Below are positions 1 to 64,000 of a DNA stretch of 64,000 nt, piece after piece (position 1 is the stretch's first letter; each line of letters begins with the position of its first letter). Under the pieces are notes generated by a model. It worked only from the letters and a program-made list of their open reading frames with translations. It did not search any database and was not told the origin of the DNA. The translations under genes and the position numbers were made by a program. Source of the DNA: Bacteroides intestinalis (lineage in GTDB: Bacteria > Bacteroidota > Bacteroidia > Bacteroidales > Bacteroidaceae); assembly GCF_902364365.1 (NCBI RefSeq), contig NZ_CABJDN010000003.1:558001-622000 (forward strand), written 5' to 3'.

Positions 1-459
1 TTTATCCATCGGTTGGAAATTATCCACATAGTAGGCTATTTCCTCTTCACTTAAAGTGGCAAAACGCACCTCAGTTTGTGCAGTAAAACTACGCTGCCAG
101 TCGGTAGTGGTTATGCATACACCAGTGAAAACTTCATGGGTACGTCCGGACATAGTGCGCAACATCTGCAAAGCATCTTCCCTATCCCGGGGTTTGCCCA
201 ACACCTTGCCATCCAGCCATACAATTGTATCGGCAGTAATCATCAATTCACCGGGCTGCATCATGGCAACGTAAGCATCCGCCTTTTCTTTAGCGATATA
301 CAAAGGTATATCCGCACCCTGCAAAGTATCAGGATAAGACTCATCCACATCGGGCAAAGTCCGCACTTCATAGTCCACACCTAACCCTGCAAGCAATTCC
401 TTCCTTCGCGGAGAATTACTGGCAAGTATCACCTTATACTTTTTCAAATTGTCCAACAC
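1..459 (-). CDS. maf: Maf-like nucleoside triphosphate pyrophosphatase (3' end beyond window)
   Basis: Maf/YhdE-family proteins hydrolyse non-canonical or modified nucleoside triphosphates to monophosphates in the cytoplasm. The 153 codons visible begin with the family signature ASNSPRRKELL near residue 12, followed by the conserved DTIVWLDGKVLGKPR stretch around residue 80, so the family call is firm. The gene runs off the left edge and its C-terminus is missing. No ATG lies upstream in frame; I chose the GTG at 459-457, which follows an AAAGAGG ribosome-binding-like stretch. It is the last visible gene of a minus-strand run with a KdsC-like phosphatase, DUF2520 protein, small membrane protein and nitroreductase, separated from the phosphatase by 45 bp rich in AATTATT repeats. 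Confidence 0.9.
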   Translation of the reverse strand, partial: MLDNLKKYKVILASNSPRRKELLAGLGVDYEVRTLPDVDESYPDTLQGADIPLYIAKEKADAYVAMMQPGELMITADTIVWLDGKVLGKPRDREDALQMLRTMSGRTHEVFTGVCITTTDWQRSFTAQTEVRFATLSEEEIAYYVDNFQPMDK

Positions 460-504
460 TGCCTCTTTAATTTTTAATTATTAATTATTAATTTGCTCGT
501 CATC

Positions 505-1032
505 CTACCATCCGAAGGCTTTATCATCCATCCAAAGTCCCTGAACTTTCAGGACTTGTTCCACGACATCCCGACCACAACCATAGCCACCATTGGCATA
601 AGATATATAGCGGGAAACAGCCTTCACTTCCGCTGATGCATCTTTAGGACAACATGGCAATCCACATTCACGCATCACTTCGATATCGGGAATATCATCT
701 CCTACATAAAGAATCTCTTCATTTTTAAGACTATGACGGTCACGGAAATCATGATAATCATGGATTTTCACGGAAGAAGACATATAAATATCCACAGAAG
801 GAATTCCCAAAGCCACGAAACGTTTACGAACAGCCTCAGAGCGTCCACCGGTTATGATACCCAATAGCAGTCCCTGTTTACCGGCAAGGTGCAAGGCATA
901 TCCATCCTTAATGTTCACGGTACGCATCGGTTCGCCATCCGGACTCATCGGGATAACGTTAGCACTTAAGACGCCATCGACATCAAAAACAAGGGCCTTT
1001 ATCTTCTTTAAATCGTAATTGATAGTACTCAC
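505..1032 (-). CDS. kdsC: KdsC-type HAD phosphatase (3-deoxy-D-manno-octulosonate 8-phosphate phosphatase)
   Basis: The 175-residue length and sequence match the small capless HAD phosphatases that release inorganic phosphate from KDO 8-phosphate in lipopolysaccharide core synthesis. The nucleophile motif FDVDGVL is at residues 15-21, motif II (IITGG) is near residue 60, and the C-terminal motif YVGDDIPD near residue 110 carries the Mg-binding acidic pair. The family acts as a cytoplasmic tetramer. The gene is in the same direction as maf and the DUF2520 gene, with short gaps, so co-transcription is likely. Some Bacteroidetes homologues act on other sugar-acid phosphates, so the exact substrate is inferred from family membership. 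Confidence 0.85.
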
Positions 1033-1072
1033 TATATTCGGTTTTTAGTTGGGTTATTTATCAAAAACAACA

Positions 1073-1867
1073 TTACTTGTTATGCAAACGATGTATGCTC
1101 TCGCTAACCAATTGATATAATTCCTGCATCTCCGGTTCACCCGCAAGCATCTCCAGATGTTTATTGATCACATTCTCATCATAACGTACAGCTGGCCCCG
1201 TCTGCGCTTGCTTCGGTTCCAATTCGTGCACTTTACGAGCTGTCTCATCAATCAAAGGCAACATGGCATCAAACGGAAGATCATACTTTTTTAGCAATTC
1301 AGCCGCCAGGGCATACATGTGATTCGTGAAATTACAAGTAACCACAGCAGCCAGATGCAGACTTCTCCGTTGCTCGGAAGTTGCCTCGTATACTTTCTCC
1401 GAAAGAACAGAAGCAATTGCTTTTAGCAACTCTGTATCTTCAGACGAATTACTCTCTATAAAGAAAGGCACTACACGAAAATCAACTTCACGCTGCTTGC
1501 TGAAAGTCTGCATAGGATAAAACACTCCATAACGTGATGCTTTACCTTCCCAGATATTCATAGGAATACTTCCGGCTGTATGTACCAGTAAAGCATCTTC
1601 CTTTCCGGCAACAATTTCAGGTAATAATGTCACGAAAGCATCATCCTTTAAAGAGACAATATATAACCGGGCATCCTTAGACACTTCAGAAAGTTCGGTT
1701 GTATATCCAGCCTCCACCGCCTGCGCCAATGCACATGCAGCTTCTTTTGTACGGCTATATACCTGTACTATACGAAAGCCATTCTGATATAAAGCCTTAG
1801 CCAGATTAGTCGCGAGGTTTCCGGCACCGATAAAGACTATCGGCGTATCTTGTACACTCCTTTTCAT
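1073..1867 (-). CDS. Rossmann-like and DUF2520 domain-containing protein
   Basis: A 264-residue protein with an N-terminal NAD(P)-binding Rossmann fold (VFIGAGNLATNLA near residue 11, a GxGxxA dinucleotide motif) and a C-terminal helical DUF2520 domain. It resembles the 6-phosphogluconate dehydrogenase/ketopantoate reductase superfamily in architecture, but the substrate is unknown. An open frame extends upstream to 1981. I place the start at the ATG at 1867 because the glycine-rich fold begins right after it and because that ATG overlaps the stop of the preceding gene by four bases (ATGA), a typical translational-coupling arrangement. It sits in the maf/kdsC run. Confidence 0.85.
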   Translation of the reverse strand: MKRSVQDTPIVFIGAGNLATNLAKALYQNGFRIVQVYSRTKEAACALAQAVEAGYTTELSEVSKDARLYIVSLKDDAFVTLLPEIVAGKEDALLVHTAGSIPMNIWEGKASRYGVFYPMQTFSKQREVDFRVVPFFIESNSSEDTELLKAIASVLSEKVYEATSEQRRSLHLAAVVTCNFTNHMYALAAELLKKYDLPFDAMLPLIDETARKVHELEPKQAQTGPAVRYDENVINKHLEMLAGEPEMQELYQLVSESIHRLHNK

Positions 1868-2199
1868 CTTGTAGCCAGCCAATATAAAATAATTCCGAGA
1901 ACTAACAGCGCTATAGGTAACAGATAAGCAGACATCGTACCGAGTAATGCTGTAATCAATCCGAAGTTCAGTATTAACCATAAACCGATCAACACCAGCC
2001 CTACAGACTTGTCACGCTTGAAAATGAGGAATATTACTGCTGTATAAAGCAGGAAGTTATCTTTATTCATCACCCACGGCAAGCCGATATTGGAAAAATG
2101 TATCAATTTATCCACCAGATAAAGTATGCCGAAAACAATCAGTGTAACAGCCGTAGCCCTGTAAGTATCGCGGTTATTGTTTGCTTTTGCTGCGCTCAC
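1864..2199 (-). CDS. Small integral membrane protein of unknown function
   Basis: A 111-residue hydrophobic protein with about four predicted membrane helices (near residues 15-32, 45-60, 65-85 and 88-108) separated by short charged loops; the tail ends in LATR. The pattern resembles LiaI/DUF5668-type small membrane proteins, but I do not recognise a firm family. The start is a GTG at 2199-2197 preceded by GGAGGAAAG, an unusually good Shine-Dalgarno for Bacteroides. It begins 2 bp after the nitroreductase stop and overlaps the next gene by 4 bp, so it is clearly part of the same operon. Confidence 0.7.
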   Translation of the reverse strand: MSAAKANNNRDTYRATAVTLIVFGILYLVDKLIHFSNIGLPWVMNKDNFLLYTAVIFLIFKRDKSVGLVLIGLWLILNFGLITALLGTMSAYLLPIALLVLGIILYWLATR

Positions 2200-2201
2200 C
2201 G

Positions 2202-2738
2202 TTACTTTCCTCCAAATTTATTGATATGAACTTTTTCCCATTGCAAATGTTCTTCACTAAAGGGCTTGCGCTCCATTCCCTTGTGTCCGATAGCAATGAC
2301 ACTGAGGACTTGTAGCTGCAAAGGAATATCGAGTACCTCGCGCACATATTCATCGGAAGGCATACCAGTAGCCGTAGAACGTTCGCGCACCTGTACCCAA
2401 CAACTGCCTAAGCCCATGTCTTCTGCCTGTAACTGTATAATAATCGAAGCAATGGAAGCATCTTCAATCCACACATCACTAACCAACGGATCGGCCGTCA
2501 CCACAATTGCCAGCGGGGCATCAGCAATAAACTGCGACGATTGTGCCTTACAATGCGATAGTTTTTCTAGTAATTCCTTATCATCCACCATGATAAATTG
2601 CCATGCATTTGTACGCTTGGAAGTAGGCGACATCAGTGCAGCTTTCATCAAAGCAACCACCTGTTCCTGTGTCAACTCTTCATTTGTAAACTTCCGCATG
2701 CTGCGGCGAACCTTTAGTAATTCACTGAAATTTTCCAT
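2202..2738 (-). CDS. Nitroreductase family protein
   Basis: A 178-residue FMN-dependent NAD(P)H oxidoreductase of the nitroreductase superfamily. The N-terminal RRSMRKF motif (residues 11-17) binds the FMN phosphate and PTSKRTNAWQF (about residues 38-48) is the typical second flavin-contact segment. The C-terminus has the conserved VLSVIAIGHKG strand. Such proteins reduce nitroaromatics or quinones in vitro; the physiological substrate is unknown. It is the first gene of the minus-strand run down to maf, and a TATCTTTG element lies 128 bp upstream. Confidence 0.88.
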   Translation of the reverse strand: MENFSELLKVRRSMRKFTNEELTQEQVVALMKAALMSPTSKRTNAWQFIMVDDKELLEKLSHCKAQSSQFIADAPLAIVVTADPLVSDVWIEDASIASIIIQLQAEDMGLGSCWVQVRERSTATGMPSDEYVREVLDIPLQLQVLSVIAIGHKGMERKPFSEEHLQWEKVHINKFGGK

Positions 2739-2764
2739 ATATCGTAATATTATTTATTAAGTAA

Positions 2765-2841
2765 CAAGCTACCGACTATGAACTACAAGTGGCTGCGCTA
2801 ACATACCCGAATGGCACTTGTAGCTCGTAGCCGGTAGCTTG
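2765..2841. repeat. Long intergenic hairpin with GGCTGCGC core (copy 1)
   Basis: Arms CAAGCTACCG (2765-2774) and CGGTAGCTTG (2832-2841) are perfectly complementary, and an inner pair CTACAAGTG (2783-2791) / CACTTGTAG (2815-2823) also pairs. The loop begins with GGCTGCGC (2791-2798). The same architecture and core occur at 36876-36960 and 22583-22682. It lies between divergent genes, so it does not look like a simple operon-end terminator. Confidence 0.75.
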
Positions 2842-2865
2842 TAGCTAATTTATCGTTTAAGAACG

Positions 2866-2894
2866 CAAAGATACGAGATTATTTTTTAAATTTG
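2866..2894. promoter_or_regulatory. Divergent -7 elements for the nitroreductase run and the acyltransferase
   Basis: CAAAGATA at 2866-2873 reads TATCTTTG on the minus strand, and TAAATTTG at 2887-2894 fits the same TAnnTTTG consensus on the plus strand. Neither has a clear TTTG at the -33 position. If the plus element is used, the acyltransferase mRNA would be almost leaderless. Confidence 0.4.
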
Positions 2895-2900
2895 CAGTCA

Positions 2901-3884
2901 ATGCCTTTGAAACTAACCACATATTACCACGGGAGTAACATCCCGGAACTACCGGGCAAAAATACGTTTCACTCCCTTGAGTTGTTTCATATCTATGAAG
3001 CAACCCCGGGTTATACACCCCTTCTCATTGTTGCATCAGAGGCAGGAAAGCCCGTTGCCAAGCTATTGGCGGCAATACGAAAGAGTGCTCGTTTGTTTCC
3101 ACCCTCTATCATCAAGAGATGTGAAATCTATGGCACAGGAGAATATTTTGATGAAACAGTCGATAAAGAATTTGTCTTTGGCGAAATTCTACAACGGTTA
3201 ACTGCCGAGGCATTGCGGGAAGCATTTCTTATTGAGTTTCGCAATCTGGAAAATTCGCTGTTCGGGTATAAATCTTTCCGCAAGAATCGCTATTTTGCCA
3301 TCAACTGGCTACGGGTACGCAATTCGCTACATAGCATCGAACATGTAGAAAGTCGTTTCAGTCCCTCACGTATCCGTCAGATAAAAAAAGGATTAAAAAA
3401 TGGTGCAGAAGTGCGTGAAGCCCATACTCCTGAGGAAATACGTACTTTCTCCCAGATGCTACACCATGTTTATTCCTCAAAAATACGCCGCCACTTCCCC
3501 AGCAGAGTCTTCTTCCTACGCATGGAAGAAGAAATGATGAAAGGGGAACAAAGCAAAATATTCATTGTCACTTACAAAGATAAAATTATAGGTGGCAGTG
3601 CCTGCATCTATTCCGAAGATAATGCCTATCTCTGGTTCTCCGGTGGCATGCGCAAGACGTATGCTCTCCAATATCCTGGCATACTTGCCGTATGGCATGC
3701 TCTATCTGATGCCAAGCAACGCGGCTACCGCCATCTTGAATTTATGGATGTCGGCCTCCCCTTCCGCAAACACGGTTATCGCGAGTTTGTCCTACGCTTC
3801 GGCGGCAAGCAAAGCAGTACTCGCCGCTGGTTCCGTTTCCGTTGGGAATGGCTGAATAGAATACTAAACAAAATCTACGAATAG
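2901..3884 (+). CDS. GNAT/FemAB-like acyltransferase
   Basis: A 327-residue protein with the double-GNAT layout of FemAB-like and BioF2-like acyltransferases. The N-terminal half carries the conserved RQIKKGLKNG segment (about residue 160), and the C-terminal half has KIIGGSACI followed by LEFMDVGLPFRKHGYREF near the end, where these enzymes bind the acyl donor. Relatives add amino acids or acyl groups to cell-wall or lipid precursors; the substrate here is not determinable. A TTG start three codons upstream (2892) is possible, but the ATG at 2901 is preferred. No signal peptide, so cytoplasmic. It converges on the debranching enzyme gene with only a 3-bp gap between stop codons. Confidence 0.65.
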   Translation: MPLKLTTYYHGSNIPELPGKNTFHSLELFHIYEATPGYTPLLIVASEAGKPVAKLLAAIRKSARLFPPSIIKRCEIYGTGEYFDETVDKEFVFGEILQRLTAEALREAFLIEFRNLENSLFGYKSFRKNRYFAINWLRVRNSLHSIEHVESRFSPSRIRQIKKGLKNGAEVREAHTPEEIRTFSQMLHHVYSSKIRRHFPSRVFFLRMEEEMMKGEQSKIFIVTYKDKIIGGSACIYSEDNAYLWFSGGMRKTYALQYPGILAVWHALSDAKQRGYRHLEFMDVGLPFRKHGYREFVLRFGGKQSSTRRWFRFRWEWLNRILNKIYE

Positions 3885-3887
3885 ACT

Positions 3888-6236
3888 TCACTCTACACTT
3901 TGGTATGTCAGCGGCGGATCAAAGTAGCGAGACATACTCTTCAGATTCTCTCTGTAAGACGGCTTTGCAAAATGAGTATTGTGGAAATAGGCATCCTGTT
4001 GTTGCTTCTTCTCCAGCTTGGCAGCATCCGGTTCCACTGTATAATTTGCGATTTGTTTACCGGAGGCATCCGATACTTCTACTTTCATACTTGCTACATC
4101 TGTCTTGATATTCACTGAACTGTTGGTTGAAACCGGAACTTCCAATGCCTGATAAGAATCGATATTCAGTTTAAGAGATACAGGCGCACCCGTCCATTCA
4201 TAATGATAAATTCCGTTAGCTCCATTTTTAGAGAAGACCATACGAAGGATACCATCTCCAACGTTTACTTGTGCATCTACCTCTTTCAAATCAGAAGGAA
4301 GTTTTGGATCAATGGTAATAGAATGGTTAAGCATATCGGGACGAATACCCAAGAAATATTGATTCCACACACGGATATGTTCACTATTACTCCATGCCTG
4401 CAGAAAAGTTCCACTACGCCGTACCCATGTCTGCCCGGCATGTGGCCACGCATCTGCATTCTCCGACAAACTCCCAACAGCACCTTCGGCAAGTGCCTGA
4501 CGATTCATGTTTTTGAATAACGCATAGGCTATATCCTGCTGACCGTTTTCTATCATCCGTTGCATAGCCATACCATTGTTCCAAAGCCATATCGTACCGT
4601 TATGGTACGCATCATCTTTATGATAACGATACCATTGCTCATGGTAAGGATGAAACTGTTCGTCATACTGGTCGAGCGAAGACACTCCCCACGGATATAC
4701 CAGGCGTTCCCAGACTTCCTTTGTTTCATGCATCTTTAAATCTGAATCAGAAATCAAATCCAACGCATAGATAGCATTGGGGCGGAATTGCATATCTCCA
4801 CTTCCATCTGCATTCAAATGATCATAAATAAATTTAGTAGCAGTGTCAACAAAGTCTTGTTCAAAGCTTAAACGAAGGTGCGCTGCCGCCTTACTCCAAC
4901 ATAGTGCATCTTCTTCCTTATTCATGTATCGGGCAAGGTCTGCAGCATTCCTCAACTGAGTATACCATAATGCCTGCACATCTACAGCACGATTGCCGCG
5001 TGGCGAACATGGATATCTACCCTGGCGCTTGGCATCCATCCAGGTATCTGCATCTGCATGGGTAAGATAACCTTTCTCATCAGTATACAGCCGGAGAGAT
5101 GCATCCGTAGCAATCTTCACTGAAGGATATATCTCTTTTACAAAGGCGGTATCACCGGTATATTTCAGATAATCGTGCACTTGCATAACAAAGCGGGGTG
5201 TTCCATCGGTAGTATTATAGAGAACACCTTCCAGATTCAAGCGATTCGGTACACGCCCGTAAGTAGGAGAAGTAGAAATAGTATCCTGGTAACGTGCAAA
5301 AGAAGCTAGAATATCACGTGCCGTATCAAACTGTCCTGTACAGAGTACTGCACCCGGCATAGAGATAAACATATCTCGTCCCCAGAAATCCGTAAACCAA
5401 GGCAGACCGGCATACATGCCATAACCACCATGTTGATGAGTTATCAGTTGGTCGTTAGTGAGCATAATCCAGGCGAGGGCATGATCTAAAGAATCCTGAT
5501 TTGTTTTTAAAGGATTATGATCTAGTAACAACTGAATACGCTGGCTACGTGTACTCAACCATTTTTCTCCTTCTTGACGAAAATCTTCTATTATTTTCCG
5601 GCTCTCTCCTTCGGTACCGAAAGCGATCAGGAAACCATCGGAAGAAGTCGAAACAGTTATCAGACTGTCAGTAAATTCTATTTCCACTTCTTTTACAGGT
5701 GCTATGCGTATTACATTCTCCGACGATTCTTTCGCAGTATAAAGTATTGAATTTCCCTCTTTCCGTGCATCTACAACATTTCCTCCTATCAACATTAATG
5801 AGATCTGTTTTCCCTGCACACTATCCATACGAACATATAATAACTTTGGTTCATCCACCAGAGAAAATGTTTCCACAGCCTTTCCATAATGGCGGACTAA
5901 TCTGTCAGGATATACCGATGTGCGAGCATCTTTCCGATACAATCTTTCACCATCCACATACAAACGGTAATCAGCAAAGATACGTTTAGCATAGATATTC
6001 CACCCAGCATACCAGTCTCCCCAATCGTCAGTAGAGGTCATTCCATAGTAGAAGCCACCATTCTTATCTGTATAAGAATACTCACGAGACTGTCCGCCAG
6101 GTATAGTGATACCTAATTTATCCATATTTAACGGAGATAACTCTTTTACATTTTCACTGCAAGACATTACTAAAAAAGAAGTAGCTGCAAGTAATATACT
6201 CGCAGCTTTCTTTGAAAAACACCAATTTACAACCAT
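3888..6236 (-). CDS. Exported glycogen-debranching-type amylo-alpha-1,6-glucosidase (GH133-like lipoprotein)
   Basis: A 782-residue protein with an N-terminal hydrophobic signal ending in LVMSC (Cys26), a likely lipoprotein signal. It then has an N-terminal beta-rich domain (to about residue 230) and a GH15-like (alpha/alpha)6 barrel of the amylo-alpha-1,6-glucosidase type, with signature WFTDFWGRDMFISMPG near residue 280 and acidic, aromatic-rich segments ADTWMDA and GTIWLWNNGMA. The C-terminus is a beta domain. It should remove alpha-1,6-linked glucose or maltosyl branches from glycogen, amylopectin or their dextrins. It begins 16 bp after the GH13 amylase stop, so the two form a transcription unit driven by the operator-linked promoter at 9112-9189. 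Family debranching enzymes are usually cytoplasmic, so the export signal is notable. Confidence 0.8.
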   Translation of the reverse strand: MVVNWCFSKKAASILLAATSFLVMSCSENVKELSPLNMDKLGITIPGGQSREYSYTDKNGGFYYGMTSTDDWGDWYAGWNIYAKRIFADYRLYVDGERLYRKDARTSVYPDRLVRHYGKAVETFSLVDEPKLLYVRMDSVQGKQISLMLIGGNVVDARKEGNSILYTAKESSENVIRIAPVKEVEIEFTDSLITVSTSSDGFLIAFGTEGESRKIIEDFRQEGEKWLSTRSQRIQLLLDHNPLKTNQDSLDHALAWIMLTNDQLITHQHGGYGMYAGLPWFTDFWGRDMFISMPGAVLCTGQFDTARDILASFARYQDTISTSPTYGRVPNRLNLEGVLYNTTDGTPRFVMQVHDYLKYTGDTAFVKEIYPSVKIATDASLRLYTDEKGYLTHADADTWMDAKRQGRYPCSPRGNRAVDVQALWYTQLRNAADLARYMNKEEDALCWSKAAAHLRLSFEQDFVDTATKFIYDHLNADGSGDMQFRPNAIYALDLISDSDLKMHETKEVWERLVYPWGVSSLDQYDEQFHPYHEQWYRYHKDDAYHNGTIWLWNNGMAMQRMIENGQQDIAYALFKNMNRQALAEGAVGSLSENADAWPHAGQTWVRRSGTFLQAWSNSEHIRVWNQYFLGIRPDMLNHSITIDPKLPSDLKEVDAQVNVGDGILRMVFSKNGANGIYHYEWTGAPVSLKLNIDSYQALEVPVSTNSSVNIKTDVASMKVEVSDASGKQIANYTVEPDAAKLEKKQQQDAYFHNTHFAKPSYRENLKSMSRYFDPPLTYQSVE

Positions 6237-6252
6237 ATTTACAACAACTAAC

Positions 6253-9084
6253 CTATTTCATTATTTTGCAAACCTGTACTTTACCATCTTCCATATAAAC
6301 CCGTGCCATATAATAACCAACAGGTAAGGCTGACAGGCCTACAGAAGTACACCTTTCCTGCGTCATCACCAGCATTCCGTTTACAGAATATACTTCTACA
6401 CGTTTAGCCTCTCCAACAGGTAACACCAAAGTATCTATTGCCTTATTATAATATATCAAAGGCACTTCCGCATCAGGAGTAGTGGTTTCAATCCCAGTCA
6501 AAGTCGGTTTAAAGTTGGTAAAGAGACGGAATTCATGAGCAGGGACAGCAATAGTCTGTGTAGCACCTGACACACTCAATGGCTCATTATCTTTCAGAAA
6601 TTCATACCATGTACCTGTTTCCGGGAAAGTTACAGAAAGGTTCTTATCTGCCAAAGTAAAGTTTCCAACCACTACAAAAGACTTGCCATCAGTAGAAGTA
6701 GCTGACAAGGTACGTCCATTATCCCAGTTTGTAGTACCTACCTTCCAGCTAAATGTAGTATTCGAAGCAAATAGTTCAGGATATGAATGACGAAAATCTA
6801 AAAGGGCAGCATACGTTTCATACAATCCTTTTCGATCAGCATCTTCAAAATAGTCCCAACGTATAGGTTTAGGATCCGTACGATAACCGTCCTGATCGTC
6901 ATAACTAGAACCATCACTATTGTTGTTTATAGAGAAATCATACCCTAACTCACCAAATTGCCAGATCATCTTTGGTCCGGGTACGGTAAGAAAGAAAGCC
7001 GCATTTGTGGCTAAACGTTTGGTGCGAGTAGAGAGATTAATATTACTTCCTGTTGCAGGACTCATTCCGGTATTTGTACTCGTTGTTGATGCTATTACTC
7101 CGGTATTTCCCCATTTCCAGGCTTTAAATCCTGTACGTTCCTCATCGTGACTTTCCATATATCCTACTAAACTACCAGCAGGCATACTGGATGTTCCCGC
7201 AAATAAACCAGAAAAATCGGTTTTTGGACCACTCCATCCCATAGCAGTTTCACAATATGCTTCATTTTTATTACGCCATAGCAAGATGCCCGCATCTCCT
7301 AACTGCTTTTCTTCACTGAGAGCTGCCAGATGTTCAAAAATAACATAAGCACCCGGTTGTCGTTCTTTTACGGCAGCCGACATACGCTTCAGGTTATTAA
7401 TACGTGCATTATCCGGCCCATTTGCCCAGTCATTCACTCCATAAGGAGTATTAGAGAAACCTTTCGTAAAATCATAACGGAAACCATCAATTTTGTATTC
7501 TGACATCCAGAAACCAGCTACACTATCTACCAGAACACGGGTATATTCACTATCATGATTAAAATCATATCCCCATGAGAGGCTCGGATTCTTTATATTT
7601 GATTCTTGATTATACCACGGATTATCAGCAGAGGGCTTTCCATCTGCATCCTTATACAAAAGATAAAAAGGAGACTGACCAAAGCTATGATTCAGCACAA
7701 GGTCGATAATAACAGCCATCCCTTGACTGTGGCATTCATCCACAAAAGCTCTTAAATCATTCTTTGTACCATAATACTTATCCACGGCAAAATAGAATGA
7801 AGGATTATATCCCCAACTCGTATTTCCTTCGAACTCATTAATAGGCATCAATTCTATAGCATTTACTCCCAGATTCTTTAAATATCCCAGCTTTTCTTTT
7901 GCAGCGTTAAACGTATGTTCTTCAGTAAAATCACGAACCAACATTTCATAAATAACCAATTGCTCAGAAGCCGGGCGTTCGAAGTTCTTTACTTTCCAAT
8001 TATATACAGTCTGTCCTGTTTGTAATACAGAAACAATACCTTCTGCTTTTCCGGCTGGATAAGGTTTCAGATTCGGATATGTCGTACTTTCAATATACTG
8101 GTCGTTCCAAGGATCCAGAACTTTATCTGTATAAGGATCTGCAATATAAATAGAGCCATCTACCAAATATTGAAAAGTATATTCTTCACCTTTTATCAAT
8201 CCGGAAAGAGTTATCCAGAAATATTCACCATCTTGTTTCAACTGATAATCGGATTTAGGAGTCCAATCATTAAAATCACCCACTACATATACGTACTTCT
8301 TTTTTGGAGCTTGTAGTACCAAAGTTACTTCTGTATCACTGATATAGTTAATACCGGGACGTACACCTTTGGGCATTGCCTCCGAGATACTTGTTCCATT
8401 CAGCACTGTTACTTCTTGTGTAGCAGAAACAGTTTTACCATTAGCGGTAGCTTCTGCTTTCAACGTATAGCTTCCGGCAGTTGAGAATGTATAAGATTGG
8501 GAAATTGTAGTAGCATTAGCTTTCGTAGCTATTTCAGTAGCACCTACATAGAGTTTTAGAGTTGAAGCAACAGAAGCAGAAGCTTTAATTGTAAGAGCAG
8601 TATTTGTGATCAAATTTTCTTTCTCAGCAGGCTGATCGAAACGAACGGTTAAACCGGCAGTATGAACATCTACGAATATATCTTTATTACCCGTATCCTT
8701 GCCTTCTTTTGATGTATCTGCACTACGAAAAACAAAAGCCAGTTGTTTTACTGTTTCTCCATCTTTAACGCCATAATATTCACGAATATTAGGGGTTATT
8801 TTCAGTTGCCATTTATCATTTCCTAATGAAGTCAGTTTATACTTCGCCGAGTTATCTCCCCAAGTTGGGGCATATTGCCAACTTGTACCCGTACTGAGTA
8901 TCACTCCTGTATGTGCATACACATCACCAGTAAAGCCTTTCAGTCCTGCGGTACCTTTCGTTGCATCAAAGATAATGGTTACCTCATCATTTTCTGTTGG
9001 GAAATCCGGAGTAGTAGTTACTATTTGCGCTTGCATAGCTAAAACAGCTAACAAGCAAATAAAAAAAGCGTAGAGTCTTTTCAT
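6253..9084 (-). CDS. Multidomain alpha-amylase family GH13 enzyme with E-set domains and a sorting-like C-terminal tail
   Basis: A 943-residue exported enzyme with signal peptide to about AMQAQ (residue 20). Order: N-terminal beta domains (about 25-230), a CBM48-like E-set domain containing VYVVGDFNDW (about 264-273), and a GH13 catalytic barrel from about residue 375. The catalytic triad is intact: nucleophile Asp538 (DGFRYD), acid/base Glu584 (VIFEHL) and His646-Asp647 (MESHDEE). A C-terminal beta domain follows. The last ~70 residues resemble a type IX-secretion sorting domain (VEVYSVNGMLV ... LPVGYYMARV ... CKIMK). It probably cleaves alpha-1,4 or alpha-1,6 links in starch. A LacI-type operator and a -7 element lie just upstream, so it starts its own transcript with the debranching gene. 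Confidence 0.85.
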   Translation of the reverse strand: MKRLYAFFICLLAVLAMQAQIVTTTPDFPTENDEVTIIFDATKGTAGLKGFTGDVYAHTGVILSTGTSWQYAPTWGDNSAKYKLTSLGNDKWQLKITPNIREYYGVKDGETVKQLAFVFRSADTSKEGKDTGNKDIFVDVHTAGLTVRFDQPAEKENLITNTALTIKASASVASTLKLYVGATEIATKANATTISQSYTFSTAGSYTLKAEATANGKTVSATQEVTVLNGTSISEAMPKGVRPGINYISDTEVTLVLQAPKKKYVYVVGDFNDWTPKSDYQLKQDGEYFWITLSGLIKGEEYTFQYLVDGSIYIADPYTDKVLDPWNDQYIESTTYPNLKPYPAGKAEGIVSVLQTGQTVYNWKVKNFERPASEQLVIYEMLVRDFTEEHTFNAAKEKLGYLKNLGVNAIELMPINEFEGNTSWGYNPSFYFAVDKYYGTKNDLRAFVDECHSQGMAVIIDLVLNHSFGQSPFYLLYKDADGKPSADNPWYNQESNIKNPSLSWGYDFNHDSEYTRVLVDSVAGFWMSEYKIDGFRYDFTKGFSNTPYGVNDWANGPDNARINNLKRMSAAVKERQPGAYVIFEHLAALSEEKQLGDAGILLWRNKNEAYCETAMGWSGPKTDFSGLFAGTSSMPAGSLVGYMESHDEERTGFKAWKWGNTGVIASTTSTNTGMSPATGSNINLSTRTKRLATNAAFFLTVPGPKMIWQFGELGYDFSINNNSDGSSYDDQDGYRTDPKPIRWDYFEDADRKGLYETYAALLDFRHSYPELFASNTTFSWKVGTTNWDNGRTLSATSTDGKSFVVVGNFTLADKNLSVTFPETGTWYEFLKDNEPLSVSGATQTIAVPAHEFRLFTNFKPTLTGIETTTPDAEVPLIYYNKAIDTLVLPVGEAKRVEVYSVNGMLVMTQERCTSVGLSALPVGYYMARVYMEDGKVQVCKIMK

Positions 9085-9111
9085 TCGGTATCAATTTATG
9101 AGTTAATAGTT

Positions 9112-9189
9112 CAAAAGTACAGTAGTTATCTCAAATTATCAAGTGCTTGAAACAGAAGGAGAAGAAGAAGTAATGCAAACGGTTGCATG
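9112..9189 (-). promoter_or_regulatory. Operator-linked promoter of the amylase/debranching unit
   Basis: Palindrome ATGCAAACGGTTGCAT at 9174-9189 (core 14-mer 9175-9188) is a LacI-family operator type. On the minus strand a -7 element TACTTTTG lies at 9112-9119, leaving exactly 55 bp between operator and -7. The susC promoter has the same 55-bp gap and the LacI gene promoter 54 bp. The -33 region has only a weak TTG (complement of 9141-9143), consistent with an activator-dependent promoter. Confidence 0.75.
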
Positions 9190-9325
9190 AATCAAGAAAA
9201 GATTATCCTACTACTTTTTTAGCGCAACCTCTTTATCTCCTTGCACTAAATATGAAGGAGTAAATCCTACTACTCTCATGTAATGCTTCATCCACATCAA
9301 GTACAGGCAAATTATTCACATCATC

Positions 9326-11293
9326 TCATTGAACATCCGCATATCTTTTTTCAATATTCATAAAATTCTCCACTACTCTCCAATATTCTTCCTTATCATG
9401 TGGACGTGGTTGCCAATCAGGATCGGGACTATTACTCACAGCTTCATTCCAATTAGTATCATCCATAAACTTATAGTCAACCGTACAAGAGGATAATTCT
9501 CTTATTGGTTTAAGGAATATATATCCATCGAACAAATCGGATAGAATAAAATCTTTATGCCCCATTGAATAATAACTATAATCGCGTAATTCACCAATAT
9601 GAGAACCTTTCAAATCAAAGCCAATGGGGTTGTTCTGAGATTTTTCCATTATTAGTTCTAACTTTCCAGCCGCTGGGGAAATTAATGTTGGTTGCTGATT
9701 AGGATAATTAAAGAAAGGCTGGTGCAAAGCTACAGATACTACTTTATTGCCATATTTATCGTACAGCAAATTTCCTAAAAAACGATTCTCATAACGTACA
9801 AAACCAGGAGAAGTATAATCATAATAAGGAAAACGGTAGGACGTAAATGCATGAATAGTCCCAGTCAGAACCAATATTTTCTCGTGAACAGCCAACACTT
9901 CACGTTCCAACAATGCACACCGAAAGTCTTCTGTATTCCCTAAAGGAAACACTTGCTTCATATTTTCCGGTGTTCTAGCTCCTTCAAACTTTTCCCAATT
10001 GTAGCGATAACTAATATTTAAAACACGAAACTTTTTCGCTTGCTCCGGTAATGAGTGATTCCATTCCCAAGCTGCTTTATAAAGATTCATATACTCAACT
10101 ATAGCCCAACGGGTATTATAATTGAACATCAATTGACGAGCTAAATTCTCATTATATCTTGGTGCATTTATCAATGAATCCAATTGCTTCTGATCCTCAT
10201 ATGCTCCAAATTCCATACCTAACATATAGATACCATTCGCATACAACTTCGGTATCATTTTTCTAACGAAGTCCAAATTTTCCTTAACGCCATGGTCTTC
10301 AGCCAATAACACGATGTCAGCATCTTTAAACTTAGAAATCAAATAATCATCAGGCGACATATCTGTATCCTTTTTATCACAAATACAATCTTTTCTATCA
10401 GTTCCTAAAAGAAATAATAACGGATTATCTAAACGCTTATTCCAATCCACTTCCGTATGCGCAGCTCCCGGAAACACTTTAGACACCCACATTGGTCCTT
10501 TCCAGCCTTTCTTCCTCATCAATTTGTCCAGTTCATCCTGATAAGGAGGATAATAAGCATCTAAGGTAGCATCTCCTCTATCCATATAAATTATACGACT
10601 GTTAGCCGTCGGAAGGTTCTCATCAAGATAATTCCTAAAAGCTCTCGACCATTGGTCCGCTTTTTCTTTAGATAGTTCCTTACTTAATATCATGGGAACA
10701 TGAGTCGACATACATGCAGCCCCTCCAAATACTTCCGGGTATTCACAAAGTGCATATAGTGAAATTAGGCCACCCATACTGGAGCCCATCACAAAAGTAT
10801 GCTCAACACTCTTATTCGTGGAATATTCTTTATCAATAAAAGGCTTTACTTCTTCTACCAGAAAACGAAGATAGTTATCTGCATTAAAACTAACATTCCC
10901 CGAAACTACACTATCTGGTAAATTCCTCAATGCTTTTTGAGGAAAGTAGTCTGCATATCTCGTTTCCGGGATATTTGCCACTCCTACAACAATACAAGAC
11001 CTAATCTTCTTTTCATTCAAAAGTTTTCCAACAACTTCATCGATTCCCCATTCTTGTTTATTCCAAGTGGTATTTGCATCAAACAGCATTTGACCATCAT
11101 GCATATAAAGAACATCATATCTTTCTTTTGTTGAGTAATCTGTAGGTAACCATACGAAAACATCACGAGAAGGAACAATGGTAGAATTAAATCGAGAATA
11201 TTCTATAAGTTTCCCTGATGATATAGTTTGTTGAGCAATGGTCCATTGGCACAGCAACAGAGATAATAATATAAATAAAAGTCTTGTTTTCAT
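9326..11293 (-). CDS. Secreted esterase fused to an erythromycin-esterase/ChaN-like domain
   Basis: A 655-residue protein with a signal peptide cleaved near TIAQ (residue 21). Residues about 25-300 form an alpha/beta-hydrolase of the Esterase D/enterochelin-esterase type: oxyanion region VLYMHDGQML near 61, nucleophile Ser172 in GSSMGG, and a catalytic His in GAAHTEVDW near 277. Residues about 315-655 resemble the EreA/ChaN-like fold, with AEDHG and GMEFG segments followed by LTGTIHAF. Substrates are unknown; the N-terminal domain may deacylate a carbohydrate. The first 57 residues are clearly homologous to those of the downstream-numbered susA-like protein. Transcribed after susA with a 128-bp gap; an open reading frame continues in the same frame for 37 codons past the TGA stop. 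Confidence 0.7.
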   Translation of the reverse strand: MKTRLLFILLSLLLCQWTIAQQTISSGKLIEYSRFNSTIVPSRDVFVWLPTDYSTKERYDVLYMHDGQMLFDANTTWNKQEWGIDEVVGKLLNEKKIRSCIVVGVANIPETRYADYFPQKALRNLPDSVVSGNVSFNADNYLRFLVEEVKPFIDKEYSTNKSVEHTFVMGSSMGGLISLYALCEYPEVFGGAACMSTHVPMILSKELSKEKADQWSRAFRNYLDENLPTANSRIIYMDRGDATLDAYYPPYQDELDKLMRKKGWKGPMWVSKVFPGAAHTEVDWNKRLDNPLLFLLGTDRKDCICDKKDTDMSPDDYLISKFKDADIVLLAEDHGVKENLDFVRKMIPKLYANGIYMLGMEFGAYEDQKQLDSLINAPRYNENLARQLMFNYNTRWAIVEYMNLYKAAWEWNHSLPEQAKKFRVLNISYRYNWEKFEGARTPENMKQVFPLGNTEDFRCALLEREVLAVHEKILVLTGTIHAFTSYRFPYYDYTSPGFVRYENRFLGNLLYDKYGNKVVSVALHQPFFNYPNQQPTLISPAAGKLELIMEKSQNNPIGFDLKGSHIGELRDYSYYSMGHKDFILSDLFDGYIFLKPIRELSSCTVDYKFMDDTNWNEAVSNSPDPDWQPRPHDKEEYWRVVENFMNIEKRYADVQ

Positions 11294-11421
11294 ACGCTAA
11301 ATTATAAAATAATCACTCTCTTTTTCCAGATTCTCCTGTAGCACCATTTCTTTTAAATTACTCCAATCCAATTCAAGCATTAAAAATACTATAGGAGCAA
11401 TACTTTCTTCATATCCCAATA

Positions 11422-13380
11422 TTATAATTGGAGCACAAGCACTTCTTTAGGTTGTAAATGAAGTATTCTTCCTAAGGACACATCACCGTTCGTCAACACA
11501 TTCTTCGAACTAATCTTATCTCCTATTACTTCTTTATAAGGAGCCAAGTCCAAATCAACTTCTTTATTTATTCCATTCATTATAACCAGTATACTCCTTC
11601 CATCATAGGAACGCTCATACACATATACATTATTACGAGGCATAAAATGTTTCATCTTACCTTTAGAAATAACATCATTTCCTTTACGCCAATGCAGTAA
11701 CTTGCTCATAAAATCGAAAGCTTCCTGCTGCATAGCCGTTCTTCCATTTTCCTGGAAAACAGACATTGCATCTCCTTTCCAACCTCCCGGCATATCCGGA
11801 CGTACATACCCAAAATCTATTTTATTACTACCAGACATTAGTAATTCCTGCCCATAATACAATTGTGGTATGCCCGGAATTGTCAATAACATGGTAACTG
11901 CCTGTTTATATGCATTCAAATTTTCCGGATCCTCCAACAAGAAGCGATCCGTATCATGATTTTCAAGTAGACGCATCACATTGTTTATGTCAGGATAGCA
12001 AAAATCATAAGCAAAATGTTCGAAAAGAAGCTGTAAACCAGTATCCCAGGAAGTTTCTTCATGGAAAACTTTACCAGCTATTGTTCGCAAACGAAAATCC
12101 ATCACAGATTTCAGCTTTGTATTAGCTTTCTCATTAACCACACTATTTTGTTGCCAATATGCAGTACCTACAGGGTTATTGGGAATCATTACTTCACCTA
12201 CAATATTGAAATTTGGATATTCCTCAAAAACTTCTTTACACCAACGAACCATCATATCCGGATCCGGATATACATATGTATCTTGGCGAATACCATCTAA
12301 ATCTGCATATTCAATCCACCAGATTGAATTCTGAATCAAATAATCAGCAAGAAAACGATTTCTTTGATTTAAATCGGGCATTGTAGGCACAAACCAACCA
12401 TCCGTCAGTTCCTGCTTATCTATATCCGAAGCATAAGGATCAAAAAATACAGTTTTATTATGATTGGTCTCGATATATTTATGTGAATTATTAAACCAAT
12501 TCTGCATTGGTGGATCAAGCAGCCAAGGATGATTGGTTCCACAATGATTAAAAACCATATCCATTATCAGTTTCATTCCACGTTGATGCATAGATTCCGC
12601 CAAACAAACATAATCTTCATTAGTTCCTAAACGAGGATCTATTTTATAGTAATCCGTTGCAGCATAACCATGATAAGAGCCTTCACCCATATCATTTTCC
12701 AAAACAGGAGTTGTCCAGATTGCCGTAATCCCCAAGCTATCCAAATAATCAAGATGTTGCATAATACCGGCTAAATCACCACCATGACGAGCATTTACAT
12801 CCTTACGATTTACTGTATAAGGATACTTCATCTGTATATGATCATTGCTTTCATCACCATTGGCAAAGCGGTCCGGCATTAATAAATATACGACATCAGA
12901 AGAATTAAAGCCAATCCTATCTTCTCCCTTACGCTGGCGTTCTTTCAATTCATAAGTATAATTCAGCTTACGTTTTCCTTTAACGAATTCTATCTGAAAT
13001 TTACCCGGTACCGCATCTTTTACGTCTAAATACAAAACCAGATAGTTTGGACTCTCCATTGGGTAGACCTCCTTTAAGACAACTCCCGGATGATTTATTT
13101 CAGGTTTATATGTTGCTATATTTGAACCATATACCATCAACTGTAAACAGGTGTTTTTCATGCCAGACCACCAAAAAGCAGGTTCCACTTTTTCTATCTT
13201 CTCATTTTTCTTTCCTGAATAATGTGAAGAGAGCCAAGTTGAATTATCCTGTGAAGGAATAATAGAAGATTCAAACCTAGAATATTCAATAAGTCTTTCT
13301 GACGACATGATTTGTTTAGCAAGTCCCAATTGACATAGCAATAAAGCAAAAGATAAAAATAAAGTTTTAGTTTTCATCAT
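11422..13380 (-). CDS. susA: SusA-like neopullulanase/cyclomaltodextrinase (GH13) with a grafted N-terminus
   Basis: A 652-residue periplasmic GH13 enzyme. After the signal peptide (to about residue 21) comes a 35-residue stretch shared with the neighbouring esterase. The usual N-terminal beta domain starts at about residue 61 (KIEKVEPAFWWSGMKN), followed by the catalytic barrel: nucleophile Asp367 (DGIRQD), acid/base Glu396 (IVGEVM), and His475-Asp476 (LLENHDTD). SusA-type enzymes cut pullulan and maltodextrins imported by SusC/D. Two adjacent ATGs (13380 and 13377) are possible starts. It lies downstream of susF, with a GH53 remnant and a possible terminator in the 368-bp gap; I see no strong promoter of its own. 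Confidence 0.85.
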   Translation of the reverse strand: MMKTKTLFLSFALLLCQLGLAKQIMSSERLIEYSRFESSIIPSQDNSTWLSSHYSGKKNEKIEKVEPAFWWSGMKNTCLQLMVYGSNIATYKPEINHPGVVLKEVYPMESPNYLVLYLDVKDAVPGKFQIEFVKGKRKLNYTYELKERQRKGEDRIGFNSSDVVYLLMPDRFANGDESNDHIQMKYPYTVNRKDVNARHGGDLAGIMQHLDYLDSLGITAIWTTPVLENDMGEGSYHGYAATDYYKIDPRLGTNEDYVCLAESMHQRGMKLIMDMVFNHCGTNHPWLLDPPMQNWFNNSHKYIETNHNKTVFFDPYASDIDKQELTDGWFVPTMPDLNQRNRFLADYLIQNSIWWIEYADLDGIRQDTYVYPDPDMMVRWCKEVFEEYPNFNIVGEVMIPNNPVGTAYWQQNSVVNEKANTKLKSVMDFRLRTIAGKVFHEETSWDTGLQLLFEHFAYDFCYPDINNVMRLLENHDTDRFLLEDPENLNAYKQAVTMLLTIPGIPQLYYGQELLMSGSNKIDFGYVRPDMPGGWKGDAMSVFQENGRTAMQQEAFDFMSKLLHWRKGNDVISKGKMKHFMPRNNVYVYERSYDGRSILVIMNGINKEVDLDLAPYKEVIGDKISSKNVLTNGDVSLGRILHLQPKEVLVLQL

Positions 13381-13401
13381 ACATAAAATAAAAGATACTA
13401 T

Positions 13402-13620
13402 TTACAAAGGTTGAACAAACAGATTAAACTCTTTCATTGCCGGAAGAAGTTTGCCCATATGGTCATCAAAAAGTCCACGATTAAGCCAACCTTCTGTTAC
13501 ATTATTACCGCAAGCGTTTTCCTCGGGAAACCACCCAATTAATCCCGTCACGTTGACATGACGACGTAATTCAGCCACAAGTTCGTGATTGAATATGCGC
13601 TGTCCTTCAGCTGTTTTAGA
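13402..13620 (-). pseudogene. C-terminal remnant of a GH53 endo-beta-1,4-galactanase
   Basis: Translation of the minus strand gives 72 codons ending in TAA at 13404-13402, with an in-frame TAA immediately upstream and no start codon at the 5' end. The peptide contains TAEGQRIF, NVTGLIGWFPEEN and WLNRGLFDDHMGKLLPAM, the typical C-terminal end of Bacteroides GH53 arabinogalactan endo-galactanases. Only about one fifth of a normal gene remains. The intact GH53 at 26922-28106 has a different C-terminus (VFYWEPECR...), so this is not a recent partial copy of it. Confidence 0.85.
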
Positions 13621-13640
13621 TTAGTGATTGTTTCAATGAA

Positions 13641-13682
13641 AAGCAAAAGCCCCCTTCCCCGTTTTTCAATGCGAGAAAGAGG
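13641..13682 (-). terminator. Possible intrinsic terminator after susF
   Basis: On the minus strand, CCTCTTTCTCGC (complement of 13671-13682) can pair, with several G-U pairs, with CGGGGAAGGGGG (complement of 13650-13661). It is followed by CTTTTGCTTTT. The hairpin is 66 bp past the susF stop. The G-U content makes it weaker than a textbook terminator, so partial read-through into susA is possible. Confidence 0.5.
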
Positions 13683-13748
13683 ACTTCTATAAAATGCCAA
13701 ATAGTCTTGAGCTAAAAAATACTATAGATTATCTACAGCCAACTCCAA

Positions 13749-15170
13749 TTAGTTAGCTGCTACAATCGTACAATAAGATTTACCTTCACAAAGAGGATAA
13801 AGGTTGATGGTATATTTACCAGCTGCCTCAATCTTCAAATTAGCACCGTCATTGGTAGTCAGACTTTCGATAGTACCGCCCCAGCTAATATCCCAAGCAT
13901 CGTTAGCACGGAACTTAAGTTCACCCTCAGACAGTTCAGCAGTAATAGACCAGCAATGGTTCTCCACGCTATATACCATATCTGTATCAGCATCCCAGCC
14001 CCCAGAAGTGGCAGAACCAATGATACCTATCGCAATGGGAGTCAAGGTATAACTCTTTTCATTCAAGTCAACAATCACCTGATAGAAACCTGCCTCTTCG
14101 GTCATCATTATATTGGCAGCATCAGCAGCCGTACTGAAATCTGCACCATAGTTAGTACCATTCCAACTTTCCTCCGAACTGAACTTGAAACCATTTTGGT
14201 TGAGATACATATACCCCTTATAGATGTTATTAAATTCAGGACTTGCCATCACATCAATATGTTTCCACCCATTTGCATCACCAGCCATATAAAGATAAGC
14301 AGTAGCAGGAGCAACCGAATAAGTGTAATTAACAGCATCAAATGTAATTATAAAATGCCCTTGTCCAGTAATTGTAGGAGTTTCCACATTATACACATCA
14401 CCTGTCCAAACAGCAAAGTTTTCAATCTTATCATCACCATTTACACGGCAACCAATCTGCCCAGCATTGGCACCATCCCAACCGGCAGCTATATCATAAG
14501 CTTTATATAGCTTAAACCAATTAGAACCTCCATTCTTAGTTTCTATTGTAGCTTGATAAATGCCCTCTTTACCTTCAACCAGCTCCATAGGAATAGGATT
14601 TTCTACGTCCCATCCACTACCATTTTCTACAAAATCCCCCATCAGCACATATCCATTAGCTGAAATTTCCGGAGTAGTAATTGGAGTAAGTTTGGCTTGA
14701 GAAGTACCTGAAGTATTTACCGCTTCACCGTTTTTCAATTTAACAGCAACATTCATATTTACATTGAGTACACGCTCTACATGAGCACGGCTGAAGAAGG
14801 CATCACGAACAACTGAATCAAGTTCAAGAGTATTCACCTTCACAATATTCCCTTCTTTAAATGCCGCATTGATAGTCACACCGTTAATATTTATGCTGTT
14901 CATCTTAATAGAAGCCACCTCTGAATTCGATGAAGAGAGAACGGCAATTTCCACAGAGTCTGTCTTTTGTTCTTCCGCTTCGATAGTACTGTAAAACTTA
15001 TCCATATCCACAACTGCATCGGAACCTGCGGCAAAACTGATTTCATATTTAGCGGCCGCTTCTTCAGGAGAATTGGATTGGGGGTCAGCCCAATCCGTAT
15101 AATCTTCCGTACAAGCACCTAAGGTAATTCCAGCGAGGAATATACCTGCGAGTATTTGATTTTTCTTCAT
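13749..15170 (-). CDS. susF: SusF-like outer-membrane starch-binding lipoprotein
   Basis: A 473-residue surface lipoprotein. The signal peptide ends at lipobox LGAC (Cys20). A proline-poor N-terminal Ig-like domain (about 40-165) is followed by three tandem starch-binding modules, seen as repeated units with aromatic/GDxNGW-like motifs: YVLMGDFVENGSGW (about 180), YLYMAGDANGWK (about 290) and IGIIGSATSGGWD (about 380). SusF binds starch at the cell surface and is not catalytic. It lies 35 bp after susE in the susCDEF operon. The SusF name rests on operon position and repeated binding domains; SusE and SusF are hard to separate by sequence. Confidence 0.85.
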   Translation of the reverse strand: MKKNQILAGIFLAGITLGACTEDYTDWADPQSNSPEEAAAKYEISFAAGSDAVVDMDKFYSTIEAEEQKTDSVEIAVLSSSNSEVASIKMNSININGVTINAAFKEGNIVKVNTLELDSVVRDAFFSRAHVERVLNVNMNVAVKLKNGEAVNTSGTSQAKLTPITTPEISANGYVLMGDFVENGSGWDVENPIPMELVEGKEGIYQATIETKNGGSNWFKLYKAYDIAAGWDGANAGQIGCRVNGDDKIENFAVWTGDVYNVETPTITGQGHFIITFDAVNYTYSVAPATAYLYMAGDANGWKHIDVMASPEFNNIYKGYMYLNQNGFKFSSEESWNGTNYGADFSTAADAANIMMTEEAGFYQVIVDLNEKSYTLTPIAIGIIGSATSGGWDADTDMVYSVENHCWSITAELSEGELKFRANDAWDISWGGTIESLTTNDGANLKIEAAGKYTINLYPLCEGKSYCTIVAAN

Positions 15171-15205
15171 AATGTTTTTCTTTTAAAATAAGATTATCAT
15201 TCAGG

Positions 15206-16378
15206 TTATTTTACCTCACCCGTATCTACACCGTCTTCAGTAGCACCTACAGTAAGATAGAGTTTCTGGCCCGCTCCAGCATTTACGCTGTATTCAGAAC
15301 CCATATCAGTGTTCCAATTGCTGGCTATATTTGCATTCTCACGCCAGAAAACTTTACCCTCCAAAAGCGTAAATTCAGTTTTCCACCAATCAAAATCACC
15401 TACTTGAGCATAGGCACGTAGTTCACCTCCAGATACAAATTCAGCAGATATCCATTGACCAGTATTATCAGCGGGAGCAACCATCGGGGCAGAAGGAGGC
15501 GTAGGAGTAAATCCTCCATTAGCATCACCTGTAACCAGAAGTTGTGCAGGATAAAAAGTCAGTGTGTAATCAATAGCTTCACCATTAATCTTACCCTTAA
15601 TGTAGAGTGTATACCATCCACCATTTTTCACTTTCACATTACCACCATTATCAGAAACATCCGCACCGGCTTGATCATCAATAGTTTTAAAATCGGCATG
15701 GCCCAGCCATTGTTGAGGATAAGTTCCCCATTTGAATTCGGCATCATTAGGAAGGTAAACTATTGTAAAGAAGTTACCGGCCATACCATTAATAAGTGCC
15801 ATTGGTCTCCAAGTTGTCCAAGCAGTTCCGATACTCGAACCGCATACATAGATATCCTCAGGCAATGTAATACTCGGAGCCTGATAAGTAGCTATCACTT
15901 GTATCTTTATAACATTAGAGTAACAACTCCCCAACTCCATACCATTAACATTGGCATGTAAGCGTACATAGAGGTCTTTCACTTCATTAGAAGGATATGT
16001 CACACCTTCATTGGCATCCTGAAACATAGTAATTACAGCATCATTCAATCTACTACCCGATACTTTAATGGTAGCAGAAGTCGAGCTTGCCACAACTTTG
16101 TACACAGGTTCTTCCGCACTGAAATCTTCAAAAGAAATCTCCACATCATAGTTAGTACTCAAAGGTATGCCACCATAATCAGGTTGGCTGGTAGTAAAAG
16201 TGAGTTGATCAGTAGTCAGCAAGTCCAATACATTATTGGCTGCGTTGGCAGGCATATTCAATACAAATCCTGTAGTATTTTCGTGGAATGTAGGATTGCT
16301 ATCCATATCTTTCTCACATGAGGTGACCAACACCAAAGTAAGAACGGGCAGCAACATTCCTAACAGTATCTTTTTCAT
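15206..16378 (-). CDS. susE: SusE-like outer-membrane starch-binding lipoprotein
   Basis: A 390-residue lipoprotein with lipobox LVTSC (Cys21). The N-terminal domain (about 30-155) is the Ig-like SusE domain with the typical FVLNMPANA ... LTFTTSQPDYG segment. Two starch-binding modules follow (about 165-270 and 275-390), with motifs YVCGSSIGTAWTTWRPM and LLVTGDANGG. It works with SusD and SusF in capturing starch chains at the surface for SusC. It sits between susD (40-bp gap) and susF (35-bp gap) in one transcript. Confidence 0.85.
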   Translation of the reverse strand: MKKILLGMLLPVLTLVLVTSCEKDMDSNPTFHENTTGFVLNMPANAANNVLDLLTTDQLTFTTSQPDYGGIPLSTNYDVEISFEDFSAEEPVYKVVASSTSATIKVSGSRLNDAVITMFQDANEGVTYPSNEVKDLYVRLHANVNGMELGSCYSNVIKIQVIATYQAPSITLPEDIYVCGSSIGTAWTTWRPMALINGMAGNFFTIVYLPNDAEFKWGTYPQQWLGHADFKTIDDQAGADVSDNGGNVKVKNGGWYTLYIKGKINGEAIDYTLTFYPAQLLVTGDANGGFTPTPPSAPMVAPADNTGQWISAEFVSGGELRAYAQVGDFDWWKTEFTLLEGKVFWRENANIASNWNTDMGSEYSVNAGAGQKLYLTVGATEDGVDTGEVK

Positions 16379-16418
16379 ATTATTGTTTCGATTTTAGTAA
16401 ATTCGGTAATAAATTCTA

Positions 16419-18098
16419 TTAATAACGCGGATTTTGAGACAAGTTCTCATTGCCATTAATGTCATCGGCAGGAATAGGATATACGTTAAAGAAGTCTTCC
16501 ACGCTCTTTCCTTCTGCTACACCACCCTTAAAATCCCAAACGTATTTGTCACCTGTGAAAAGACCAAAACGGATCAAATCACTACGACGACGACCTTCCA
16601 TATAGAACTCACGACACCATTCATCAATAATATATTGTTCGGTAATGGTAGCAGGAGTAGAAGCACCTGCACGGCTACGCAAAACTTCAATATCAGCACG
16701 CGCTTGTTGCGGGTCACCAGTCAAACGGAACTTAGCCTCCGCACGAGTCAGATACATTTCAGCATAACGTATCAAAGGGATATCCACATCGGGGAATTCA
16801 TTATGTGAAGTCGCTGCACCATCTGTACGAATGTTACTCCATTTCACAATAGAAAGACCGGAGTTAAAGCCCGCAATTTGTTCAGCCTGTAACTTACGAA
16901 GTCCGCCACCACAACCCGAATAGAACAATGCACGATGGTCGTTAGCCTTCTTCTGCACATCTTTGGTAGTAGTACCTGCTGCTTCATCAAGAGCGATAAT
17001 CTGAGCCTCAGTAGCTCCATCGGGGGCTTTCACAGTAGCAATCGGACAATCTTCGAGCGTAGAGAAGAATTTCTTAACCAAAGCTGCACGGGAGAAGTTA
17101 CAGCTCCAACCATTGGAAGTACCCATATAAGGCATTCCGGTGATACGGGTAGAACTTACCAGATAGTTGGCACCACTATAACATTTTGTTTTTGCACCAT
17201 CCTGACGGATAGGCAGGATGATTTCTTTCATAGCTTGCGGATTTTGGTCATTATCAGCCATAAACACTTGTTCATAACCAGTATAGCCATTCTTTTCAAC
17301 TTTAGAAAGTTCATATTTCCCATCAAGCAGATCGCAATAGTCAATAGCCTTCTGATAGTCTTTTACCGCACCTTTGGTATAAACAGCAGAGTTCAGAGCC
17401 AAACGGGCATGGAGCATATAAGCGGCACCTTTATCGGCACGTCCAAAGTTAGAAGAGTTATTGAATGCACCCACTTCGGCAAGATCCGGTTCTATTTCGG
17501 TCAACTCCTTGTCAATCCAGTCATAAAGTTCTTTACCAGCTTTCTCTACGGGCAACTCATAAATGTCATACGTAGTCTTGAAAGGAGCCTTTCCCCAAAG
17601 GTCGAGGAAGTACCACATGTGAAGGGCACGCAAGAAACGAACTTCTGCACGATACTGTTTATAATCAGGATCATCAGCTTTATCCTCAGTGTTAGTGAGA
17701 TAGAAATTACAAAGAGTAACATCAAAAGCCAGACGCTGGAACGTCCATTGCACGCGAACAGATGAAGCCGTCCAGTCAATATTGGTGATTTGAGGAATAT
17801 CAGCGTCAGTCTGCCAAGCCCAAAGGCATTCATCGGTACAAAGTTCTTGCAGATTGAATGTAGTACGGTAGAATCCGCTTTCACCTTCATCACTACTGAT
17901 ATCTCCACTACCGGCAGGACCTTTCTGGCCTGTCAGGCCCAGTGTACTGTAGATTTTTGCCAACAGTTCCATATCTCCATACGATGAACTGGACTGCGGA
18001 TCGATAGACGAAATATTCAAGTCGTTGACGCACGACGTTGCCACTCCACCCATAAGAAGGGCTGCAAGGGCTGTTTTCAAAAATATATGTTTCATCAT
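16419..18098 (-). CDS. susD: SusD starch-binding outer-membrane lipoprotein
   Basis: About 559 residues, RagB/SusD family. The lipobox ends ATSC, about 23 residues from the chosen start, and the TPR-like alpha-helical core follows. The segment DEGESGFYRTTFN and the aromatic CLWAW correspond to the starch-binding arc described for Bacteroides thetaiotaomicron SusD, as does NGWSC further on, so this is a true starch SusD rather than a paralogue for another glycan. The open frame reaches an ATG at 18107; I prefer the ATG at 18098 (MMKHIF), which puts a normal-length signal before the lipobox. It forms the lid over the SusC channel and starts 17 bp after the susC stop. Confidence 0.93.
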   Translation of the reverse strand: MMKHIFLKTALAALLMGGVATSCVNDLNISSIDPQSSSSYGDMELLAKIYSTLGLTGQKGPAGSGDISSDEGESGFYRTTFNLQELCTDECLWAWQTDADIPQITNIDWTASSVRVQWTFQRLAFDVTLCNFYLTNTEDKADDPDYKQYRAEVRFLRALHMWYFLDLWGKAPFKTTYDIYELPVEKAGKELYDWIDKELTEIEPDLAEVGAFNNSSNFGRADKGAAYMLHARLALNSAVYTKGAVKDYQKAIDYCDLLDGKYELSKVEKNGYTGYEQVFMADNDQNPQAMKEIILPIRQDGAKTKCYSGANYLVSSTRITGMPYMGTSNGWSCNFSRAALVKKFFSTLEDCPIATVKAPDGATEAQIIALDEAAGTTTKDVQKKANDHRALFYSGCGGGLRKLQAEQIAGFNSGLSIVKWSNIRTDGAATSHNEFPDVDIPLIRYAEMYLTRAEAKFRLTGDPQQARADIEVLRSRAGASTPATITEQYIIDEWCREFYMEGRRRSDLIRFGLFTGDKYVWDFKGGVAEGKSVEDFFNVYPIPADDINGNENLSQNPRY

Positions 18099-18115
18099 TA
18101 TATGCATTTAATAGG

Positions 18116-21100
18116 TTAAAAATTCAGGCTTAAGCCAACTTGAATGCTGAAAGGACGCGGATAAGGATTAGAATCAATACCGCTTGCTACCTCAGGGTCG
18201 ATGCCTTTATATTTAGAAATAATAAAAGGATTTTGAGCAGTAAGGAACGCACGGCCAGAGCATGTTTCATGACCGGCTACCTTAAATAATGCAGGGAAAG
18301 AATAACCTAAAGTAATGTTTGAGCACTTCAGATAAGAAGCATTACGTACGAAGTAATCGCTCAAATAATTATCGTTACCTACTCCTACACCGGTAAAGCC
18401 CAATGCTACAGCCTCGGCAGTAGAGTTATGCAGGGCACTGTTAGAATACAAGCCGGATTGGCTGACCATTGCACGATTCGACAAGAAATCGTAATAAACA
18501 TAGTTACCAATAGAAGCACGGAAAGACATACTCAAATCCCAGTTCTTATAGAGGAATTTAGTTGTAAGACCCATAATAACATCAGCAGAGGGTTTCTTGT
18601 AGAAATAACGGTCACCATTGTCAATACGTCCGTTACCATCACGGTCTACGTACATACCTTCAATAGGTTTACCATTCTCATCATATACTTGCTGATACAC
18701 AAAGAATGAGTTAGTTGCTTTACCTACAGTATTTGCCTGAATCAAGGTATTGTTACCACGGCTGATCTTATCTCCCGACCATGCATAATAGCCTGCATCG
18801 CCATCCACCAAGTCAGTGATCTCATTATGGTTCCAAGCAATATTATAGCTTACATCCCAAGTAAAATCTTTAGTTACAATAGGTTTAGCATTAATAGAGA
18901 ATTCCACACCATAATTCTTCAGCGAACCGATATTCTTTGTCAACTGAGAACCAAACTGCATACCTACAGGAATAGTGATAGAATTCAGCAAATCTTTGGT
19001 TTCGCGGTAGTAACCATCAATATTGGCTGTGATGCGGTTATTCAGGAAGCCCAAATCGATACCGGCATTATAGGTAGTTGTAGTCTCCCACTTCAAGTCA
19101 GGATTGTAAGCCGACGGACGCATCGTACCATAGTAAGTATCGCCAAAAGGATACTGAGCGAAAGAGTCGCTTGAAGTATAATGAGTTTCATAACCGAAAT
19201 CAGAGTTAATATCCTGCTGACCTGTCATACCCCATCCCAAACGAAGTTTGAATTCATTCCACCAAGTAAGATTCTTCATAAATGCCTCTTCATTGATTTT
19301 CCACGCCAATGCCACAGAAGGGAAGTAACCCCATCTATTGTCTTCAGAGAAACGAGAAGAACCATCGGCACGGAACGTAGCCGTAAGCATATATCTGTTG
19401 AGCAACGTATAATTTAAGCGACCGAAGTAAGAAACTAAAGAGTTATGCGTAGCCCATGCTTGTTCCTCTCTCAATTTGGCATCATGAGGAGTACCATCGT
19501 AAGGATCGGTACCTTGACCATAGTCATAACCACTGCGGTGGAAGTGACTTTCTTCGGCACCAACCATTATATCAAAATTATGGGCGCCTATTTCCTTAAC
19601 GTACTGAGCATAAGCATTAGCTGTGACACTATATTTATAAGTCTGCGTTATACCATTCCAACCAAAGTAGTTGTTAGAATAAGAATACTTGGAGATTATA
19701 TCGTCCTGCTTACTTTCAGTATACTGTCCACCATAACTGGCATGCAGACGTAAATCTTCAAAGCCATGTACCTTATAGTCTACATCAAAGTTACCTGTAA
19801 AGTCATTGGCAACAGCCTGTACATCCTTAAGTTTCAACAGAGCTAAAGGATTCTGAGGAGCATTGGGATTATTAGTATATTTCCATTCTGCATTGAAATC
19901 TTTAGGTGACTGCGAATGTTGAAAATAACCATCGAAAAATGGAGCACGGGCATCATCAGCATCAAAGTATACCGGCTGAGTGGGATCCATTGAAAGAGCA
20001 GAACCTATTGCACCGCCTGCATCAGCATAACGGTCTTTCTCATACATATACTTAGCGTTAATCTTCAAATTGAGGTGATCATCGAAGAAAGAAGGAGAAA
20101 GATTCAAGCCGACATTGGCACGGCGCATCCATGAGGTTTCAACGATACCGTCAGAAGCGTTATATCCCAAACTCAAACGGTAAGGCATATTTTTCAAACC
20201 ACCGGATACTGATACATTATGACTATGAGAGATAGCAGTGCGGAATATTTGATCTTGCCAATCAGTATTAGCGTTACCCATACCTACTTCACCGGCTTTA
20301 TCGCCCCAGATGTTATTAACAAGTTCACGAAACTCATCACCATTGAGTACATCATACTTTTTCTGGATCATAGAAATTGTCATGTCACCGTTGTAAGAAA
20401 CCTTAGGGGCAGAACCACTCTTACCTTTCTTAGTGGTAATAATGATAACACCGTTTGAAGCACGGCTACCGTAAATGGCAGTAGCAGAAGCATCCTTTAA
20501 AACTGTAAAAGTTTCAATATCATTCGGATTAACCATAGCCAAGGGATTACTCATTCCTTTTGGAGTATTGTTATCAATGGTCAAACCATCAATAACAATC
20601 AACGGATCGTTTGAAGCATTAAGAGAAGATCCGCCACGCACGCGAATCTGAGCACCTGCACCCGGAGTACCACCTGCAGTGATAACATCGACACCGGCCA
20701 CTTTTCCAACCAACATATCCTGCGCATTGTTGGTGATACCTTTACTGAGTTCATCCGGTTTGATTGCCGTTACCGAACCTGTAAGATCATCTTTCTTGGT
20801 ACGACCATACCCCACTACTACTACTTCACTCAATAATTCTGCATCATCTTTCAGTGTCACCATCACCATAGGAGCAGCAGCTACTTCTTGTGTCTGATAA
20901 CCAATAAAAGATATTGTTAATGTAGCACCTTTAGGAACACTCAAGGTGAAATTTCCATCAAGGTCGGTGATTGTACCATTAGAGGTATTTCCTTTTTCTA
21001 CAACATTCGCGCCTATCACTTCCAATCCCGTAGCATCTTTTACATGCCCTTTCACGGTAATGTTCTGTGCATAAACGCCAACAGACAAGAATAACCCTAC

Positions 21101-21148
21101 TAATAGGGGAAGAATCATTCGATAGATTCTAAGATTAACTTGCTTCAT
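18116..21148 (-). CDS. susC: SusC TonB-dependent starch oligosaccharide transporter
   Basis: A 1010-residue SusC/RagA-family outer-membrane beta-barrel. A signal peptide (to about VYAQ, residue 28) is followed by a carboxypeptidase-regulatory-like domain (about 30-105), the TonB-box/plug segment SEVVVVGYGR (about 108-117) and the plug with VRGGSSLN (about 170). A 22-strand barrel runs to the terminal aromatic residue (SLNF). It imports maltooligosaccharides bound by SusD, powered by TonB. It is the first gene of the susCDEF operon. A LacI-type operator and a -7 element lie upstream at 21253-21330, implying a ~100-nt 5' leader. Confidence 0.93.
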   Translation of the reverse strand: MKQVNLRIYRMILPLLVGLFLSVGVYAQNITVKGHVKDATGLEVIGANVVEKGNTSNGTITDLDGNFTLSVPKGATLTISFIGYQTQEVAAAPMVMVTLKDDAELLSEVVVVGYGRTKKDDLTGSVTAIKPDELSKGITNNAQDMLVGKVAGVDVITAGGTPGAGAQIRVRGGSSLNASNDPLIVIDGLTIDNNTPKGMSNPLAMVNPNDIETFTVLKDASATAIYGSRASNGVIIITTKKGKSGSAPKVSYNGDMTISMIQKKYDVLNGDEFRELVNNIWGDKAGEVGMGNANTDWQDQIFRTAISHSHNVSVSGGLKNMPYRLSLGYNASDGIVETSWMRRANVGLNLSPSFFDDHLNLKINAKYMYEKDRYADAGGAIGSALSMDPTQPVYFDADDARAPFFDGYFQHSQSPKDFNAEWKYTNNPNAPQNPLALLKLKDVQAVANDFTGNFDVDYKVHGFEDLRLHASYGGQYTESKQDDIISKYSYSNNYFGWNGITQTYKYSVTANAYAQYVKEIGAHNFDIMVGAEESHFHRSGYDYGQGTDPYDGTPHDAKLREEQAWATHNSLVSYFGRLNYTLLNRYMLTATFRADGSSRFSEDNRWGYFPSVALAWKINEEAFMKNLTWWNEFKLRLGWGMTGQQDINSDFGYETHYTSSDSFAQYPFGDTYYGTMRPSAYNPDLKWETTTTYNAGIDLGFLNNRITANIDGYYRETKDLLNSITIPVGMQFGSQLTKNIGSLKNYGVEFSINAKPIVTKDFTWDVSYNIAWNHNEITDLVDGDAGYYAWSGDKISRGNNTLIQANTVGKATNSFFVYQQVYDENGKPIEGMYVDRDGNGRIDNGDRYFYKKPSADVIMGLTTKFLYKNWDLSMSFRASIGNYVYYDFLSNRAMVSQSGLYSNSALHNSTAEAVALGFTGVGVGNDNYLSDYFVRNASYLKCSNITLGYSFPALFKVAGHETCSGRAFLTAQNPFIISKYKGIDPEVASGIDSNPYPRPFSIQVGLSLNF

Positions 21149-21252
21149 GCATTTAAAAAATTAAAGTTAACAATATTAATTACCTATATTATATATTCGA
21201 AATTATCTTTCGATTACTTTCTCTTTTATAAGGTATCTATAACATGACGCAA

Positions 21253-21330
21253 CAAAAATATGCTTTATAAAAATATTAAAATATAAGAAATATAAGAAAT
21301 ATGCAAATGCAACAGTGCAAACGATTGCAC
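21253..21330 (-). promoter_or_regulatory. Operator-linked promoter of susCDEF
   Basis: Palindrome GTGCAAACGATTGCAC at 21315-21330 (core 21316-21329) matches the LacI-type operator found upstream of the amylase and the LacI gene. The minus-strand -7 element TATTTTTG is at 21253-21260, giving a 55-bp gap. There is no TTTG at -33. Extra TGCAA/TTGCA half-sites flank it (21308-21312 and 21334-21338). Confidence 0.78.
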
Positions 21331-21590
21331 AGAGTTGCACCGTCGCATAAGATAAAAATCTTCATTTTAAAGAGACCTATACACAATCATTTTCAAGAAA
21401 CTAAGAGATACAAAATATCAAAACAATAGTACCTACATCTATTCAGCATCCACAATGATAGTATATTCCTCATTTTCGCAACACACTTTAGTTTACAAAT
21501 TCACAAACCAGCATATTCAGTGAATAAAGAAGGGATAAGAATACGCTATTATTGCATATAATTGCAGCTTTGATAGCTACTTATGCAGAA

Positions 21591-21678
21591 AAGGGTTACT
21601 ACTTACGGGTGAAAGGGTTACTACTTATAGGTAAAAAGGTTACTACTTATAGGCAAAAGGGTTACTACTTATCGCCAA
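21591..21678. repeat. Four tandem copies of a 22-bp repeat
   Basis: Copies start at 21591, 21613, 21635 and 21657 with an exact 22-bp period. The conserved part is AAGGGTTACTACTTATAGG, with small changes in each copy. There are no spacers, so it is not a CRISPR array. A period near two helical turns would put repeated protein sites on one DNA face. Confidence 0.85.
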
Positions 21679-22178
21679 CGCACTTATTTGTGTCAGTTTT
21701 TTCACCTATAAAAACGGTTTTAGAGAGCTGTTTCGTTCCAGAACAAATGTAACAATTTCGCTATCCAACTATTATTCTGACATTTACCGTTTTTCATTCC
21801 CATATTTCCATCTCGGTAGACATACGGACAGAAACAGTGCATTCTCAGTCAACTAAAAATACAATTTGTCACAATGACACTTATCCCTATTTCCCGTTTT
21901 TTCATTATCCACTCTCCTAATTACCCCGAAATCATTGCAAACCGCATACTGCTATTCATTAGGTTCAGCCGATATTTCCGATGCATGAGTTAAAACCTTC
22001 CTGACGATTGTATCTATATACCCAACACCACCCATATATAGATGCAGTCTCCTAGTGTTTCGTGTCCTTTATGAAGGTTTTTCGGAGGAAAAGCCACACT
22101 ATTCTATACCTGTCTGATGCCACTTCTTTACGAATAATACCAAGTATTTATTAAATCCACATTGCCAATTTACGAGTA

Positions 22179-22257
22179 ACCACATTTGTGGTACAACTGC
22201 TTCACATTGATGGAGCACATGAACCACCATTATGAAACAGGTGAACCACAATTGTGG
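22179..22257. repeat. Pair of CCACA/TGTGG palindromes
   Basis: ACCACATTTGTGGT at 22179-22192 and CCACAATTGTGG at 22246-22257 are palindromes. A related imperfect site GAACCACCATTATG (22221-22234) lies between them. They could be operator-like sites; no gene with which to link them is obvious. Confidence 0.4.
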
Positions 22258-22358
22258 CCATTCTAAATTAAACGTATATTAATCAAAAGAACATTGTATA
22301 TCAGCGGAATATACATGTGTCATTAACAGAAAGAAGAGTAGGCTCTATCCCTGACAAA

Positions 22359-22462
22359 GCGTGCAAGCAACTTTTTACTTGCACGCAAATAAAGTTGCTG
22401 CCACCACGCTTTTTCAACTATTTATCAGCAACTTACAGCAAATAGTGCAAGCGTGCAAGTAA
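22359..22462. repeat. GTGCAAG inverted and direct repeat region
   Basis: GCGTGCAAG (22359-22367) and CTTGCACGC (22378-22386) form a perfect 9-bp stem. GTGCAAGCGTGCAAGT recurs at 22445-22460, and GCAACTTT/AAAGTTGC pair across the interval. It looks like a compact intergenic repeat element. Confidence 0.5.
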
Positions 22463-22582
22463 ATATGACGTTAAACTTATAGTAAGGTAACGAGGGGACA
22501 ACTACCCTCATAACGGAAATAGAAAGGAATAAAAGTGATTAGTGTTTGGTGATAAGTGATTAGCGCCATTCGGTATATTATT

Positions 22583-22682
22583 TTTTAGACGCGGATGACA
22601 CGGATAAAGCGGATTTAAAAGGCTGCGCTATAAAAATGGATAAAAAAAAGATCCGCGTCATCCGTGTCATCCGCGTCTAAAA
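22583..22682. repeat. Long intergenic hairpin with GGCTGCGC core (copy 3)
   Basis: Arm 22583-22614 (TTTTAGACGCGGATGACACG...) is almost perfectly complementary to 22651-22682 (ending CATCCGCGTCTAAAA). Both arms are made of short GCGGAT/ACGGAT-like units. The loop starts with GGCTGCGCTA (22621-22630), the core seen in copies at 2765 and 36876. Confidence 0.85.
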
Positions 22683-22822
22683 GATTATTTATCATTTAGT
22701 TCATAACCATATAGAAACGAACAAATTTTGATGCGGTTGCCCTGATTAAATTTCCCTTTTTAATACTGAAAATAGAACATAAATAAGTACTTTTGTGTAT
22801 TGATGTATAAAAACAGACAAAT

Positions 22823-24373
22823 ATGAGCAATAAGATTTATCCCATAGGAATACAAAATTTCGAAAGTCTCCGTCAGGATGATTATTTCTATATTGATAAG
22901 ACGGCATTAATTTATCAAATGGTAAAAACCGGCCGTTATTACTTCCTGAGCCGTCCACGTCGTTTCGGTAAGAGTTTGCTCATCTCAACACTGGAAGCAT
23001 ACTTCCGGGGGAAAAAGGAACTGTTTATGGGACTGGCTATAGAAAAATTGGAAAAAGACTGGATAAAGTATCCGATACTGCATCTCGACCTCAATATTGA
23101 GAAATATGACGCACCGGAGAGTTTGGATAATATACTTGAGAAATCGTTGGTAGCGTGGGAAAAACTCTACGGCGCCGAACCATCCGAACGCTCCTTCTCC
23201 CTGCGCTTTGCAGGTATTATAGAACGTGCCTGCGAACAAACCGGGCAACGCGTAGTAATTTTGGTAGATGAATACGACAAGCCCATGTTGCAGGCTATCG
23301 GTAACGAAGAGCTACAAAAACAATTCCGGAATACTTTAAAGGCATTTTATGGCGTACTCAAAACGATGGATGGCTGCATCAAGTTTGCCCTGCTGACGGG
23401 AGTGACAAAGTTTGGAAAGGTCAGCGTGTTCAGTGATCTAAACAACTTGGACGACATATCAATGCGGAATCAGTACATTGAAATCTGTGGGGTTAGCGAA
23501 CAGGAGATTCATTCTAATTTGGAAAATGAAATCCATGAATTTGCAGCTGCACGGGGAGTGACGTATGACAAACTCTGCGCCGAACTCAGAGAAAACTATG
23601 ACGGTTATCATTTCACTCATAACTCTATCGGTATATACAATCCATTCAGCCTTCTTAATGCCTTCAAATATAAGGAATTCAACAGCTATTGGTTTGAAAC
23701 GGGAACGCCTACTTACTTGGTAAAACTGCTAAAGAAGCACCATTACGACCTGGAACAGATGGCACATGAAGAAACCGACGCCCAAGTACTGAACAGCATC
23801 GATTCTGAATCGACCAATCCCATTCCGGTGATTTATCAAAGTGGGTATCTTACCATCAAAGGATACGATGAACGCTTTGGTATGTATCGCTTAGGTTTTC
23901 CCAACCGTGAAGTAGAGGAAGGTTTCATCCGTTTCCTCCTGCCTTTCTATACAAATATCAACAAAGTAGAAGCCCCGTTTGCCATTCAGAAATTTGTTCG
24001 TGAAGTGGAATCGGGAGATTATGATTCCTTCTTCCGCCGCCTGCAAAGTTTCTTTGCAGATACCACTTACGAAGTAATCCGCGAACAGGAACTGCACTAC
24101 GAAAATGTACTCTTCATCGTTTTTAAATTAATAGGTTTCTATACCCAAGTGGAATATAATACCAACAACGGACGCATCGACCTCGTATTGAAGACAGACA
24201 AATTCATTTATATCATGGAATTCAAGTTGGAAGGTACTGCCGAAGAAGCTTTGCAGCAAATTAATGACAAGCGTTATGCACTTCCTTTCGAGATGGATGA
24301 ACGAAAACTATTTAAAATAGGAATAAACTTCAGTGAGAAAACCCGGAACATTGAAAAATGGGTGGTAGAATAA
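22823..24373 (+). CDS. AAA-ATPase-like and PD-(D/E)XK nuclease domain protein
   Basis: A 516-residue protein of a family very common in Bacteroidales. The N-terminal AAA-ATPase-like domain has a Walker A variant SRPRRFGKSLL (about residues 43-53) and Walker B VVILVDEYDKP (about 147-157). The C-terminal PDDEXK_9 domain has GRIDLVL followed by IMEFKL (about 455-475), matching the D...ExK nuclease-fold core. The cellular role is unknown; mobile-element or defence functions have been suggested but not shown. It stands alone, flanked upstream by a long hairpin (22583-22682) and downstream by a bidirectional terminator. Confidence 0.85.
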   Translation: MSNKIYPIGIQNFESLRQDDYFYIDKTALIYQMVKTGRYYFLSRPRRFGKSLLISTLEAYFRGKKELFMGLAIEKLEKDWIKYPILHLDLNIEKYDAPESLDNILEKSLVAWEKLYGAEPSERSFSLRFAGIIERACEQTGQRVVILVDEYDKPMLQAIGNEELQKQFRNTLKAFYGVLKTMDGCIKFALLTGVTKFGKVSVFSDLNNLDDISMRNQYIEICGVSEQEIHSNLENEIHEFAAARGVTYDKLCAELRENYDGYHFTHNSIGIYNPFSLLNAFKYKEFNSYWFETGTPTYLVKLLKKHHYDLEQMAHEETDAQVLNSIDSESTNPIPVIYQSGYLTIKGYDERFGMYRLGFPNREVEEGFIRFLLPFYTNINKVEAPFAIQKFVREVESGDYDSFFRRLQSFFADTTYEVIREQELHYENVLFIVFKLIGFYTQVEYNTNNGRIDLVLKTDKFIYIMEFKLEGTAEEALQQINDKRYALPFEMDERKLFKIGINFSEKTRNIEKWVVE

Positions 24374-24376
24374 AAA

Positions 24377-24409
24377 GAGGGCATCACCTCATTTGAAAGT
24401 GACGCCCTC
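24377..24409. terminator. Bidirectional terminator between the ATPase and GH2 genes
   Basis: GAGGGCATCAC (24377-24387) pairs with GTGACGCCCTC (24399-24409) with one mismatch. It is followed by TTTTCTTT on the plus strand and preceded by AAAAA, which gives a T-run on the minus strand. It serves both convergent genes. Confidence 0.8.
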
Positions 24410-24415
24410 TTTTCT

Positions 24416-26902
24416 TTACTCTGTAACAGACCTCAGCACAAGCTTACCAGATTTCACCCCTTTAGCCTTAGCCTCAAAAATGATTTCACCGGGCTGTTCG
24501 GCCATTTGAACAATGGCTGTCAGTTGGCCACTGAAAGCGGGCATCTTCGGCAAGTGGAACAAATCGAGTGAAGTAGCATCTCCATTAGCAGCAGCACGAT
24601 AATAGCCCGCACCTTTCACCGTAAAGTTAACAAGACGACTATCCGAAGGACAGAGGTTTCCATCTTTATCAACCACGCGAACTGTGATATAGGCCAAGTC
24701 TTTGCCATCGGCAGTAAGTTGCGAACGATCAGCTACCACTTCCAAGTGATGAGGTTTACCGGCAGTACGGACCACTTTCTCCTCTGCTATTTTACCTGAA
24801 ACATCATAAGCTACGACTTTCACCTCACCTGGCTCATAAGGAACATCCATCCACATCAAGCGGTAACGACGTTGGAGAGCAAGCGCATCTTTGCCTTGAA
24901 TAGCTTTACTTTCTTCAGCTGTCAGTTTATGCTGTTTACCATAACTTTTCCCATTAACGAAAAGTTCGGCAACCGGATAGCTGGTGTAAACGAAGACAGG
25001 AGTATTCTCCCCTTCCCTACCCGGCCATGTCCAGTGAGGAAGTACATGGAGTGTATTCACATTTTTATTCCAAAGACTACGATACAAATAGTAGCGGTCT
25101 TTAGGGAGGCTGGCAAGGTCAATAATACCAAACAAAGAACTATGACTCGGCCATGCATCCGTATCATAGGGAGAAGGCTCACCCAGATAATCGAATCCTG
25201 TCCAAACGAATTGACCGATAGTCCAGTCATAATCATCTGCTAAAGCAAAATCCTCATCGGGGACATTAGACCAAGAACAATGCTCCAAATCATAACCGGA
25301 AGACTGGTGATCGTCATACTTTGCATCCCCGCGTTTCTCTACAGGAAATTTATATACGCCACGGGAACTAACGGTAGAAGAAGTTTCGGAACCAAGCACT
25401 ATATTCTGCGGTAGCAGTTCATAAGCTTCCAGATAACGGTGTGCACGATAATTAAAACCGGGTACATCAATCATTGCTGCAAAGCCATTCTTCAAAACAC
25501 AGGAAACCTGATCCATACCGCAAGTAACAGGACGTGTCGGGTCTTCACGATGACAGATATCCTGCAAGAAAGAAGCAACTTTATAACCTACCGGGCTACA
25601 TTGGGTAGGAACTTCATTGCCGATGCTCCACATCACGACACAAGGATTGTTGCGGAACTGATGCAGCATATTTATCATATCGCGTTCTGCCCACTCGTTG
25701 AAATAGCGGTGATAGCCATTCTCACATTTGGCAATGTCCCATTCGTCGAAAGGTTCCACCATCATCATAAAGCCCATTTCATCACAGAGTTGCACTAACT
25801 CCGGCGCAGGCATATTGTGAGCGGTACGAATAGCATCGCAACCCATATCTTTCAACAGTGTGAGTTGGCGACGTAATGCAGCAACATTGATGGCAGCACC
25901 CAACGGACCGAGATCGTGATGATTACATACCCCTTGGAACTTACGGTGCTTACCATTCAGGAAGAATCCTTTGTCGGCAATGATTTCTATGCTACGGATA
26001 CCGAAACGAGTAGTGTATTCATCCGTTTGCTTGCCATCGGCATAGACTTGGGAAACAGCCTTATATAAATAAGGTGTCTCCGGCGACCACAAGCAAGGAG
26101 CATTCACCAGGAAGTTTTGTTCAAAAGGCTGCCCATGATTAATCTTACGGGTATTATCTTTCGTTGCAACAACTTTCCCATCGGGAGAGATAATTTCTGT
26201 TACGATACGGATATCTTTTCCTTCATCATTAGCAATAGTCGTCAACAGACGTACTGAGGCATACTCATCAGAAACATGAGGAGTAGTCAGCTGAGTACCC
26301 CATACAGGAACATGCACTTTATCAGTACTCACTACACGCACATTGCGATAAAGTCCTGCACCAGGATACCAACGGGAAGATTGAGGCTTATTCTCCAGAC
26401 GTACAGCAAGGGTATTGTTTTTACCATCTTTATTCAGAAGTCCGGTGACATCGCAATGGAAAGAATTATAACCGAATGGCCAGAAACATGCTTCTTGCCC
26501 ATTGACATATACACGGGCTTCACTCATTGCACCATCAAAGACAAGTGTCGTCTGCTGATCAGCGGGAGCATCGAACGTAGTACGATACCAACCTATTCCT
26601 ACGTAAGGGAGTCCACCTGTACGTCCGGTCTTGACAGAAGCCTTCTTTTCGAAGTTCTGCGTTACTGCTACTTCCTGCAAGTCATTGCTGCGATCGAAAG
26701 GACCGAAGATGGCCCAGTCGTGAGGTACGGTTACGGTTTCCCATTTGCGATCATCAAATTCAGGCTTCATAGCTTCCGCTACTTCACCCTTCGTAAACTT
26801 CCAGTTCTTCTCCAACAGTGTTTCTATACGCTGAGCTTTTGCTATCAAAGAAAAAAGGATACAGCAGGAGAAAGAGATGAATAGTATCTTCTTCATTTTC
26901 AA
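24416..26902 (-). CDS. GH2 beta-galactosidase, signal-peptidase-I secreted
   Basis: An 828-residue GH2 glycosidase. Signal peptide to about LIAKAQ (residue 24), sugar-binding jelly roll (about 30-190), Ig-like domain (about 195-305), TIM barrel with acid/base Glu430 in MWSIGNEV and nucleophile Glu506 in LGSETSSTV, then C-terminal DUF4982-like and Ig-like domains. Substrate prediction is beta-galactoside because the gene directly follows a GH53 endo-galactanase (19-bp gap) in one operon; it would release galactose from galactooligosaccharides in the periplasm. A close paralogue lies at 61515-63956. Confidence 0.85.
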   Translation of the reverse strand: MKMKKILFISFSCCILFSLIAKAQRIETLLEKNWKFTKGEVAEAMKPEFDDRKWETVTVPHDWAIFGPFDRSNDLQEVAVTQNFEKKASVKTGRTGGLPYVGIGWYRTTFDAPADQQTTLVFDGAMSEARVYVNGQEACFWPFGYNSFHCDVTGLLNKDGKNNTLAVRLENKPQSSRWYPGAGLYRNVRVVSTDKVHVPVWGTQLTTPHVSDEYASVRLLTTIANDEGKDIRIVTEIISPDGKVVATKDNTRKINHGQPFEQNFLVNAPCLWSPETPYLYKAVSQVYADGKQTDEYTTRFGIRSIEIIADKGFFLNGKHRKFQGVCNHHDLGPLGAAINVAALRRQLTLLKDMGCDAIRTAHNMPAPELVQLCDEMGFMMMVEPFDEWDIAKCENGYHRYFNEWAERDMINMLHQFRNNPCVVMWSIGNEVPTQCSPVGYKVASFLQDICHREDPTRPVTCGMDQVSCVLKNGFAAMIDVPGFNYRAHRYLEAYELLPQNIVLGSETSSTVSSRGVYKFPVEKRGDAKYDDHQSSGYDLEHCSWSNVPDEDFALADDYDWTIGQFVWTGFDYLGEPSPYDTDAWPSHSSLFGIIDLASLPKDRYYLYRSLWNKNVNTLHVLPHWTWPGREGENTPVFVYTSYPVAELFVNGKSYGKQHKLTAEESKAIQGKDALALQRRYRLMWMDVPYEPGEVKVVAYDVSGKIAEEKVVRTAGKPHHLEVVADRSQLTADGKDLAYITVRVVDKDGNLCPSDSRLVNFTVKGAGYYRAAANGDATSLDLFHLPKMPAFSGQLTAIVQMAEQPGEIIFEAKAKGVKSGKLVLRSVTE

Positions 26903-26921
26903 TCAAAGTATTTAATTAATG

Positions 26922-28106
26922 TTATTTAAAAGCATCCATTATAACAGTAGGACGCCCATCTTCTGTAAATGCTCCCAATCTATATTGACTCGGCCTGCAC
27001 TCCGGTTCCCAATAGAACACTCCTTTACAACGACCGTTGGTATTTTCCTTGCACTCCTTCAAGATACGGGCAAGCTGTCTCTTTCCCTCGTTCAAAACAG
27101 AGGTACTTGCCAACCTACCATTGTCATCGGCGCACTCCATACCGGTTTCTACCACCATTACATCACAATTGTACTTGGTACTCAAAGCCTTGATGTTGCT
27201 GATACAGTCCGTAATGACGGCATCGGCAGATGAATAGCCTTCTTTGGCATCACGCGACCAATAAGGGTAAAGCGACATGCCTATCATGTCCCACTTGCCG
27301 CCGTTCTTCTTCAATTCATCGAAGAACCAGGTGAATAAGCTGCTGTCCCATCCATTGTCCAAGTGAACAATCACAATAGCATCGGGAAAAACCGACTTCA
27401 CAGCATCGTATCCGGTAGTGACGAAAGCACCAAGGTTAGCCCAATTCATGGGATATACCACTTTGTCGGTAGCACTTGCTGGTGCATCTTTCAAATCCTT
27501 CTCCGTCACATTATAAGATGCGCCGCTCAAAGCCACGTCTTCATCCCACAACATGCCCGGGCGAATTTCATTCCCCACTTGTACCCATTTAGGAATAACC
27601 CCTATCGCCTTTAAGGCCTGAAGCACACTTACCGTATGGTCTTTAATGGCACTTTTCAAGTTTGCCAGATTTTTTCCTACCCATGACGCGGGTTTGTTTT
27701 GCTGAGCGGGGTCAGCCCACCAATCACTGTAATGAAAGTCTATCATTACATCCATCCCCAACTCTTTGGCTCTTTTGACCTTCTCCACCACATCGGCAGT
27801 GTTACACCAATTGCCATGTTTGCTCGGGTCTACCCATACGCGAATACGGATGGCATTAAGCCCCAGTTCCTTCATCAGAGCCGTACACTCACGCTGCTCA
27901 CCTTTGGCATTATAGAAGTTGTAGCCTTTGGATTCGTATTCGGTGACCCATCCTATGTCAGCACCTTTGGCAAACTCCACCTCTGTAGTTCCGTCGTCAC
28001 CATCGGGATCGACATCGGGCACAGGAATTGTTTCGTTATTACTGCTACACGCTACTATAGAAAAAGTAATACCCAAAAAGAAAGACAAAAATTTCATGTG
28101 TTTCAT
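26922..28106 (-). CDS. GH53 arabinogalactan endo-beta-1,4-galactanase, lipoprotein
   Basis: About 394 residues. The lipobox SIVAC (about Cys18-19 from the chosen start) and a following acidic linker (PDVDPDGDDG) suggest a surface-exposed lipoprotein. The GH53 barrel has the start motif GADIGWVTEYES, acid/base Glu in VQVGNEIRPGMLW and the nucleophile Glu in VVETGM. It cleaves beta-1,4-galactan side chains of pectin. The frame is open up to 28157, but the ATG at 28106 gives a normal signal peptide; ATG 28097 is a further option. It lies 47 bp after the clan GH-A gene and 19 bp before the GH2 gene. Confidence 0.88.
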   Translation of the reverse strand: MKHMKFLSFFLGITFSIVACSSNNETIPVPDVDPDGDDGTTEVEFAKGADIGWVTEYESKGYNFYNAKGEQRECTALMKELGLNAIRIRVWVDPSKHGNWCNTADVVEKVKRAKELGMDVMIDFHYSDWWADPAQQNKPASWVGKNLANLKSAIKDHTVSVLQALKAIGVIPKWVQVGNEIRPGMLWDEDVALSGASYNVTEKDLKDAPASATDKVVYPMNWANLGAFVTTGYDAVKSVFPDAIVIVHLDNGWDSSLFTWFFDELKKNGGKWDMIGMSLYPYWSRDAKEGYSSADAVITDCISNIKALSTKYNCDVMVVETGMECADDNGRLASTSVLNEGKRQLARILKECKENTNGRCKGVFYWEPECRPSQYRLGAFTEDGRPTVIMDAFK

Positions 28107-28153
28107 GGCAAATATAGTTATCAATGATACAAATATAATAAATAAAAGCATAA

Positions 28154-30721
28154 TCATTCAAGCCAGATACTCCCTATCTCTATTTCCGTAGCCTTTTCAG
28201 CAACTCCATCAAAAGAGAGTTCGAGAGTTTCAATCCCCTCTACCTTGAAAGGTATTTCAGTCTGCGGGCGGAAATAATTATCAAGGAAGACCGGATAGAC
28301 ATGGGGAAGTAAAGCTGTATTTGTTTGCTTCAAATCCTGCAAGGGTACACGAATGATACCATCAGTCGCAGCGGCACACGAAGCAAGATAGGTATATCCG
28401 TCAGAAGTAATGAAGCCAGCTTTTAGTCCTTCGGGAATCTTCTTTGCATGGATACACAAAGTGCGGCAGGAAGCGAGTCGCTCAGGGCGTCCATCGATAT
28501 CATCTTTAATGTAACGACGAAGAACGAAGACAGACGCCTTATCTTTAGACTCGAAAGTGATGCGCAAGGTCGGCTTCTCTGTCGGTGCATTTTGTATTAA
28601 CTGGCGATTCGTGCGGCTCCATTCGGGCATAGTATATGTTTCCAACTTACTATCAGCATCCACTATTTCCAATAGAGGCAGTGATTTTTCAGGAGCAACT
28701 ACGTTGGTTTCCCACAGAGTAGCCGAAGTATAGTCCCAATCCAGTGGACTCCTAGCCACTCCCGAAGGAAACGTTTGTCGCTTATCGCCTTGACAAACGA
28801 CGATGTTATACCTAAAACAACCCTCTTTTATCTCTGTAGCAGGTACGGTAGCACGATAAGTGTAACCGCCTGTATGATTCATTTTCAGATAAGGATTCTT
28901 TTCATTCCAGAAGGATATCTTATCTGTATAAATAATAACGGAATCGGGCATTTCATGGCCTGCCACAATAGCCTCTATCTGTAGTTCTTTACCGGCATCT
29001 ACTGTCTTGGCAGGAGAATGAGTAACAGTAAAACCGTTATTATCAGAAATGGATGGACGTACATATTCACCAAGAGTAATATTCTGCCAATGGGCATCAG
29101 CAGTCCATTTACCGGAAGTAGATATACCTTCACGCTGTAACAGATAAACACCCGGACGAAGAGTAGAAATCTTGCCATTCGCAGCTTGTGAACTGAATGT
29201 ATTTCCATTATTCAAACCGTTCACCCGGAATTGCTTACCTAAATCAGGTAAATTCAGAGTCATATCCCATGCACCGGAGACAATGCGCATTACTTCTTTA
29301 TCCAAAGAAGGCCTTGTAAACGGATCACTAGCCTGTACCGCATCGGGCATTACTTCCAAACGCCAAACACCCTCTTCCAAACGATCCAGCCAATAAACGC
29401 CCGTACCTTCATAATTCACCACCGGAGATTTGCCACAACCGGCTATTGCGCGAAGCTGAGAAATATCTTTCGGACGAGTTTGAGTCGTATTGGAATAGTA
29501 GAATTTCTCTCCGTCATTCAGTTCGCTTAAATCCTGCACATAGCTGACACGGAAGTCATTGAATAATGTATCTGCCGGATAACTGCCAAAACTCTCTCCC
29601 CTACCCACTTTCTGTGCCACTTCTGCGGCAATCATCAATCCGATAGCCTTATTCGGAGTGTATGCAACATTCAAGTAATGAGTCTGGTATTCGGTATTGT
29701 AGGCCGCCATGTCGATAGGATCATAGGCAAACTGAGTAATCCACTGGAAACCGGCTGTGCGGAAAGTGCGTACAGTGGCCGGATACATATAGGAATAAAG
29801 AATATCAGCGGGATCAAATTCATAAACCATACGAGCCTTCTTATTGAAACCTTTCAGATTGGAGAAAGGAATATCGTAGCGGTCTACGGAAGGCAGGAAG
29901 TTCCCTTTGCGGGTATGTCCGGATACAAGACCAATAGGATACCATTGATAGGTAGTACCCTGTATGGCTGTAGAATAGTAAGCCTCTACTACATGCTGAT
30001 TATGACTGACATTGTAGAACACCGGTTTGCGGTTGCCTGCACGCTTCAAGGCAGACAGCATCTTATCTATGTAATTACGCGTTTCAGCAACAGTGCCGGG
30101 ATGACAAGGCTCATTGTTTATTTCAAAGCCTACGATATAAGGATCATCTTTATAAGCATAACCTGTATAAGGATTCACATGGCGTACAAGATCAGCAATA
30201 TACTTTTCCTGTGCAGCAATAGCTCCTACATCACTATGAACAGCACATTTATCATAATGGGATGAGAAGCCACCGGTGGGCTGATTGCGTTCCGGATAAC
30301 CGTTGCCAAAATTTGTCTGTGCCGTGATAACGGTACGGATACCGCGTTCCTGTAATTTATGGATAAGGTAGTCCAATAGTTCCAAGTGCTCATTTTCCTG
30401 CAAGTTACCTTCTGCATCGGAAATCTCTACGTCCCAGATGTGAATACGGTAAGCATTCAGTCCCAGGCGTGCCATGTGATAGACATCACGATCGATAGCA
30501 GCTTTACGGTCCACTCCCAGATAGCCCATTGCCCGGTAGGCATGTGCAAAGGGTAAGGTATAGTTCACACCAAAGAAAGAAGCTTCTTTCTTCGTATCCG
30601 ACCAACGCATGACGCCGCCGGCATCTACATAGATAGTAGGAACGCTTTTTTGTACTTTGTTCTGTGCCGGAGCAACTACTGCCAGCAAACAAGTAATCAA
30701 GATAAGAATGTGTCTCTGCAT
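28154..30721 (-). CDS. Clan GH-A glycoside hydrolase, possibly GH147-type beta-galactosidase
   Basis: An 855-residue exported enzyme with a signal peptide to about VAPAQ. The N-terminal (beta/alpha)8 barrel has the clan GH-A signatures: YRIHIWD on strand 2, FEINNEPC with the predicted acid/base Glu, and MVYEFDP with the predicted nucleophile Glu. C-terminal beta domains run from about residue 450. Its operon with GH53 and GH2 enzymes points to galactan breakdown. The GH147 assignment is from memory of galactan loci and not proven here; GH2-like or GH5-like membership is the alternative. It is the first gene of the operon and has a consensus promoter at 30754-30784. Confidence 0.7.
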   Translation of the reverse strand: MQRHILILITCLLAVVAPAQNKVQKSVPTIYVDAGGVMRWSDTKKEASFFGVNYTLPFAHAYRAMGYLGVDRKAAIDRDVYHMARLGLNAYRIHIWDVEISDAEGNLQENEHLELLDYLIHKLQERGIRTVITAQTNFGNGYPERNQPTGGFSSHYDKCAVHSDVGAIAAQEKYIADLVRHVNPYTGYAYKDDPYIVGFEINNEPCHPGTVAETRNYIDKMLSALKRAGNRKPVFYNVSHNQHVVEAYYSTAIQGTTYQWYPIGLVSGHTRKGNFLPSVDRYDIPFSNLKGFNKKARMVYEFDPADILYSYMYPATVRTFRTAGFQWITQFAYDPIDMAAYNTEYQTHYLNVAYTPNKAIGLMIAAEVAQKVGRGESFGSYPADTLFNDFRVSYVQDLSELNDGEKFYYSNTTQTRPKDISQLRAIAGCGKSPVVNYEGTGVYWLDRLEEGVWRLEVMPDAVQASDPFTRPSLDKEVMRIVSGAWDMTLNLPDLGKQFRVNGLNNGNTFSSQAANGKISTLRPGVYLLQREGISTSGKWTADAHWQNITLGEYVRPSISDNNGFTVTHSPAKTVDAGKELQIEAIVAGHEMPDSVIIYTDKISFWNEKNPYLKMNHTGGYTYRATVPATEIKEGCFRYNIVVCQGDKRQTFPSGVARSPLDWDYTSATLWETNVVAPEKSLPLLEIVDADSKLETYTMPEWSRTNRQLIQNAPTEKPTLRITFESKDKASVFVLRRYIKDDIDGRPERLASCRTLCIHAKKIPEGLKAGFITSDGYTYLASCAAATDGIIRVPLQDLKQTNTALLPHVYPVFLDNYFRPQTEIPFKVEGIETLELSFDGVAEKATEIEIGSIWLE

Positions 30722-30753
30722 GTCATCAAATTCAAGTTGGTTTTTCTTGACGG

Positions 30754-30784
30754 CAAAAGTAATGGAGTGCGATTATTCGTCAAA
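30754..30784 (-). promoter_or_regulatory. Consensus Bacteroides promoter of the galactan operon
   Basis: On the minus strand, -33 TTTG (complement of 30781-30784) and -7 TACTTTTG (complement of 30754-30761) are separated by exactly 19 bp, the Bacteroides sigma-ABfr optimum. Transcription would start near 30747, about 26 nt before the ATG at 30721. Confidence 0.75.
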
Positions 30785-30935
30785 GCAGATATCGGACATA
30801 AAAGGAAACAAAAAGGACACCTACTGATTATCAACAACATAAACAGACTATTTATATGATTCAAGAGCAGCTTTGCTAAACAAAACTCACCACTCGTTGT
30901 TCTCTTCGGAACGATAACAATCTAATAAAGAAACA

Positions 30936-31418
30936 ATGAAAAAGTTAACGTATTCTTTCCTGTTCCTGATGCTCCTGACATCAGTTCCGGCCCTTGCCGA
31001 TTATGCGCCTGTCAATGTACAGACAGCACTGAAAAAGATGTATCCTGCCGCCAAGGATGTTGCCTGGTCACGGGATGAGACCTACTATGTAGCGGACTTT
31101 ATACAGAATGGTTTCGATACAAAGGTCTGGTTCAATTCCGAGGCACAATGGGAAATGAAACAGATTGACTGGGGAACAATGGATGAGGTGCCCAATGCCG
31201 TATACAATGCTTTTGCCGCAAGCGAATATTCCGACGGAATGGTGCAGGGAGTCACCTTAGTTCAGTTCCCCAAACGGGAAGCAGTGGTTTCCGTAGTTGT
31301 GGGAATGGCGAATACACAGACCAGGTACCAACTACTGTTCACCCTTGACGGTGGACTGGAAGATGAACGCAATGCGACCTATTTCAACAACCTGCTTGGC
31401 GCGGAAGTCTTCTTATAA
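30936..31418 (+). CDS. PepSY-like periplasmic protein
   Basis: A 160-residue protein with a signal peptide (to about PALA, residue 21) and PepSY-like/beta-lactamase-inhibitor-like beta domains. The pattern VQTALKKMYPAAKDVAWSRDETYYVADF followed by VWFNSEAQWEMKQID is typical of the PF11396-type family. Many Bacteroidetes carry several near two-component regulators, and a sensory role has been suggested. It converges on the hybrid two-component gene with a 15-bp gap, so the association is only positional. The function is unknown. Confidence 0.75.
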   Translation: MKKLTYSFLFLMLLTSVPALADYAPVNVQTALKKMYPAAKDVAWSRDETYYVADFIQNGFDTKVWFNSEAQWEMKQIDWGTMDEVPNAVYNAFAASEYSDGMVQGVTLVQFPKREAVVSVVVGMANTQTRYQLLFTLDGGLEDERNATYFNNLLGAEVFL

Positions 31419-31433
31419 AAGAGAAGCCCTCCC

Positions 31434-34400
31434 TCACACATACTGTTTCGGAGTCACCCCAAACTCTGCCTGGAAGCATTTAGAAAAATAGGAATGATTG
31501 GAGAAACCGACCATATACATCACTTCGGCCACAGTAAACTTCTGCTGTTTCAGCAGCATAGCCGCCTTTTTCATGCGGATGGACTTAATGTATTCCACAG
31601 GTGTCATACCTGTCAGTTGCTTTATCTTGCGGTACATCTGCTTGTTATTGATGTCGGTCCATTCGCAAAGGGCATTCACATTCAGTTCGGAGTCTGAGAT
31701 GTGTTCTTCAATCAGATGAATCACACTTGCCAGGAACTTCTCATCATAAGAAACTGCCTCTATCTCTTTCGGGGTAGAAAGAACTTCCATGCGGGCTTTC
31801 GCCTCATGCGTCTCCCGGCTATGTAATAATTGCTCCACACGAGAAAGTAAAATATCCGGTTCAAAGGGTTTAGGAATGAAAGCATCTATATGCAACCGGA
31901 TACTTTCAAGCTCTGTTTCCTTATCGCTTTTCGCTGTCAGCAAGATGATGGGAATGGTGGATGTAGGAACATGCTTCTTGATATGACGCACCATTTCAAG
32001 CCCATCCATTACGGGCATCATGACATCAGCTATAATCAGATCGGGCATTAGTTCCAAGGCAAGTTCCATACCTATCTTACCATTTCCTGCCAAACGACAA
32101 CGATACTTGGTATGCAATAGCTGATAGATAAACTCTGAAACTTCCGGAGTATCATCCACAATCAGAAGCACTGGGGCATCCGGAGCGGGCATATCTGTAT
32201 CGAAAGCCGGAATTTCTACTTTGGCAACAGTAAGTTCGATGTCAGAAGAAACAGTTTCCGGAGAAATTTCTACGACAGGCTGTTCCATAGCAATCACCGG
32301 AAGAGTCAGCATAATGGTAGTACCTTTATTCTCTTCTGAAGAAAGGTAAACATTACCGCCATGCAGTTCCGTATAAGTCTTTACCAAATATAGCCCGATA
32401 CCCGTTCCCTCCTTTTTGCCTGCCGTCTTGGGAGACTGAAAGAAACGCTGGAAGACATACGGTTGATCCTGGTGGGGAACACCGATACCTGTATCTGATA
32501 CAGAGATATTCACCTTTTTATCAGAAGCCTGTAAACGAAGCGTTACCTCACCCTCCTCCGGAGTATACTTCACAGCATTAGACAAAAGATTATCCAAGAT
32601 AGATTCCAGCTTTATGGCATCCATCTGTATGTATATCTTTTCACGGTCGGTATAGAAATGGAAAGTTAGCTTCTTCTCTTTCGTCTTCTCCTCTGCATAC
32701 ATGGCAAATAAACCACGCGCAAAAGATACTAGTTCGATTTGAGAAAATATCAGCAACGTATTGTTGCCACTATCCACCCGGTTGAAGTCCAGTCCCTGAT
32801 GAATAAGTGAATTCAGCTTCATGGCATTGCGATGCACCTGCTCCAGTTGTTTCTTTTCCTGCTGGTCCTTGATACCGGGCAGCAGTTTACTGATAGGAGC
32901 GATAATCATGCTCAACGGAGTTTTCAAGTCGTGGGAAAGATTGGTGAAAAACTCTATCTTCGCCTGTGATTGTTCCAGAATCTTCTCCTTCTCCATACGT
33001 TCCAGCTTCAAGCGATTCTTTACACGAAAGAAGTTGATGGTCCAGATCACCAGTACCAAGCAGAGTAAGGCATAGAATACCTTTGCCCACGGAGTATAGT
33101 ACCAGGGCGGAATGATATGAACCTCCAGTGTATAAGCCCGGTCCGATGGTTTTCCATAAATGTCCAACTTACTCACCAGCAGACGATAGTCTCCATAACT
33201 CAGGTTATTGTAAGTAATACGGTTCGTATTCGCTTTCAACAAGTTCCACTCACGATCCACGCCTTCCAGACGATAGACTAATTTGCTTTTCTCTTCAAGA
33301 GAATAAGGCAGGTCGGAAAGTTCAAAGGCAAGGTTATTCTGGTCATAAGCCAGTTCTATCCGTTGCGAGTAACGGATACTTTGTCCGGGCAATGAGAAAG
33401 TACCGGAGCGTCTGGTATCGGAATGTGAAACATCAGTTTGTGAGGCATTGGGCTGATACTGTTGGTTGTTGATGTAAATGGCAGTCAGGATAAGAGGCTT
33501 TTCAGTGTGTTCTGCCAGCAGAACTTCCGGTGAAGATATGGCAAAGCCATCTGCCGTACCCAAATAAAACTCTCCGCTTGTCCGGTCGAAGAACATGCTG
33601 GTGAAGCGTTTATCGGTGATATTCAGCCGGCGAATTTCCAGTGTCCGCTGGTCTGCCACCCAGAAACCATCGGTGGTAGATATCCAGATTTTTCCGTCAG
33701 CCTCAGCCATGGAGAGTATCGCATAGTGGTTGTACTCATCAAAAGGAAGCATGCGGATACTATCGTTATCGGGCTGTACACGCATCACACCACCGGGAAA
33801 GCCTATCCAGATATGACCGTCTTGGGCAGAGAGGATGAAGTTGGGGGTTCTTTCGCCTGTCAGCTCGTCCGGAGCAATATGGGTTATCTCGCCTGTGCGG
33901 GGATTTATCTTCTCGATGCTGTTGGCACTGTTGTACAGCAATGCCCATACATTCCCCTCACGGTCGGGAATCAGCTGGTTGATGAACATGCCCGAAAGGC
34001 CGTTGTGGATGGAATACATCTTCTCTGCCATATAGGAAGCACCGGAGGAACGCATAAGGTTCTGTTTATCCACCACAAAGATTCCACCGAGACAAGTGGC
34101 TATCCAGAGCTGCCCTTCCCGGTCTTCAAATAAATGATACGCCCAGTTGGCATTGTAGCGGCGGGTGCTGTCCACAATACTATAATGGACGAACTGGCGG
34201 TTCTTCGAATCATAACGGCTGATGCTGCCATCGGTAGCCACCCAGAGTTGCCGCTCCCGGTCTTCATAAAGATGGCGTACCCGGTTGTGCGACAAGGGGT
34301 ATTTCCGATCCCCCATTTTATACCAGGCAACCTCTTGTTCTCCCCCCGTGGGCCGGGTGAAACGGATCAGTCCGTTGGTTCCGCCAAACCAGTAGTTTCC

Positions 34401-35447
34401 GTGCGTATCGCGAAGCATGGAATAGAACTGGTTCCCCTCTCCCGTTCCGGTGATTTGTGAAATAGGGATATAACGCAACGCATTATTATTCCGTGACATG
34501 GAAATTCCGTAATCCGTGCCCAGCCAGATGTTATGTTCCCGGTCGGCAAAGATGGTCCAGATGATATTATTGGAGAGTGATTGCAGATTTCGGGAGTCGT
34601 GGACCACGTGCAGCAAAGGTTCTCCTTCCTGATATACATACAAACCATTGTCCGTTCCCACCAGCAACTGCCCACTGCCATCCAGTGCCAACGACTTGAC
34701 GGAATTATCATGGAAAGCATCAATCCTCTGAATACGCCCGTCAGCAGGCGTATATCTGAAAAGACACCCTTCCGTACCGATCCATATGCAGCCACGTGCC
34801 GTATCTTCCAGTAGGGAATTGATAAACTGGTTGCTCCGGTTGCCACTGCGAGGAAGGTCTATTACTTCAAAATGCCGGGTAGCGGGAATATAGCGGCAGA
34901 AGCCATTATAGGTGCCAATATAAAGAAGCCCATCCGAAGAGCGGATCAGTGAATAGATGGTCGGGTGTGGAATACCTTCGGTAACGGCAGAGAGTTGGTG
35001 GTCGTTCAGCGAATAGGTATAGAGGCCGTTCAATGTTCCTAACCACAGCATACCGTCATGCACAAGCAATGCGCGGATATCGGTCGGAAGCTGCATTTCC
35101 AGTTCTTCGTAGGTATCTGTGCGATAGTTGTAAATCAGCAGACCATTGTCGGCACCCAGATAAAGATAGGTACTGTCTACCACTGTACCGCAATAAATCT
35201 GTGTATTGTTACGCTTGGCGAAAGTGAAATGTGGCTGCGTAGAATAACCGTCATAACTGAACAACCCTTTATTGGAACCGATCCATATCAGTCCCTGTGT
35301 ATCTTGCAGGAAGCAATAGATTACAGAAGCTTCCGTCCCCGGACTGATATTATCGAACAAGCGATAATCCGGTTTCTGTCCGGACAGCTTGACGGGAAGC
35401 GTTATCTGCAAAAGTATGAATAGAAGAAGAAAAACAGGTCTGTGCAT
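31434..35447 (-). CDS. Hybrid two-component system sensor/regulator (one-protein HTCS)
   Basis: About 1337 residues. After a signal peptide (to about KLSG) come two seven-bladed beta-propellers made of two-component-regulator propeller repeats (WIGSNKGLFSYD, WLGTLNGLYTY and similar, about 40-700), then a Y_Y_Y domain (about 720-785) and one membrane helix (about 790-810). The cytoplasmic part has HisKA with the phospho-His in LSHDLKTPLS (about 840), an HATPase domain (GTGIGLYLV), a receiver (about 1094-1210, phospho-Asp about 1141 in ADVMMPVMDG) and a C-terminal AraC-type HTH. Such proteins sense a glycan fragment in the periplasm and activate the neighbouring PUL; the galactan operon is the likely target. 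The frame is open to 35510, but the ATG at 35447 starts the signal peptide. Confidence 0.92.
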   Translation of the reverse strand: MHRPVFLLLFILLQITLPVKLSGQKPDYRLFDNISPGTEASVIYCFLQDTQGLIWIGSNKGLFSYDGYSTQPHFTFAKRNNTQIYCGTVVDSTYLYLGADNGLLIYNYRTDTYEELEMQLPTDIRALLVHDGMLWLGTLNGLYTYSLNDHQLSAVTEGIPHPTIYSLIRSSDGLLYIGTYNGFCRYIPATRHFEVIDLPRSGNRSNQFINSLLEDTARGCIWIGTEGCLFRYTPADGRIQRIDAFHDNSVKSLALDGSGQLLVGTDNGLYVYQEGEPLLHVVHDSRNLQSLSNNIIWTIFADREHNIWLGTDYGISMSRNNNALRYIPISQITGTGEGNQFYSMLRDTHGNYWFGGTNGLIRFTRPTGGEQEVAWYKMGDRKYPLSHNRVRHLYEDRERQLWVATDGSISRYDSKNRQFVHYSIVDSTRRYNANWAYHLFEDREGQLWIATCLGGIFVVDKQNLMRSSGASYMAEKMYSIHNGLSGMFINQLIPDREGNVWALLYNSANSIEKINPRTGEITHIAPDELTGERTPNFILSAQDGHIWIGFPGGVMRVQPDNDSIRMLPFDEYNHYAILSMAEADGKIWISTTDGFWVADQRTLEIRRLNITDKRFTSMFFDRTSGEFYLGTADGFAISSPEVLLAEHTEKPLILTAIYINNQQYQPNASQTDVSHSDTRRSGTFSLPGQSIRYSQRIELAYDQNNLAFELSDLPYSLEEKSKLVYRLEGVDREWNLLKANTNRITYNNLSYGDYRLLVSKLDIYGKPSDRAYTLEVHIIPPWYYTPWAKVFYALLCLVLVIWTINFFRVKNRLKLERMEKEKILEQSQAKIEFFTNLSHDLKTPLSMIIAPISKLLPGIKDQQEKKQLEQVHRNAMKLNSLIHQGLDFNRVDSGNNTLLIFSQIELVSFARGLFAMYAEEKTKEKKLTFHFYTDREKIYIQMDAIKLESILDNLLSNAVKYTPEEGEVTLRLQASDKKVNISVSDTGIGVPHQDQPYVFQRFFQSPKTAGKKEGTGIGLYLVKTYTELHGGNVYLSSEENKGTTIMLTLPVIAMEQPVVEISPETVSSDIELTVAKVEIPAFDTDMPAPDAPVLLIVDDTPEVSEFIYQLLHTKYRCRLAGNGKIGMELALELMPDLIIADVMMPVMDGLEMVRHIKKHVPTSTIPIILLTAKSDKETELESIRLHIDAFIPKPFEPDILLSRVEQLLHSRETHEAKARMEVLSTPKEIEAVSYDEKFLASVIHLIEEHISDSELNVNALCEWTDINNKQMYRKIKQLTGMTPVEYIKSIRMKKAAMLLKQQKFTVAEVMYMVGFSNHSYFSKCFQAEFGVTPKQYV

Positions 35448-35474
35448 ACACTTCAGGTTGTTAAAGGTCGGGGA

Positions 35475-35482
35475 CAAAGATA
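35475..35482 (-). promoter_or_regulatory. -7 element of the HTCS gene
   Basis: CAAAGATA reads TATCTTTG on the minus strand, matching TAnnTTTG, 27 bp upstream of the ATG. The best TTTG-like -33 candidate is off the ideal 19-bp spacing. Confidence 0.45.
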
Positions 35483-35662
35483 AAATTAATCTGTCACAAA
35501 CGCCCTGCATCTTTCTGAAAAATTGCCTAAATCTTATGAGGGAATCCTTTAAAGTAACCTATCTAATCGTTTGCTATGCTCTGAAACTTTTCACTCCTTC
35601 TTCCTTCTATGTAACACCCAGCCCAATACATTCTGCCTCATACTTACCAACTCTTAGAATAC

Positions 35663-35739
35663 ATGCAAACGTTTGCACAACTCTCTAACCCGATAACTGT
35701 CAGTGAAGAAGCGATATTTCATGTATTCAGCTATTTTTG
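35663..35739 (+). promoter_or_regulatory. Operator-linked promoter of the LacI-family gene
   Basis: Perfect palindrome TGCAAACGTTTGCA at 35664-35677 is followed 54 bp later by the plus-strand -7 element TATTTTTG (35732-35739), identical to the susC -7. The spacing matches the susC and amylase promoters, suggesting autoregulation by activation. Confidence 0.72.
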
Positions 35740-35803
35740 CAACCGGATAGGTCAGTTCAATAAGATAAGCTGCACCTCAGCAATAAAAAACAAACAAACT
35801 TAT

Positions 35804-35834
35804 TTTGTATTGTTTTTGGTTTGCACTACCTTTG
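35804..35834 (+). promoter_or_regulatory. Second, consensus promoter of the LacI-family gene
   Basis: -33 TTTG (35804-35807) and -7 TACCTTTG (35827-35834) are 19 bp apart. The start codon at 35860 is 25 bp downstream. This could give operator-independent basal expression. Confidence 0.65.
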
Positions 35835-35859
35835 GATAAAGGAATACTTAGAGAATACC

Positions 35860-36867
35860 ATGAATAAACCGCAGATTACCATCAAGGACATAGCACGGGC
35901 GTTGAACGTCTCGCCCTCTACCGTGTCAAGAGCGTTGAAGGACAACCCGGATATCAGCCGGGAAACCCGCGATCTTATACATGCTTACGCCCGCGAGCAT
36001 AATTATAAGCCTAACGTACTTGCAGTAAATCTTCGAGCCAGCCGTTCGAATACAATTGGTGTAATTGTGCCGCAACTGGTACATCACTTTTTCTCGTGCG
36101 TGCTGAGTGGCATTGAAAAGGCTGCTGCCGAAGCAGGATACAATATTCTGGTAGCCCAGAGCAACGAATCTTATGAGCAGGAAGTAAAAATCGTACATTC
36201 ATTCCTTGCCGCCCGCGTCTGTGGTGTGATTGCCTCTCTGGCAAAAGATACTTCCCAATACGACCATTATCAGGACCTGCTGAATAATAATATCCCCATT
36301 GTGTTCTACGACCGCATCTGTACCGGATTGAAAACGGAACGGGTGGTAGTAGACGACTATGCCGGTTCTTTTGCCGCCGTGGAGTATATGATACAGACAG
36401 GTTGCAAGCGTATCCTGTTTTATGGAGCAGCACCGCATCTGGAAATCACCAAGAATCGCCGGAATGGCTATCTGGATGCCATGAAGAAATACAAAATTCC
36501 CGTGGACGACAGCATGATTATGCTGTGTGATACACGAGAACGCGCCATATCCATCACCCCTGACATACTGGAAGGTCCCGGCCATCCCGATGGTTTCTTC
36601 GCCATCAATGACGAAACAGCTTCGGGCATTCTGTATGCCTGTAAACTGGTTGGAAAGAAAGTGCCCGAAGAAGTATCGATCTGCGGATTTACCGACGGTG
36701 CCATTGCCCAAAGCACAGATCCCAAACTGACCACCGTGGAACAGCACGGAGAAGAAGTCGGAAAAAGTGCTTTCAGCATTCTGGCAGACAAGCTGGAAGG
36801 AGGCGATGACAAGAGTAGTAACAAGATTGTGAGAACGAATCTTGTAGTGAGAGGAACAACGAAATGA
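35860..36867 (+). CDS. LacI-family transcriptional regulator of the starch/maltose regulon
   Basis: 335 residues from the ATG at 35860. An N-terminal LacI HTH (TIKDIARALNVSPSTVSRALKDNPDIS, residues 5-31) plus a hinge with YKPNVLAVNLR is followed by a periplasmic-binding-protein-like effector domain. The frame is open upstream to 35821, but those codons overlap the promoter and lie before the HTH start. Three LacI-type operators in the window, including one in its own upstream region, point to regulation of susC, the amylase and itself. Downstream genes are a sugar transporter and GH65 phosphorylase, so maltose or a derivative is the likely effector. The constant operator-to-promoter distance suggests an activator role. 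Confidence 0.88.
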   Translation: MNKPQITIKDIARALNVSPSTVSRALKDNPDISRETRDLIHAYAREHNYKPNVLAVNLRASRSNTIGVIVPQLVHHFFSCVLSGIEKAAAEAGYNILVAQSNESYEQEVKIVHSFLAARVCGVIASLAKDTSQYDHYQDLLNNNIPIVFYDRICTGLKTERVVVDDYAGSFAAVEYMIQTGCKRILFYGAAPHLEITKNRRNGYLDAMKKYKIPVDDSMIMLCDTRERAISITPDILEGPGHPDGFFAINDETASGILYACKLVGKKVPEEVSICGFTDGAIAQSTDPKLTTVEQHGEEVGKSAFSILADKLEGGDDKSSNKIVRTNLVVRGTTK

Positions 36868-36875
36868 ATGAGTGA

Positions 36876-36960
36876 CAAGCTACGAGCTACGAGTGACGAG
36901 TAGGCTGCGCGAAATTGCCAGTATGCCGAAAGGAACTCGTAGCTTGTAGCTCGTAGCTCG
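36876..36960. repeat. Long intergenic hairpin with GGCTGCGC core (copy 2)
   Basis: Arms CAAGCTACGAGCTACGAGT (36876-36894) and ACTCGTAGCTTGTAGCTCGTAG (36934-36955 region) pair over about 20 bp and consist of repeated GCTACGA units. The loop contains GGCTGCGC (36903-36910). It lies between the LacI and MFS genes and could modulate read-through. Confidence 0.8.
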
Positions 36961-36980
36961 TAACTAATAATTTATTAAGA

Positions 36981-38357
36981 ATGAAAGTAAAACCTGATTT
37001 GAGCTTTTGGAAGCTGTGGAATATCAGCTTCGGCTTCTTTGGCGTACAGATCGCATATGCTTTGCAAAGTGCGAACATCAGCCGTATTTTCGCGACATTG
37101 GGTGCAGACCCACATAGTTTAAGTTATTTCTGGATATTGCCACCATTGGCAGGTATCATCGTGCAGCCCATCGTAGGTGCTGCAAGCGACAAAACGTGGA
37201 CACGCTTCGGACGACGTATTCCTTACCTGTTTGTCGGTTCACTGGTAGCCGTACTGGTAATGTGCCTGCTGCCGAATGCCGGTAGTTTCGGTATGGCAGT
37301 CAGCACGGCAATGATATTCGGATTAGTATCGTTGATGTTTCTGGATACATCCATCAATATGGCGATGCAGCCATTCAAAATGATGGTGGGCGACATGGTC
37401 AATGAAAAGCAAAAGGGCCTTGCATACTCTATCCAGAGTTTCCTGTGTAATGCCGGTAGCTTGGTAGGTTTCTTGTTCCCGTTCATCTTTACATGGATAG
37501 GCATCAGTAACATAGCTCCCCAAGGTGTAGTTCCCGACTCAGTTATCTATTCCTTCTATATTGGAGCAGCCATTCTGATACTTTGCGTCATCTACACCAC
37601 GGTAAAGGTGAAAGAAATGCCACCTGCCGAATATGCAGAATACCATGGTATCACCGAAGAGGAAGAAAAGGAAAAGATCAATATGGTGAAGCTACTGGTG
37701 AAAGCACCGAAAGCTTTCTGGACAGTAGGCTTAGTGCAGTTCTTCTGCTGGTTTGCTTTCATGTTCATGTGGACTTATACCAATGGTAGTGTAGCTGCCA
37801 ATGTATTCGATGCTCCTACTGTTGAAACAGTGGTAAATGGCATAAGTAAAATAATGCTGGACACTAAGAGTATCCAGTATCAGAATGCTGCCGATTGGGT
37901 AGGCGTACTGTTTGCCGTACAGGCCATCGGCTCCGTACTCTGGGCAGTATGTATCCCGATGTTCAAGAATCGCAAACAGATCTACTCACTCAGTCTTATT
38001 TTGGGTGGTATAGGTTTTATCTCCACGTATTTCGTTCATAATCAATATATATTATTTATCTCATTCCTGCTTATCGGTTGCGCATGGGCAGCTATGCTGG
38101 CATTGCCTTTCACCATTTTGACCAATGCTCTGAGCGGCGGACACATGGGTACCTACCTGGGACTGTTCAACGGAACAATCTGTATTCCACAGATTGTAGC
38201 TGCTGCACTGGGTGGTAGTATTCTTGCCCTGTTTACCCCAAAAGGCATGTTACCACCTGAAATAAATATGCTCGTCATGGCAGGTGTGATGCTGATCATC
38301 GGTGCCGTCTGTGTATATTTAATTAAAGAGACCAAGGGGGAACAAGCAAAAGCATAA
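36981..38357 (+). CDS. MFS sugar transporter (SLC45/GPH-like), probable maltose permease
   Basis: A 458-residue inner-membrane protein with 12 predicted helices. It has the SLC45/GPH-type signatures FGFFGVQIAYALQSAN in helix 1, PIVGAASDKTWTRFGRRIPY in the 2-3 loop and the repeated related motif in the second half. Members import sucrose or maltose with protons. Between a LacI-family regulator and GH65 phosphorylase, the best substrate prediction is maltose or short maltodextrins released by SusA in the periplasm. It starts 113 bp after the regulator, with the hairpin at 36876-36960 between. Confidence 0.85.
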   Translation: MKVKPDLSFWKLWNISFGFFGVQIAYALQSANISRIFATLGADPHSLSYFWILPPLAGIIVQPIVGAASDKTWTRFGRRIPYLFVGSLVAVLVMCLLPNAGSFGMAVSTAMIFGLVSLMFLDTSINMAMQPFKMMVGDMVNEKQKGLAYSIQSFLCNAGSLVGFLFPFIFTWIGISNIAPQGVVPDSVIYSFYIGAAILILCVIYTTVKVKEMPPAEYAEYHGITEEEEKEKINMVKLLVKAPKAFWTVGLVQFFCWFAFMFMWTYTNGSVAANVFDAPTVETVVNGISKIMLDTKSIQYQNAADWVGVLFAVQAIGSVLWAVCIPMFKNRKQIYSLSLILGGIGFISTYFVHNQYILFISFLLIGCAWAAMLALPFTILTNALSGGHMGTYLGLFNGTICIPQIVAAALGGSILALFTPKGMLPPEINMLVMAGVMLIIGAVCVYLIKETKGEQAKA

Positions 38358-38425
38358 TCCCCACAAGAACATACTTTGAAGGGGATATCTATTCCTCTAC
38401 GACGAACAACTCTTTTCTCTACGAT

Positions 38426-38460
38426 AATCGCCTCGCTCCTTTAAAAGGACTGGGGCGATT
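38426..38460 (+). terminator. Terminator after the MFS transporter gene
   Basis: AATCGCC (38426-38432) pairs with GGCGATT (38454-38460), and CCTTT/AAAGG extends the inner stem. The T-tract that follows is weak (CTTATAAAGG), so this could be partial termination before the GH65 gene. Confidence 0.55.
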
Positions 38461-38586
38461 CTTATAAAGGAATCAAACACATCTTATTCTTTAGATATTT
38501 TTTGTCTTCTTTTTTTTCCTCATCATTGCCGTTTATCCGTTTATTTGTTTATCTTTACCGCCATAATCACCATTGAGATACACACC

Positions 38587-40899
38587 ATGAAAAGATACCT
38601 TAAAACCGATGAATGGAATATTATTGAAGATAACTTTCACGCCGACAACCTGCGAATGTCAGAAAGTATATTCAGTCTTGGGAACGGTCGCTTTGGCCAA
38701 CGGGGCAATTTCGAGGAACCTTATTCGAGCGACTCATACCGTGGTTCATTCGTTGCCGGTATCACCTTTCTTGATAAAACGCGTGTAGGCTGGTGGAAAA
38801 ACGGTTTTCCTCATTTCTATACCCGTATTCCCAATGCAGCAGACTGGAGTCGTGTCAGCCTGCGCCTCATTGACGAAGAACTGGACCTGGCACAATGGGA
38901 CGTAAACAACTTCAGCCGCAAGCTCGATATGAAAGCGGGTATCTCCTACCGTGATTTCGAAACCACATCTCCCAAAGGACACCAAATACGGGTACATGTG
39001 GAACATATCAACAATATGGCTCACCCCGACTTATGTCTGATAAAATACAGTGTCACCTCCATCAATTATACGGGAAGAATATCACTGATCCCCTCCCTGG
39101 ATGCAATCATAATCAATAAGGACGATGAGCCGAACGAAAAGATATGGAATATCCTACGTTCCGGCGTCACAAAGGATTGCGCTTATCTATGGACGCAGAC
39201 CCGGCGGGAAGATGCGCAAGTGTGCTATGCCATGACTTATCAGTTCTTCAAGAACGGTAAAGAAACCACTTCGAACCCGATACGCATTGAAAAGGAGAAA
39301 CAAACCGGATTCAGCATCGGAGCAGATGTGAAACCGGGAGATAATATGATACTCATCAAATACACCGCTATAAGTTCGTCACTCTATGATGAACGTCAGG
39401 AATTGATAGAGCATTCCATCACCAAAGCGCGTCAAGCTAAAATTGACGGCTGGGATAAGCTGGAAAACGATCATCAGCAAGCCTGGGCTAATATATGGAA
39501 GGAAATGGATGTGGTTATCGAAGGGGACCCGGAAGCACAACAGGGGGTCCGATACAACATCTTCCAACTTTGCCAGACGTACCGCGGTGATGATCCGCGT
39601 CTGAATATCGGGCCGAAAGGATTCACAGGTGAAAAATACGGCGGAAACACATACTGGAATACGGAACTTTGTTGTGTACCGTTCTTCCTACTCTCTACTC
39701 CGAGGGAGATTGTAAAAAATCTGTTGATATACCGTTATAACCAACTGCCGAAAGCGATAGAGAATGCTCGTAAATTAGGGTTCAAAGCGGGTGCAGCCCT
39801 CTTTCCACAAGTCACTTACAGCGGCGAGGAGTGTCACAGTGAATGGGAGATCACCTTTGAAGAAATACACCGCAACAATATCATCGTCTATGCCATTGCA
39901 CAACATGCTGCACTTACAGGCAGCAAAGATTATATAGCTAAGTACGGACTGGAAGTCATGATTGCCATCTCCCGTTTCTGGAGCCAGCGCGTATCTTTCT
40001 CCAAACCAAAACAGAAATATGTGATATTAGGTGTCACCGGACCGGATGAATATGAGAATAATGTGGATAATAACTGGTACACCAACTACTCGTGTGTGCA
40101 GTGCCTGCAGATGACACTTAACTATCTTGAAATCATTGCCGGAGAATACCCTGACGAATATGCACGTGTACGCCGTGTCACCAACCTCCGCCAGCAGGAA
40201 GAGGCTGAACGCTGGCGCGACATCATCAACCGTATGTATCTGCCGGAAGATAAAGAACTGGGAATCTTTGTACAAAATGATGGTTTCCTGGATAAGGAAC
40301 TGGAAAGTACCGATGCCATTCCACCCGAAGAACGTCCCATCAATCAGCATTGGTCCTGGGATCGTATTCTTCGTTCATGCTACATCAAACAAAGCGATGT
40401 ATTGTTGGGCCTATATCTGTATTACTTCAATTTCGACAAGGAAACTGTCCGTCGTAACTTTGATTTCTATGAAGCGATGACGGTACATGAATCTTCACTT
40501 TCCCCGCACATCCATTCCATTCTTGCCGCCCGCATCGGTGAAGTAGAAAAGGCTTACCACCTCTTTTTGCATGCCACCCGTCTCGACCTGGATGACTACA
40601 ACAACGAAACTCACCAAGGACTGCATATCACCAGTATGCCGGGTAGCTGGCTTGCCATTGTACGAGGCTTTGCCGGGATGCAGATTTTGGAGGGCATACT
40701 CTCTTTCTCCCCAATCATTCCCGAAAAATGGAACAGCTACTCCTTCCAGATAAATTATCAGGGACGTACACTTTATATACGTGTAGGCAAGGAAATAAAT
40801 ATTTCACTTATCACCGGAGAAGAACTGAACATACAGGTATATAAAAACGTTTATATGCTCAAATTGGGCACCGATTTGTTGCTCAAGATAGAGGAGTAG
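38587..40899 (+). CDS. GH65 disaccharide phosphorylase, probable maltose phosphorylase
   Basis: 770 residues from the ATG at 38587; the longer open frame upstream lacks a signal-like or conserved N-terminus. It has the GH65 layout: N-terminal beta-sandwich (about 1-270), linker, (alpha/alpha)6 barrel with the catalytic acid Glu in GVTGPDEYENNVDNN (about residue 485) and C-terminal beta sheet. Cytoplasmic GH65 phosphorylases split maltose with phosphate to beta-glucose 1-phosphate and glucose; kojibiose, trehalose or nigerose specificity cannot be excluded. It is the third gene of the LacI-MFS-GH65 set. No beta-phosphoglucomutase gene is next to it in this window. Confidence 0.85.
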   Translation: MKRYLKTDEWNIIEDNFHADNLRMSESIFSLGNGRFGQRGNFEEPYSSDSYRGSFVAGITFLDKTRVGWWKNGFPHFYTRIPNAADWSRVSLRLIDEELDLAQWDVNNFSRKLDMKAGISYRDFETTSPKGHQIRVHVEHINNMAHPDLCLIKYSVTSINYTGRISLIPSLDAIIINKDDEPNEKIWNILRSGVTKDCAYLWTQTRREDAQVCYAMTYQFFKNGKETTSNPIRIEKEKQTGFSIGADVKPGDNMILIKYTAISSSLYDERQELIEHSITKARQAKIDGWDKLENDHQQAWANIWKEMDVVIEGDPEAQQGVRYNIFQLCQTYRGDDPRLNIGPKGFTGEKYGGNTYWNTELCCVPFFLLSTPREIVKNLLIYRYNQLPKAIENARKLGFKAGAALFPQVTYSGEECHSEWEITFEEIHRNNIIVYAIAQHAALTGSKDYIAKYGLEVMIAISRFWSQRVSFSKPKQKYVILGVTGPDEYENNVDNNWYTNYSCVQCLQMTLNYLEIIAGEYPDEYARVRRVTNLRQQEEAERWRDIINRMYLPEDKELGIFVQNDGFLDKELESTDAIPPEERPINQHWSWDRILRSCYIKQSDVLLGLYLYYFNFDKETVRRNFDFYEAMTVHESSLSPHIHSILAARIGEVEKAYHLFLHATRLDLDDYNNETHQGLHITSMPGSWLAIVRGFAGMQILEGILSFSPIIPEKWNSYSFQINYQGRTLYIRVGKEINISLITGEELNIQVYKNVYMLKLGTDLLLKIEE

Positions 40900-40928
40900 A
40901 AGCCTATATCAATAACAACGCGCAAAAT

Positions 40929-40965
40929 AAACCGGGAGAACAATTATCTGTTTTTCCGGTTTTAT
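40929..40965 (+). terminator. Terminator after the GH65 gene
   Basis: AAACCGGGA (40929-40937) pairs with TTCCGGTTT (40954-40962), followed by a T-rich TTATGTTTTTAT stretch, 30 bp downstream of the GH65 stop. Confidence 0.6.
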
Positions 40966-40999
40966 GTTTTTATACCTAAACGAACAACTATACATCAGT

Positions 41000-42052
41000 A
41001 TGAAGAAAATCTATTTGTTCGCCATCAGCGTGATGCTGCTTGCCACATCATGCGGGCACAAGAAAGAGGGCGATGCCACTCTGATCCGACCTGTCAAGAC
41101 GGCTACTGCCAGCTCCCAATCGGTCATCCGGAAAGATTTCTCCGGTATTGTAGAAGCCGTAGAATACGTAAAACTGGCCTTCCGCGTTAGCGGACAGGTC
41201 ATAAACCTGCCTGTGGTAGAAGGCCAGCGGGTAAAGAAAGGGCAGCTGATCGCCGCCATTGATCCGCGCGACATTTCCCTGCAATATGCCGCTGACAAAG
41301 CCACTTACGAAACTGCCGCAGCACAGGTAGAACGTAACAAACGCTTGTTGGGACGCCAGGCTATCTCCGTGCAGGAATATGAAATCAGCGTTGCCAATTA
41401 TCAAAAGGCAAAGTCTGCTTATGAATTGTCCAGCAATAATATGCGGGATACCAAACTGACCGCTCCCTTCGATGGTTCCATAGAAAAGCGTCTGGTGGAA
41501 AACTATCAGCGCGTGAACTCCGGGGAAGGCATTGTACAATTGGTGAATACACAAAAACTCCGTATCAAATTCACCGTACCGGATGATTATCTCTATCTAC
41601 TCCAAGCAAAGGACGTAACATTCAAAGTGGTATTCGATACCTATCCGAACACGGTATTCAATGCAAAACTGGAAGAATATCTGGACATTTCTACAGCCGG
41701 AACAGGTATCCCGGTAACTATTACGATTGAAGATCCTGCTTTCAACCGCTCCTTATACGATGTGAAACCGGGATTTACATGTAAAATCAAGCTGGCTTCG
41801 GACGTAGCCCCCTTCCTGAAAGAAAAGCTTGTGAATATTCCGCTCAGTGCCATATTCGGTGAAAGCGAGAACCAGAAAACCTATGTGTGGGTAGTAAAGG
41901 ATAATAAGGTAAGCAAGCGGGAAGTAACCGTATACTCTCCTACCGGAGAAGCCAATGCTCTTATCTCTGCCGGTGTACAGCCGGGAGAAACTATTGTGAT
42001 TGCCGGAGTGCATCAACTGGTAGACGGACAGACGGTGAAAGTTATCAATTAA
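41000..42052 (+). CDS. RND efflux periplasmic adaptor (membrane fusion) lipoprotein
   Basis: 350 residues from ATG 41000. The signal peptide ends at lipobox LATSC (about Cys18), as in AcrA-type adaptors. The biotinyl-lipoyl-like hairpin domain follows (GQVINLPVVEGQRVKKGQLIAAIDPRD, about 55-85), with a short alpha-helical hairpin, a second half-lipoyl motif (TKLTAPFDGSIEKR) and the beta-barrel/membrane-proximal domains. It links the inner-membrane pump to the outer-membrane TolC channel. It starts an efflux operon whose next gene is 278 bp away, separated by a nested hairpin element. Confidence 0.88.
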   Translation: MKKIYLFAISVMLLATSCGHKKEGDATLIRPVKTATASSQSVIRKDFSGIVEAVEYVKLAFRVSGQVINLPVVEGQRVKKGQLIAAIDPRDISLQYAADKATYETAAAQVERNKRLLGRQAISVQEYEISVANYQKAKSAYELSSNNMRDTKLTAPFDGSIEKRLVENYQRVNSGEGIVQLVNTQKLRIKFTVPDDYLYLLQAKDVTFKVVFDTYPNTVFNAKLEEYLDISTAGTGIPVTITIEDPAFNRSLYDVKPGFTCKIKLASDVAPFLKEKLVNIPLSAIFGESENQKTYVWVVKDNKVSKREVTVYSPTGEANALISAGVQPGETIVIAGVHQLVDGQTVKVIN

Positions 42053-42088
42053 ATGATAATTTAGGGAACTGAATACCTGAAATCAAGA

Positions 42089-42276
42089 CAGGCTGAAAGC
42101 CTGAGATTACATAGCGTAGGGCAACGCCCTACGTGATTATGTATATCTTTAATTTAAGCCCTGAAAGGGCGCAATTAAACATCAACCTTTATATCGCCCT
42201 TTCAGGGCTTAGAAATGGGGATGCACATTACGTAGGGCTATACCCTACGCTATATAATGCAAGCCTTTCAGGCTTA
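42089..42276. repeat. Nested inverted-repeat element, REP/BIME-like
   Basis: Three hairpins are arranged and then mirrored. CAGGCTGAAAGCCTG (42089-42103), CGTAGGGC-AAC-GCCCTACG (42115-42133) and GCCCTGAAAGGGC (42158-42170) are followed by GCCCTTTCAGGGC (42196-42208), CGTAGGG...CCCTACG (42231-42249) and AAGCCTTTCAGGCTT (42261-42275). The whole unit is therefore one imperfect palindrome of about 190 bp. Confidence 0.85.
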
Positions 42277-42330
42277 AAATTCAGCCCGATAAATTATCAT
42301 TCATGAATCTAAAACATAAATATAAATCAT

Positions 42331-45300
42331 ATGAATTTAGCTAAATATGCATTAGACAACACTAAGATTGTTTATTTCTTCCTGGCTGTGTTGCTCGTCG
42401 GAGGTATACTATCATTCGACCGGTTGGGAAAGAAAGAGGATGCCCCCTTCGTTATCAAGTCAGCGGTCATTATGACCCGCTACCCGGGAGCAGAACCAGC
42501 AGAAGTAGAACGACTGATCACCGAACCGATCTCCCGCGAGATACAGTCGATGAGTGGTGTATATAAAATTAAATCGGAGTCCATGTACGGACTATCCAAG
42601 ATAACATTCGAGCTCCAACCTTCCCTTTCCGCAGAGTCTATTCCGCAGAAGTGGGATGAACTGCGCCGTAAGGTGCTCAACATACAACCGCAGCTACCCG
42701 CCGGCGCTTCCACTCCCACGGTATCGGACGATTTCGGCGATGTATTCGGTATATACTACGGCTTGGTAGGCGATGAAGGTTTCTCTTACGAAGAAATGCG
42801 CAACTGGGCAGAACGTATCAAAACCCAGGTTATCACTGCCGACGGAGTAATGAAAGTAGCCCTGTTCGGTACACAAACCGAAGTGGTGAATATCTTTATA
42901 TCCGTCAACAAACTGGCCGGCATGGGTATAGACCCCAAGCAAGTGGCAAGCCTGTTGCAATCACAAAACCAGATTATCAATACGGGTGAAATCAATGCCG
43001 GTGAGCAACAACTGCGCATTGTAGCCAACGGAACCTATACCACCGTCAATGACATCCGGAACCAAGTGATTACCACTCCGGGCGGGCAGGTGAAACTGGG
43101 CGATATTGCTGTCATTGAAAAAGGATATATGAACCCTCCCGGCAACATCATGCATGTCAACGGAAAGCGTGCCATAGGTATCGGCGTTTCCACCGACCCG
43201 ACGAAGGATGTAGTAAAGACCGGAGAACTGGTAGACCGGAAACTGGCTGAACTTCTTCCCCTCATCCCGGTAGGACTGGAATTGGAAAGTCTGTATCCGG
43301 AAAATGTCATAGCTCAGGAAGCAAATAATGGTTTCATCATTAACTTGATAGAATCCCTCCTCATTGTAATCGTTATCATAATGCTGGTAATGGGGCTGCG
43401 TGCAGGTATACTTATCGGCAGTTCGCTGATATTCACCATTGGCGGTACGTTACTCATCATGTCCTTCATGGGTGTAGGACTGAACCGTACTTCCCTGGCA
43501 GGTTTCATCATTGCCATGGGCATGCTGGTGGATAATGCCATCGTAGTCACGGACAATGCACAAATAGCCATTGCCCGAGGTATAGACCGGCGAAAAGCCC
43601 TGATAGATGGAGCTACCGGACCGCAATGGGGATTACTTGGTGCCACGTTCATCGCCATTTGTTCATTCCTGCCGTTGTACCTCGCCCCTTCTGCCGTAGC
43701 GGAAATCGTGAAACCTCTGTTTGTCGTGCTTGCCATTTCTTTGGGATTAAGCTGGATACTGGCACTCACACAAACCACCACTTTCGGTAACTTTATTCTG
43801 AAAGCCAAATCCGGCGATACCAATAAAGACCCGTATGATAAACCTTTCTATCACAAGTTCGCATCTATTCTCAGAGTACTTATCAAGAAGAAGACTCTCA
43901 CACTGGGCAGTATGGTAGTCCTGTTTATCATCTCACTGGTCATCATGGGAATGATGCCGCAAAACTTCTTTCCTTCACTGGATAAGCCCTATTTCCGTGC
44001 CGATATATTCTATCCGGACGGTTACAGCATCCGTGATGTGGAAAAGGAAATGAAACAAGTGGAAGCACACCTCCTGCAACAACCGGAAGTGAAACGAATA
44101 TCCACCACTTTCGGAAGTACACCGTTGCGTTATTATCTGGCTTCTACTTCCGTCGGTCCCAAGCCCAACTTTGCCAATATACTTATTGAACTGACTGACA
44201 GTAAATATACAAAGGAATACGAAGAGAACTTCGACCAGTATATGAAGTCAAACTATCCGAATGCCATAACCCGTACCACTTTGTTTAAGCTATCGCCTGC
44301 GGTAGATGCCGCCATTGAAATCGGCTTTATCGGTAATAATGTCGATTCACTGGTGATGCTGACCAACAAAGTCTTGGAAATCATGCATCGGGATGATGAT
44401 CTCATCAATGTACGAAATTCATGGGGGAATAAGATTCCCGTATGGAAACCTGTTTACAGTCCGGAACGCGCCCAACCGTTAGGAGTCTCCCGGCAAAGTA
44501 TGGCACAGAGCATTCAGATCGGTACAAGTGGTATGACATTAGGTGAATATCGTGAAGGTGATCAAGTATTGCCTATCCTTCTAAAGGATAATACAGTCGA
44601 TTCTTTCCGCATCAACGACCTGCGTACACTACCCGTATTCGGAACAACACAGGAAACCACTACCCTGGAACAAGTAGTCAGTGAATTTGATTTCCAATAT
44701 AAGTTCTCGAATGTGAAAGACTATAACCGCCAGATGGTAATGATGGCGCAAGCCGATCCACGCCGGGGAGTAAATGCCATAGCAGCATTCAATAAGATAT
44801 GGAAAGAAGTACAAGAAGAAATTCAGGTACCGGAAGGATACACCATGAAGTATTTTGGTGAACAGGAAAGCCAGGCAGAAAGTAATGCAGCATTGGCAGC
44901 TAATATGCCATTGACGTTTTTCCTAATGTTCATCACCCTATTGTTCCTGTTCAGGACCTACCGCAAGCCAATTGTCATCCTATTGATGTTGCCGCTTATC
45001 TTTATCGGCATCGTGCTGGGATTAATCTTGCTTGGTAAATCATTCGACTTCTTCTCTGTACTCGGCCTACTGGGGTTAATTGGTATGAATATCAAAAATG
45101 CAATTGTATTGGTAGACCAGATCGATATAGAAGCTGCCTCCGGAAAAGCGCCGTTGAATGCGGTAATCAGTGCTACAACCAGCCGTATCATACCTGTAGC
45201 CATGGCGTCCGGAACCACAATTCTGGGTATGTTACCGTTGCTATTCGACGCCATGTTCGGTGGTATGGCGGCAACCATCATGGGTGGTCTGCTGGTAGCC

Positions 45301-45360
45301 TCAGCATTGACGCTGTTCGTGCTTCCGGTGGCATATTGCGCGATACATAAAATTAAATAA
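42331..45360 (+). CDS. RND efflux transporter permease
   Basis: A 1009-residue inner-membrane pump of the resistance-nodulation-division family. It has 12 predicted helices with two large periplasmic loops (about 35-330 and 550-850). Conserved features include VKLGDIAVIEKGY, the helix-4 segment GMLVDNAIVVTDNA with the proton-relay Asp pair, and the C-terminal G(M/N)IKNAIVLVDQI counterpart. Substrates are unknown (drugs, metals or lipids). The stop is followed 2 bp later by the TolC gene start, so the two are translationally close. Confidence 0.92.
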   Translation: MNLAKYALDNTKIVYFFLAVLLVGGILSFDRLGKKEDAPFVIKSAVIMTRYPGAEPAEVERLITEPISREIQSMSGVYKIKSESMYGLSKITFELQPSLSAESIPQKWDELRRKVLNIQPQLPAGASTPTVSDDFGDVFGIYYGLVGDEGFSYEEMRNWAERIKTQVITADGVMKVALFGTQTEVVNIFISVNKLAGMGIDPKQVASLLQSQNQIINTGEINAGEQQLRIVANGTYTTVNDIRNQVITTPGGQVKLGDIAVIEKGYMNPPGNIMHVNGKRAIGIGVSTDPTKDVVKTGELVDRKLAELLPLIPVGLELESLYPENVIAQEANNGFIINLIESLLIVIVIIMLVMGLRAGILIGSSLIFTIGGTLLIMSFMGVGLNRTSLAGFIIAMGMLVDNAIVVTDNAQIAIARGIDRRKALIDGATGPQWGLLGATFIAICSFLPLYLAPSAVAEIVKPLFVVLAISLGLSWILALTQTTTFGNFILKAKSGDTNKDPYDKPFYHKFASILRVLIKKKTLTLGSMVVLFIISLVIMGMMPQNFFPSLDKPYFRADIFYPDGYSIRDVEKEMKQVEAHLLQQPEVKRISTTFGSTPLRYYLASTSVGPKPNFANILIELTDSKYTKEYEENFDQYMKSNYPNAITRTTLFKLSPAVDAAIEIGFIGNNVDSLVMLTNKVLEIMHRDDDLINVRNSWGNKIPVWKPVYSPERAQPLGVSRQSMAQSIQIGTSGMTLGEYREGDQVLPILLKDNTVDSFRINDLRTLPVFGTTQETTTLEQVVSEFDFQYKFSNVKDYNRQMVMMAQADPRRGVNAIAAFNKIWKEVQEEIQVPEGYTMKYFGEQESQAESNAALAANMPLTFFLMFITLLFLFRTYRKPIVILLMLPLIFIGIVLGLILLGKSFDFFSVLGLLGLIGMNIKNAIVLVDQIDIEAASGKAPLNAVISATTSRIIPVAMASGTTILGMLPLLFDAMFGGMAATIMGGLLVASALTLFVLPVAYCAIHKIK

Positions 45361-45362
45361 TT

Positions 45363-46634
45363 ATGAAAAAGATAATAACCATACTTACATTACTTTGCAG
45401 TTTCGGCCTGAAAGCCGGAGCCCAGCAGTACTTAAGCCGCGAAGCATATCGTGACAAAGTAGAAGCTTACAGCCAAGTGTTGAAACAGCAACGCCTGAAA
45501 ACCATGGCAAGCACCGAAGCGCGAAAAATAACAAATACCGGTTTCCTGCCACAAATAGACATCACTGCTGAAGGGACCGCCAACCTCAACCACCTGGATA
45601 AGTGGAACAGTCCGAAAGGTGAATACCGCCCCTACACCTATCAGGCACTCGCAACTTTGGCACAGCCCCTCTATACCGGTGGTTCTCTAATGGCTCAGAA
45701 GCGTATGGCACAGGCTGACGAAGAACTGAGTCAACTCACCACTGAACTAACTCTCGACCAGATTCATTATCAAAGCGATGCCGTTTACTGGAATGCTTCA
45801 GCCGCCTATGCCAGTCTTGAGGCTGCTGCTACATTTCAAGATATCATAAAGAAACAGCACGATATTATTCAGGATCGTTTCAACGATGGCGCTATCAGTC
45901 GTACAGACCTGCTGATGATTTCCACCCGCCAGAAAGAAGCTGAATTGCAGTATATCAAGGCCCGCCAGAACTATACCCTTGCCCTGCAACAACTGAACAT
46001 TTTGATGGGAGCAGCCCCCAATACCCCTGTAGATAGCCTAAGTGAAATCAGTATATCCAGTGACCCCGTCGACATTCTTGGACTTGACGATGTACTTCCA
46101 CGCCGTGCCGATTATGCCAGCACAACGGTAAACATAGCCCGAAGTGAAGCACAACGCCGTGCCGCCCTCAGCAAGTACAATCCTCAGGTAAGCATGTTCC
46201 TTGCCACAGGTTGGGATACCGGTATCACGTACATGGGACAGGAAATCCCCCATACGCCTGTAGCCGGAGTAAACGTCAGTATCCCCATCTTCCGTTGGGG
46301 GGCGCGTTTCAAAACAAACCGGCAACAGAAAGCATTCATTGGCATCCAGAAGCTGCAACAAAGTTATATCACTGATAATATTCTTGAAGAACTCTCCGCC
46401 GCCACTACCAAATTGACGGAAACGGAGCAGCAAGTAAAGACAGCAAAGGAAAATATGGCTCTTGCCGAAGAGAATCTGGACCTTGTCACTTTCTCTTATA
46501 ATGAAGGAAAATCCAGTATGGCAGATGTCTTGTCCGCACAATTATCGTGGACACAGGCGCATACGAACCTGATTAATGCATATCTGGCAGAGAAAATGGC
46601 AGTGGCAGAATACAAGAAAGTGATTAGTGAATAA
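45363..46634 (+). CDS. TolC-like outer-membrane efflux protein
   Basis: A 423-residue TolC-family protein with a signal peptide (to about KAGAQ, residue 20) and two coiled-coil/beta repeats typical of the family. Repeat-end segments include LAQPLYTGGSLMAQKR (about 97) and VSIPIFRWGARFKTNRQQ (about 305), each followed by long alpha-helices rich in Glu, Gln and Ala. It forms the outer-membrane exit duct for the upstream adaptor and pump. It converges on oadB; the hairpin at 46641-46729 probably separates the two transcripts. Confidence 0.92.
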   Translation: MKKIITILTLLCSFGLKAGAQQYLSREAYRDKVEAYSQVLKQQRLKTMASTEARKITNTGFLPQIDITAEGTANLNHLDKWNSPKGEYRPYTYQALATLAQPLYTGGSLMAQKRMAQADEELSQLTTELTLDQIHYQSDAVYWNASAAYASLEAAATFQDIIKKQHDIIQDRFNDGAISRTDLLMISTRQKEAELQYIKARQNYTLALQQLNILMGAAPNTPVDSLSEISISSDPVDILGLDDVLPRRADYASTTVNIARSEAQRRAALSKYNPQVSMFLATGWDTGITYMGQEIPHTPVAGVNVSIPIFRWGARFKTNRQQKAFIGIQKLQQSYITDNILEELSAATTKLTETEQQVKTAKENMALAEENLDLVTFSYNEGKSSMADVLSAQLSWTQAHTNLINAYLAEKMAVAEYKKVISE

Positions 46635-46640
46635 AGATTC

Positions 46641-46771
46641 AGGCGCGGATTACACGGATTACGCGGATCATTTCTTTATTGCAACAAATTGCAACAAAAG
46701 AATCCGTGTAATCCGCGTAATCCGCGCCTAAAAAGTCCGCGTTCGTCCGCATCAATCCGCGTCGTCCGCGT
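46641..46771. repeat. Long GC-rich intergenic hairpin with tandem CCGCGT-like tail (copy 4, variant core)
   Basis: Arm 46641-46668 (AGGCGCGGATTACACGG...) is complementary to 46702-46729 (ending AATCCGCGCCT) over about 28 bp. Related units such as GTCCGCGTTCGTCCGC then repeat at 46734-46771. The loop holds TTGCAACAAATTGCAAC instead of the GGCTGCGC core. It lies between convergent tolC and oadB and may terminate both. Confidence 0.8.
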
Positions 46772-46782
46772 ATCTATTCTCC

Positions 46783-48018
46783 TTATCCCAAGAACGAGAT
46801 CAGCACACCCGCAGCCACTGCCGAACCGATAACACCGGAGATATTACTGGACATACAGTAATTCAACACATGGTTCTTCGGATCATACTTCGTAGCAATC
46901 TCATTGCACACACGGCTTGCCATAGGCACAGCACTCAGACCTGTTGCACCAATCAGCGGATTTATTTTCTTCTTGCTGAACAGGTTGAACAGCTTCACAA
47001 AGAAGATACCACCTGTAATGGAAAGTGCAAATGCAAGGAAACCACCAATAACAATACCAATAGTTGTCCAGTTCAGGAATGCTTCGCTTGTCATAGTTGC
47101 ACCTACACTCAATCCTAAGAAAATAGTTGCCGCATTCATAATGCTATTGGCAGCTGCATCAAACAAACGGCTGGTATCCGCACCGATTTCCTTAATCAGG
47201 TTACCGAACATCAACATACCAATCAAAGGCACTGCCGTCGGTACAAAGAGAGCGACAACCGTAGTCACTGCTATCGGGAAAATGATTTTCAGTACACGCA
47301 GATTCTTGATTTCCGTCTTCGAAGGATAGAGTTTCTCCTGCTCCTTCATATTGATCATCAATTCCTTCTTAGAGCAGAACAACTTCACTACCAACGGAAT
47401 AATCACCGGAACCAACGCCATGTAAGAATAGGCGGCAATAGCAATCGGACCCAATAAATGCGGAGCCAACTTGATAGTCGTAAAAATTGCAGTCGGACCA
47501 TCAGCACCACCAATAATGCCAAGAGCACCTGCTTCCTGCGGCGTGAAACCGATCATCACCGCACACAACAGTACCGTAAAGATACCCAACTGTGCTGCTG
47601 CTCCAAAGATAGAGAGACGCAGGTTGCGAAGCATTGGTCCGAAATCCGTCAAAGCACCCACACCCATAAAGATGATGGGCGGCAAGAAGCCTGTCTTAAT
47701 CAACATATAGTAGATGAAGTTCATCAATCCCAAGTCATGTGCAATTTCATGCAACGGCATTTCCCAGATGTTCTTCAATACCCCATTTACCATTACCATT
47801 CCGTTTTCATCTGCTTGAATGACCCCCATATCGCCACCGGGAAAGTTGGCGATAAGTACACCAAAAGCGATGGGCACCAGCAACAACGGTTCGTAGTGCT
47901 TCTTGATACCCAAGTACAGCAGAATGAAAGCAATGGCATACATCACCAGAAACGACGGGTCGGCAATGATATTGCTGAACGCCGTCATATCATAGAGTTT
48001 TGCAAATATTTCTTCCAT
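46783..48018 (-). CDS. oadB: Sodium-ion-translocating decarboxylase beta subunit
   Basis: A 411-residue very hydrophobic membrane protein with about nine to eleven helices. The hallmark IIGGADGPTAIFTTIKLAP (about residue 165) contains the membrane Asp that couples Na+ export to decarboxylation. The C-terminus has SNISGVIGSAVAAGV, also typical. In the complex, the beta subunit decarboxylates carboxybiotin and pumps Na+. It starts 6 bp after the oadA stop. Confidence 0.93.
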   Translation of the reverse strand: MEEIFAKLYDMTAFSNIIADPSFLVMYAIAFILLYLGIKKHYEPLLLVPIAFGVLIANFPGGDMGVIQADENGMVMVNGVLKNIWEMPLHEIAHDLGLMNFIYYMLIKTGFLPPIIFMGVGALTDFGPMLRNLRLSIFGAAAQLGIFTVLLCAVMIGFTPQEAGALGIIGGADGPTAIFTTIKLAPHLLGPIAIAAYSYMALVPVIIPLVVKLFCSKKELMINMKEQEKLYPSKTEIKNLRVLKIIFPIAVTTVVALFVPTAVPLIGMLMFGNLIKEIGADTSRLFDAAANSIMNAATIFLGLSVGATMTSEAFLNWTTIGIVIGGFLAFALSITGGIFFVKLFNLFSKKKINPLIGATGLSAVPMASRVCNEIATKYDPKNHVLNYCMSSNISGVIGSAVAAGVLISFLG

Positions 48019-48024
48019 CGCTGT

Positions 48025-49860
48025 TTATCCTATCTTCATTAATACATCATCTTCTGAAACAGTGTCCCCTGGAGTGGCACAAATAGCCGTAATTGTTCCG
48101 TCAAAGTCGGCACGGATGGCATTGTATGTCTTCATAGCTTCAATGTAGCAAAGCAAGTCACCTTTCTTCACCTTGTCGCCCACTTTCACCGGAGTCTCTT
48201 GTGCATTCTTCGTCAGGAAGAACTTACCTTCTAACGGAGCGATCACATCCTGACCTTCGCCTACGGGAGCTTCCACTTTTGCAGTAGCATTTGCCGGTAG
48301 GTCAATATCACCATAAGCCACCGTTACGCGATAAGCCTGTCCATCCACCTGTACGGTAAGCGTTTTCGGTTTGGCGTCATCCAACGGAGACTTATTAAGT
48401 TCCGCTTTCCGCTTTTCCACGTCTGCCAAGAAGTCTTCTTTCGCCTTACCACTCTTATATGCTTCGTATTGTGCCGGATGCATGGCATATTCGAAGAGTT
48501 CTTCATCATCTTCACCCAAATCCCATTTGTTCTCTTTCATCATCTTACGATACTTGTCGAGTGCATCCGGATAATTATCCTGCGGGTTTCCGGTGAAGAA
48601 CTTACGACCTTCACGTTCGGCTTTCTCTACGAGTTCAGGAGCCAATGTACCCGGCAATTTACCTGCTTTACCCAACAGCATATCCCAGATATCATCAGCA
48701 ATCATACCCCAACGTTCCTTGCCTTTTTCCATAGCAATCACGTTCATCATCGCCAGATTCTTAACATACTGGCTGAACGGAGTTACCAACGGAGGATAAC
48801 CTACACGCGGCCATACATAAGCCACTTCATTGAACAGCTTGATAAGCAACTGATCCTGCGTCATAAACGGCAAGTTACGTTTCGCCTTATATTTATTGAT
48901 AGATTCCAGATTGGATTCCAAGTCAGCCATCAAGCTACCCATCATACCACCCGGAAGTCCCGGACCGATCAACAGGGAGTTCATCAAGCGATTCTTCGGA
49001 CTGATGTACAAACCGAGGAAATCATCCATAAATTCCTGAATCAATGCACGCACTTTCATGTATGCTTCCATATTCACCTCAGGAACCTGGAAACCTGCAT
49101 CTTTCAGCATAGCCTGCACACTCAGCAAGTCAGCGTGTCCCGTACCCCATGACAACGGTTCCATGCCCACGTCAATATAATCGCAACCAGCCTCGCAAAC
49201 TTCGAGGATGCTTGCCATATTGAAACCGGGACCTGCATGACTATGGTATTGAATAGGAATTTCGGGATGTGCAGCCTTGATATTGGCTACGATCTTGCCC
49301 AATGATACCGGGCGTCCGATACCTGCCATATCCTTGATACAGATTTCATCAGCACCCAGCTTGATCAGTTCCAATGCCATATTGGTGTAATACTCCACCG
49401 TATGGATGGGAGAATGAGTGATACAAAGTGAACACTGGGAAATCATTCCCGCTTCTTTTGCATAAGTGATAGAGGGAGCAATATTGCGAACATCATTCAA
49501 TCCGCAGAATGTACGCGTGATATCTGTTCCCTGAACTTTCTTTACTTTATAAAACAGCTTACGCACATCGGCAGGCACGGGACTCATGCGAAGACCATTC
49601 AACGCGCGGTCCAACATATGAGTTTGTATACCGGCTTCGTGGAACGGTTTCGTCCATGCACGTACAGCTTTATTAGGATTTTCACCAAACAATAAATTTA
49701 CCTGTTCAAAACCTCCGCCATTGGTTTCTACGCGGGCAAAACAGCCCATTTCAACGATAGCTGGAGCAACCTTTACCAGCTGGTCTACACGGGGCACATA
49801 TTTTCCGGCACTCTGCCACATGTCCCTGAAAACCAGACTGAACTTAATTTCCTTTTTCAT
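48025..49860 (-). CDS. oadA: Oxaloacetate decarboxylase alpha subunit (biotin carboxyltransferase)
   Basis: 611 residues. An N-terminal carboxyltransferase TIM barrel (about 1-300), with the metal-site HSHAG, is followed by a conserved carboxylase domain (about 310-470), a variable linker (about 470-520) and a C-terminal biotinyl domain with Lys577 in IEAMKT as the biotinylation site. The subunit transfers CO2 from oxaloacetate to biotin in the cytoplasm, making pyruvate. Biotin-dependent relatives with other acids exist, but the oadG and oadB neighbours support oxaloacetate. It lies 37 bp after oadG. Confidence 0.92.
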   Translation of the reverse strand: MKKEIKFSLVFRDMWQSAGKYVPRVDQLVKVAPAIVEMGCFARVETNGGGFEQVNLLFGENPNKAVRAWTKPFHEAGIQTHMLDRALNGLRMSPVPADVRKLFYKVKKVQGTDITRTFCGLNDVRNIAPSITYAKEAGMISQCSLCITHSPIHTVEYYTNMALELIKLGADEICIKDMAGIGRPVSLGKIVANIKAAHPEIPIQYHSHAGPGFNMASILEVCEAGCDYIDVGMEPLSWGTGHADLLSVQAMLKDAGFQVPEVNMEAYMKVRALIQEFMDDFLGLYISPKNRLMNSLLIGPGLPGGMMGSLMADLESNLESINKYKAKRNLPFMTQDQLLIKLFNEVAYVWPRVGYPPLVTPFSQYVKNLAMMNVIAMEKGKERWGMIADDIWDMLLGKAGKLPGTLAPELVEKAEREGRKFFTGNPQDNYPDALDKYRKMMKENKWDLGEDDEELFEYAMHPAQYEAYKSGKAKEDFLADVEKRKAELNKSPLDDAKPKTLTVQVDGQAYRVTVAYGDIDLPANATAKVEAPVGEGQDVIAPLEGKFFLTKNAQETPVKVGDKVKKGDLLCYIEAMKTYNAIRADFDGTITAICATPGDTVSEDDVLMKIG

Positions 49861-49897
49861 ACTAAATAAATAGGTGTGTGTTTTTTATTAAAGATTA

Positions 49898-50158
49898 TCA
49901 TTTTATTTTCTCGACCTTGGCTACTTTACCTTTGCCTTGTGTCACCACTGTTACAGCGGCACTGATAGCAGCCAAAATGTTTCCGGGAATTGCGGCAGGA
50001 CTTTGCGCACCTTTCTTATCCGGCACCACCTCTTCAGGGGCGTATTTGTTTACCAGAAGAATAAGTCCTTTACCTAAGTAGATTACAATCAGCAGGATAG
50101 CGAACACTGTCGTCATACCTACCACCATCAGCAGAAGCGCTGTGTTGAGATTTTCCAT
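49898..50158 (-). CDS. oadG: OadG-type gamma subunit
   Basis: An 86-residue protein with one N-terminal membrane helix (about 9-28, LLMVVGMTTVFAILLIVIYL) followed by a short polar tail rich in Pro, Ala and Lys. It matches the small OadG subunit that holds alpha and beta together. It is the first gene of the oadGAB set on the minus strand. Confidence 0.85.
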   Translation of the reverse strand: MENLNTALLLMVVGMTTVFAILLIVIYLGKGLILLVNKYAPEEVVPDKKGAQSPAAIPGNILAAISAAVTVVTQGKGKVAKVEKIK

Positions 50159-50261
50159 ATTATAAATTATTAGTTATTCGGTCTGTTTTGCAAAAAATCG
50201 TCCGAAATTACGGATTTTCGATGAATTAAAACAGAAAAATAACACTAAAAGATGCTAAAAC

Positions 50262-50307
50262 GAAAGTTTCCATGTTTTCCCTCCAAGCGGAGAGATAGCA
50301 TGGAAAC
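50262..50307 (-). terminator. Terminator after the HU gene
   Basis: GTTTCCATG (50266-50274) pairs with CATGGAAAC (50299-50307). An inner CTCCAAGCGGAG stem adds stability, and the minus-strand tail TTTCGTTTTAG is T-rich. It lies 56 bp past the HU stop. Confidence 0.65.
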
Positions 50308-50362
50308 CATCTGTCACAAGTCATGAAATATCAGAAGTTACCAACTTACCGGAACCGGGAGA

Positions 50363-50857
50363 TTAGCCCAGCGGATCGCCCTCGATGCCGCCGTCGCCGC
50401 CGGCGGAGCCGCCCTGATTACCACCATTACCTCCATCGATATTACCACCGTTGGCAAGCTTCTCTATGTCCGTCCAGTCAACATCTACATCCACCATAGA
50501 GCGAGTAGTTATCTTCTTGCTACTACTGCGTTTCACTTCGGGAATGAAACGTACACGTATGCCATTAATCTGTGCCGAACTCACCTCAGCAGGCGTAGTA
50601 ACTCCCTGTTTGTTCGTAGCTGTGGTATAGTAGAAAGTACCTACCCCCTCAATCTTCACCGTACGCCCCATAGCCATGTAATCGGCCATCACACTTCCCA
50701 GGTTTTTCAGCACGGCATACGTGTCACCACGGGTGACGGTAGATTGCAAGGACAGTTTGTCAGCCACTTTGTCTGTAGAAATAGGTATACCGATAGTAAT
50801 TGCTTTCGGATACCACAAATCATTCAGTTTCGATTGAAATTTCTTGTAAAATGCCAT
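50363..50857 (-). CDS. HU-HIG family DNA-binding protein with glycine-rich tail
   Basis: A 164-residue Bacteroidales HU-like protein. The N-terminal HU domain (about 1-120) has the conserved GRTVKIEGVGTFYYT beta-arm segment and an IRVRFIPEVKRS strand. Residues about 135-164 are a flexible tail rich in Gly, Asn and Asp (GGNIDGGNGG...). Such proteins bind DNA non-specifically in the nucleoid; the tail may affect self-association. It stands alone; a TAACTTTG -7 element lies at 50981-50988. Confidence 0.85.
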   Translation of the reverse strand: MAFYKKFQSKLNDLWYPKAITIGIPISTDKVADKLSLQSTVTRGDTYAVLKNLGSVMADYMAMGRTVKIEGVGTFYYTTATNKQGVTTPAEVSSAQINGIRVRFIPEVKRSSSKKITTRSMVDVDVDWTDIEKLANGGNIDGGNGGNQGGSAGGDGGIEGDPLG

Positions 50858-51282
50858 AATAATAATGTTTTAAATGATTAATAATGTATATATGATTTCT
50901 CTTGTCTCACCCGAGAAGCAGAAGCTTTCACCGTGAGGCCTCAACGATTCAACCATCTGCTTTTCTCAAATTCGATGTTGCAAAGTTAGGGTGGATAGCA
51001 AGAGAAAACAAGAAAATGGCATCTACAATCATTTCGCACAAACTCTTCATAAACAACACATTACAGAATACATATCTCTACAAGGGAGAAAAAACAAAGA
51101 AACAGGGGAAACCAAAATATTCTGGCAATCTCTACAAGCAAGAGGTGTAAAGCACTGATAATGAATGATAGCATTCAAAGTAGTCTCTACAACAAGGAAA
51201 TAGCCATTCATAATTGCATAACCAATGTAGTCAGTGAATATTTCAAATCTTTATCATATACTTCAACCACTGCCATACATTT
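50858..51282. other. Intergenic region upstream of the HU gene
   Basis: About 425 bp. It holds the likely HU promoter: -7 TAACTTTG as complement of 50981-50988 and a weak -33 TTG as complement of 51009-51011, 20 bp apart. An 82-codon plus-strand frame at 50902 has a poor start context and lysine-rich low-complexity content; I see no gene in it. Confidence 0.45.
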
Positions 51283-54200
51283 TTAAAGACTATCTTTTTG
51301 CTGAGTATTTTCATCTATTATTTTACTGAACGCATCGGCACAGCTTTTGATGTCTTTGTACTCCTGAAGCTTTTTCCCGTCAAGCCCTTCAGGTGACCAA
51401 TCTCCAATATTCTTTGCATAAATACCTTGATTTAACCGTTCCAATAAGTCCATATTAAAAGGTACAGAAATATTTAATAGTTGCATCCCATCAATAATTC
51501 TTTTAAAATAAACGTAATCACCATCAATAATGAATCCTTTATCAGCTGCTATACGGTAAATTGCCTCCCAGTGCCGTTGCTTGGAGAAAGCCGATTTCTT
51601 AGGATTATACCCCAGAAGCTTAACAATGCACTTCCTGAGTATTTCAATTCGCTTTTCTTCTGGCAATTTTCTGATATCAATAGTTTCTGCAGCTACACCA
51701 GAATAATTTTCATCATTAGTAACGGAATAAAGTCTACAGCTACGATGTGCACTTACATCATGACCCGCCATTTCCAAATCGGTGATAGAGGCTCCTGTAG
51801 CATAGAAATACATTGAAATAATTATACTGATGGCAGTATCTACTTCCTGTTCAGAAGCAGTAGGCGAAATATGCGATTCATCATTACGCCAACCCTTAAT
51901 TAACATTAGGTATTGATACAATTGCTGTTTGGCTACATCAGTACTAAATTTCAAGTTCCAAAGGCATCTATGAGCATAGATTACATTTTTCCATGTCACA
52001 TCCTCACCTTCGTTTCGTGCAGGTACACCACTGTTATGCATCAAGTAATATAGTTTTTTAAGGTAGGCTTCATATTTGGTCACAAGCAAATTGAATGCCA
52101 CAAACTTATCTACTATGGTTACTTTCTTTCCATATAGATTATTGAAAGCCCTATTGATGAACAACCCCACATTGTCAAGCGATTCAACGGATTCCTTACC
52201 AATCACATAGAATACGCTATTTAGCACTTCTTCTATGGAACGCATTTGCGGAAGTACTCCACTTAAAGTCGTTGTCAGTATATCTTTTACTTTTGCTTTT
52301 ACGATATCAATGTCGAAAGACTGCTCTCTTTCGGTTTCTTGTGAATTTTCTAAAACCACAACGGATTGTTCCGTTAATGATTTCTGACTGATTGTATCAG
52401 TAGAGTAATTTTCATCTTCATTCAGATAGGCTTTTAGGATACGCTCTCTACAGCTTCCGTCAAGGATAAACTCTCTAAGTATCTTATCAATTTTGGGCAT
52501 AACCATGCGTGCAGGAACTTCCACACCTTCTGTTTTGGTAAGGAACTCACGAGTCTTAGCCATATTCAAGGTTAACTTCAGATTATCAAATTGGCTATAC
52601 TCATTTAAGTTTTGTTCCGTAATGTCTCTGTTCATGATATGTTCCAACTGACTGGCATTTATACCTGTAGCTTCTACTAAAATCATTATCTGCTTGTGTA
52701 GCTCACGGAGTTGATATTCTATGATATAGTCATAGATAGTTTTGCCTGGGGCAAGATGCAAATCACCCGATTGAATGTCGTGCAGTATCACCATTGCCGT
52801 TCGTTGGTCTTTCTGCGAAAGTGAGGCAAATGTTTTATGCAGCTCTTTAAAAGCCTCTTTCGTAAGTTCGCTACCAGGACCAGTAGTATAAAGGTTTTTG
52901 ATGAACTTCACAAACTTCGAGTTGATATATTCCGCATCTATGGTGCCCGTACCGGTTTCGGTGATATAAGTATCGATAGGATAGTCAAAATCGTTGGCTT
53001 CACCGCCACCTTCTCTACCTTCAAACAACTCGCGATAGCGTTGTAACAAAATTAAATAGGTCTGCTCATCAAGCTCCATTCTTACATAAGTATAAGTATC
53101 ACCATGCTGAAATTCATACTTGACTTTATCCCATAAGAATCCTTGCAGTTTAGCAGCTTCGAGTAGATGAGTCATCTGGCTGAAGTCCTTAGCAAACATA
53201 TTGCGGTCTTCACGAGTATCGGGCAACCGTTCAAAGTTGGCTATCCGGTGTGATTGGAATATGTCGCATATATGCAGGAAACGTTGGTTGATATTAACCA
53301 AATTACTTTCTAACTTATCTACAAACACACCAAGCGGGCGATCCACATATACCTCAAGCGCATCGTTAATATTCTGCTGCATAGTGTATGGGAATGTGTA
53401 GTAGCGGATAATGCCAAAAGGTTTATCAGGTCCAAACAAGCGGTTGGTGCGCGAGAAAGCTTGGATGATGTCCACATACTTCATCAGCTTATCCACATAG
53501 AGTGTATTCACCCATTTTGAATCGTAGCCGGTAAGCATCTGCGTAACCACAATGAGTAAATCTATCTGCTGATTGTGGTCATGCTCTATACCAAGATAGG
53601 GCTTTTTGTGAGCCAATCGTTTTGCCACATCTTTCTTATATTTAGCGTAAGTAGAAAGCTGAAAAGAGGTGTGATATTTATCATTATAATCTTTAAGTAT
53701 TTCCAATAATGCATCTTCCTTGGCGATTCCTTCATTGGAATTGTCGATATTATTGTCGAACACAGTTACCACATTCAACGAGGGATATTGCGCTTTGAAT
53801 AGTTTATAGTAAGCTATAGCTTCCGGTATATTTTGTGTAGCCAATATTCCATGAAACTTGTCGTTCTTGCTTAGCCGGACACGACTTTTTATAATATCGG
53901 CCGCTACAGCTTGGTGATGAATGGGCTGTTGATAGATATCGTTGGGAAGATAATATTCTATACCATGTTTTGTCTCACCGCCTTCAGTGTAAGTTCTGGG
54001 CATCTGCAACTCATTGACAAATTTATTGTAGATTGCCATTTTCTCCTCGTCACCTTCAATCTCTTCGATGCGCTTCACTCTTAACTGAGCAAATGCAGCT
54101 TTTTCGCGTAGTTCGTTGTCATCGTAGGTGTTTATGCGATAAGGATCAAATCCAAGTACGTTATGATCGGGGATGCCATTGGCAATGGTGTATTTATGAA

Positions 54201-55584
54201 GCATATCGCCGAAAAGCGTTTCGGTCATGATTTCGTTGTGGGCATTTTCTTCAAACACCGGCGTACCTGTGAAGCCAAAAAGCAACGCACGAGGAAATGT
54301 ATTCTTAATGTCGATAAGCATATCGCCAAATACGCTTCTATGACATTCGTCTATAATAAATACCAATCGTTTACGTCCGATGCTATCTATTTCGGCCTGT
54401 GAAATGCCATGTTCGCTGTTAACATGCGACATTTTTTGGATAGAGGTCACAATCAAGCGGTCATCGTTATCAGTACTTTGCAGTTTGCTGACCAGAATGG
54501 CAGTATTCTGTGTGTCTTGTATTACATCAGATTCTCCGGCAAAGCCACGATATTCATCAAGCGACTGTATGCTCAGCTCAATACGATCCATAAGGAATAC
54601 CACTTTGTCCGCATCGCCTGAGTTAGCTATCAGTTGTGCCGATTTAAAGCTGGTCATGGTTTTGCCAGACCCTGTTGTATGCCAGATGAAGCCTCCACGA
54701 TGTTGGTGCGTATCCCAATTGGTTTTATGGGTCACATCACTTATCTTATTGACTGCAAAATATTGATAACTGCGAAGTACTTTCAGCGTCTTGTCTTTAT
54801 CGTCCGCAATGGTGTAATATCCCACAAGCTGGTGGGCCATAGGAATACTTAACAGATCGGATACAACTCTTCGCCAATCACTAACGATGGTATTATTGAA
54901 ATCCTCCCAATGAAAATAATATTCAGGTTTAAAGTTTTCTTCCAGTCCGGGATTGGCAAAGTAAAGCGTCTCTTCAGGAGTCATTGCAACAAATATCTGT
55001 ACCATCTTAAAAATGCCACTGCCAAATACACCTTCGTGGGTATAGCGTTTGATCTGAAAAGTAGCTTGGCTCACATCCACTTTCGAACGTTTCAGTTCAA
55101 TGTGGATAACAGGCATACCATTGATCAATAGCATCACATCGCCTCGCCGGTCTCCACCTAAAGGGTGTGAAGTTCTGAAACGAGGCTGGCGTACTATCTG
55201 ATAACGGCTTTGTCCGGCACTGATTTCACGAGCGTCGAATATTTTGAGATATACCTCTTTACCACAATTATTCGTATCCATAGGATTATCACGTTTGATA
55301 CATACCTGCCCGCCATTAATAAGTCTGTTCATGGCGTATGGATTGTCGCAACGATTCACCTGGTCGATGATTTGCTGCATCTCACTCGTAGTAAGCGTAG
55401 CATTACCCAGTCGGTTGATGTCTCTATTATTATCAAAGATTATATTGGCCCAGTTTTGTATCAGATCTGCTTCACTGGGTTGCATTATTACCTCCTTCTC
55501 CCATCCGTGGTGGGGAAGCAAATCAACAAGTGCCTGTTCAAAAGCACTTTCTTTGATGAAGAATTGCGTATTGTCGTTTGGCAT
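51283..55584 (-). CDS. hsdR: Type I restriction endonuclease R subunit
   Basis: 1433 residues. The N-terminal nuclease domain shows GDVMLLINGMPVIHIELK (148-165), the D...ExK core. Two RecA-like helicase motor domains follow, with Walker A TTGSGKTM (303-310) and DECHRS (412-417), then an SF2 motif VI-like segment (QAFSRTNR). A long helical C-terminus probably contacts the methylase core. The protein translocates DNA from bound unmethylated sites and cuts where complexes collide. It is the last gene of the hsdMS-rhuM-hsdR set, 35 bp after rhuM. Confidence 0.93.
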   Translation of the reverse strand: MPNDNTQFFIKESAFEQALVDLLPHHGWEKEVIMQPSEADLIQNWANIIFDNNRDINRLGNATLTTSEMQQIIDQVNRCDNPYAMNRLINGGQVCIKRDNPMDTNNCGKEVYLKIFDAREISAGQSRYQIVRQPRFRTSHPLGGDRRGDVMLLINGMPVIHIELKRSKVDVSQATFQIKRYTHEGVFGSGIFKMVQIFVAMTPEETLYFANPGLEENFKPEYYFHWEDFNNTIVSDWRRVVSDLLSIPMAHQLVGYYTIADDKDKTLKVLRSYQYFAVNKISDVTHKTNWDTHQHRGGFIWHTTGSGKTMTSFKSAQLIANSGDADKVVFLMDRIELSIQSLDEYRGFAGESDVIQDTQNTAILVSKLQSTDNDDRLIVTSIQKMSHVNSEHGISQAEIDSIGRKRLVFIIDECHRSVFGDMLIDIKNTFPRALLFGFTGTPVFEENAHNEIMTETLFGDMLHKYTIANGIPDHNVLGFDPYRINTYDDNELREKAAFAQLRVKRIEEIEGDEEKMAIYNKFVNELQMPRTYTEGGETKHGIEYYLPNDIYQQPIHHQAVAADIIKSRVRLSKNDKFHGILATQNIPEAIAYYKLFKAQYPSLNVVTVFDNNIDNSNEGIAKEDALLEILKDYNDKYHTSFQLSTYAKYKKDVAKRLAHKKPYLGIEHDHNQQIDLLIVVTQMLTGYDSKWVNTLYVDKLMKYVDIIQAFSRTNRLFGPDKPFGIIRYYTFPYTMQQNINDALEVYVDRPLGVFVDKLESNLVNINQRFLHICDIFQSHRIANFERLPDTREDRNMFAKDFSQMTHLLEAAKLQGFLWDKVKYEFQHGDTYTYVRMELDEQTYLILLQRYRELFEGREGGGEANDFDYPIDTYITETGTGTIDAEYINSKFVKFIKNLYTTGPGSELTKEAFKELHKTFASLSQKDQRTAMVILHDIQSGDLHLAPGKTIYDYIIEYQLRELHKQIMILVEATGINASQLEHIMNRDITEQNLNEYSQFDNLKLTLNMAKTREFLTKTEGVEVPARMVMPKIDKILREFILDGSCRERILKAYLNEDENYSTDTISQKSLTEQSVVVLENSQETEREQSFDIDIVKAKVKDILTTTLSGVLPQMRSIEEVLNSVFYVIGKESVESLDNVGLFINRAFNNLYGKKVTIVDKFVAFNLLVTKYEAYLKKLYYLMHNSGVPARNEGEDVTWKNVIYAHRCLWNLKFSTDVAKQQLYQYLMLIKGWRNDESHISPTASEQEVDTAISIIISMYFYATGASITDLEMAGHDVSAHRSCRLYSVTNDENYSGVAAETIDIRKLPEEKRIEILRKCIVKLLGYNPKKSAFSKQRHWEAIYRIAADKGFIIDGDYVYFKRIIDGMQLLNISVPFNMDLLERLNQGIYAKNIGDWSPEGLDGKKLQEYKDIKSCADAFSKIIDENTQQKDSL

Positions 55585-55619
55585 ATAGCTTTGGGCATTT
55601 ATAGGTTATACATACAAGA

Positions 55620-56615
55620 CTATTTCTTTCCTTTAACTTTTTTGTTCAATATCTTTATATTATCCAGATAGGCTTGTTCTACGGGAGAAAGTGTACGGAC
55701 ATCAAACTTCCTATATTCCTTTTCCGCTTTTTCCATGGCCTGCTCATGACTGACGGTTCCACAACCATTCAAGAGTTGTTCTCCCGTAGAGGAAAGGATT
55801 GCTTCAAGATGCTGAATATAATCTTTCATATACATAGCCCGATGCTTCATGGCTTGCACTTCGGCAAAATCGAAATATCCGGAAACTAAATTATTCAGAA
55901 CTTTCAATTCTTCTTCGCTTAAGTAATTCTTCGCTATTTTGGCATCGCGCAATGTAGGATGGTCTCCCTTGAAAGAGGTCAGTCCCATCATGTATTGATC
56001 TGCATCTGCCCGTTCATAAATCACTTCGGCGGCAGTATGCCCATGAGCGGCAAAATGCAGTTTGTTTTGCACTATTTTGAAGAATTCGATGGATACATCA
56101 GAACGTGGGTCATAATCAATCGCCGTAGCATAAATATCGAGCACCTGTCGATACATCACTTTTTCTGATGAACGAATGTCGCGTATGCGGTCGAGCAGTT
56201 CTTTCCAATAACCTCCTCCTCCCGTTTGTTTCAATCGTTCATCATCCATAGTGAAGCCCTTGATGATATATTCTTTAAGACGTGCCGTCGCCCAAATTCT
56301 AAAATGGGTGCCTTGTATTGATTTCACTCTATATCCAACAGATATGATTACGTCCAGATTGTAATACAAGGTCTCGTATGATTTCCCATCTGCGGCAGTT
56401 GTTCGGATTTTCCGAACAACTGAATCACGCTGTAGTTCTCCTTCTTCAAATACGTTTTTAATATGTTCGCTAATGGTTGATTTCGACTTGTCGAACAACT
56501 CACAAATTTGCTGTTGTGTGAGCCATACGGTATCTTCGTCCATCCGCACCTCTATGTGCGTCTGCCCGTCCTCACTCTGATAGATGATGATATTGCTCTT
56601 ATCCTTTTCTTCCAT
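55620..56615 (-). CDS. rhuM: RhuM-family protein
   Basis: A 331-residue member of the Virulence_RhuM family. The N-terminal half has a winged-HTH-like segment (VWLTQQQICELFDKSKSTISEHI, about 30-52) and the YYNLDVIISVGYRV motif (about 85-98). The C-terminal half has a Fic-like HGHTAAEV segment (about 194-201). RhuM genes are often found inside type I restriction operons, but the biochemical role is unknown. It lies between hsdMS (17-bp gap) and hsdR (35-bp gap), so all three are probably on one transcript. Confidence 0.85.
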   Translation of the reverse strand: MEEKDKSNIIIYQSEDGQTHIEVRMDEDTVWLTQQQICELFDKSKSTISEHIKNVFEEGELQRDSVVRKIRTTAADGKSYETLYYNLDVIISVGYRVKSIQGTHFRIWATARLKEYIIKGFTMDDERLKQTGGGGYWKELLDRIRDIRSSEKVMYRQVLDIYATAIDYDPRSDVSIEFFKIVQNKLHFAAHGHTAAEVIYERADADQYMMGLTSFKGDHPTLRDAKIAKNYLSEEELKVLNNLVSGYFDFAEVQAMKHRAMYMKDYIQHLEAILSSTGEQLLNGCGTVSHEQAMEKAEKEYRKFDVRTLSPVEQAYLDNIKILNKKVKGKK

Positions 56616-56632
56616 TTTATTGAATTGTTTCG

Positions 56633-59600
56633 TTATACAAACATTTTATCCAAGCAGGCTGACTTTATTTGCTTGAGCTTCTCAAGTCGTTGAGCCTCTA
56701 AGGATATTTGCGTGTCGAGGGAACGGAAGAAAGAGGCGATTTGACGCTGCTCGGCAATACTACTCGGAAAGGAGATACTTGTATTCAATAATGCAGACTT
56801 TGAAATACTGGAAATTTTAGTACCCTGCATAAGTGGTAATAGTTGGTTATGGTAAGAAGGGGAATTTAAATAAAAGCCTAAATATCCCTCGCTAAACTCA
56901 AATAAAGTTCTACACGGTATCGTATGTAATCCTGCTACAACTTTTTCCTCACCAATGAATGTAATCTCCGTACATTTACCTACGGTACTATCCTCTGCTG
57001 CATCGGCAAAAACTATATCGCCTTTTTGTAATTTACAATTATTGGTTAATTGATTAGCTAAAAAATGATTTGTAATGTATGGTAGATCGTCTTTTCTAAT
57101 ATCAATCAAAGTTCCAAATTTAATTAAAATATCACCATAATGTATATTTCTAGCACTCCCTAATGTTTCATTTAAATCTGCGCGTGATAAGGTATTGTTT
57201 TTTAGATAACGGAAAACAATATCAAAAGGGACTGTCTTCCAGTCTTCCTTAAACCCTTTAAAACGGACACGTGGTTTCACTTCTCCTGCTTGTGGAAACA
57301 TAGAAATAAGAGAAGAGGATTTTCCCCAATTCTTTAATCTATTCTGCAATTCCTGCAACCCCTTCACCGCAAACTCATCACCCGTAAGCTGACCAATCAA
57401 TTCCGACAACTCTTTTTGAGCATCAACAATATTGTTTTCAATTTCATTATATGATAAGGCATACTTTGCTTCCAGTGCCGTGACTGATTTCTCAAGAGCA
57501 GAAAAGACAGATGACAATGTGCCATTAATGCCACCACACACCGGGTCAATCCACTTCTTGTGCAAGAAGAACTCTATATCTTCATTGCTTAGATGTTCTA
57601 TGGCATCAATAGTAAGTTGCAGCAATGCAGCTTTATCCTCTTTGATATTTTTATTGAGCTTAGTAATTTTATCCCATAAACTCACAATCTCTTTCAGTTT
57701 AACTTTGGTTTCCGGTTCCACTTCATCGCCTTTAGCTTTGGCATCGGCCTTTATGGCATTCTTATTGAACTTGGTATTATCATCTTCATCCAGATAGGCT
57801 TGCCCTTCTTCTTCGGTGAAACCGTCACGCAGTTCTTCAAGCGAGGATGTAAATTCCTCTACTTCCGCTTGCTTTTCACTGATAGCATCCAGTTCGGCTT
57901 GAAATTTCTCATGTTGTACCAATTCAAACGGCAAGATGCGCCCCTTCAATCCATCGGGCACTTCTATCTCTTCATCACCTTTCTTCACAAGTTTATAAGC
58001 CTGCTCTACTACCCGCACAGCATCAATTCCCTCACTTTGTATAGTCTCTATATCCCCCGCTATCACCTGCCAATTATCTGAAAGAGCTTGGAAAGCGACG
58101 TATTTATCCACCAAAGGAATCGGCTTTAGGCGATTAAATATATCGTCAGCTATATCGTCCTGTTCATTTTGCTCCTTTACAGTACTGACATTCGTAATCA
58201 GTCGGCTATGAAGAAGACTTCCAAAATCGGAGAATGCATTCGCAAAGGTTTGCTTCAAATTGCACACATCCACATTCTCTTCAATAGCTTTAGCCACATC
58301 TTTGCTCTTCACCGTAGCATACGGACTACCGTCCTCCTTGGGCTGGAAAAGGTCTGCACGAAGTGAAGGCAACGCATCCCAATAGGTCTGCAATTTATTT
58401 ATCTCGCTTTCGGGAATGCCACCAAACATAGTGGCATAGATATCATATTGTTCGGCAGCCTCCGAAGAATCCACATAACGGGGAATATTGAGGTTATATC
58501 CATTCCGCCGGATTTCGTCACGGCTTACCGGGCGAGAAAAGCCAGGAATAGGCGTACGCTCACGAATGGCATCGGCAATGCGCTTTATGTCGCAGGCACG
58601 GAGTCTATTGTTCTTGCCTTCCTTGATAAATCCTTTGGAAGCATCAATAATAAGCACATCGTCACTATCCCGATGCTGCTTCAAGACCATAATCAGTGTG
58701 GGAATACCTGTTCCAAAAAAGATGTTAGCCGGCAGCCCGATAATGGCATCTATATTATTAGTCTCAATAAGATTCCGACGGATTTTCCCTTCTCCTTCGC
58801 TATCTGCGTCCACATCGCCACGGAAAAGTACTCCATGAGGCAGTACGATGGTGAGAATGCCATCGGGTTTGAGGTGATGCAGTTCGTGAAGTAAGAAAGC
58901 ATAGTCGGCTTTACTTTTAGGTGCTACACCATAATTCTTGAAACGAGAATCGAGTTCACGATCCGTGGCATCCCAATGCTGTGAATAAGGCGGATTTGAC
59001 ACAACCGCATCCACATAGAGTGGTTTGCCAATATCACTACCCATGGTTTGCAAAGGCCAGTCTTCATCCAGAGAATCAGCACAACGGGTATCAATATTGT
59101 CTGGCTTGATACCGCGCATCACGAGATTCATTCGGGTAAGGTTATAGGTATTCTCCTTCAGTTCTTGAGCATAATACTTCACTTGGTTTTTATCGGCGAT
59201 ATGGCGGCCAATAGATTTACCAATGGTAATCAGCAGAGAACCGGATCCACTTGTCGGGTCATATATTTCAATCTGCTGTTTGTCCTTATGATGCTCTGCT
59301 ACAATCTCCGACATCAGTATCGCTACCTCGTGAGGAGTGTAGAATTCACCGGCTTTCTTTCCGGCATTGGCTGCAAAATTACTGATGAGATACTCATAAA
59401 CATAACCCAGCACATCGTAATCCTGACTGCCATCGGTAGGAATATCTTTAATGAGCTTAATCAAATCCTTCAAAGCACGGGTTTGAGAAGAAGGATTTTC
59501 ACCCAATTTGCTCAATCCGGCTTGTAGCGTCTTGAAGATGTTGGCATATACATGCTTATAGTTTGTACTGATTAGTCGGTCGAAGCTATTCAACGCAGCA

Positions 59601-59917
59601 CTAAGGTCCGCCACACTGAAATCAGAATTGGGCAACAACCAAGTACTGAACAAGTATTTATATTCGATAAAATATCCTATATTATTTTTACAATAAGCAA
59701 TCATCATCGTTGCTTCCGGGTCTTCATAATCTTCTACAAGAGTCTTCATGTCATCATCATTCCATCCGATACTACGAAGATAGTTCACTTCATTGTCTGA
59801 TAGGAATTTATAGAACACAAGTCCAAGAATGTAATCCTTATATTCATTGGCATCTATTTTAGAACGCATTTTATTGGCCGAGGCCCATATTTTATTTGCA
59901 AGCTGCTGCTTATTCAT
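56633..59917 (-). CDS. hsdM: Type I restriction methyltransferase fused to a half specificity subunit (HsdM-HsdS)
   Basis: 1094 residues. The N-terminal HsdM helical domain (about 1-150) is followed by the N6-adenine methyltransferase core with EFYTP (191-195), AdoMet motif I DPTSGSGSL (220-228) and catalytic NPPY (308-311). After a long helical linker (about 560-870), the C-terminal ~210 residues form one HsdS-type target-recognition domain plus a conserved helix (LEAQRLEKLKQIKSACLDKMF). Separate HsdS proteins have two such domains; here only one is present and no other hsdS is in the window. Two copies may assemble to read a symmetric split site. A possible -7 element TAATTTTG is the complement of 59976-59983. 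Confidence 0.88.
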   Translation of the reverse strand: MNKQQLANKIWASANKMRSKIDANEYKDYILGLVFYKFLSDNEVNYLRSIGWNDDDMKTLVEDYEDPEATMMIAYCKNNIGYFIEYKYLFSTWLLPNSDFSVADLSAALNSFDRLISTNYKHVYANIFKTLQAGLSKLGENPSSQTRALKDLIKLIKDIPTDGSQDYDVLGYVYEYLISNFAANAGKKAGEFYTPHEVAILMSEIVAEHHKDKQQIEIYDPTSGSGSLLITIGKSIGRHIADKNQVKYYAQELKENTYNLTRMNLVMRGIKPDNIDTRCADSLDEDWPLQTMGSDIGKPLYVDAVVSNPPYSQHWDATDRELDSRFKNYGVAPKSKADYAFLLHELHHLKPDGILTIVLPHGVLFRGDVDADSEGEGKIRRNLIETNNIDAIIGLPANIFFGTGIPTLIMVLKQHRDSDDVLIIDASKGFIKEGKNNRLRACDIKRIADAIRERTPIPGFSRPVSRDEIRRNGYNLNIPRYVDSSEAAEQYDIYATMFGGIPESEINKLQTYWDALPSLRADLFQPKEDGSPYATVKSKDVAKAIEENVDVCNLKQTFANAFSDFGSLLHSRLITNVSTVKEQNEQDDIADDIFNRLKPIPLVDKYVAFQALSDNWQVIAGDIETIQSEGIDAVRVVEQAYKLVKKGDEEIEVPDGLKGRILPFELVQHEKFQAELDAISEKQAEVEEFTSSLEELRDGFTEEEGQAYLDEDDNTKFNKNAIKADAKAKGDEVEPETKVKLKEIVSLWDKITKLNKNIKEDKAALLQLTIDAIEHLSNEDIEFFLHKKWIDPVCGGINGTLSSVFSALEKSVTALEAKYALSYNEIENNIVDAQKELSELIGQLTGDEFAVKGLQELQNRLKNWGKSSSLISMFPQAGEVKPRVRFKGFKEDWKTVPFDIVFRYLKNNTLSRADLNETLGSARNIHYGDILIKFGTLIDIRKDDLPYITNHFLANQLTNNCKLQKGDIVFADAAEDSTVGKCTEITFIGEEKVVAGLHTIPCRTLFEFSEGYLGFYLNSPSYHNQLLPLMQGTKISSISKSALLNTSISFPSSIAEQRQIASFFRSLDTQISLEAQRLEKLKQIKSACLDKMFV

Positions 59918-60333
59918 ATATTTAATGTCTTAATTATCTTTTATTTCCTACAATTCATCATCAATTATATACATACAAAATTAACAATTTATTCTCATAT
60001 TTATTGCCGATTTGGAAAATATAACTCCCAAATAGATGAAAAAATATTTGTTTAAGCAACAATTAGAGACAAGCGTAAGAATTATCTCCGCATTTTTTAC
60101 TACTCCCACCTCATGTCTGCTCTCCTTCCTATACCCTCCCTTCAGAACACCTTCTGAGAGGGGGAACAATGAGTCAGGAACAGAAAGGCATTCAGTCCCT
60201 GAGTGAAAGGCTTTCAGTCAGGGACTGAATCACGTTCACTCAGGGAGTGAAACGAAAGCTCTCTGCAAAACGAAGGATTTTAGAAAATATTTGTAACAAA
60301 AAAAATCAATCAGCAAGATAAAGACTTCAGGTA
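59918..60333. other. Intergenic region between hsdMS and the HTH-regulator gene
   Basis: Contains a possible hsdMS -7 element (minus strand, 59976-59983) and the strong inverted repeats at 60190-60251. No convincing gene; the short frames (about 60-90 codons) have no recognisable features. Confidence 0.5.
60190..60251. repeat. Compound hairpins downstream of the HTH-regulator gene
   Basis: ATTCAGTCCCTGA (60190-60202) and TCAGGGACTGAAT (60218-60230) are a perfect 13-bp inverted repeat with an inner GAAAG/CTTTC pair. TTCACTC (60235-60241) / GAGTGAA (60245-60251) form a second hairpin. The TCAGGGA and GAGTGAAA words recur between them. Confidence 0.75.
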
Positions 60334-61314
60334 TCAGCATTCCCCAATAACCGCATCCACCGTCTCCCCCTCCTTGAACAGTGTCTCGTTCGCCTGCGCC
60401 AACCGCTTCTTCAACCGGAACTTTTGTTGTGAAACCGAAGCAGGCGACACCGCAATAAGCGTAGCCACCTGTGCATTCGTGAAATGCAGACGTATCAGCA
60501 GGCAAAGTTGCAGGTCGGCAGCAGTTAATGAAGGAAAACGTGTGACAAGGCGGTTGGTGAAGTCATTGTACACACGATTTGCGAGTTCTATCAGGTGTTC
60601 CCAGTCTTTATCAGAGAGAAACTTGGGTTGGCGGCGCAGACGTTCCACCGCATCATCACGGTCTATTAACGTTGAAGTAAGAATCTGCACTTGCTTATCA
60701 AGCAGACAGATGCGTTCATTCTGCTTCTCCAGCAGTTCAGCTTCACGAGGCAACGGACGTTTTTCATATTCTTTAAGGCGAATACGGAGGGAGTCGTTCT
60801 CTCCTCGCAAGAGTACATTCCGGTCCGTGAGATTCAGCAAAGACTCTTCTACTTCTTCTCGCTCTTCGTCCATCAACGCCATTTCGTTCAAACACGCTTC
60901 CAATTCTTCGCGTTCGCGCTCGTTGCTACGCAGACGTTGTTCGTTCTCGCTCAGATTTATGAGATAACGGCGGTGCTTGCGCTCCTTGGAAAACTGAATA
61001 TCCTTGATGGAAAGCCATACATTGAGGCCCATCATTAGTGCGGTGAATGTTCCCCACAGAAATTGTTTCCGCTTGTCGGCGGGCTTCAGGCGAACCAGGT
61101 TTCCACCGGAATGTTCCTTCACCTGATTGTATTCACGATGCAAGCCGGAGAGCAGACGGGCTATCCGGGCACTGTCGGCGACACCGGATTGTACCAGCGA
61201 GTCGGCACGGACAAGGGACTGTTCGTAGTTCATCAAAGTCGGGTCGGCAGGTTTCGAGCAGGCTGTCAGCCCGAAAAGGAGAGTCAGCAAGAGAAGAAGA
61301 GACGCGTGTTTCAT
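60334..61314 (-). CDS. Membrane-anchored HTH regulator with lipobox-like N-terminus
   Basis: 326 residues from ATG 61314. The N-terminal signal ends in LTAC (Cys19), a lipobox. A short periplasmic-looking segment (20-80) precedes one strong membrane helix (about 84-104). The following segment is positively charged (KDIQFSKERKHRR), so by the positive-inside rule the C-terminus is cytoplasmic. Residues about 115-230 form a Glu/Arg-rich coiled coil. The C-terminal ~65 residues carry an HTH of the LuxR/sigma-like type (LTAADLQLCLLI ... VSQQKFRLKKRL). It is probably a membrane-tethered DNA-binding protein. A -7 element TACCTTTG is the complement of 61345-61352. Confidence 0.7.
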   Translation of the reverse strand: MKHASLLLLLTLLFGLTACSKPADPTLMNYEQSLVRADSLVQSGVADSARIARLLSGLHREYNQVKEHSGGNLVRLKPADKRKQFLWGTFTALMMGLNVWLSIKDIQFSKERKHRRYLINLSENEQRLRSNEREREELEACLNEMALMDEEREEVEESLLNLTDRNVLLRGENDSLRIRLKEYEKRPLPREAELLEKQNERICLLDKQVQILTSTLIDRDDAVERLRRQPKFLSDKDWEHLIELANRVYNDFTNRLVTRFPSLTAADLQLCLLIRLHFTNAQVATLIAVSPASVSQQKFRLKKRLAQANETLFKEGETVDAVIGEC

Positions 61315-61374
61315 CTTGAATGTATCTATTAATATAATAAGGTGCAAAGGTAGCGCTTTCTACCTACAAAAAGC

Positions 61375-61410
61375 ACAGAGGCGCAAAGTTTTTGTCCTTT
61401 GCGCCCCTGT
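61375..61410 (-). terminator. Hairpin downstream of the second GH2 gene
   Basis: ACAG-A-GGCGCAAAG (61375-61388) pairs with CTTTGCGCC-C-CTGT (61397-61410), a nearly perfect 13-bp stem with loop TTTTTGTC. It lies 105 bp past the GH2 stop and just upstream of the HTH-regulator promoter. A following T-run is short, so it may be a repeat element rather than a strong terminator. Confidence 0.55.
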
Positions 61411-61514
61411 AACAATATAAATAGATTTTTAGAACTCGCTTGTAAAGTGGTATTTTATATTTGAAGTACTTCAAGCATATAAGAGTCATAAAATATCGAG
61501 ATACGTATGAAGCT

Positions 61515-63956
61515 TTAATCAATACACAGGATTTTTTCAACAGCGGGTAGTAGATGCCCACCATAAACCTTCAGGGTAGCGCTTCCTACTGCATCACCAG
61601 CTTCTACAATCAACATTAATTTACCATTGAAAGTTCTCATGTAAGAAGAAGCAAAAGAAGTTTGACTTGTCGGGTCACCATTACAAGCAGCCTTTAAATG
61701 AGCATTGCCTTCTACCTCAAAGAAAAGTAAGTTGTCGGCCTTGGGACATAGATTGCCCTCCTTATCAACAATTTCAACTGTGACAAAAGCAAGATCTTGA
61801 CCATCCGCCTTAATTTCCCGACGATCGACTGTTGTCCGTAGGCGATAAGTTTCTCCAGCAGTCTTTATAGCAGCAGTATCTACAGGCAAACCTTCATGAT
61901 TGTATGCCACAACCTTGATTTCTCCAGGCTGATAGGTGACATCTTGCCACATCATACGATAACGATTATATTTGCTTTCCTTGCTCTTTTCCTTCATCCC
62001 CATACTTTTACCGTTAATAAACAGTTCTGCTTTAGGGTAATTAGTATAGCAAAACACAGGAACGTTTTGTCCTAAGCGCTCTTCCCAATTCCAATGCGGA
62101 AGTAGGTGCAATACAGGCGTTTTACTCCATTTACTCTGGTAAAGGTAGAATCGATCTTTCTTCATTCCTGCCAAGTCGACAATACCAAAATAAGAACTAC
62201 GTGCCGGAGTACCTTCATTATAAGGCGTCGGCTCTCCCAAATAATCAAAGCCAGTCCAAACAAATTCACCGAATATAAAATCACAATCATCTTGTTGTTC
62301 AAATTCTGTATCCGGCGTAGATGCCCACCTTGGATATTCCATATCATAAGACGACACATGGTAATCTTCATAGCAGGCTCCTGGTTTCTCGGTTACTGGA
62401 AATTTATATTCACCACGACTACTCACTGTAGATGCGGTTTCACTTCCATAGAGTATGTAATCGGGATGTGCATCATGTTGCCTTCTGTAATCGTGAGGTT
62501 TATAGTTAAAGCCAACCAAATCGACTACATCCGTCAATCCGTTTTTTATAGCAGCAATATGCCCATTGAAACCTGCTGTCACAGGACGAGTCGGATCTTC
62601 CCGATGACAAATGTCAGCAAGCATTCGGGCTACTTCTGCACCATCACGTTGATTTTGCTCGCGTATTTCATTGCCGATGCTCCACATGATAACACATGGA
62701 TGGTTTCGATCACGCCGAATCATAGCCTGTAAATCACGCTCTGCCCATTCGTCAAAATAACAATGATAACCATTGGCATTTTTCCCGATTCGCCATTCAT
62801 CAAAGGCCTCTACTTGTACTACAAACCCCATACGATCACACAAATCAAGCAGCTCGGGAGCAGGAGGATTATGGGACGTGCGGATAGCATTGCACCCCAT
62901 TTCTTTCATAATTTCCAACTGTCGTTCTATAGCCCGCACATTGACAGCTGCTCCTAAAGGTCCCAAATCATGATGCAAGCAGACTCCTTTTAGCTTTATA
63001 GATTCACCATTCAGAAAAAAGCCTTTGTCTTTGTCAAAACGGATGAAACGTAAACCAAAACTAATTTTATGGGTATCCATCAGTTGGTCGCCTACATATA
63101 CATTGGAAACCAGTTGATATAAGTGGGGGGTATCGATACTCCATAAAAGAGGCTTTGGGAAGCTTATATCCTGCTCGAATGTAGAATTTCTTTCTCCTAT
63201 GATTCTTCTTTGAGTTCTTTTTTTTCCTACCACGTTACCTTGGGCGTCAATAATAACACTTTCTAAAAGTATCGCACTTTTCTCATCGGCATGGTTCTCT
63301 ATGCATGTGGAGATATGTACTTTTCCTTTCTGTTTGGATACCTCCGGCGTCGTGACAAATATTCCCCAATGCCCAATATTTATCGGATTTGCTACCACTA
63401 AACGTACATTGCGATAAAGTCCGGCTCCTGAATACCAACGAGACGATTCCGGCTTATTTTCCAGACGCACTACCAATATGTTTTTCCCTGAGTAATTCCA
63501 TTTATCAGTCAAGTCAAAGGCGAAAGAAGAATAACCATAGGGCCATTCTCCAATATATTGCCCATTCAGGTAAACTTTAGACAAACTCATAGCTCCATCA
63601 AACTCTACCCTAATCCGCTTACCTGCCATTGAAGCATTGGACATTATATCAGTACGATAATATCCTACACCAAAAGCCGGTAAGGCTCCTGTACGTCCAG
63701 TGCGTATCCGAGGAGCCTTATCACCATCTTCTAAAACTTGAACCGATTGCATATCAATACGCATGTCGAAAGGCTTATCTATCGCCCAGTCATGAGGTAC
63801 ACGTATTTGTTCCCAATCATTATCGTCAAAGTCTGGTCTAATAGCATTAGGAACATCACCAAAGTGAAATTTCCAAGAGGTCAATGGAATCTGTTCGCAA
63901 GCAATGACAGAGACATTCCATAGTATCAAAACAAAAAATATGATTTTCCTTTCCAT
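61515..63956 (-). CDS. GH2 beta-galactosidase, predicted lipoprotein
   Basis: An 813-residue GH2 enzyme closely related to the one at 24416-26902, with the same domain order and catalytic residues at the same positions: acid/base Glu430 in MWSIGNEI and nucleophile Glu506 in GSETASTV. Unlike its paralogue, its signal ends in the lipobox VIAC (Cys20), so it should be lipid-anchored. Substrate specificity cannot be read from the sequence; beta-galactosidase is the family-based guess. It stands alone on the minus strand and its promoter may lie past the window edge. Confidence 0.83.
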   Translation of the reverse strand: MERKIIFFVLILWNVSVIACEQIPLTSWKFHFGDVPNAIRPDFDDNDWEQIRVPHDWAIDKPFDMRIDMQSVQVLEDGDKAPRIRTGRTGALPAFGVGYYRTDIMSNASMAGKRIRVEFDGAMSLSKVYLNGQYIGEWPYGYSSFAFDLTDKWNYSGKNILVVRLENKPESSRWYSGAGLYRNVRLVVANPINIGHWGIFVTTPEVSKQKGKVHISTCIENHADEKSAILLESVIIDAQGNVVGKKRTQRRIIGERNSTFEQDISFPKPLLWSIDTPHLYQLVSNVYVGDQLMDTHKISFGLRFIRFDKDKGFFLNGESIKLKGVCLHHDLGPLGAAVNVRAIERQLEIMKEMGCNAIRTSHNPPAPELLDLCDRMGFVVQVEAFDEWRIGKNANGYHCYFDEWAERDLQAMIRRDRNHPCVIMWSIGNEIREQNQRDGAEVARMLADICHREDPTRPVTAGFNGHIAAIKNGLTDVVDLVGFNYKPHDYRRQHDAHPDYILYGSETASTVSSRGEYKFPVTEKPGACYEDYHVSSYDMEYPRWASTPDTEFEQQDDCDFIFGEFVWTGFDYLGEPTPYNEGTPARSSYFGIVDLAGMKKDRFYLYQSKWSKTPVLHLLPHWNWEERLGQNVPVFCYTNYPKAELFINGKSMGMKEKSKESKYNRYRMMWQDVTYQPGEIKVVAYNHEGLPVDTAAIKTAGETYRLRTTVDRREIKADGQDLAFVTVEIVDKEGNLCPKADNLLFFEVEGNAHLKAACNGDPTSQTSFASSYMRTFNGKLMLIVEAGDAVGSATLKVYGGHLLPAVEKILCID

Positions 63957-64000
63957 GATATCAATTTTAATAGATAACTCACTAATACCCCACTAAAATT

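Follow-up and report, generated by a model that had tools for sequence, protein, structure and literature searches.

The window, the whole stretch of 64,000 nucleotides analysed here, contains starch and maltose genes on both strands. On the minus strand the gene order is susC, susD, susE, susF and a GH13 gene, followed by a GH13 amylase gene and a gene for a GDE_C enzyme. The SusC-type TonB-dependent transporter (18116..21148) matches NCBIfam TIGR04056 with 857.6 bits, and the SusD starch-binding lipoprotein (16419..18107) scores 986 bits against the NCBIfam starch-SusD model NF033071 (cut-off 725) and 620 bits against SusD in the PDB (3ck7). SusE (15206..16378) and SusF (13749..15170) are assigned by the Pfam families SusE and SusF_N, respectively. 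The next gene (11422..13380) encodes a cyclomaltodextrinase/neopullulanase-like enzyme with the Pfam domains Alpha-amylase, Cyc-maltodext_N and Cyc-maltodext_C; it is SusA-like, with 49% identity to the GH13 enzyme in the SusA position of a classical sus locus. The GH13 amylase (943 aa, 6253..9084; Pfam Alpha-amylase and CBM_48) and the GDE_C glucosidase (3888..6236; Pfam GDE_C) are probably cotranscribed, because their genes are adjacent. About 14.5 kb from this minus-strand locus, the plus strand carries genes for a LacI-family regulator (335 aa, 35860..36867), an MFS sugar transporter (458 aa, 36981..38357; Pfam MFS_1 and MFS_2) and a GH65 maltose phosphorylase (784 aa, 38545..40899). A preliminary description of this DNA had placed a regulator at 35860-36867 ahead of an MFS transporter and a GH65 phosphorylase, and Pfam bears out both the coordinates and the families. 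The best PDB match of the GH65 protein is maltose phosphorylase (1h54, 669 bits), and the second is kojibiose phosphorylase (397 bits). A cluster of GH53, GH2 and hybrid two-component genes lies between the starch locus and the lacI-MFS-GH65 genes.

The regulator has the domains of the LacI/GalR family, with the LacI HTH domain PF00356 at 58 bits (cut-off 27) and Peripla_BP_3 PF13377 at 103 bits (cut-off 26.5). Its best PDB matches are CcpA and PurR. No exact NCBIfam name could be assigned to it, as 19 of 19 hits fell under the cut-off. A central CG in a palindrome is a hallmark of LacI-type sites, and palindromic operators with a central CG are found near the regulator's own promoter and those of its putative targets. 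By pattern search and gap measurement, these operators were located at 35664..35677 (TGCAAACGTTTGCA, lacI-MFS-GH65 promoter), 21316..21329 (TGCAAACGATTGCA, susC promoter) and 9174..9187 (TGCAAACGGTTGCA, amylase promoter). They are the sole zero-mismatch matches to TGCAAACGNTTGCA in the window. With up to three mismatches the same pattern gives 27 hits in the window, which is not above chance (shuffle mean 19.8; 27 or more hits in 13 of 100 shuffles).

Each of the three operator-linked promoters in the window has the sigma-ABfr -7 element, TAnnTTTG, at a nearly constant distance from the operator. The element is TATTTTTG at 35732..35739 on the plus strand in the operator-linked lacI promoter, P1 (gap 54 bp), TATTTTTG at 21253..21260 on the minus strand in the susC promoter (gap 55 bp), and TACTTTTG at 9112..9119 on the minus strand in the amylase promoter (gap 54 bp). 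The preliminary description had reported these three palindromes with gaps of 55, 55 and 54 bp for amylase, susC and lacI. All three palindromes are present, and the positions and gaps hold for susC and lacI, but the amylase palindrome lies at 9174-9187 rather than 9175-9188 and its gap is 54 bp. It had also found no good -33 box at any of the three promoters. A TTTG 17-22 bp before the -7 element, the sigma-ABfr -33 box, is indeed absent from all three, and the susC promoter and P1 have no -33 box of any kind, but the amylase promoter has a TTG in place of TTTG, 20 bp ahead of the -7 element. A second lacI promoter, P2, has the -7 element TACCTTTG at 35827..35834 on the plus strand, which is off the operator spacing, and a TTTG -33 box at 35804..35807, also on the plus strand, 19 bp from that element. 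The spacers between operator and -7 element in the three operator-linked promoters share only 12-15 of 52 positions in register and are not alignable. When the three 150-bp flanks were dinucleotide-shuffled 40,000 times, TAnnTTTG appeared in all three in 175 shuffles, and the gaps agreed within 1 bp in none.

The same spacing is found at the loci of relatives. We compared the window with the top-ranking 80 among 149 loci that carry a gene for a relative of this protein and, going by record titles, refer to the window, L001-L058 and L080 as Bacteroides-type and to L059-L079 as Paludibacter-type. Among operators with at most one mismatch, 90 of 95 have TAnnTTTG 52-55 bp away, 63 of them on one side and 27 on both; this count demands the central CG and omits sites lying less than 140-154 bp from the end of their locus. 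There are 117 TAnnTTTG elements at gaps of 52-55 bp, compared with 0.54 per position elsewhere. Three of the five operators without the spacing are the second, proximal operators of L053-L055, where tandem operators stand about 21 bp (two turns) apart and the proximal one is 31-32 bp from the -7 element. When two mismatches are allowed, 106 operators have the spacing on any side, and 37 of these have it on both. Upstream of lacI, an operator with at most two mismatches is present in 75 of the 80 loci, and 70 combine it with TAnnTTTG at 52-55 bp; the ten exceptions comprise five loci with an operator that lacks the spacing and five with no operator (up to 600 bp scanned). In the 51 Bacteroides-type P1 promoters the gap is 53 in 3, 54 in 38 and 55 in 10 (mean 54.1, SD 0.5; SD of the leader, 37.6), and in 18 Paludibacter-type loci it is 52 in 16 and 53 in 2. 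The susC-side promoters counted have gaps of 54-55 in both types alike. The median spacer identity among the 51 P1 promoters is 0.35 (0.28 in shuffles). The conserved feature of the spacer is its length, not its sequence.

Many operators face two promoters. We examined the 68 of 80 loci that have the lacI-side spacing and sufficient flank. Where susC is a divergent neighbor within 700 bp of the operator (36 loci), a susC-facing TAnnTTTG lies at exactly 54 or 55 bp in 31. Where susC is farther away or missing from the flank, or the contig ends (32 loci), the outward gap is 54 or 55 in 3 and 56-59 or 66 in 10, and 19 have no element at 45-66 bp. Five divergent loci (L010, L026, L027, L028 and L056) have a separate susC-facing operator with the same spacing. 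A separate susC operator with the spacing is also seen where susC is more distant, as in the window, in several loci including L006, L007, L012, L020, L021 and L058. The shared two-way operator may be the older state.

Weak -33 boxes are common but not universal at operator-linked promoters. In Bacteroides-type loci, a TTG precedes the -7 element by 18-21 bp at 0 of 51 lacI P1 promoters, 3 of 24 susC-side promoters and 1 of 19 others, and the corresponding figure for P2 promoters is 28 of 55. The Paludibacter-type loci have it at 1 of 18 lacI promoters and 1 of 10 others, but at 15 of 21 on the susC side. The Paludibacter-type susC side is thus an exception to -33 loss, and the window's amylase promoter retains a partial box. 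A passage on johnsoniae in PMC7366714 makes the lack of a -33 box weak evidence. P2-like TAnnTTTG elements occur within 65 bp of the lacI start codon in 55 of 81 sequences (the window and the 80 loci), and 47 of the 55 read TAYCTTTG. We note that P2 was taken as the TAnnTTTG closest to the lacI start codon, so a few of the 55 may be P1.

The preliminary description had expected a constant rather than a random spacing genome-wide, and scans of relatives' genomes gave a sharply peaked distribution that follows the presence of the regulator. The source of the window is a Bacteroides relative of B. cellulosilyticus, and G001 is the genome nearest to the window among those compared, with 22% of sampled words in common. 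Allowing one mismatch, the operator pattern hits 10 places in G001 (15 strand matches, against 6 in the reversed control), so weak operators on their own are in part chance matches. Four of the 10 places have TAnnTTTG at 54-55 bp; the other six, with no such element inside about 136 bp, are probably fortuitous. A loose pattern (gap 39-69) matched 65 times in 20 named genomes picked from the 80 loci, and its reversed version 3 times; in 80 Bacteroides genomes the counts were 147 and 2. The gap was 54 in 56 of the 147 matches, 55 in 59, 53 in 6 and 56 in 7, and lay elsewhere in 19. An orthologue of the regulator (at least 60% identity; next hits at most 40%) is encoded in 43 of the 80 genomes. 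In a genome-by-genome tally drawing on all 147 matches, a site at gap 52-55 is present in all 43 of these and in 3 of the 37 without an orthologue, so that sites and orthologue are concordant in 77 of 80. The three genomes with sites alone (G192, G196 and G218) are assemblies 72-85% complete; at a completeness of at least 90%, sites are found in 32 of 32 genomes with the orthologue and 0 of 17 without. The genomes are related, so these figures amount to a strong association between sites and regulator rather than to 49 independent trials. Across 118 genomes of the phylum, G001 has four matches, all at 54-55 bp, and seven others have one each, at gaps of 52, 67, 45, 44, 63, 57 and 51, with 3 for the reversed pattern. 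Apart from the gap-52 match in G152, this sample, in which no other genome is marked as belonging to G001's genus, family or order, has no sign of the system.

The fourth site in G001 lies on another contig, before a gene for a GH97 enzyme (718 aa) beside enolase, with a gap of 54 bp. The best PDB match of this enzyme is the SusB alpha-glucosidase (2d73, 1205 bits). In G210 the same site lies 36 bp before the same GH97 gene, 2.6 Mb from lacI on a single contig. We considered whether the target is SusB itself and rejected this: the enzyme is of the SusB type, but its closest copies in SusR-bearing genomes (85-86% identity) differ from the sus-linked copy (72-75% identity). The starch/maltose regulon claimed in the preliminary description is backed by gene content, including this added target.

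From these features of the DNA, we consider it likely that a LacI-family activator centred near -73 joins starch capture by SusCD, the amylase and the phosphorolysis of maltose in the cytoplasm in a single regulon. The position near -73 follows from taking TAnnTTTG as centred at -7. The LacI-family protein (35860-36867) would bind TGCAAWCGNTTGCA operators at about -73 of starch and maltose promoters, and its signal would be cytoplasmic maltose or maltodextrin. The signal-bound protein would then recruit RNA polymerase, in the style of class I activators, to promoters that have a -7 element and mostly a poor -33 box. The putative regulon includes its own operon lacI-MFS-maltose phosphorylase, which would give positive autoregulation, the predicted susCDEF-GH13 operon and the GH13 amylase, and it may extend to the distant GH97 alpha-glucosidase in the two relatives checked. 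P2, which has a normal -33 box, may supply basal regulator. We infer activation from the geometry and the weak -33 boxes, since weak -33 boxes together with a fixed operator are the pattern of an activator that replaces -33 recognition. E. coli CRP and other class I activators bind at a defined position close to -70. The operator position is similar here, with a gap SD of 0.5 bp and tandem sites two turns apart as signs of a constant distance and helical phase relative to the predicted core promoter; unlike CRP, the protein has a LacI fold, and contact with polymerase is only proposed.

There is probably a precedent for this regulator. Spence, Wells and Smith reportedly described in 2006 that maltose induction of the four-gene starch operon osuABCD in B. 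fragilis depends on the transcriptional activator OsuR, as does growth on this sugar. Two B. fragilis loci, L022 and L080, encode LacI orthologues with 87-88% identity; lacI there is divergent from susC-, susD-, susF- and amylase-like genes, and a single operator lies 55 bp from both -7 elements. This gene order fits the susC-susD-lipoprotein-amylase content that OsuR's operon is said to have. A maltose-dependent activator is thus probably already known in this group. In the open-licence literature searched, we found no description of the operator, the fixed geometry, the wider regulon or the non-co-occurrence of LacI and SusR.

The equal spacing could in principle reflect chance or plain inheritance of one promoter, given that the three elements are short and AT-rich. 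We regard this as extremely improbable: the shuffles (0 of 40,000) and the reversed-pattern controls (2 versus 147 in 80 genomes and 3 versus 65 in 20) rule out chance, and the spacers are unrelated. It is also very doubtful that the sites belong to another regulator co-inherited with the LacI protein. Binding of the LacI protein to them is predicted, but a palindrome with a central CG is typical of LacI sites, 75 of 80 loci have an operator ahead of the lacI gene, and sites and orthologue agree in all genomes except three incomplete assemblies.

Repression is harder to set aside, since most characterized LacI-family proteins are repressors. The LacI protein might repress from the same sites, perhaps through DNA looping or by keeping another activator away, with maltose releasing it. 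Besides being the commonest mode of the family, repression would be in keeping with CcpA and PurR as the best structural matches and with the tandem operators of L053-L055, whose proximal sites lie 31-32 bp from the -7 element. We nevertheless think it unlikely. There is mainly a single operator per promoter, far upstream, and the strict distance is kept on unrelated promoters. An operator at -73, often facing two promoters (the 52-55 bp spacing holds in both directions for 27 of 95), does not overlap the core promoter and is badly placed to block polymerase. The poor -33 boxes that operator-linked promoters have in Bacteroides-type loci, and OsuR as an activator, also argue for activation by the LacI protein.

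Starch use by gut Bacteroides is known chiefly through SusR of B. thetaiotaomicron, whose role the LacI protein would fill. The SusR regulon does the same job, namely maltose-dependent control of genes for starch binding, transport and glucosidases. The two regulators differ in family: a SusR query taken from the classical susRABCDEF locus in G002 matches PF19904 and not LacI, whereas the window regulator is of the LacI family. They also differ in location, as SusR is described in the part of PMC3878776 concerned with it as a membrane protein that senses periplasmic maltose and uses direct-repeat sites. The account of LacI-family regulons in the same paper (Ravcheev et al. 2013) gives four in B. 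thetaiotaomicron, none of them for starch. Consistent with the preliminary description, which saw no SusR-type control, the window has no SusR match (best E 2.7) and hence no SusR orthologue encoded with its sus genes. Among the 80 Bacteroides genomes, 17 encode a protein at least 50% identical to most of the SusR query (in two pieces in G206), and G195 and G199 (47-48% identity) join the SusR clade on a tree of 22 proteins. This gives SusR orthologues in 19 genomes, none of which carries the LacI orthologue. The 80 genomes therefore comprise 43 with LacI, 19 with SusR and 18 with neither; 13 of the 18 are less than 90% complete, and one of the 18, G197, has a 235-residue SusR piece of 87% identity. 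In the LacI-bearing genomes, the best SusR match is at most 44% identical among the matches listed, and in some nothing matches at E 1e-30. The tree covers six of these 43 genomes and puts each of them outside the SusR clade; the others are judged by score.

On balance we favor the reading that slightly more than half of the sampled Bacteroides genomes rely, for their master starch switch, not on SusR but on a cytoplasmic LacI-family activator that acts on several unrelated promoters, often two per operator, from an invariant position of about -73. The genus would then be split by whether maltose is sensed outside the inner membrane (SusR) or inside it (LacI with the transporter and maltose phosphorylase). 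If this is true, a regulator other than SusR, sensing maltose in another compartment, is present in more of the sampled genomes (43 versus 19 of 80), and the operator rule is precise enough for genome-wide target prediction. The system would also be a clean test bed for activation by a LacI fold at a Bacteroides promoter without a -33 box, and the split may bear on why maltose, and drugs like acarbose, affect species differently.

Part of this arrangement has been described. The text of PMC11633381 (2024) on sus loci gives predicted LacI-type regulators, MFS transporters and GH65 enzymes in those of B. fragilis and B. uniformis, where a SusR homologue is absent; for B. cellulosilyticus it gives four predicted sus loci without LacI, MFS or GH65 and two predicted SusR homologues. 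Our results amend that statement on B. cellulosilyticus. In the B. cellulosilyticus-type genome G001, the lacI cluster shares a contig with susC and has its own operators, the lacI operator lying about 24 kb from the susC operator, each with the -7 spacing. SusR-like paralogues do occur in B. cellulosilyticus-type genomes, with 12 matches in G001. The best of these (C60, 43% identity) was considered as a starch SusR and rejected: its partners on the tree, with modest support (80/81), are the second SusR paralogues of G002, G013 and G022, and it lies outside the SusR clade (100/100).

The lacI gene, which encodes the predicted LacI-family starch/maltose regulator, has a second promoter at window positions 35804-35834, near its start codon, in which TTTG is separated by 19 bp from TACCTTTG. 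Elements resembling this promoter were found again in relatives, and it may provide a basal supply of the regulator. Three of the 80 loci encoding relatives of the regulator (L053, L054, and L055) contain two predicted LacI-type operators in tandem 5' of lacI, offset from each other by ~21 bp (two helical turns), and their gaps of 53 and 31-32 bp both lead to one TACCTTTG element. A short stretch similar to TGCATATTT is located at 21297-21305, ~10 bp past the susC operator; inspection by eye suggests that such a stretch at this distance is common to many Bacteroides susC promoters.

Among the 80 Bacteroides genomes scanned, G197, G022, and G231, all without the LacI orthologue, share a conserved stretch that starts with GCAATCGTTTGCGCAAATATAGA and has TAnnTTTG at a gap of 61 bp. 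This stretch differs from the operator of the LacI orthologue and perhaps represents another LacI-family regulon.

Between lacI and susC there is a cluster at 24416-35510 that encodes GH2, GH53, a hybrid two-component regulator, and a protein of 855 residues matching no Pfam family; the target of the cluster is probably galactan. Its intervening position may be the reason that the lacI operon has not been assigned to the sus locus. A protein containing both an esterase domain and a ChaN/Tiki-type domain is encoded at 9326-11293, in the interval that separates the amylase gene from the susC operon. A type I restriction system occupies 51283-59917, where a RhuM-family gene sits between HsdR and a 1094-residue protein in which HsdM is fused to an HsdS-type specificity domain.
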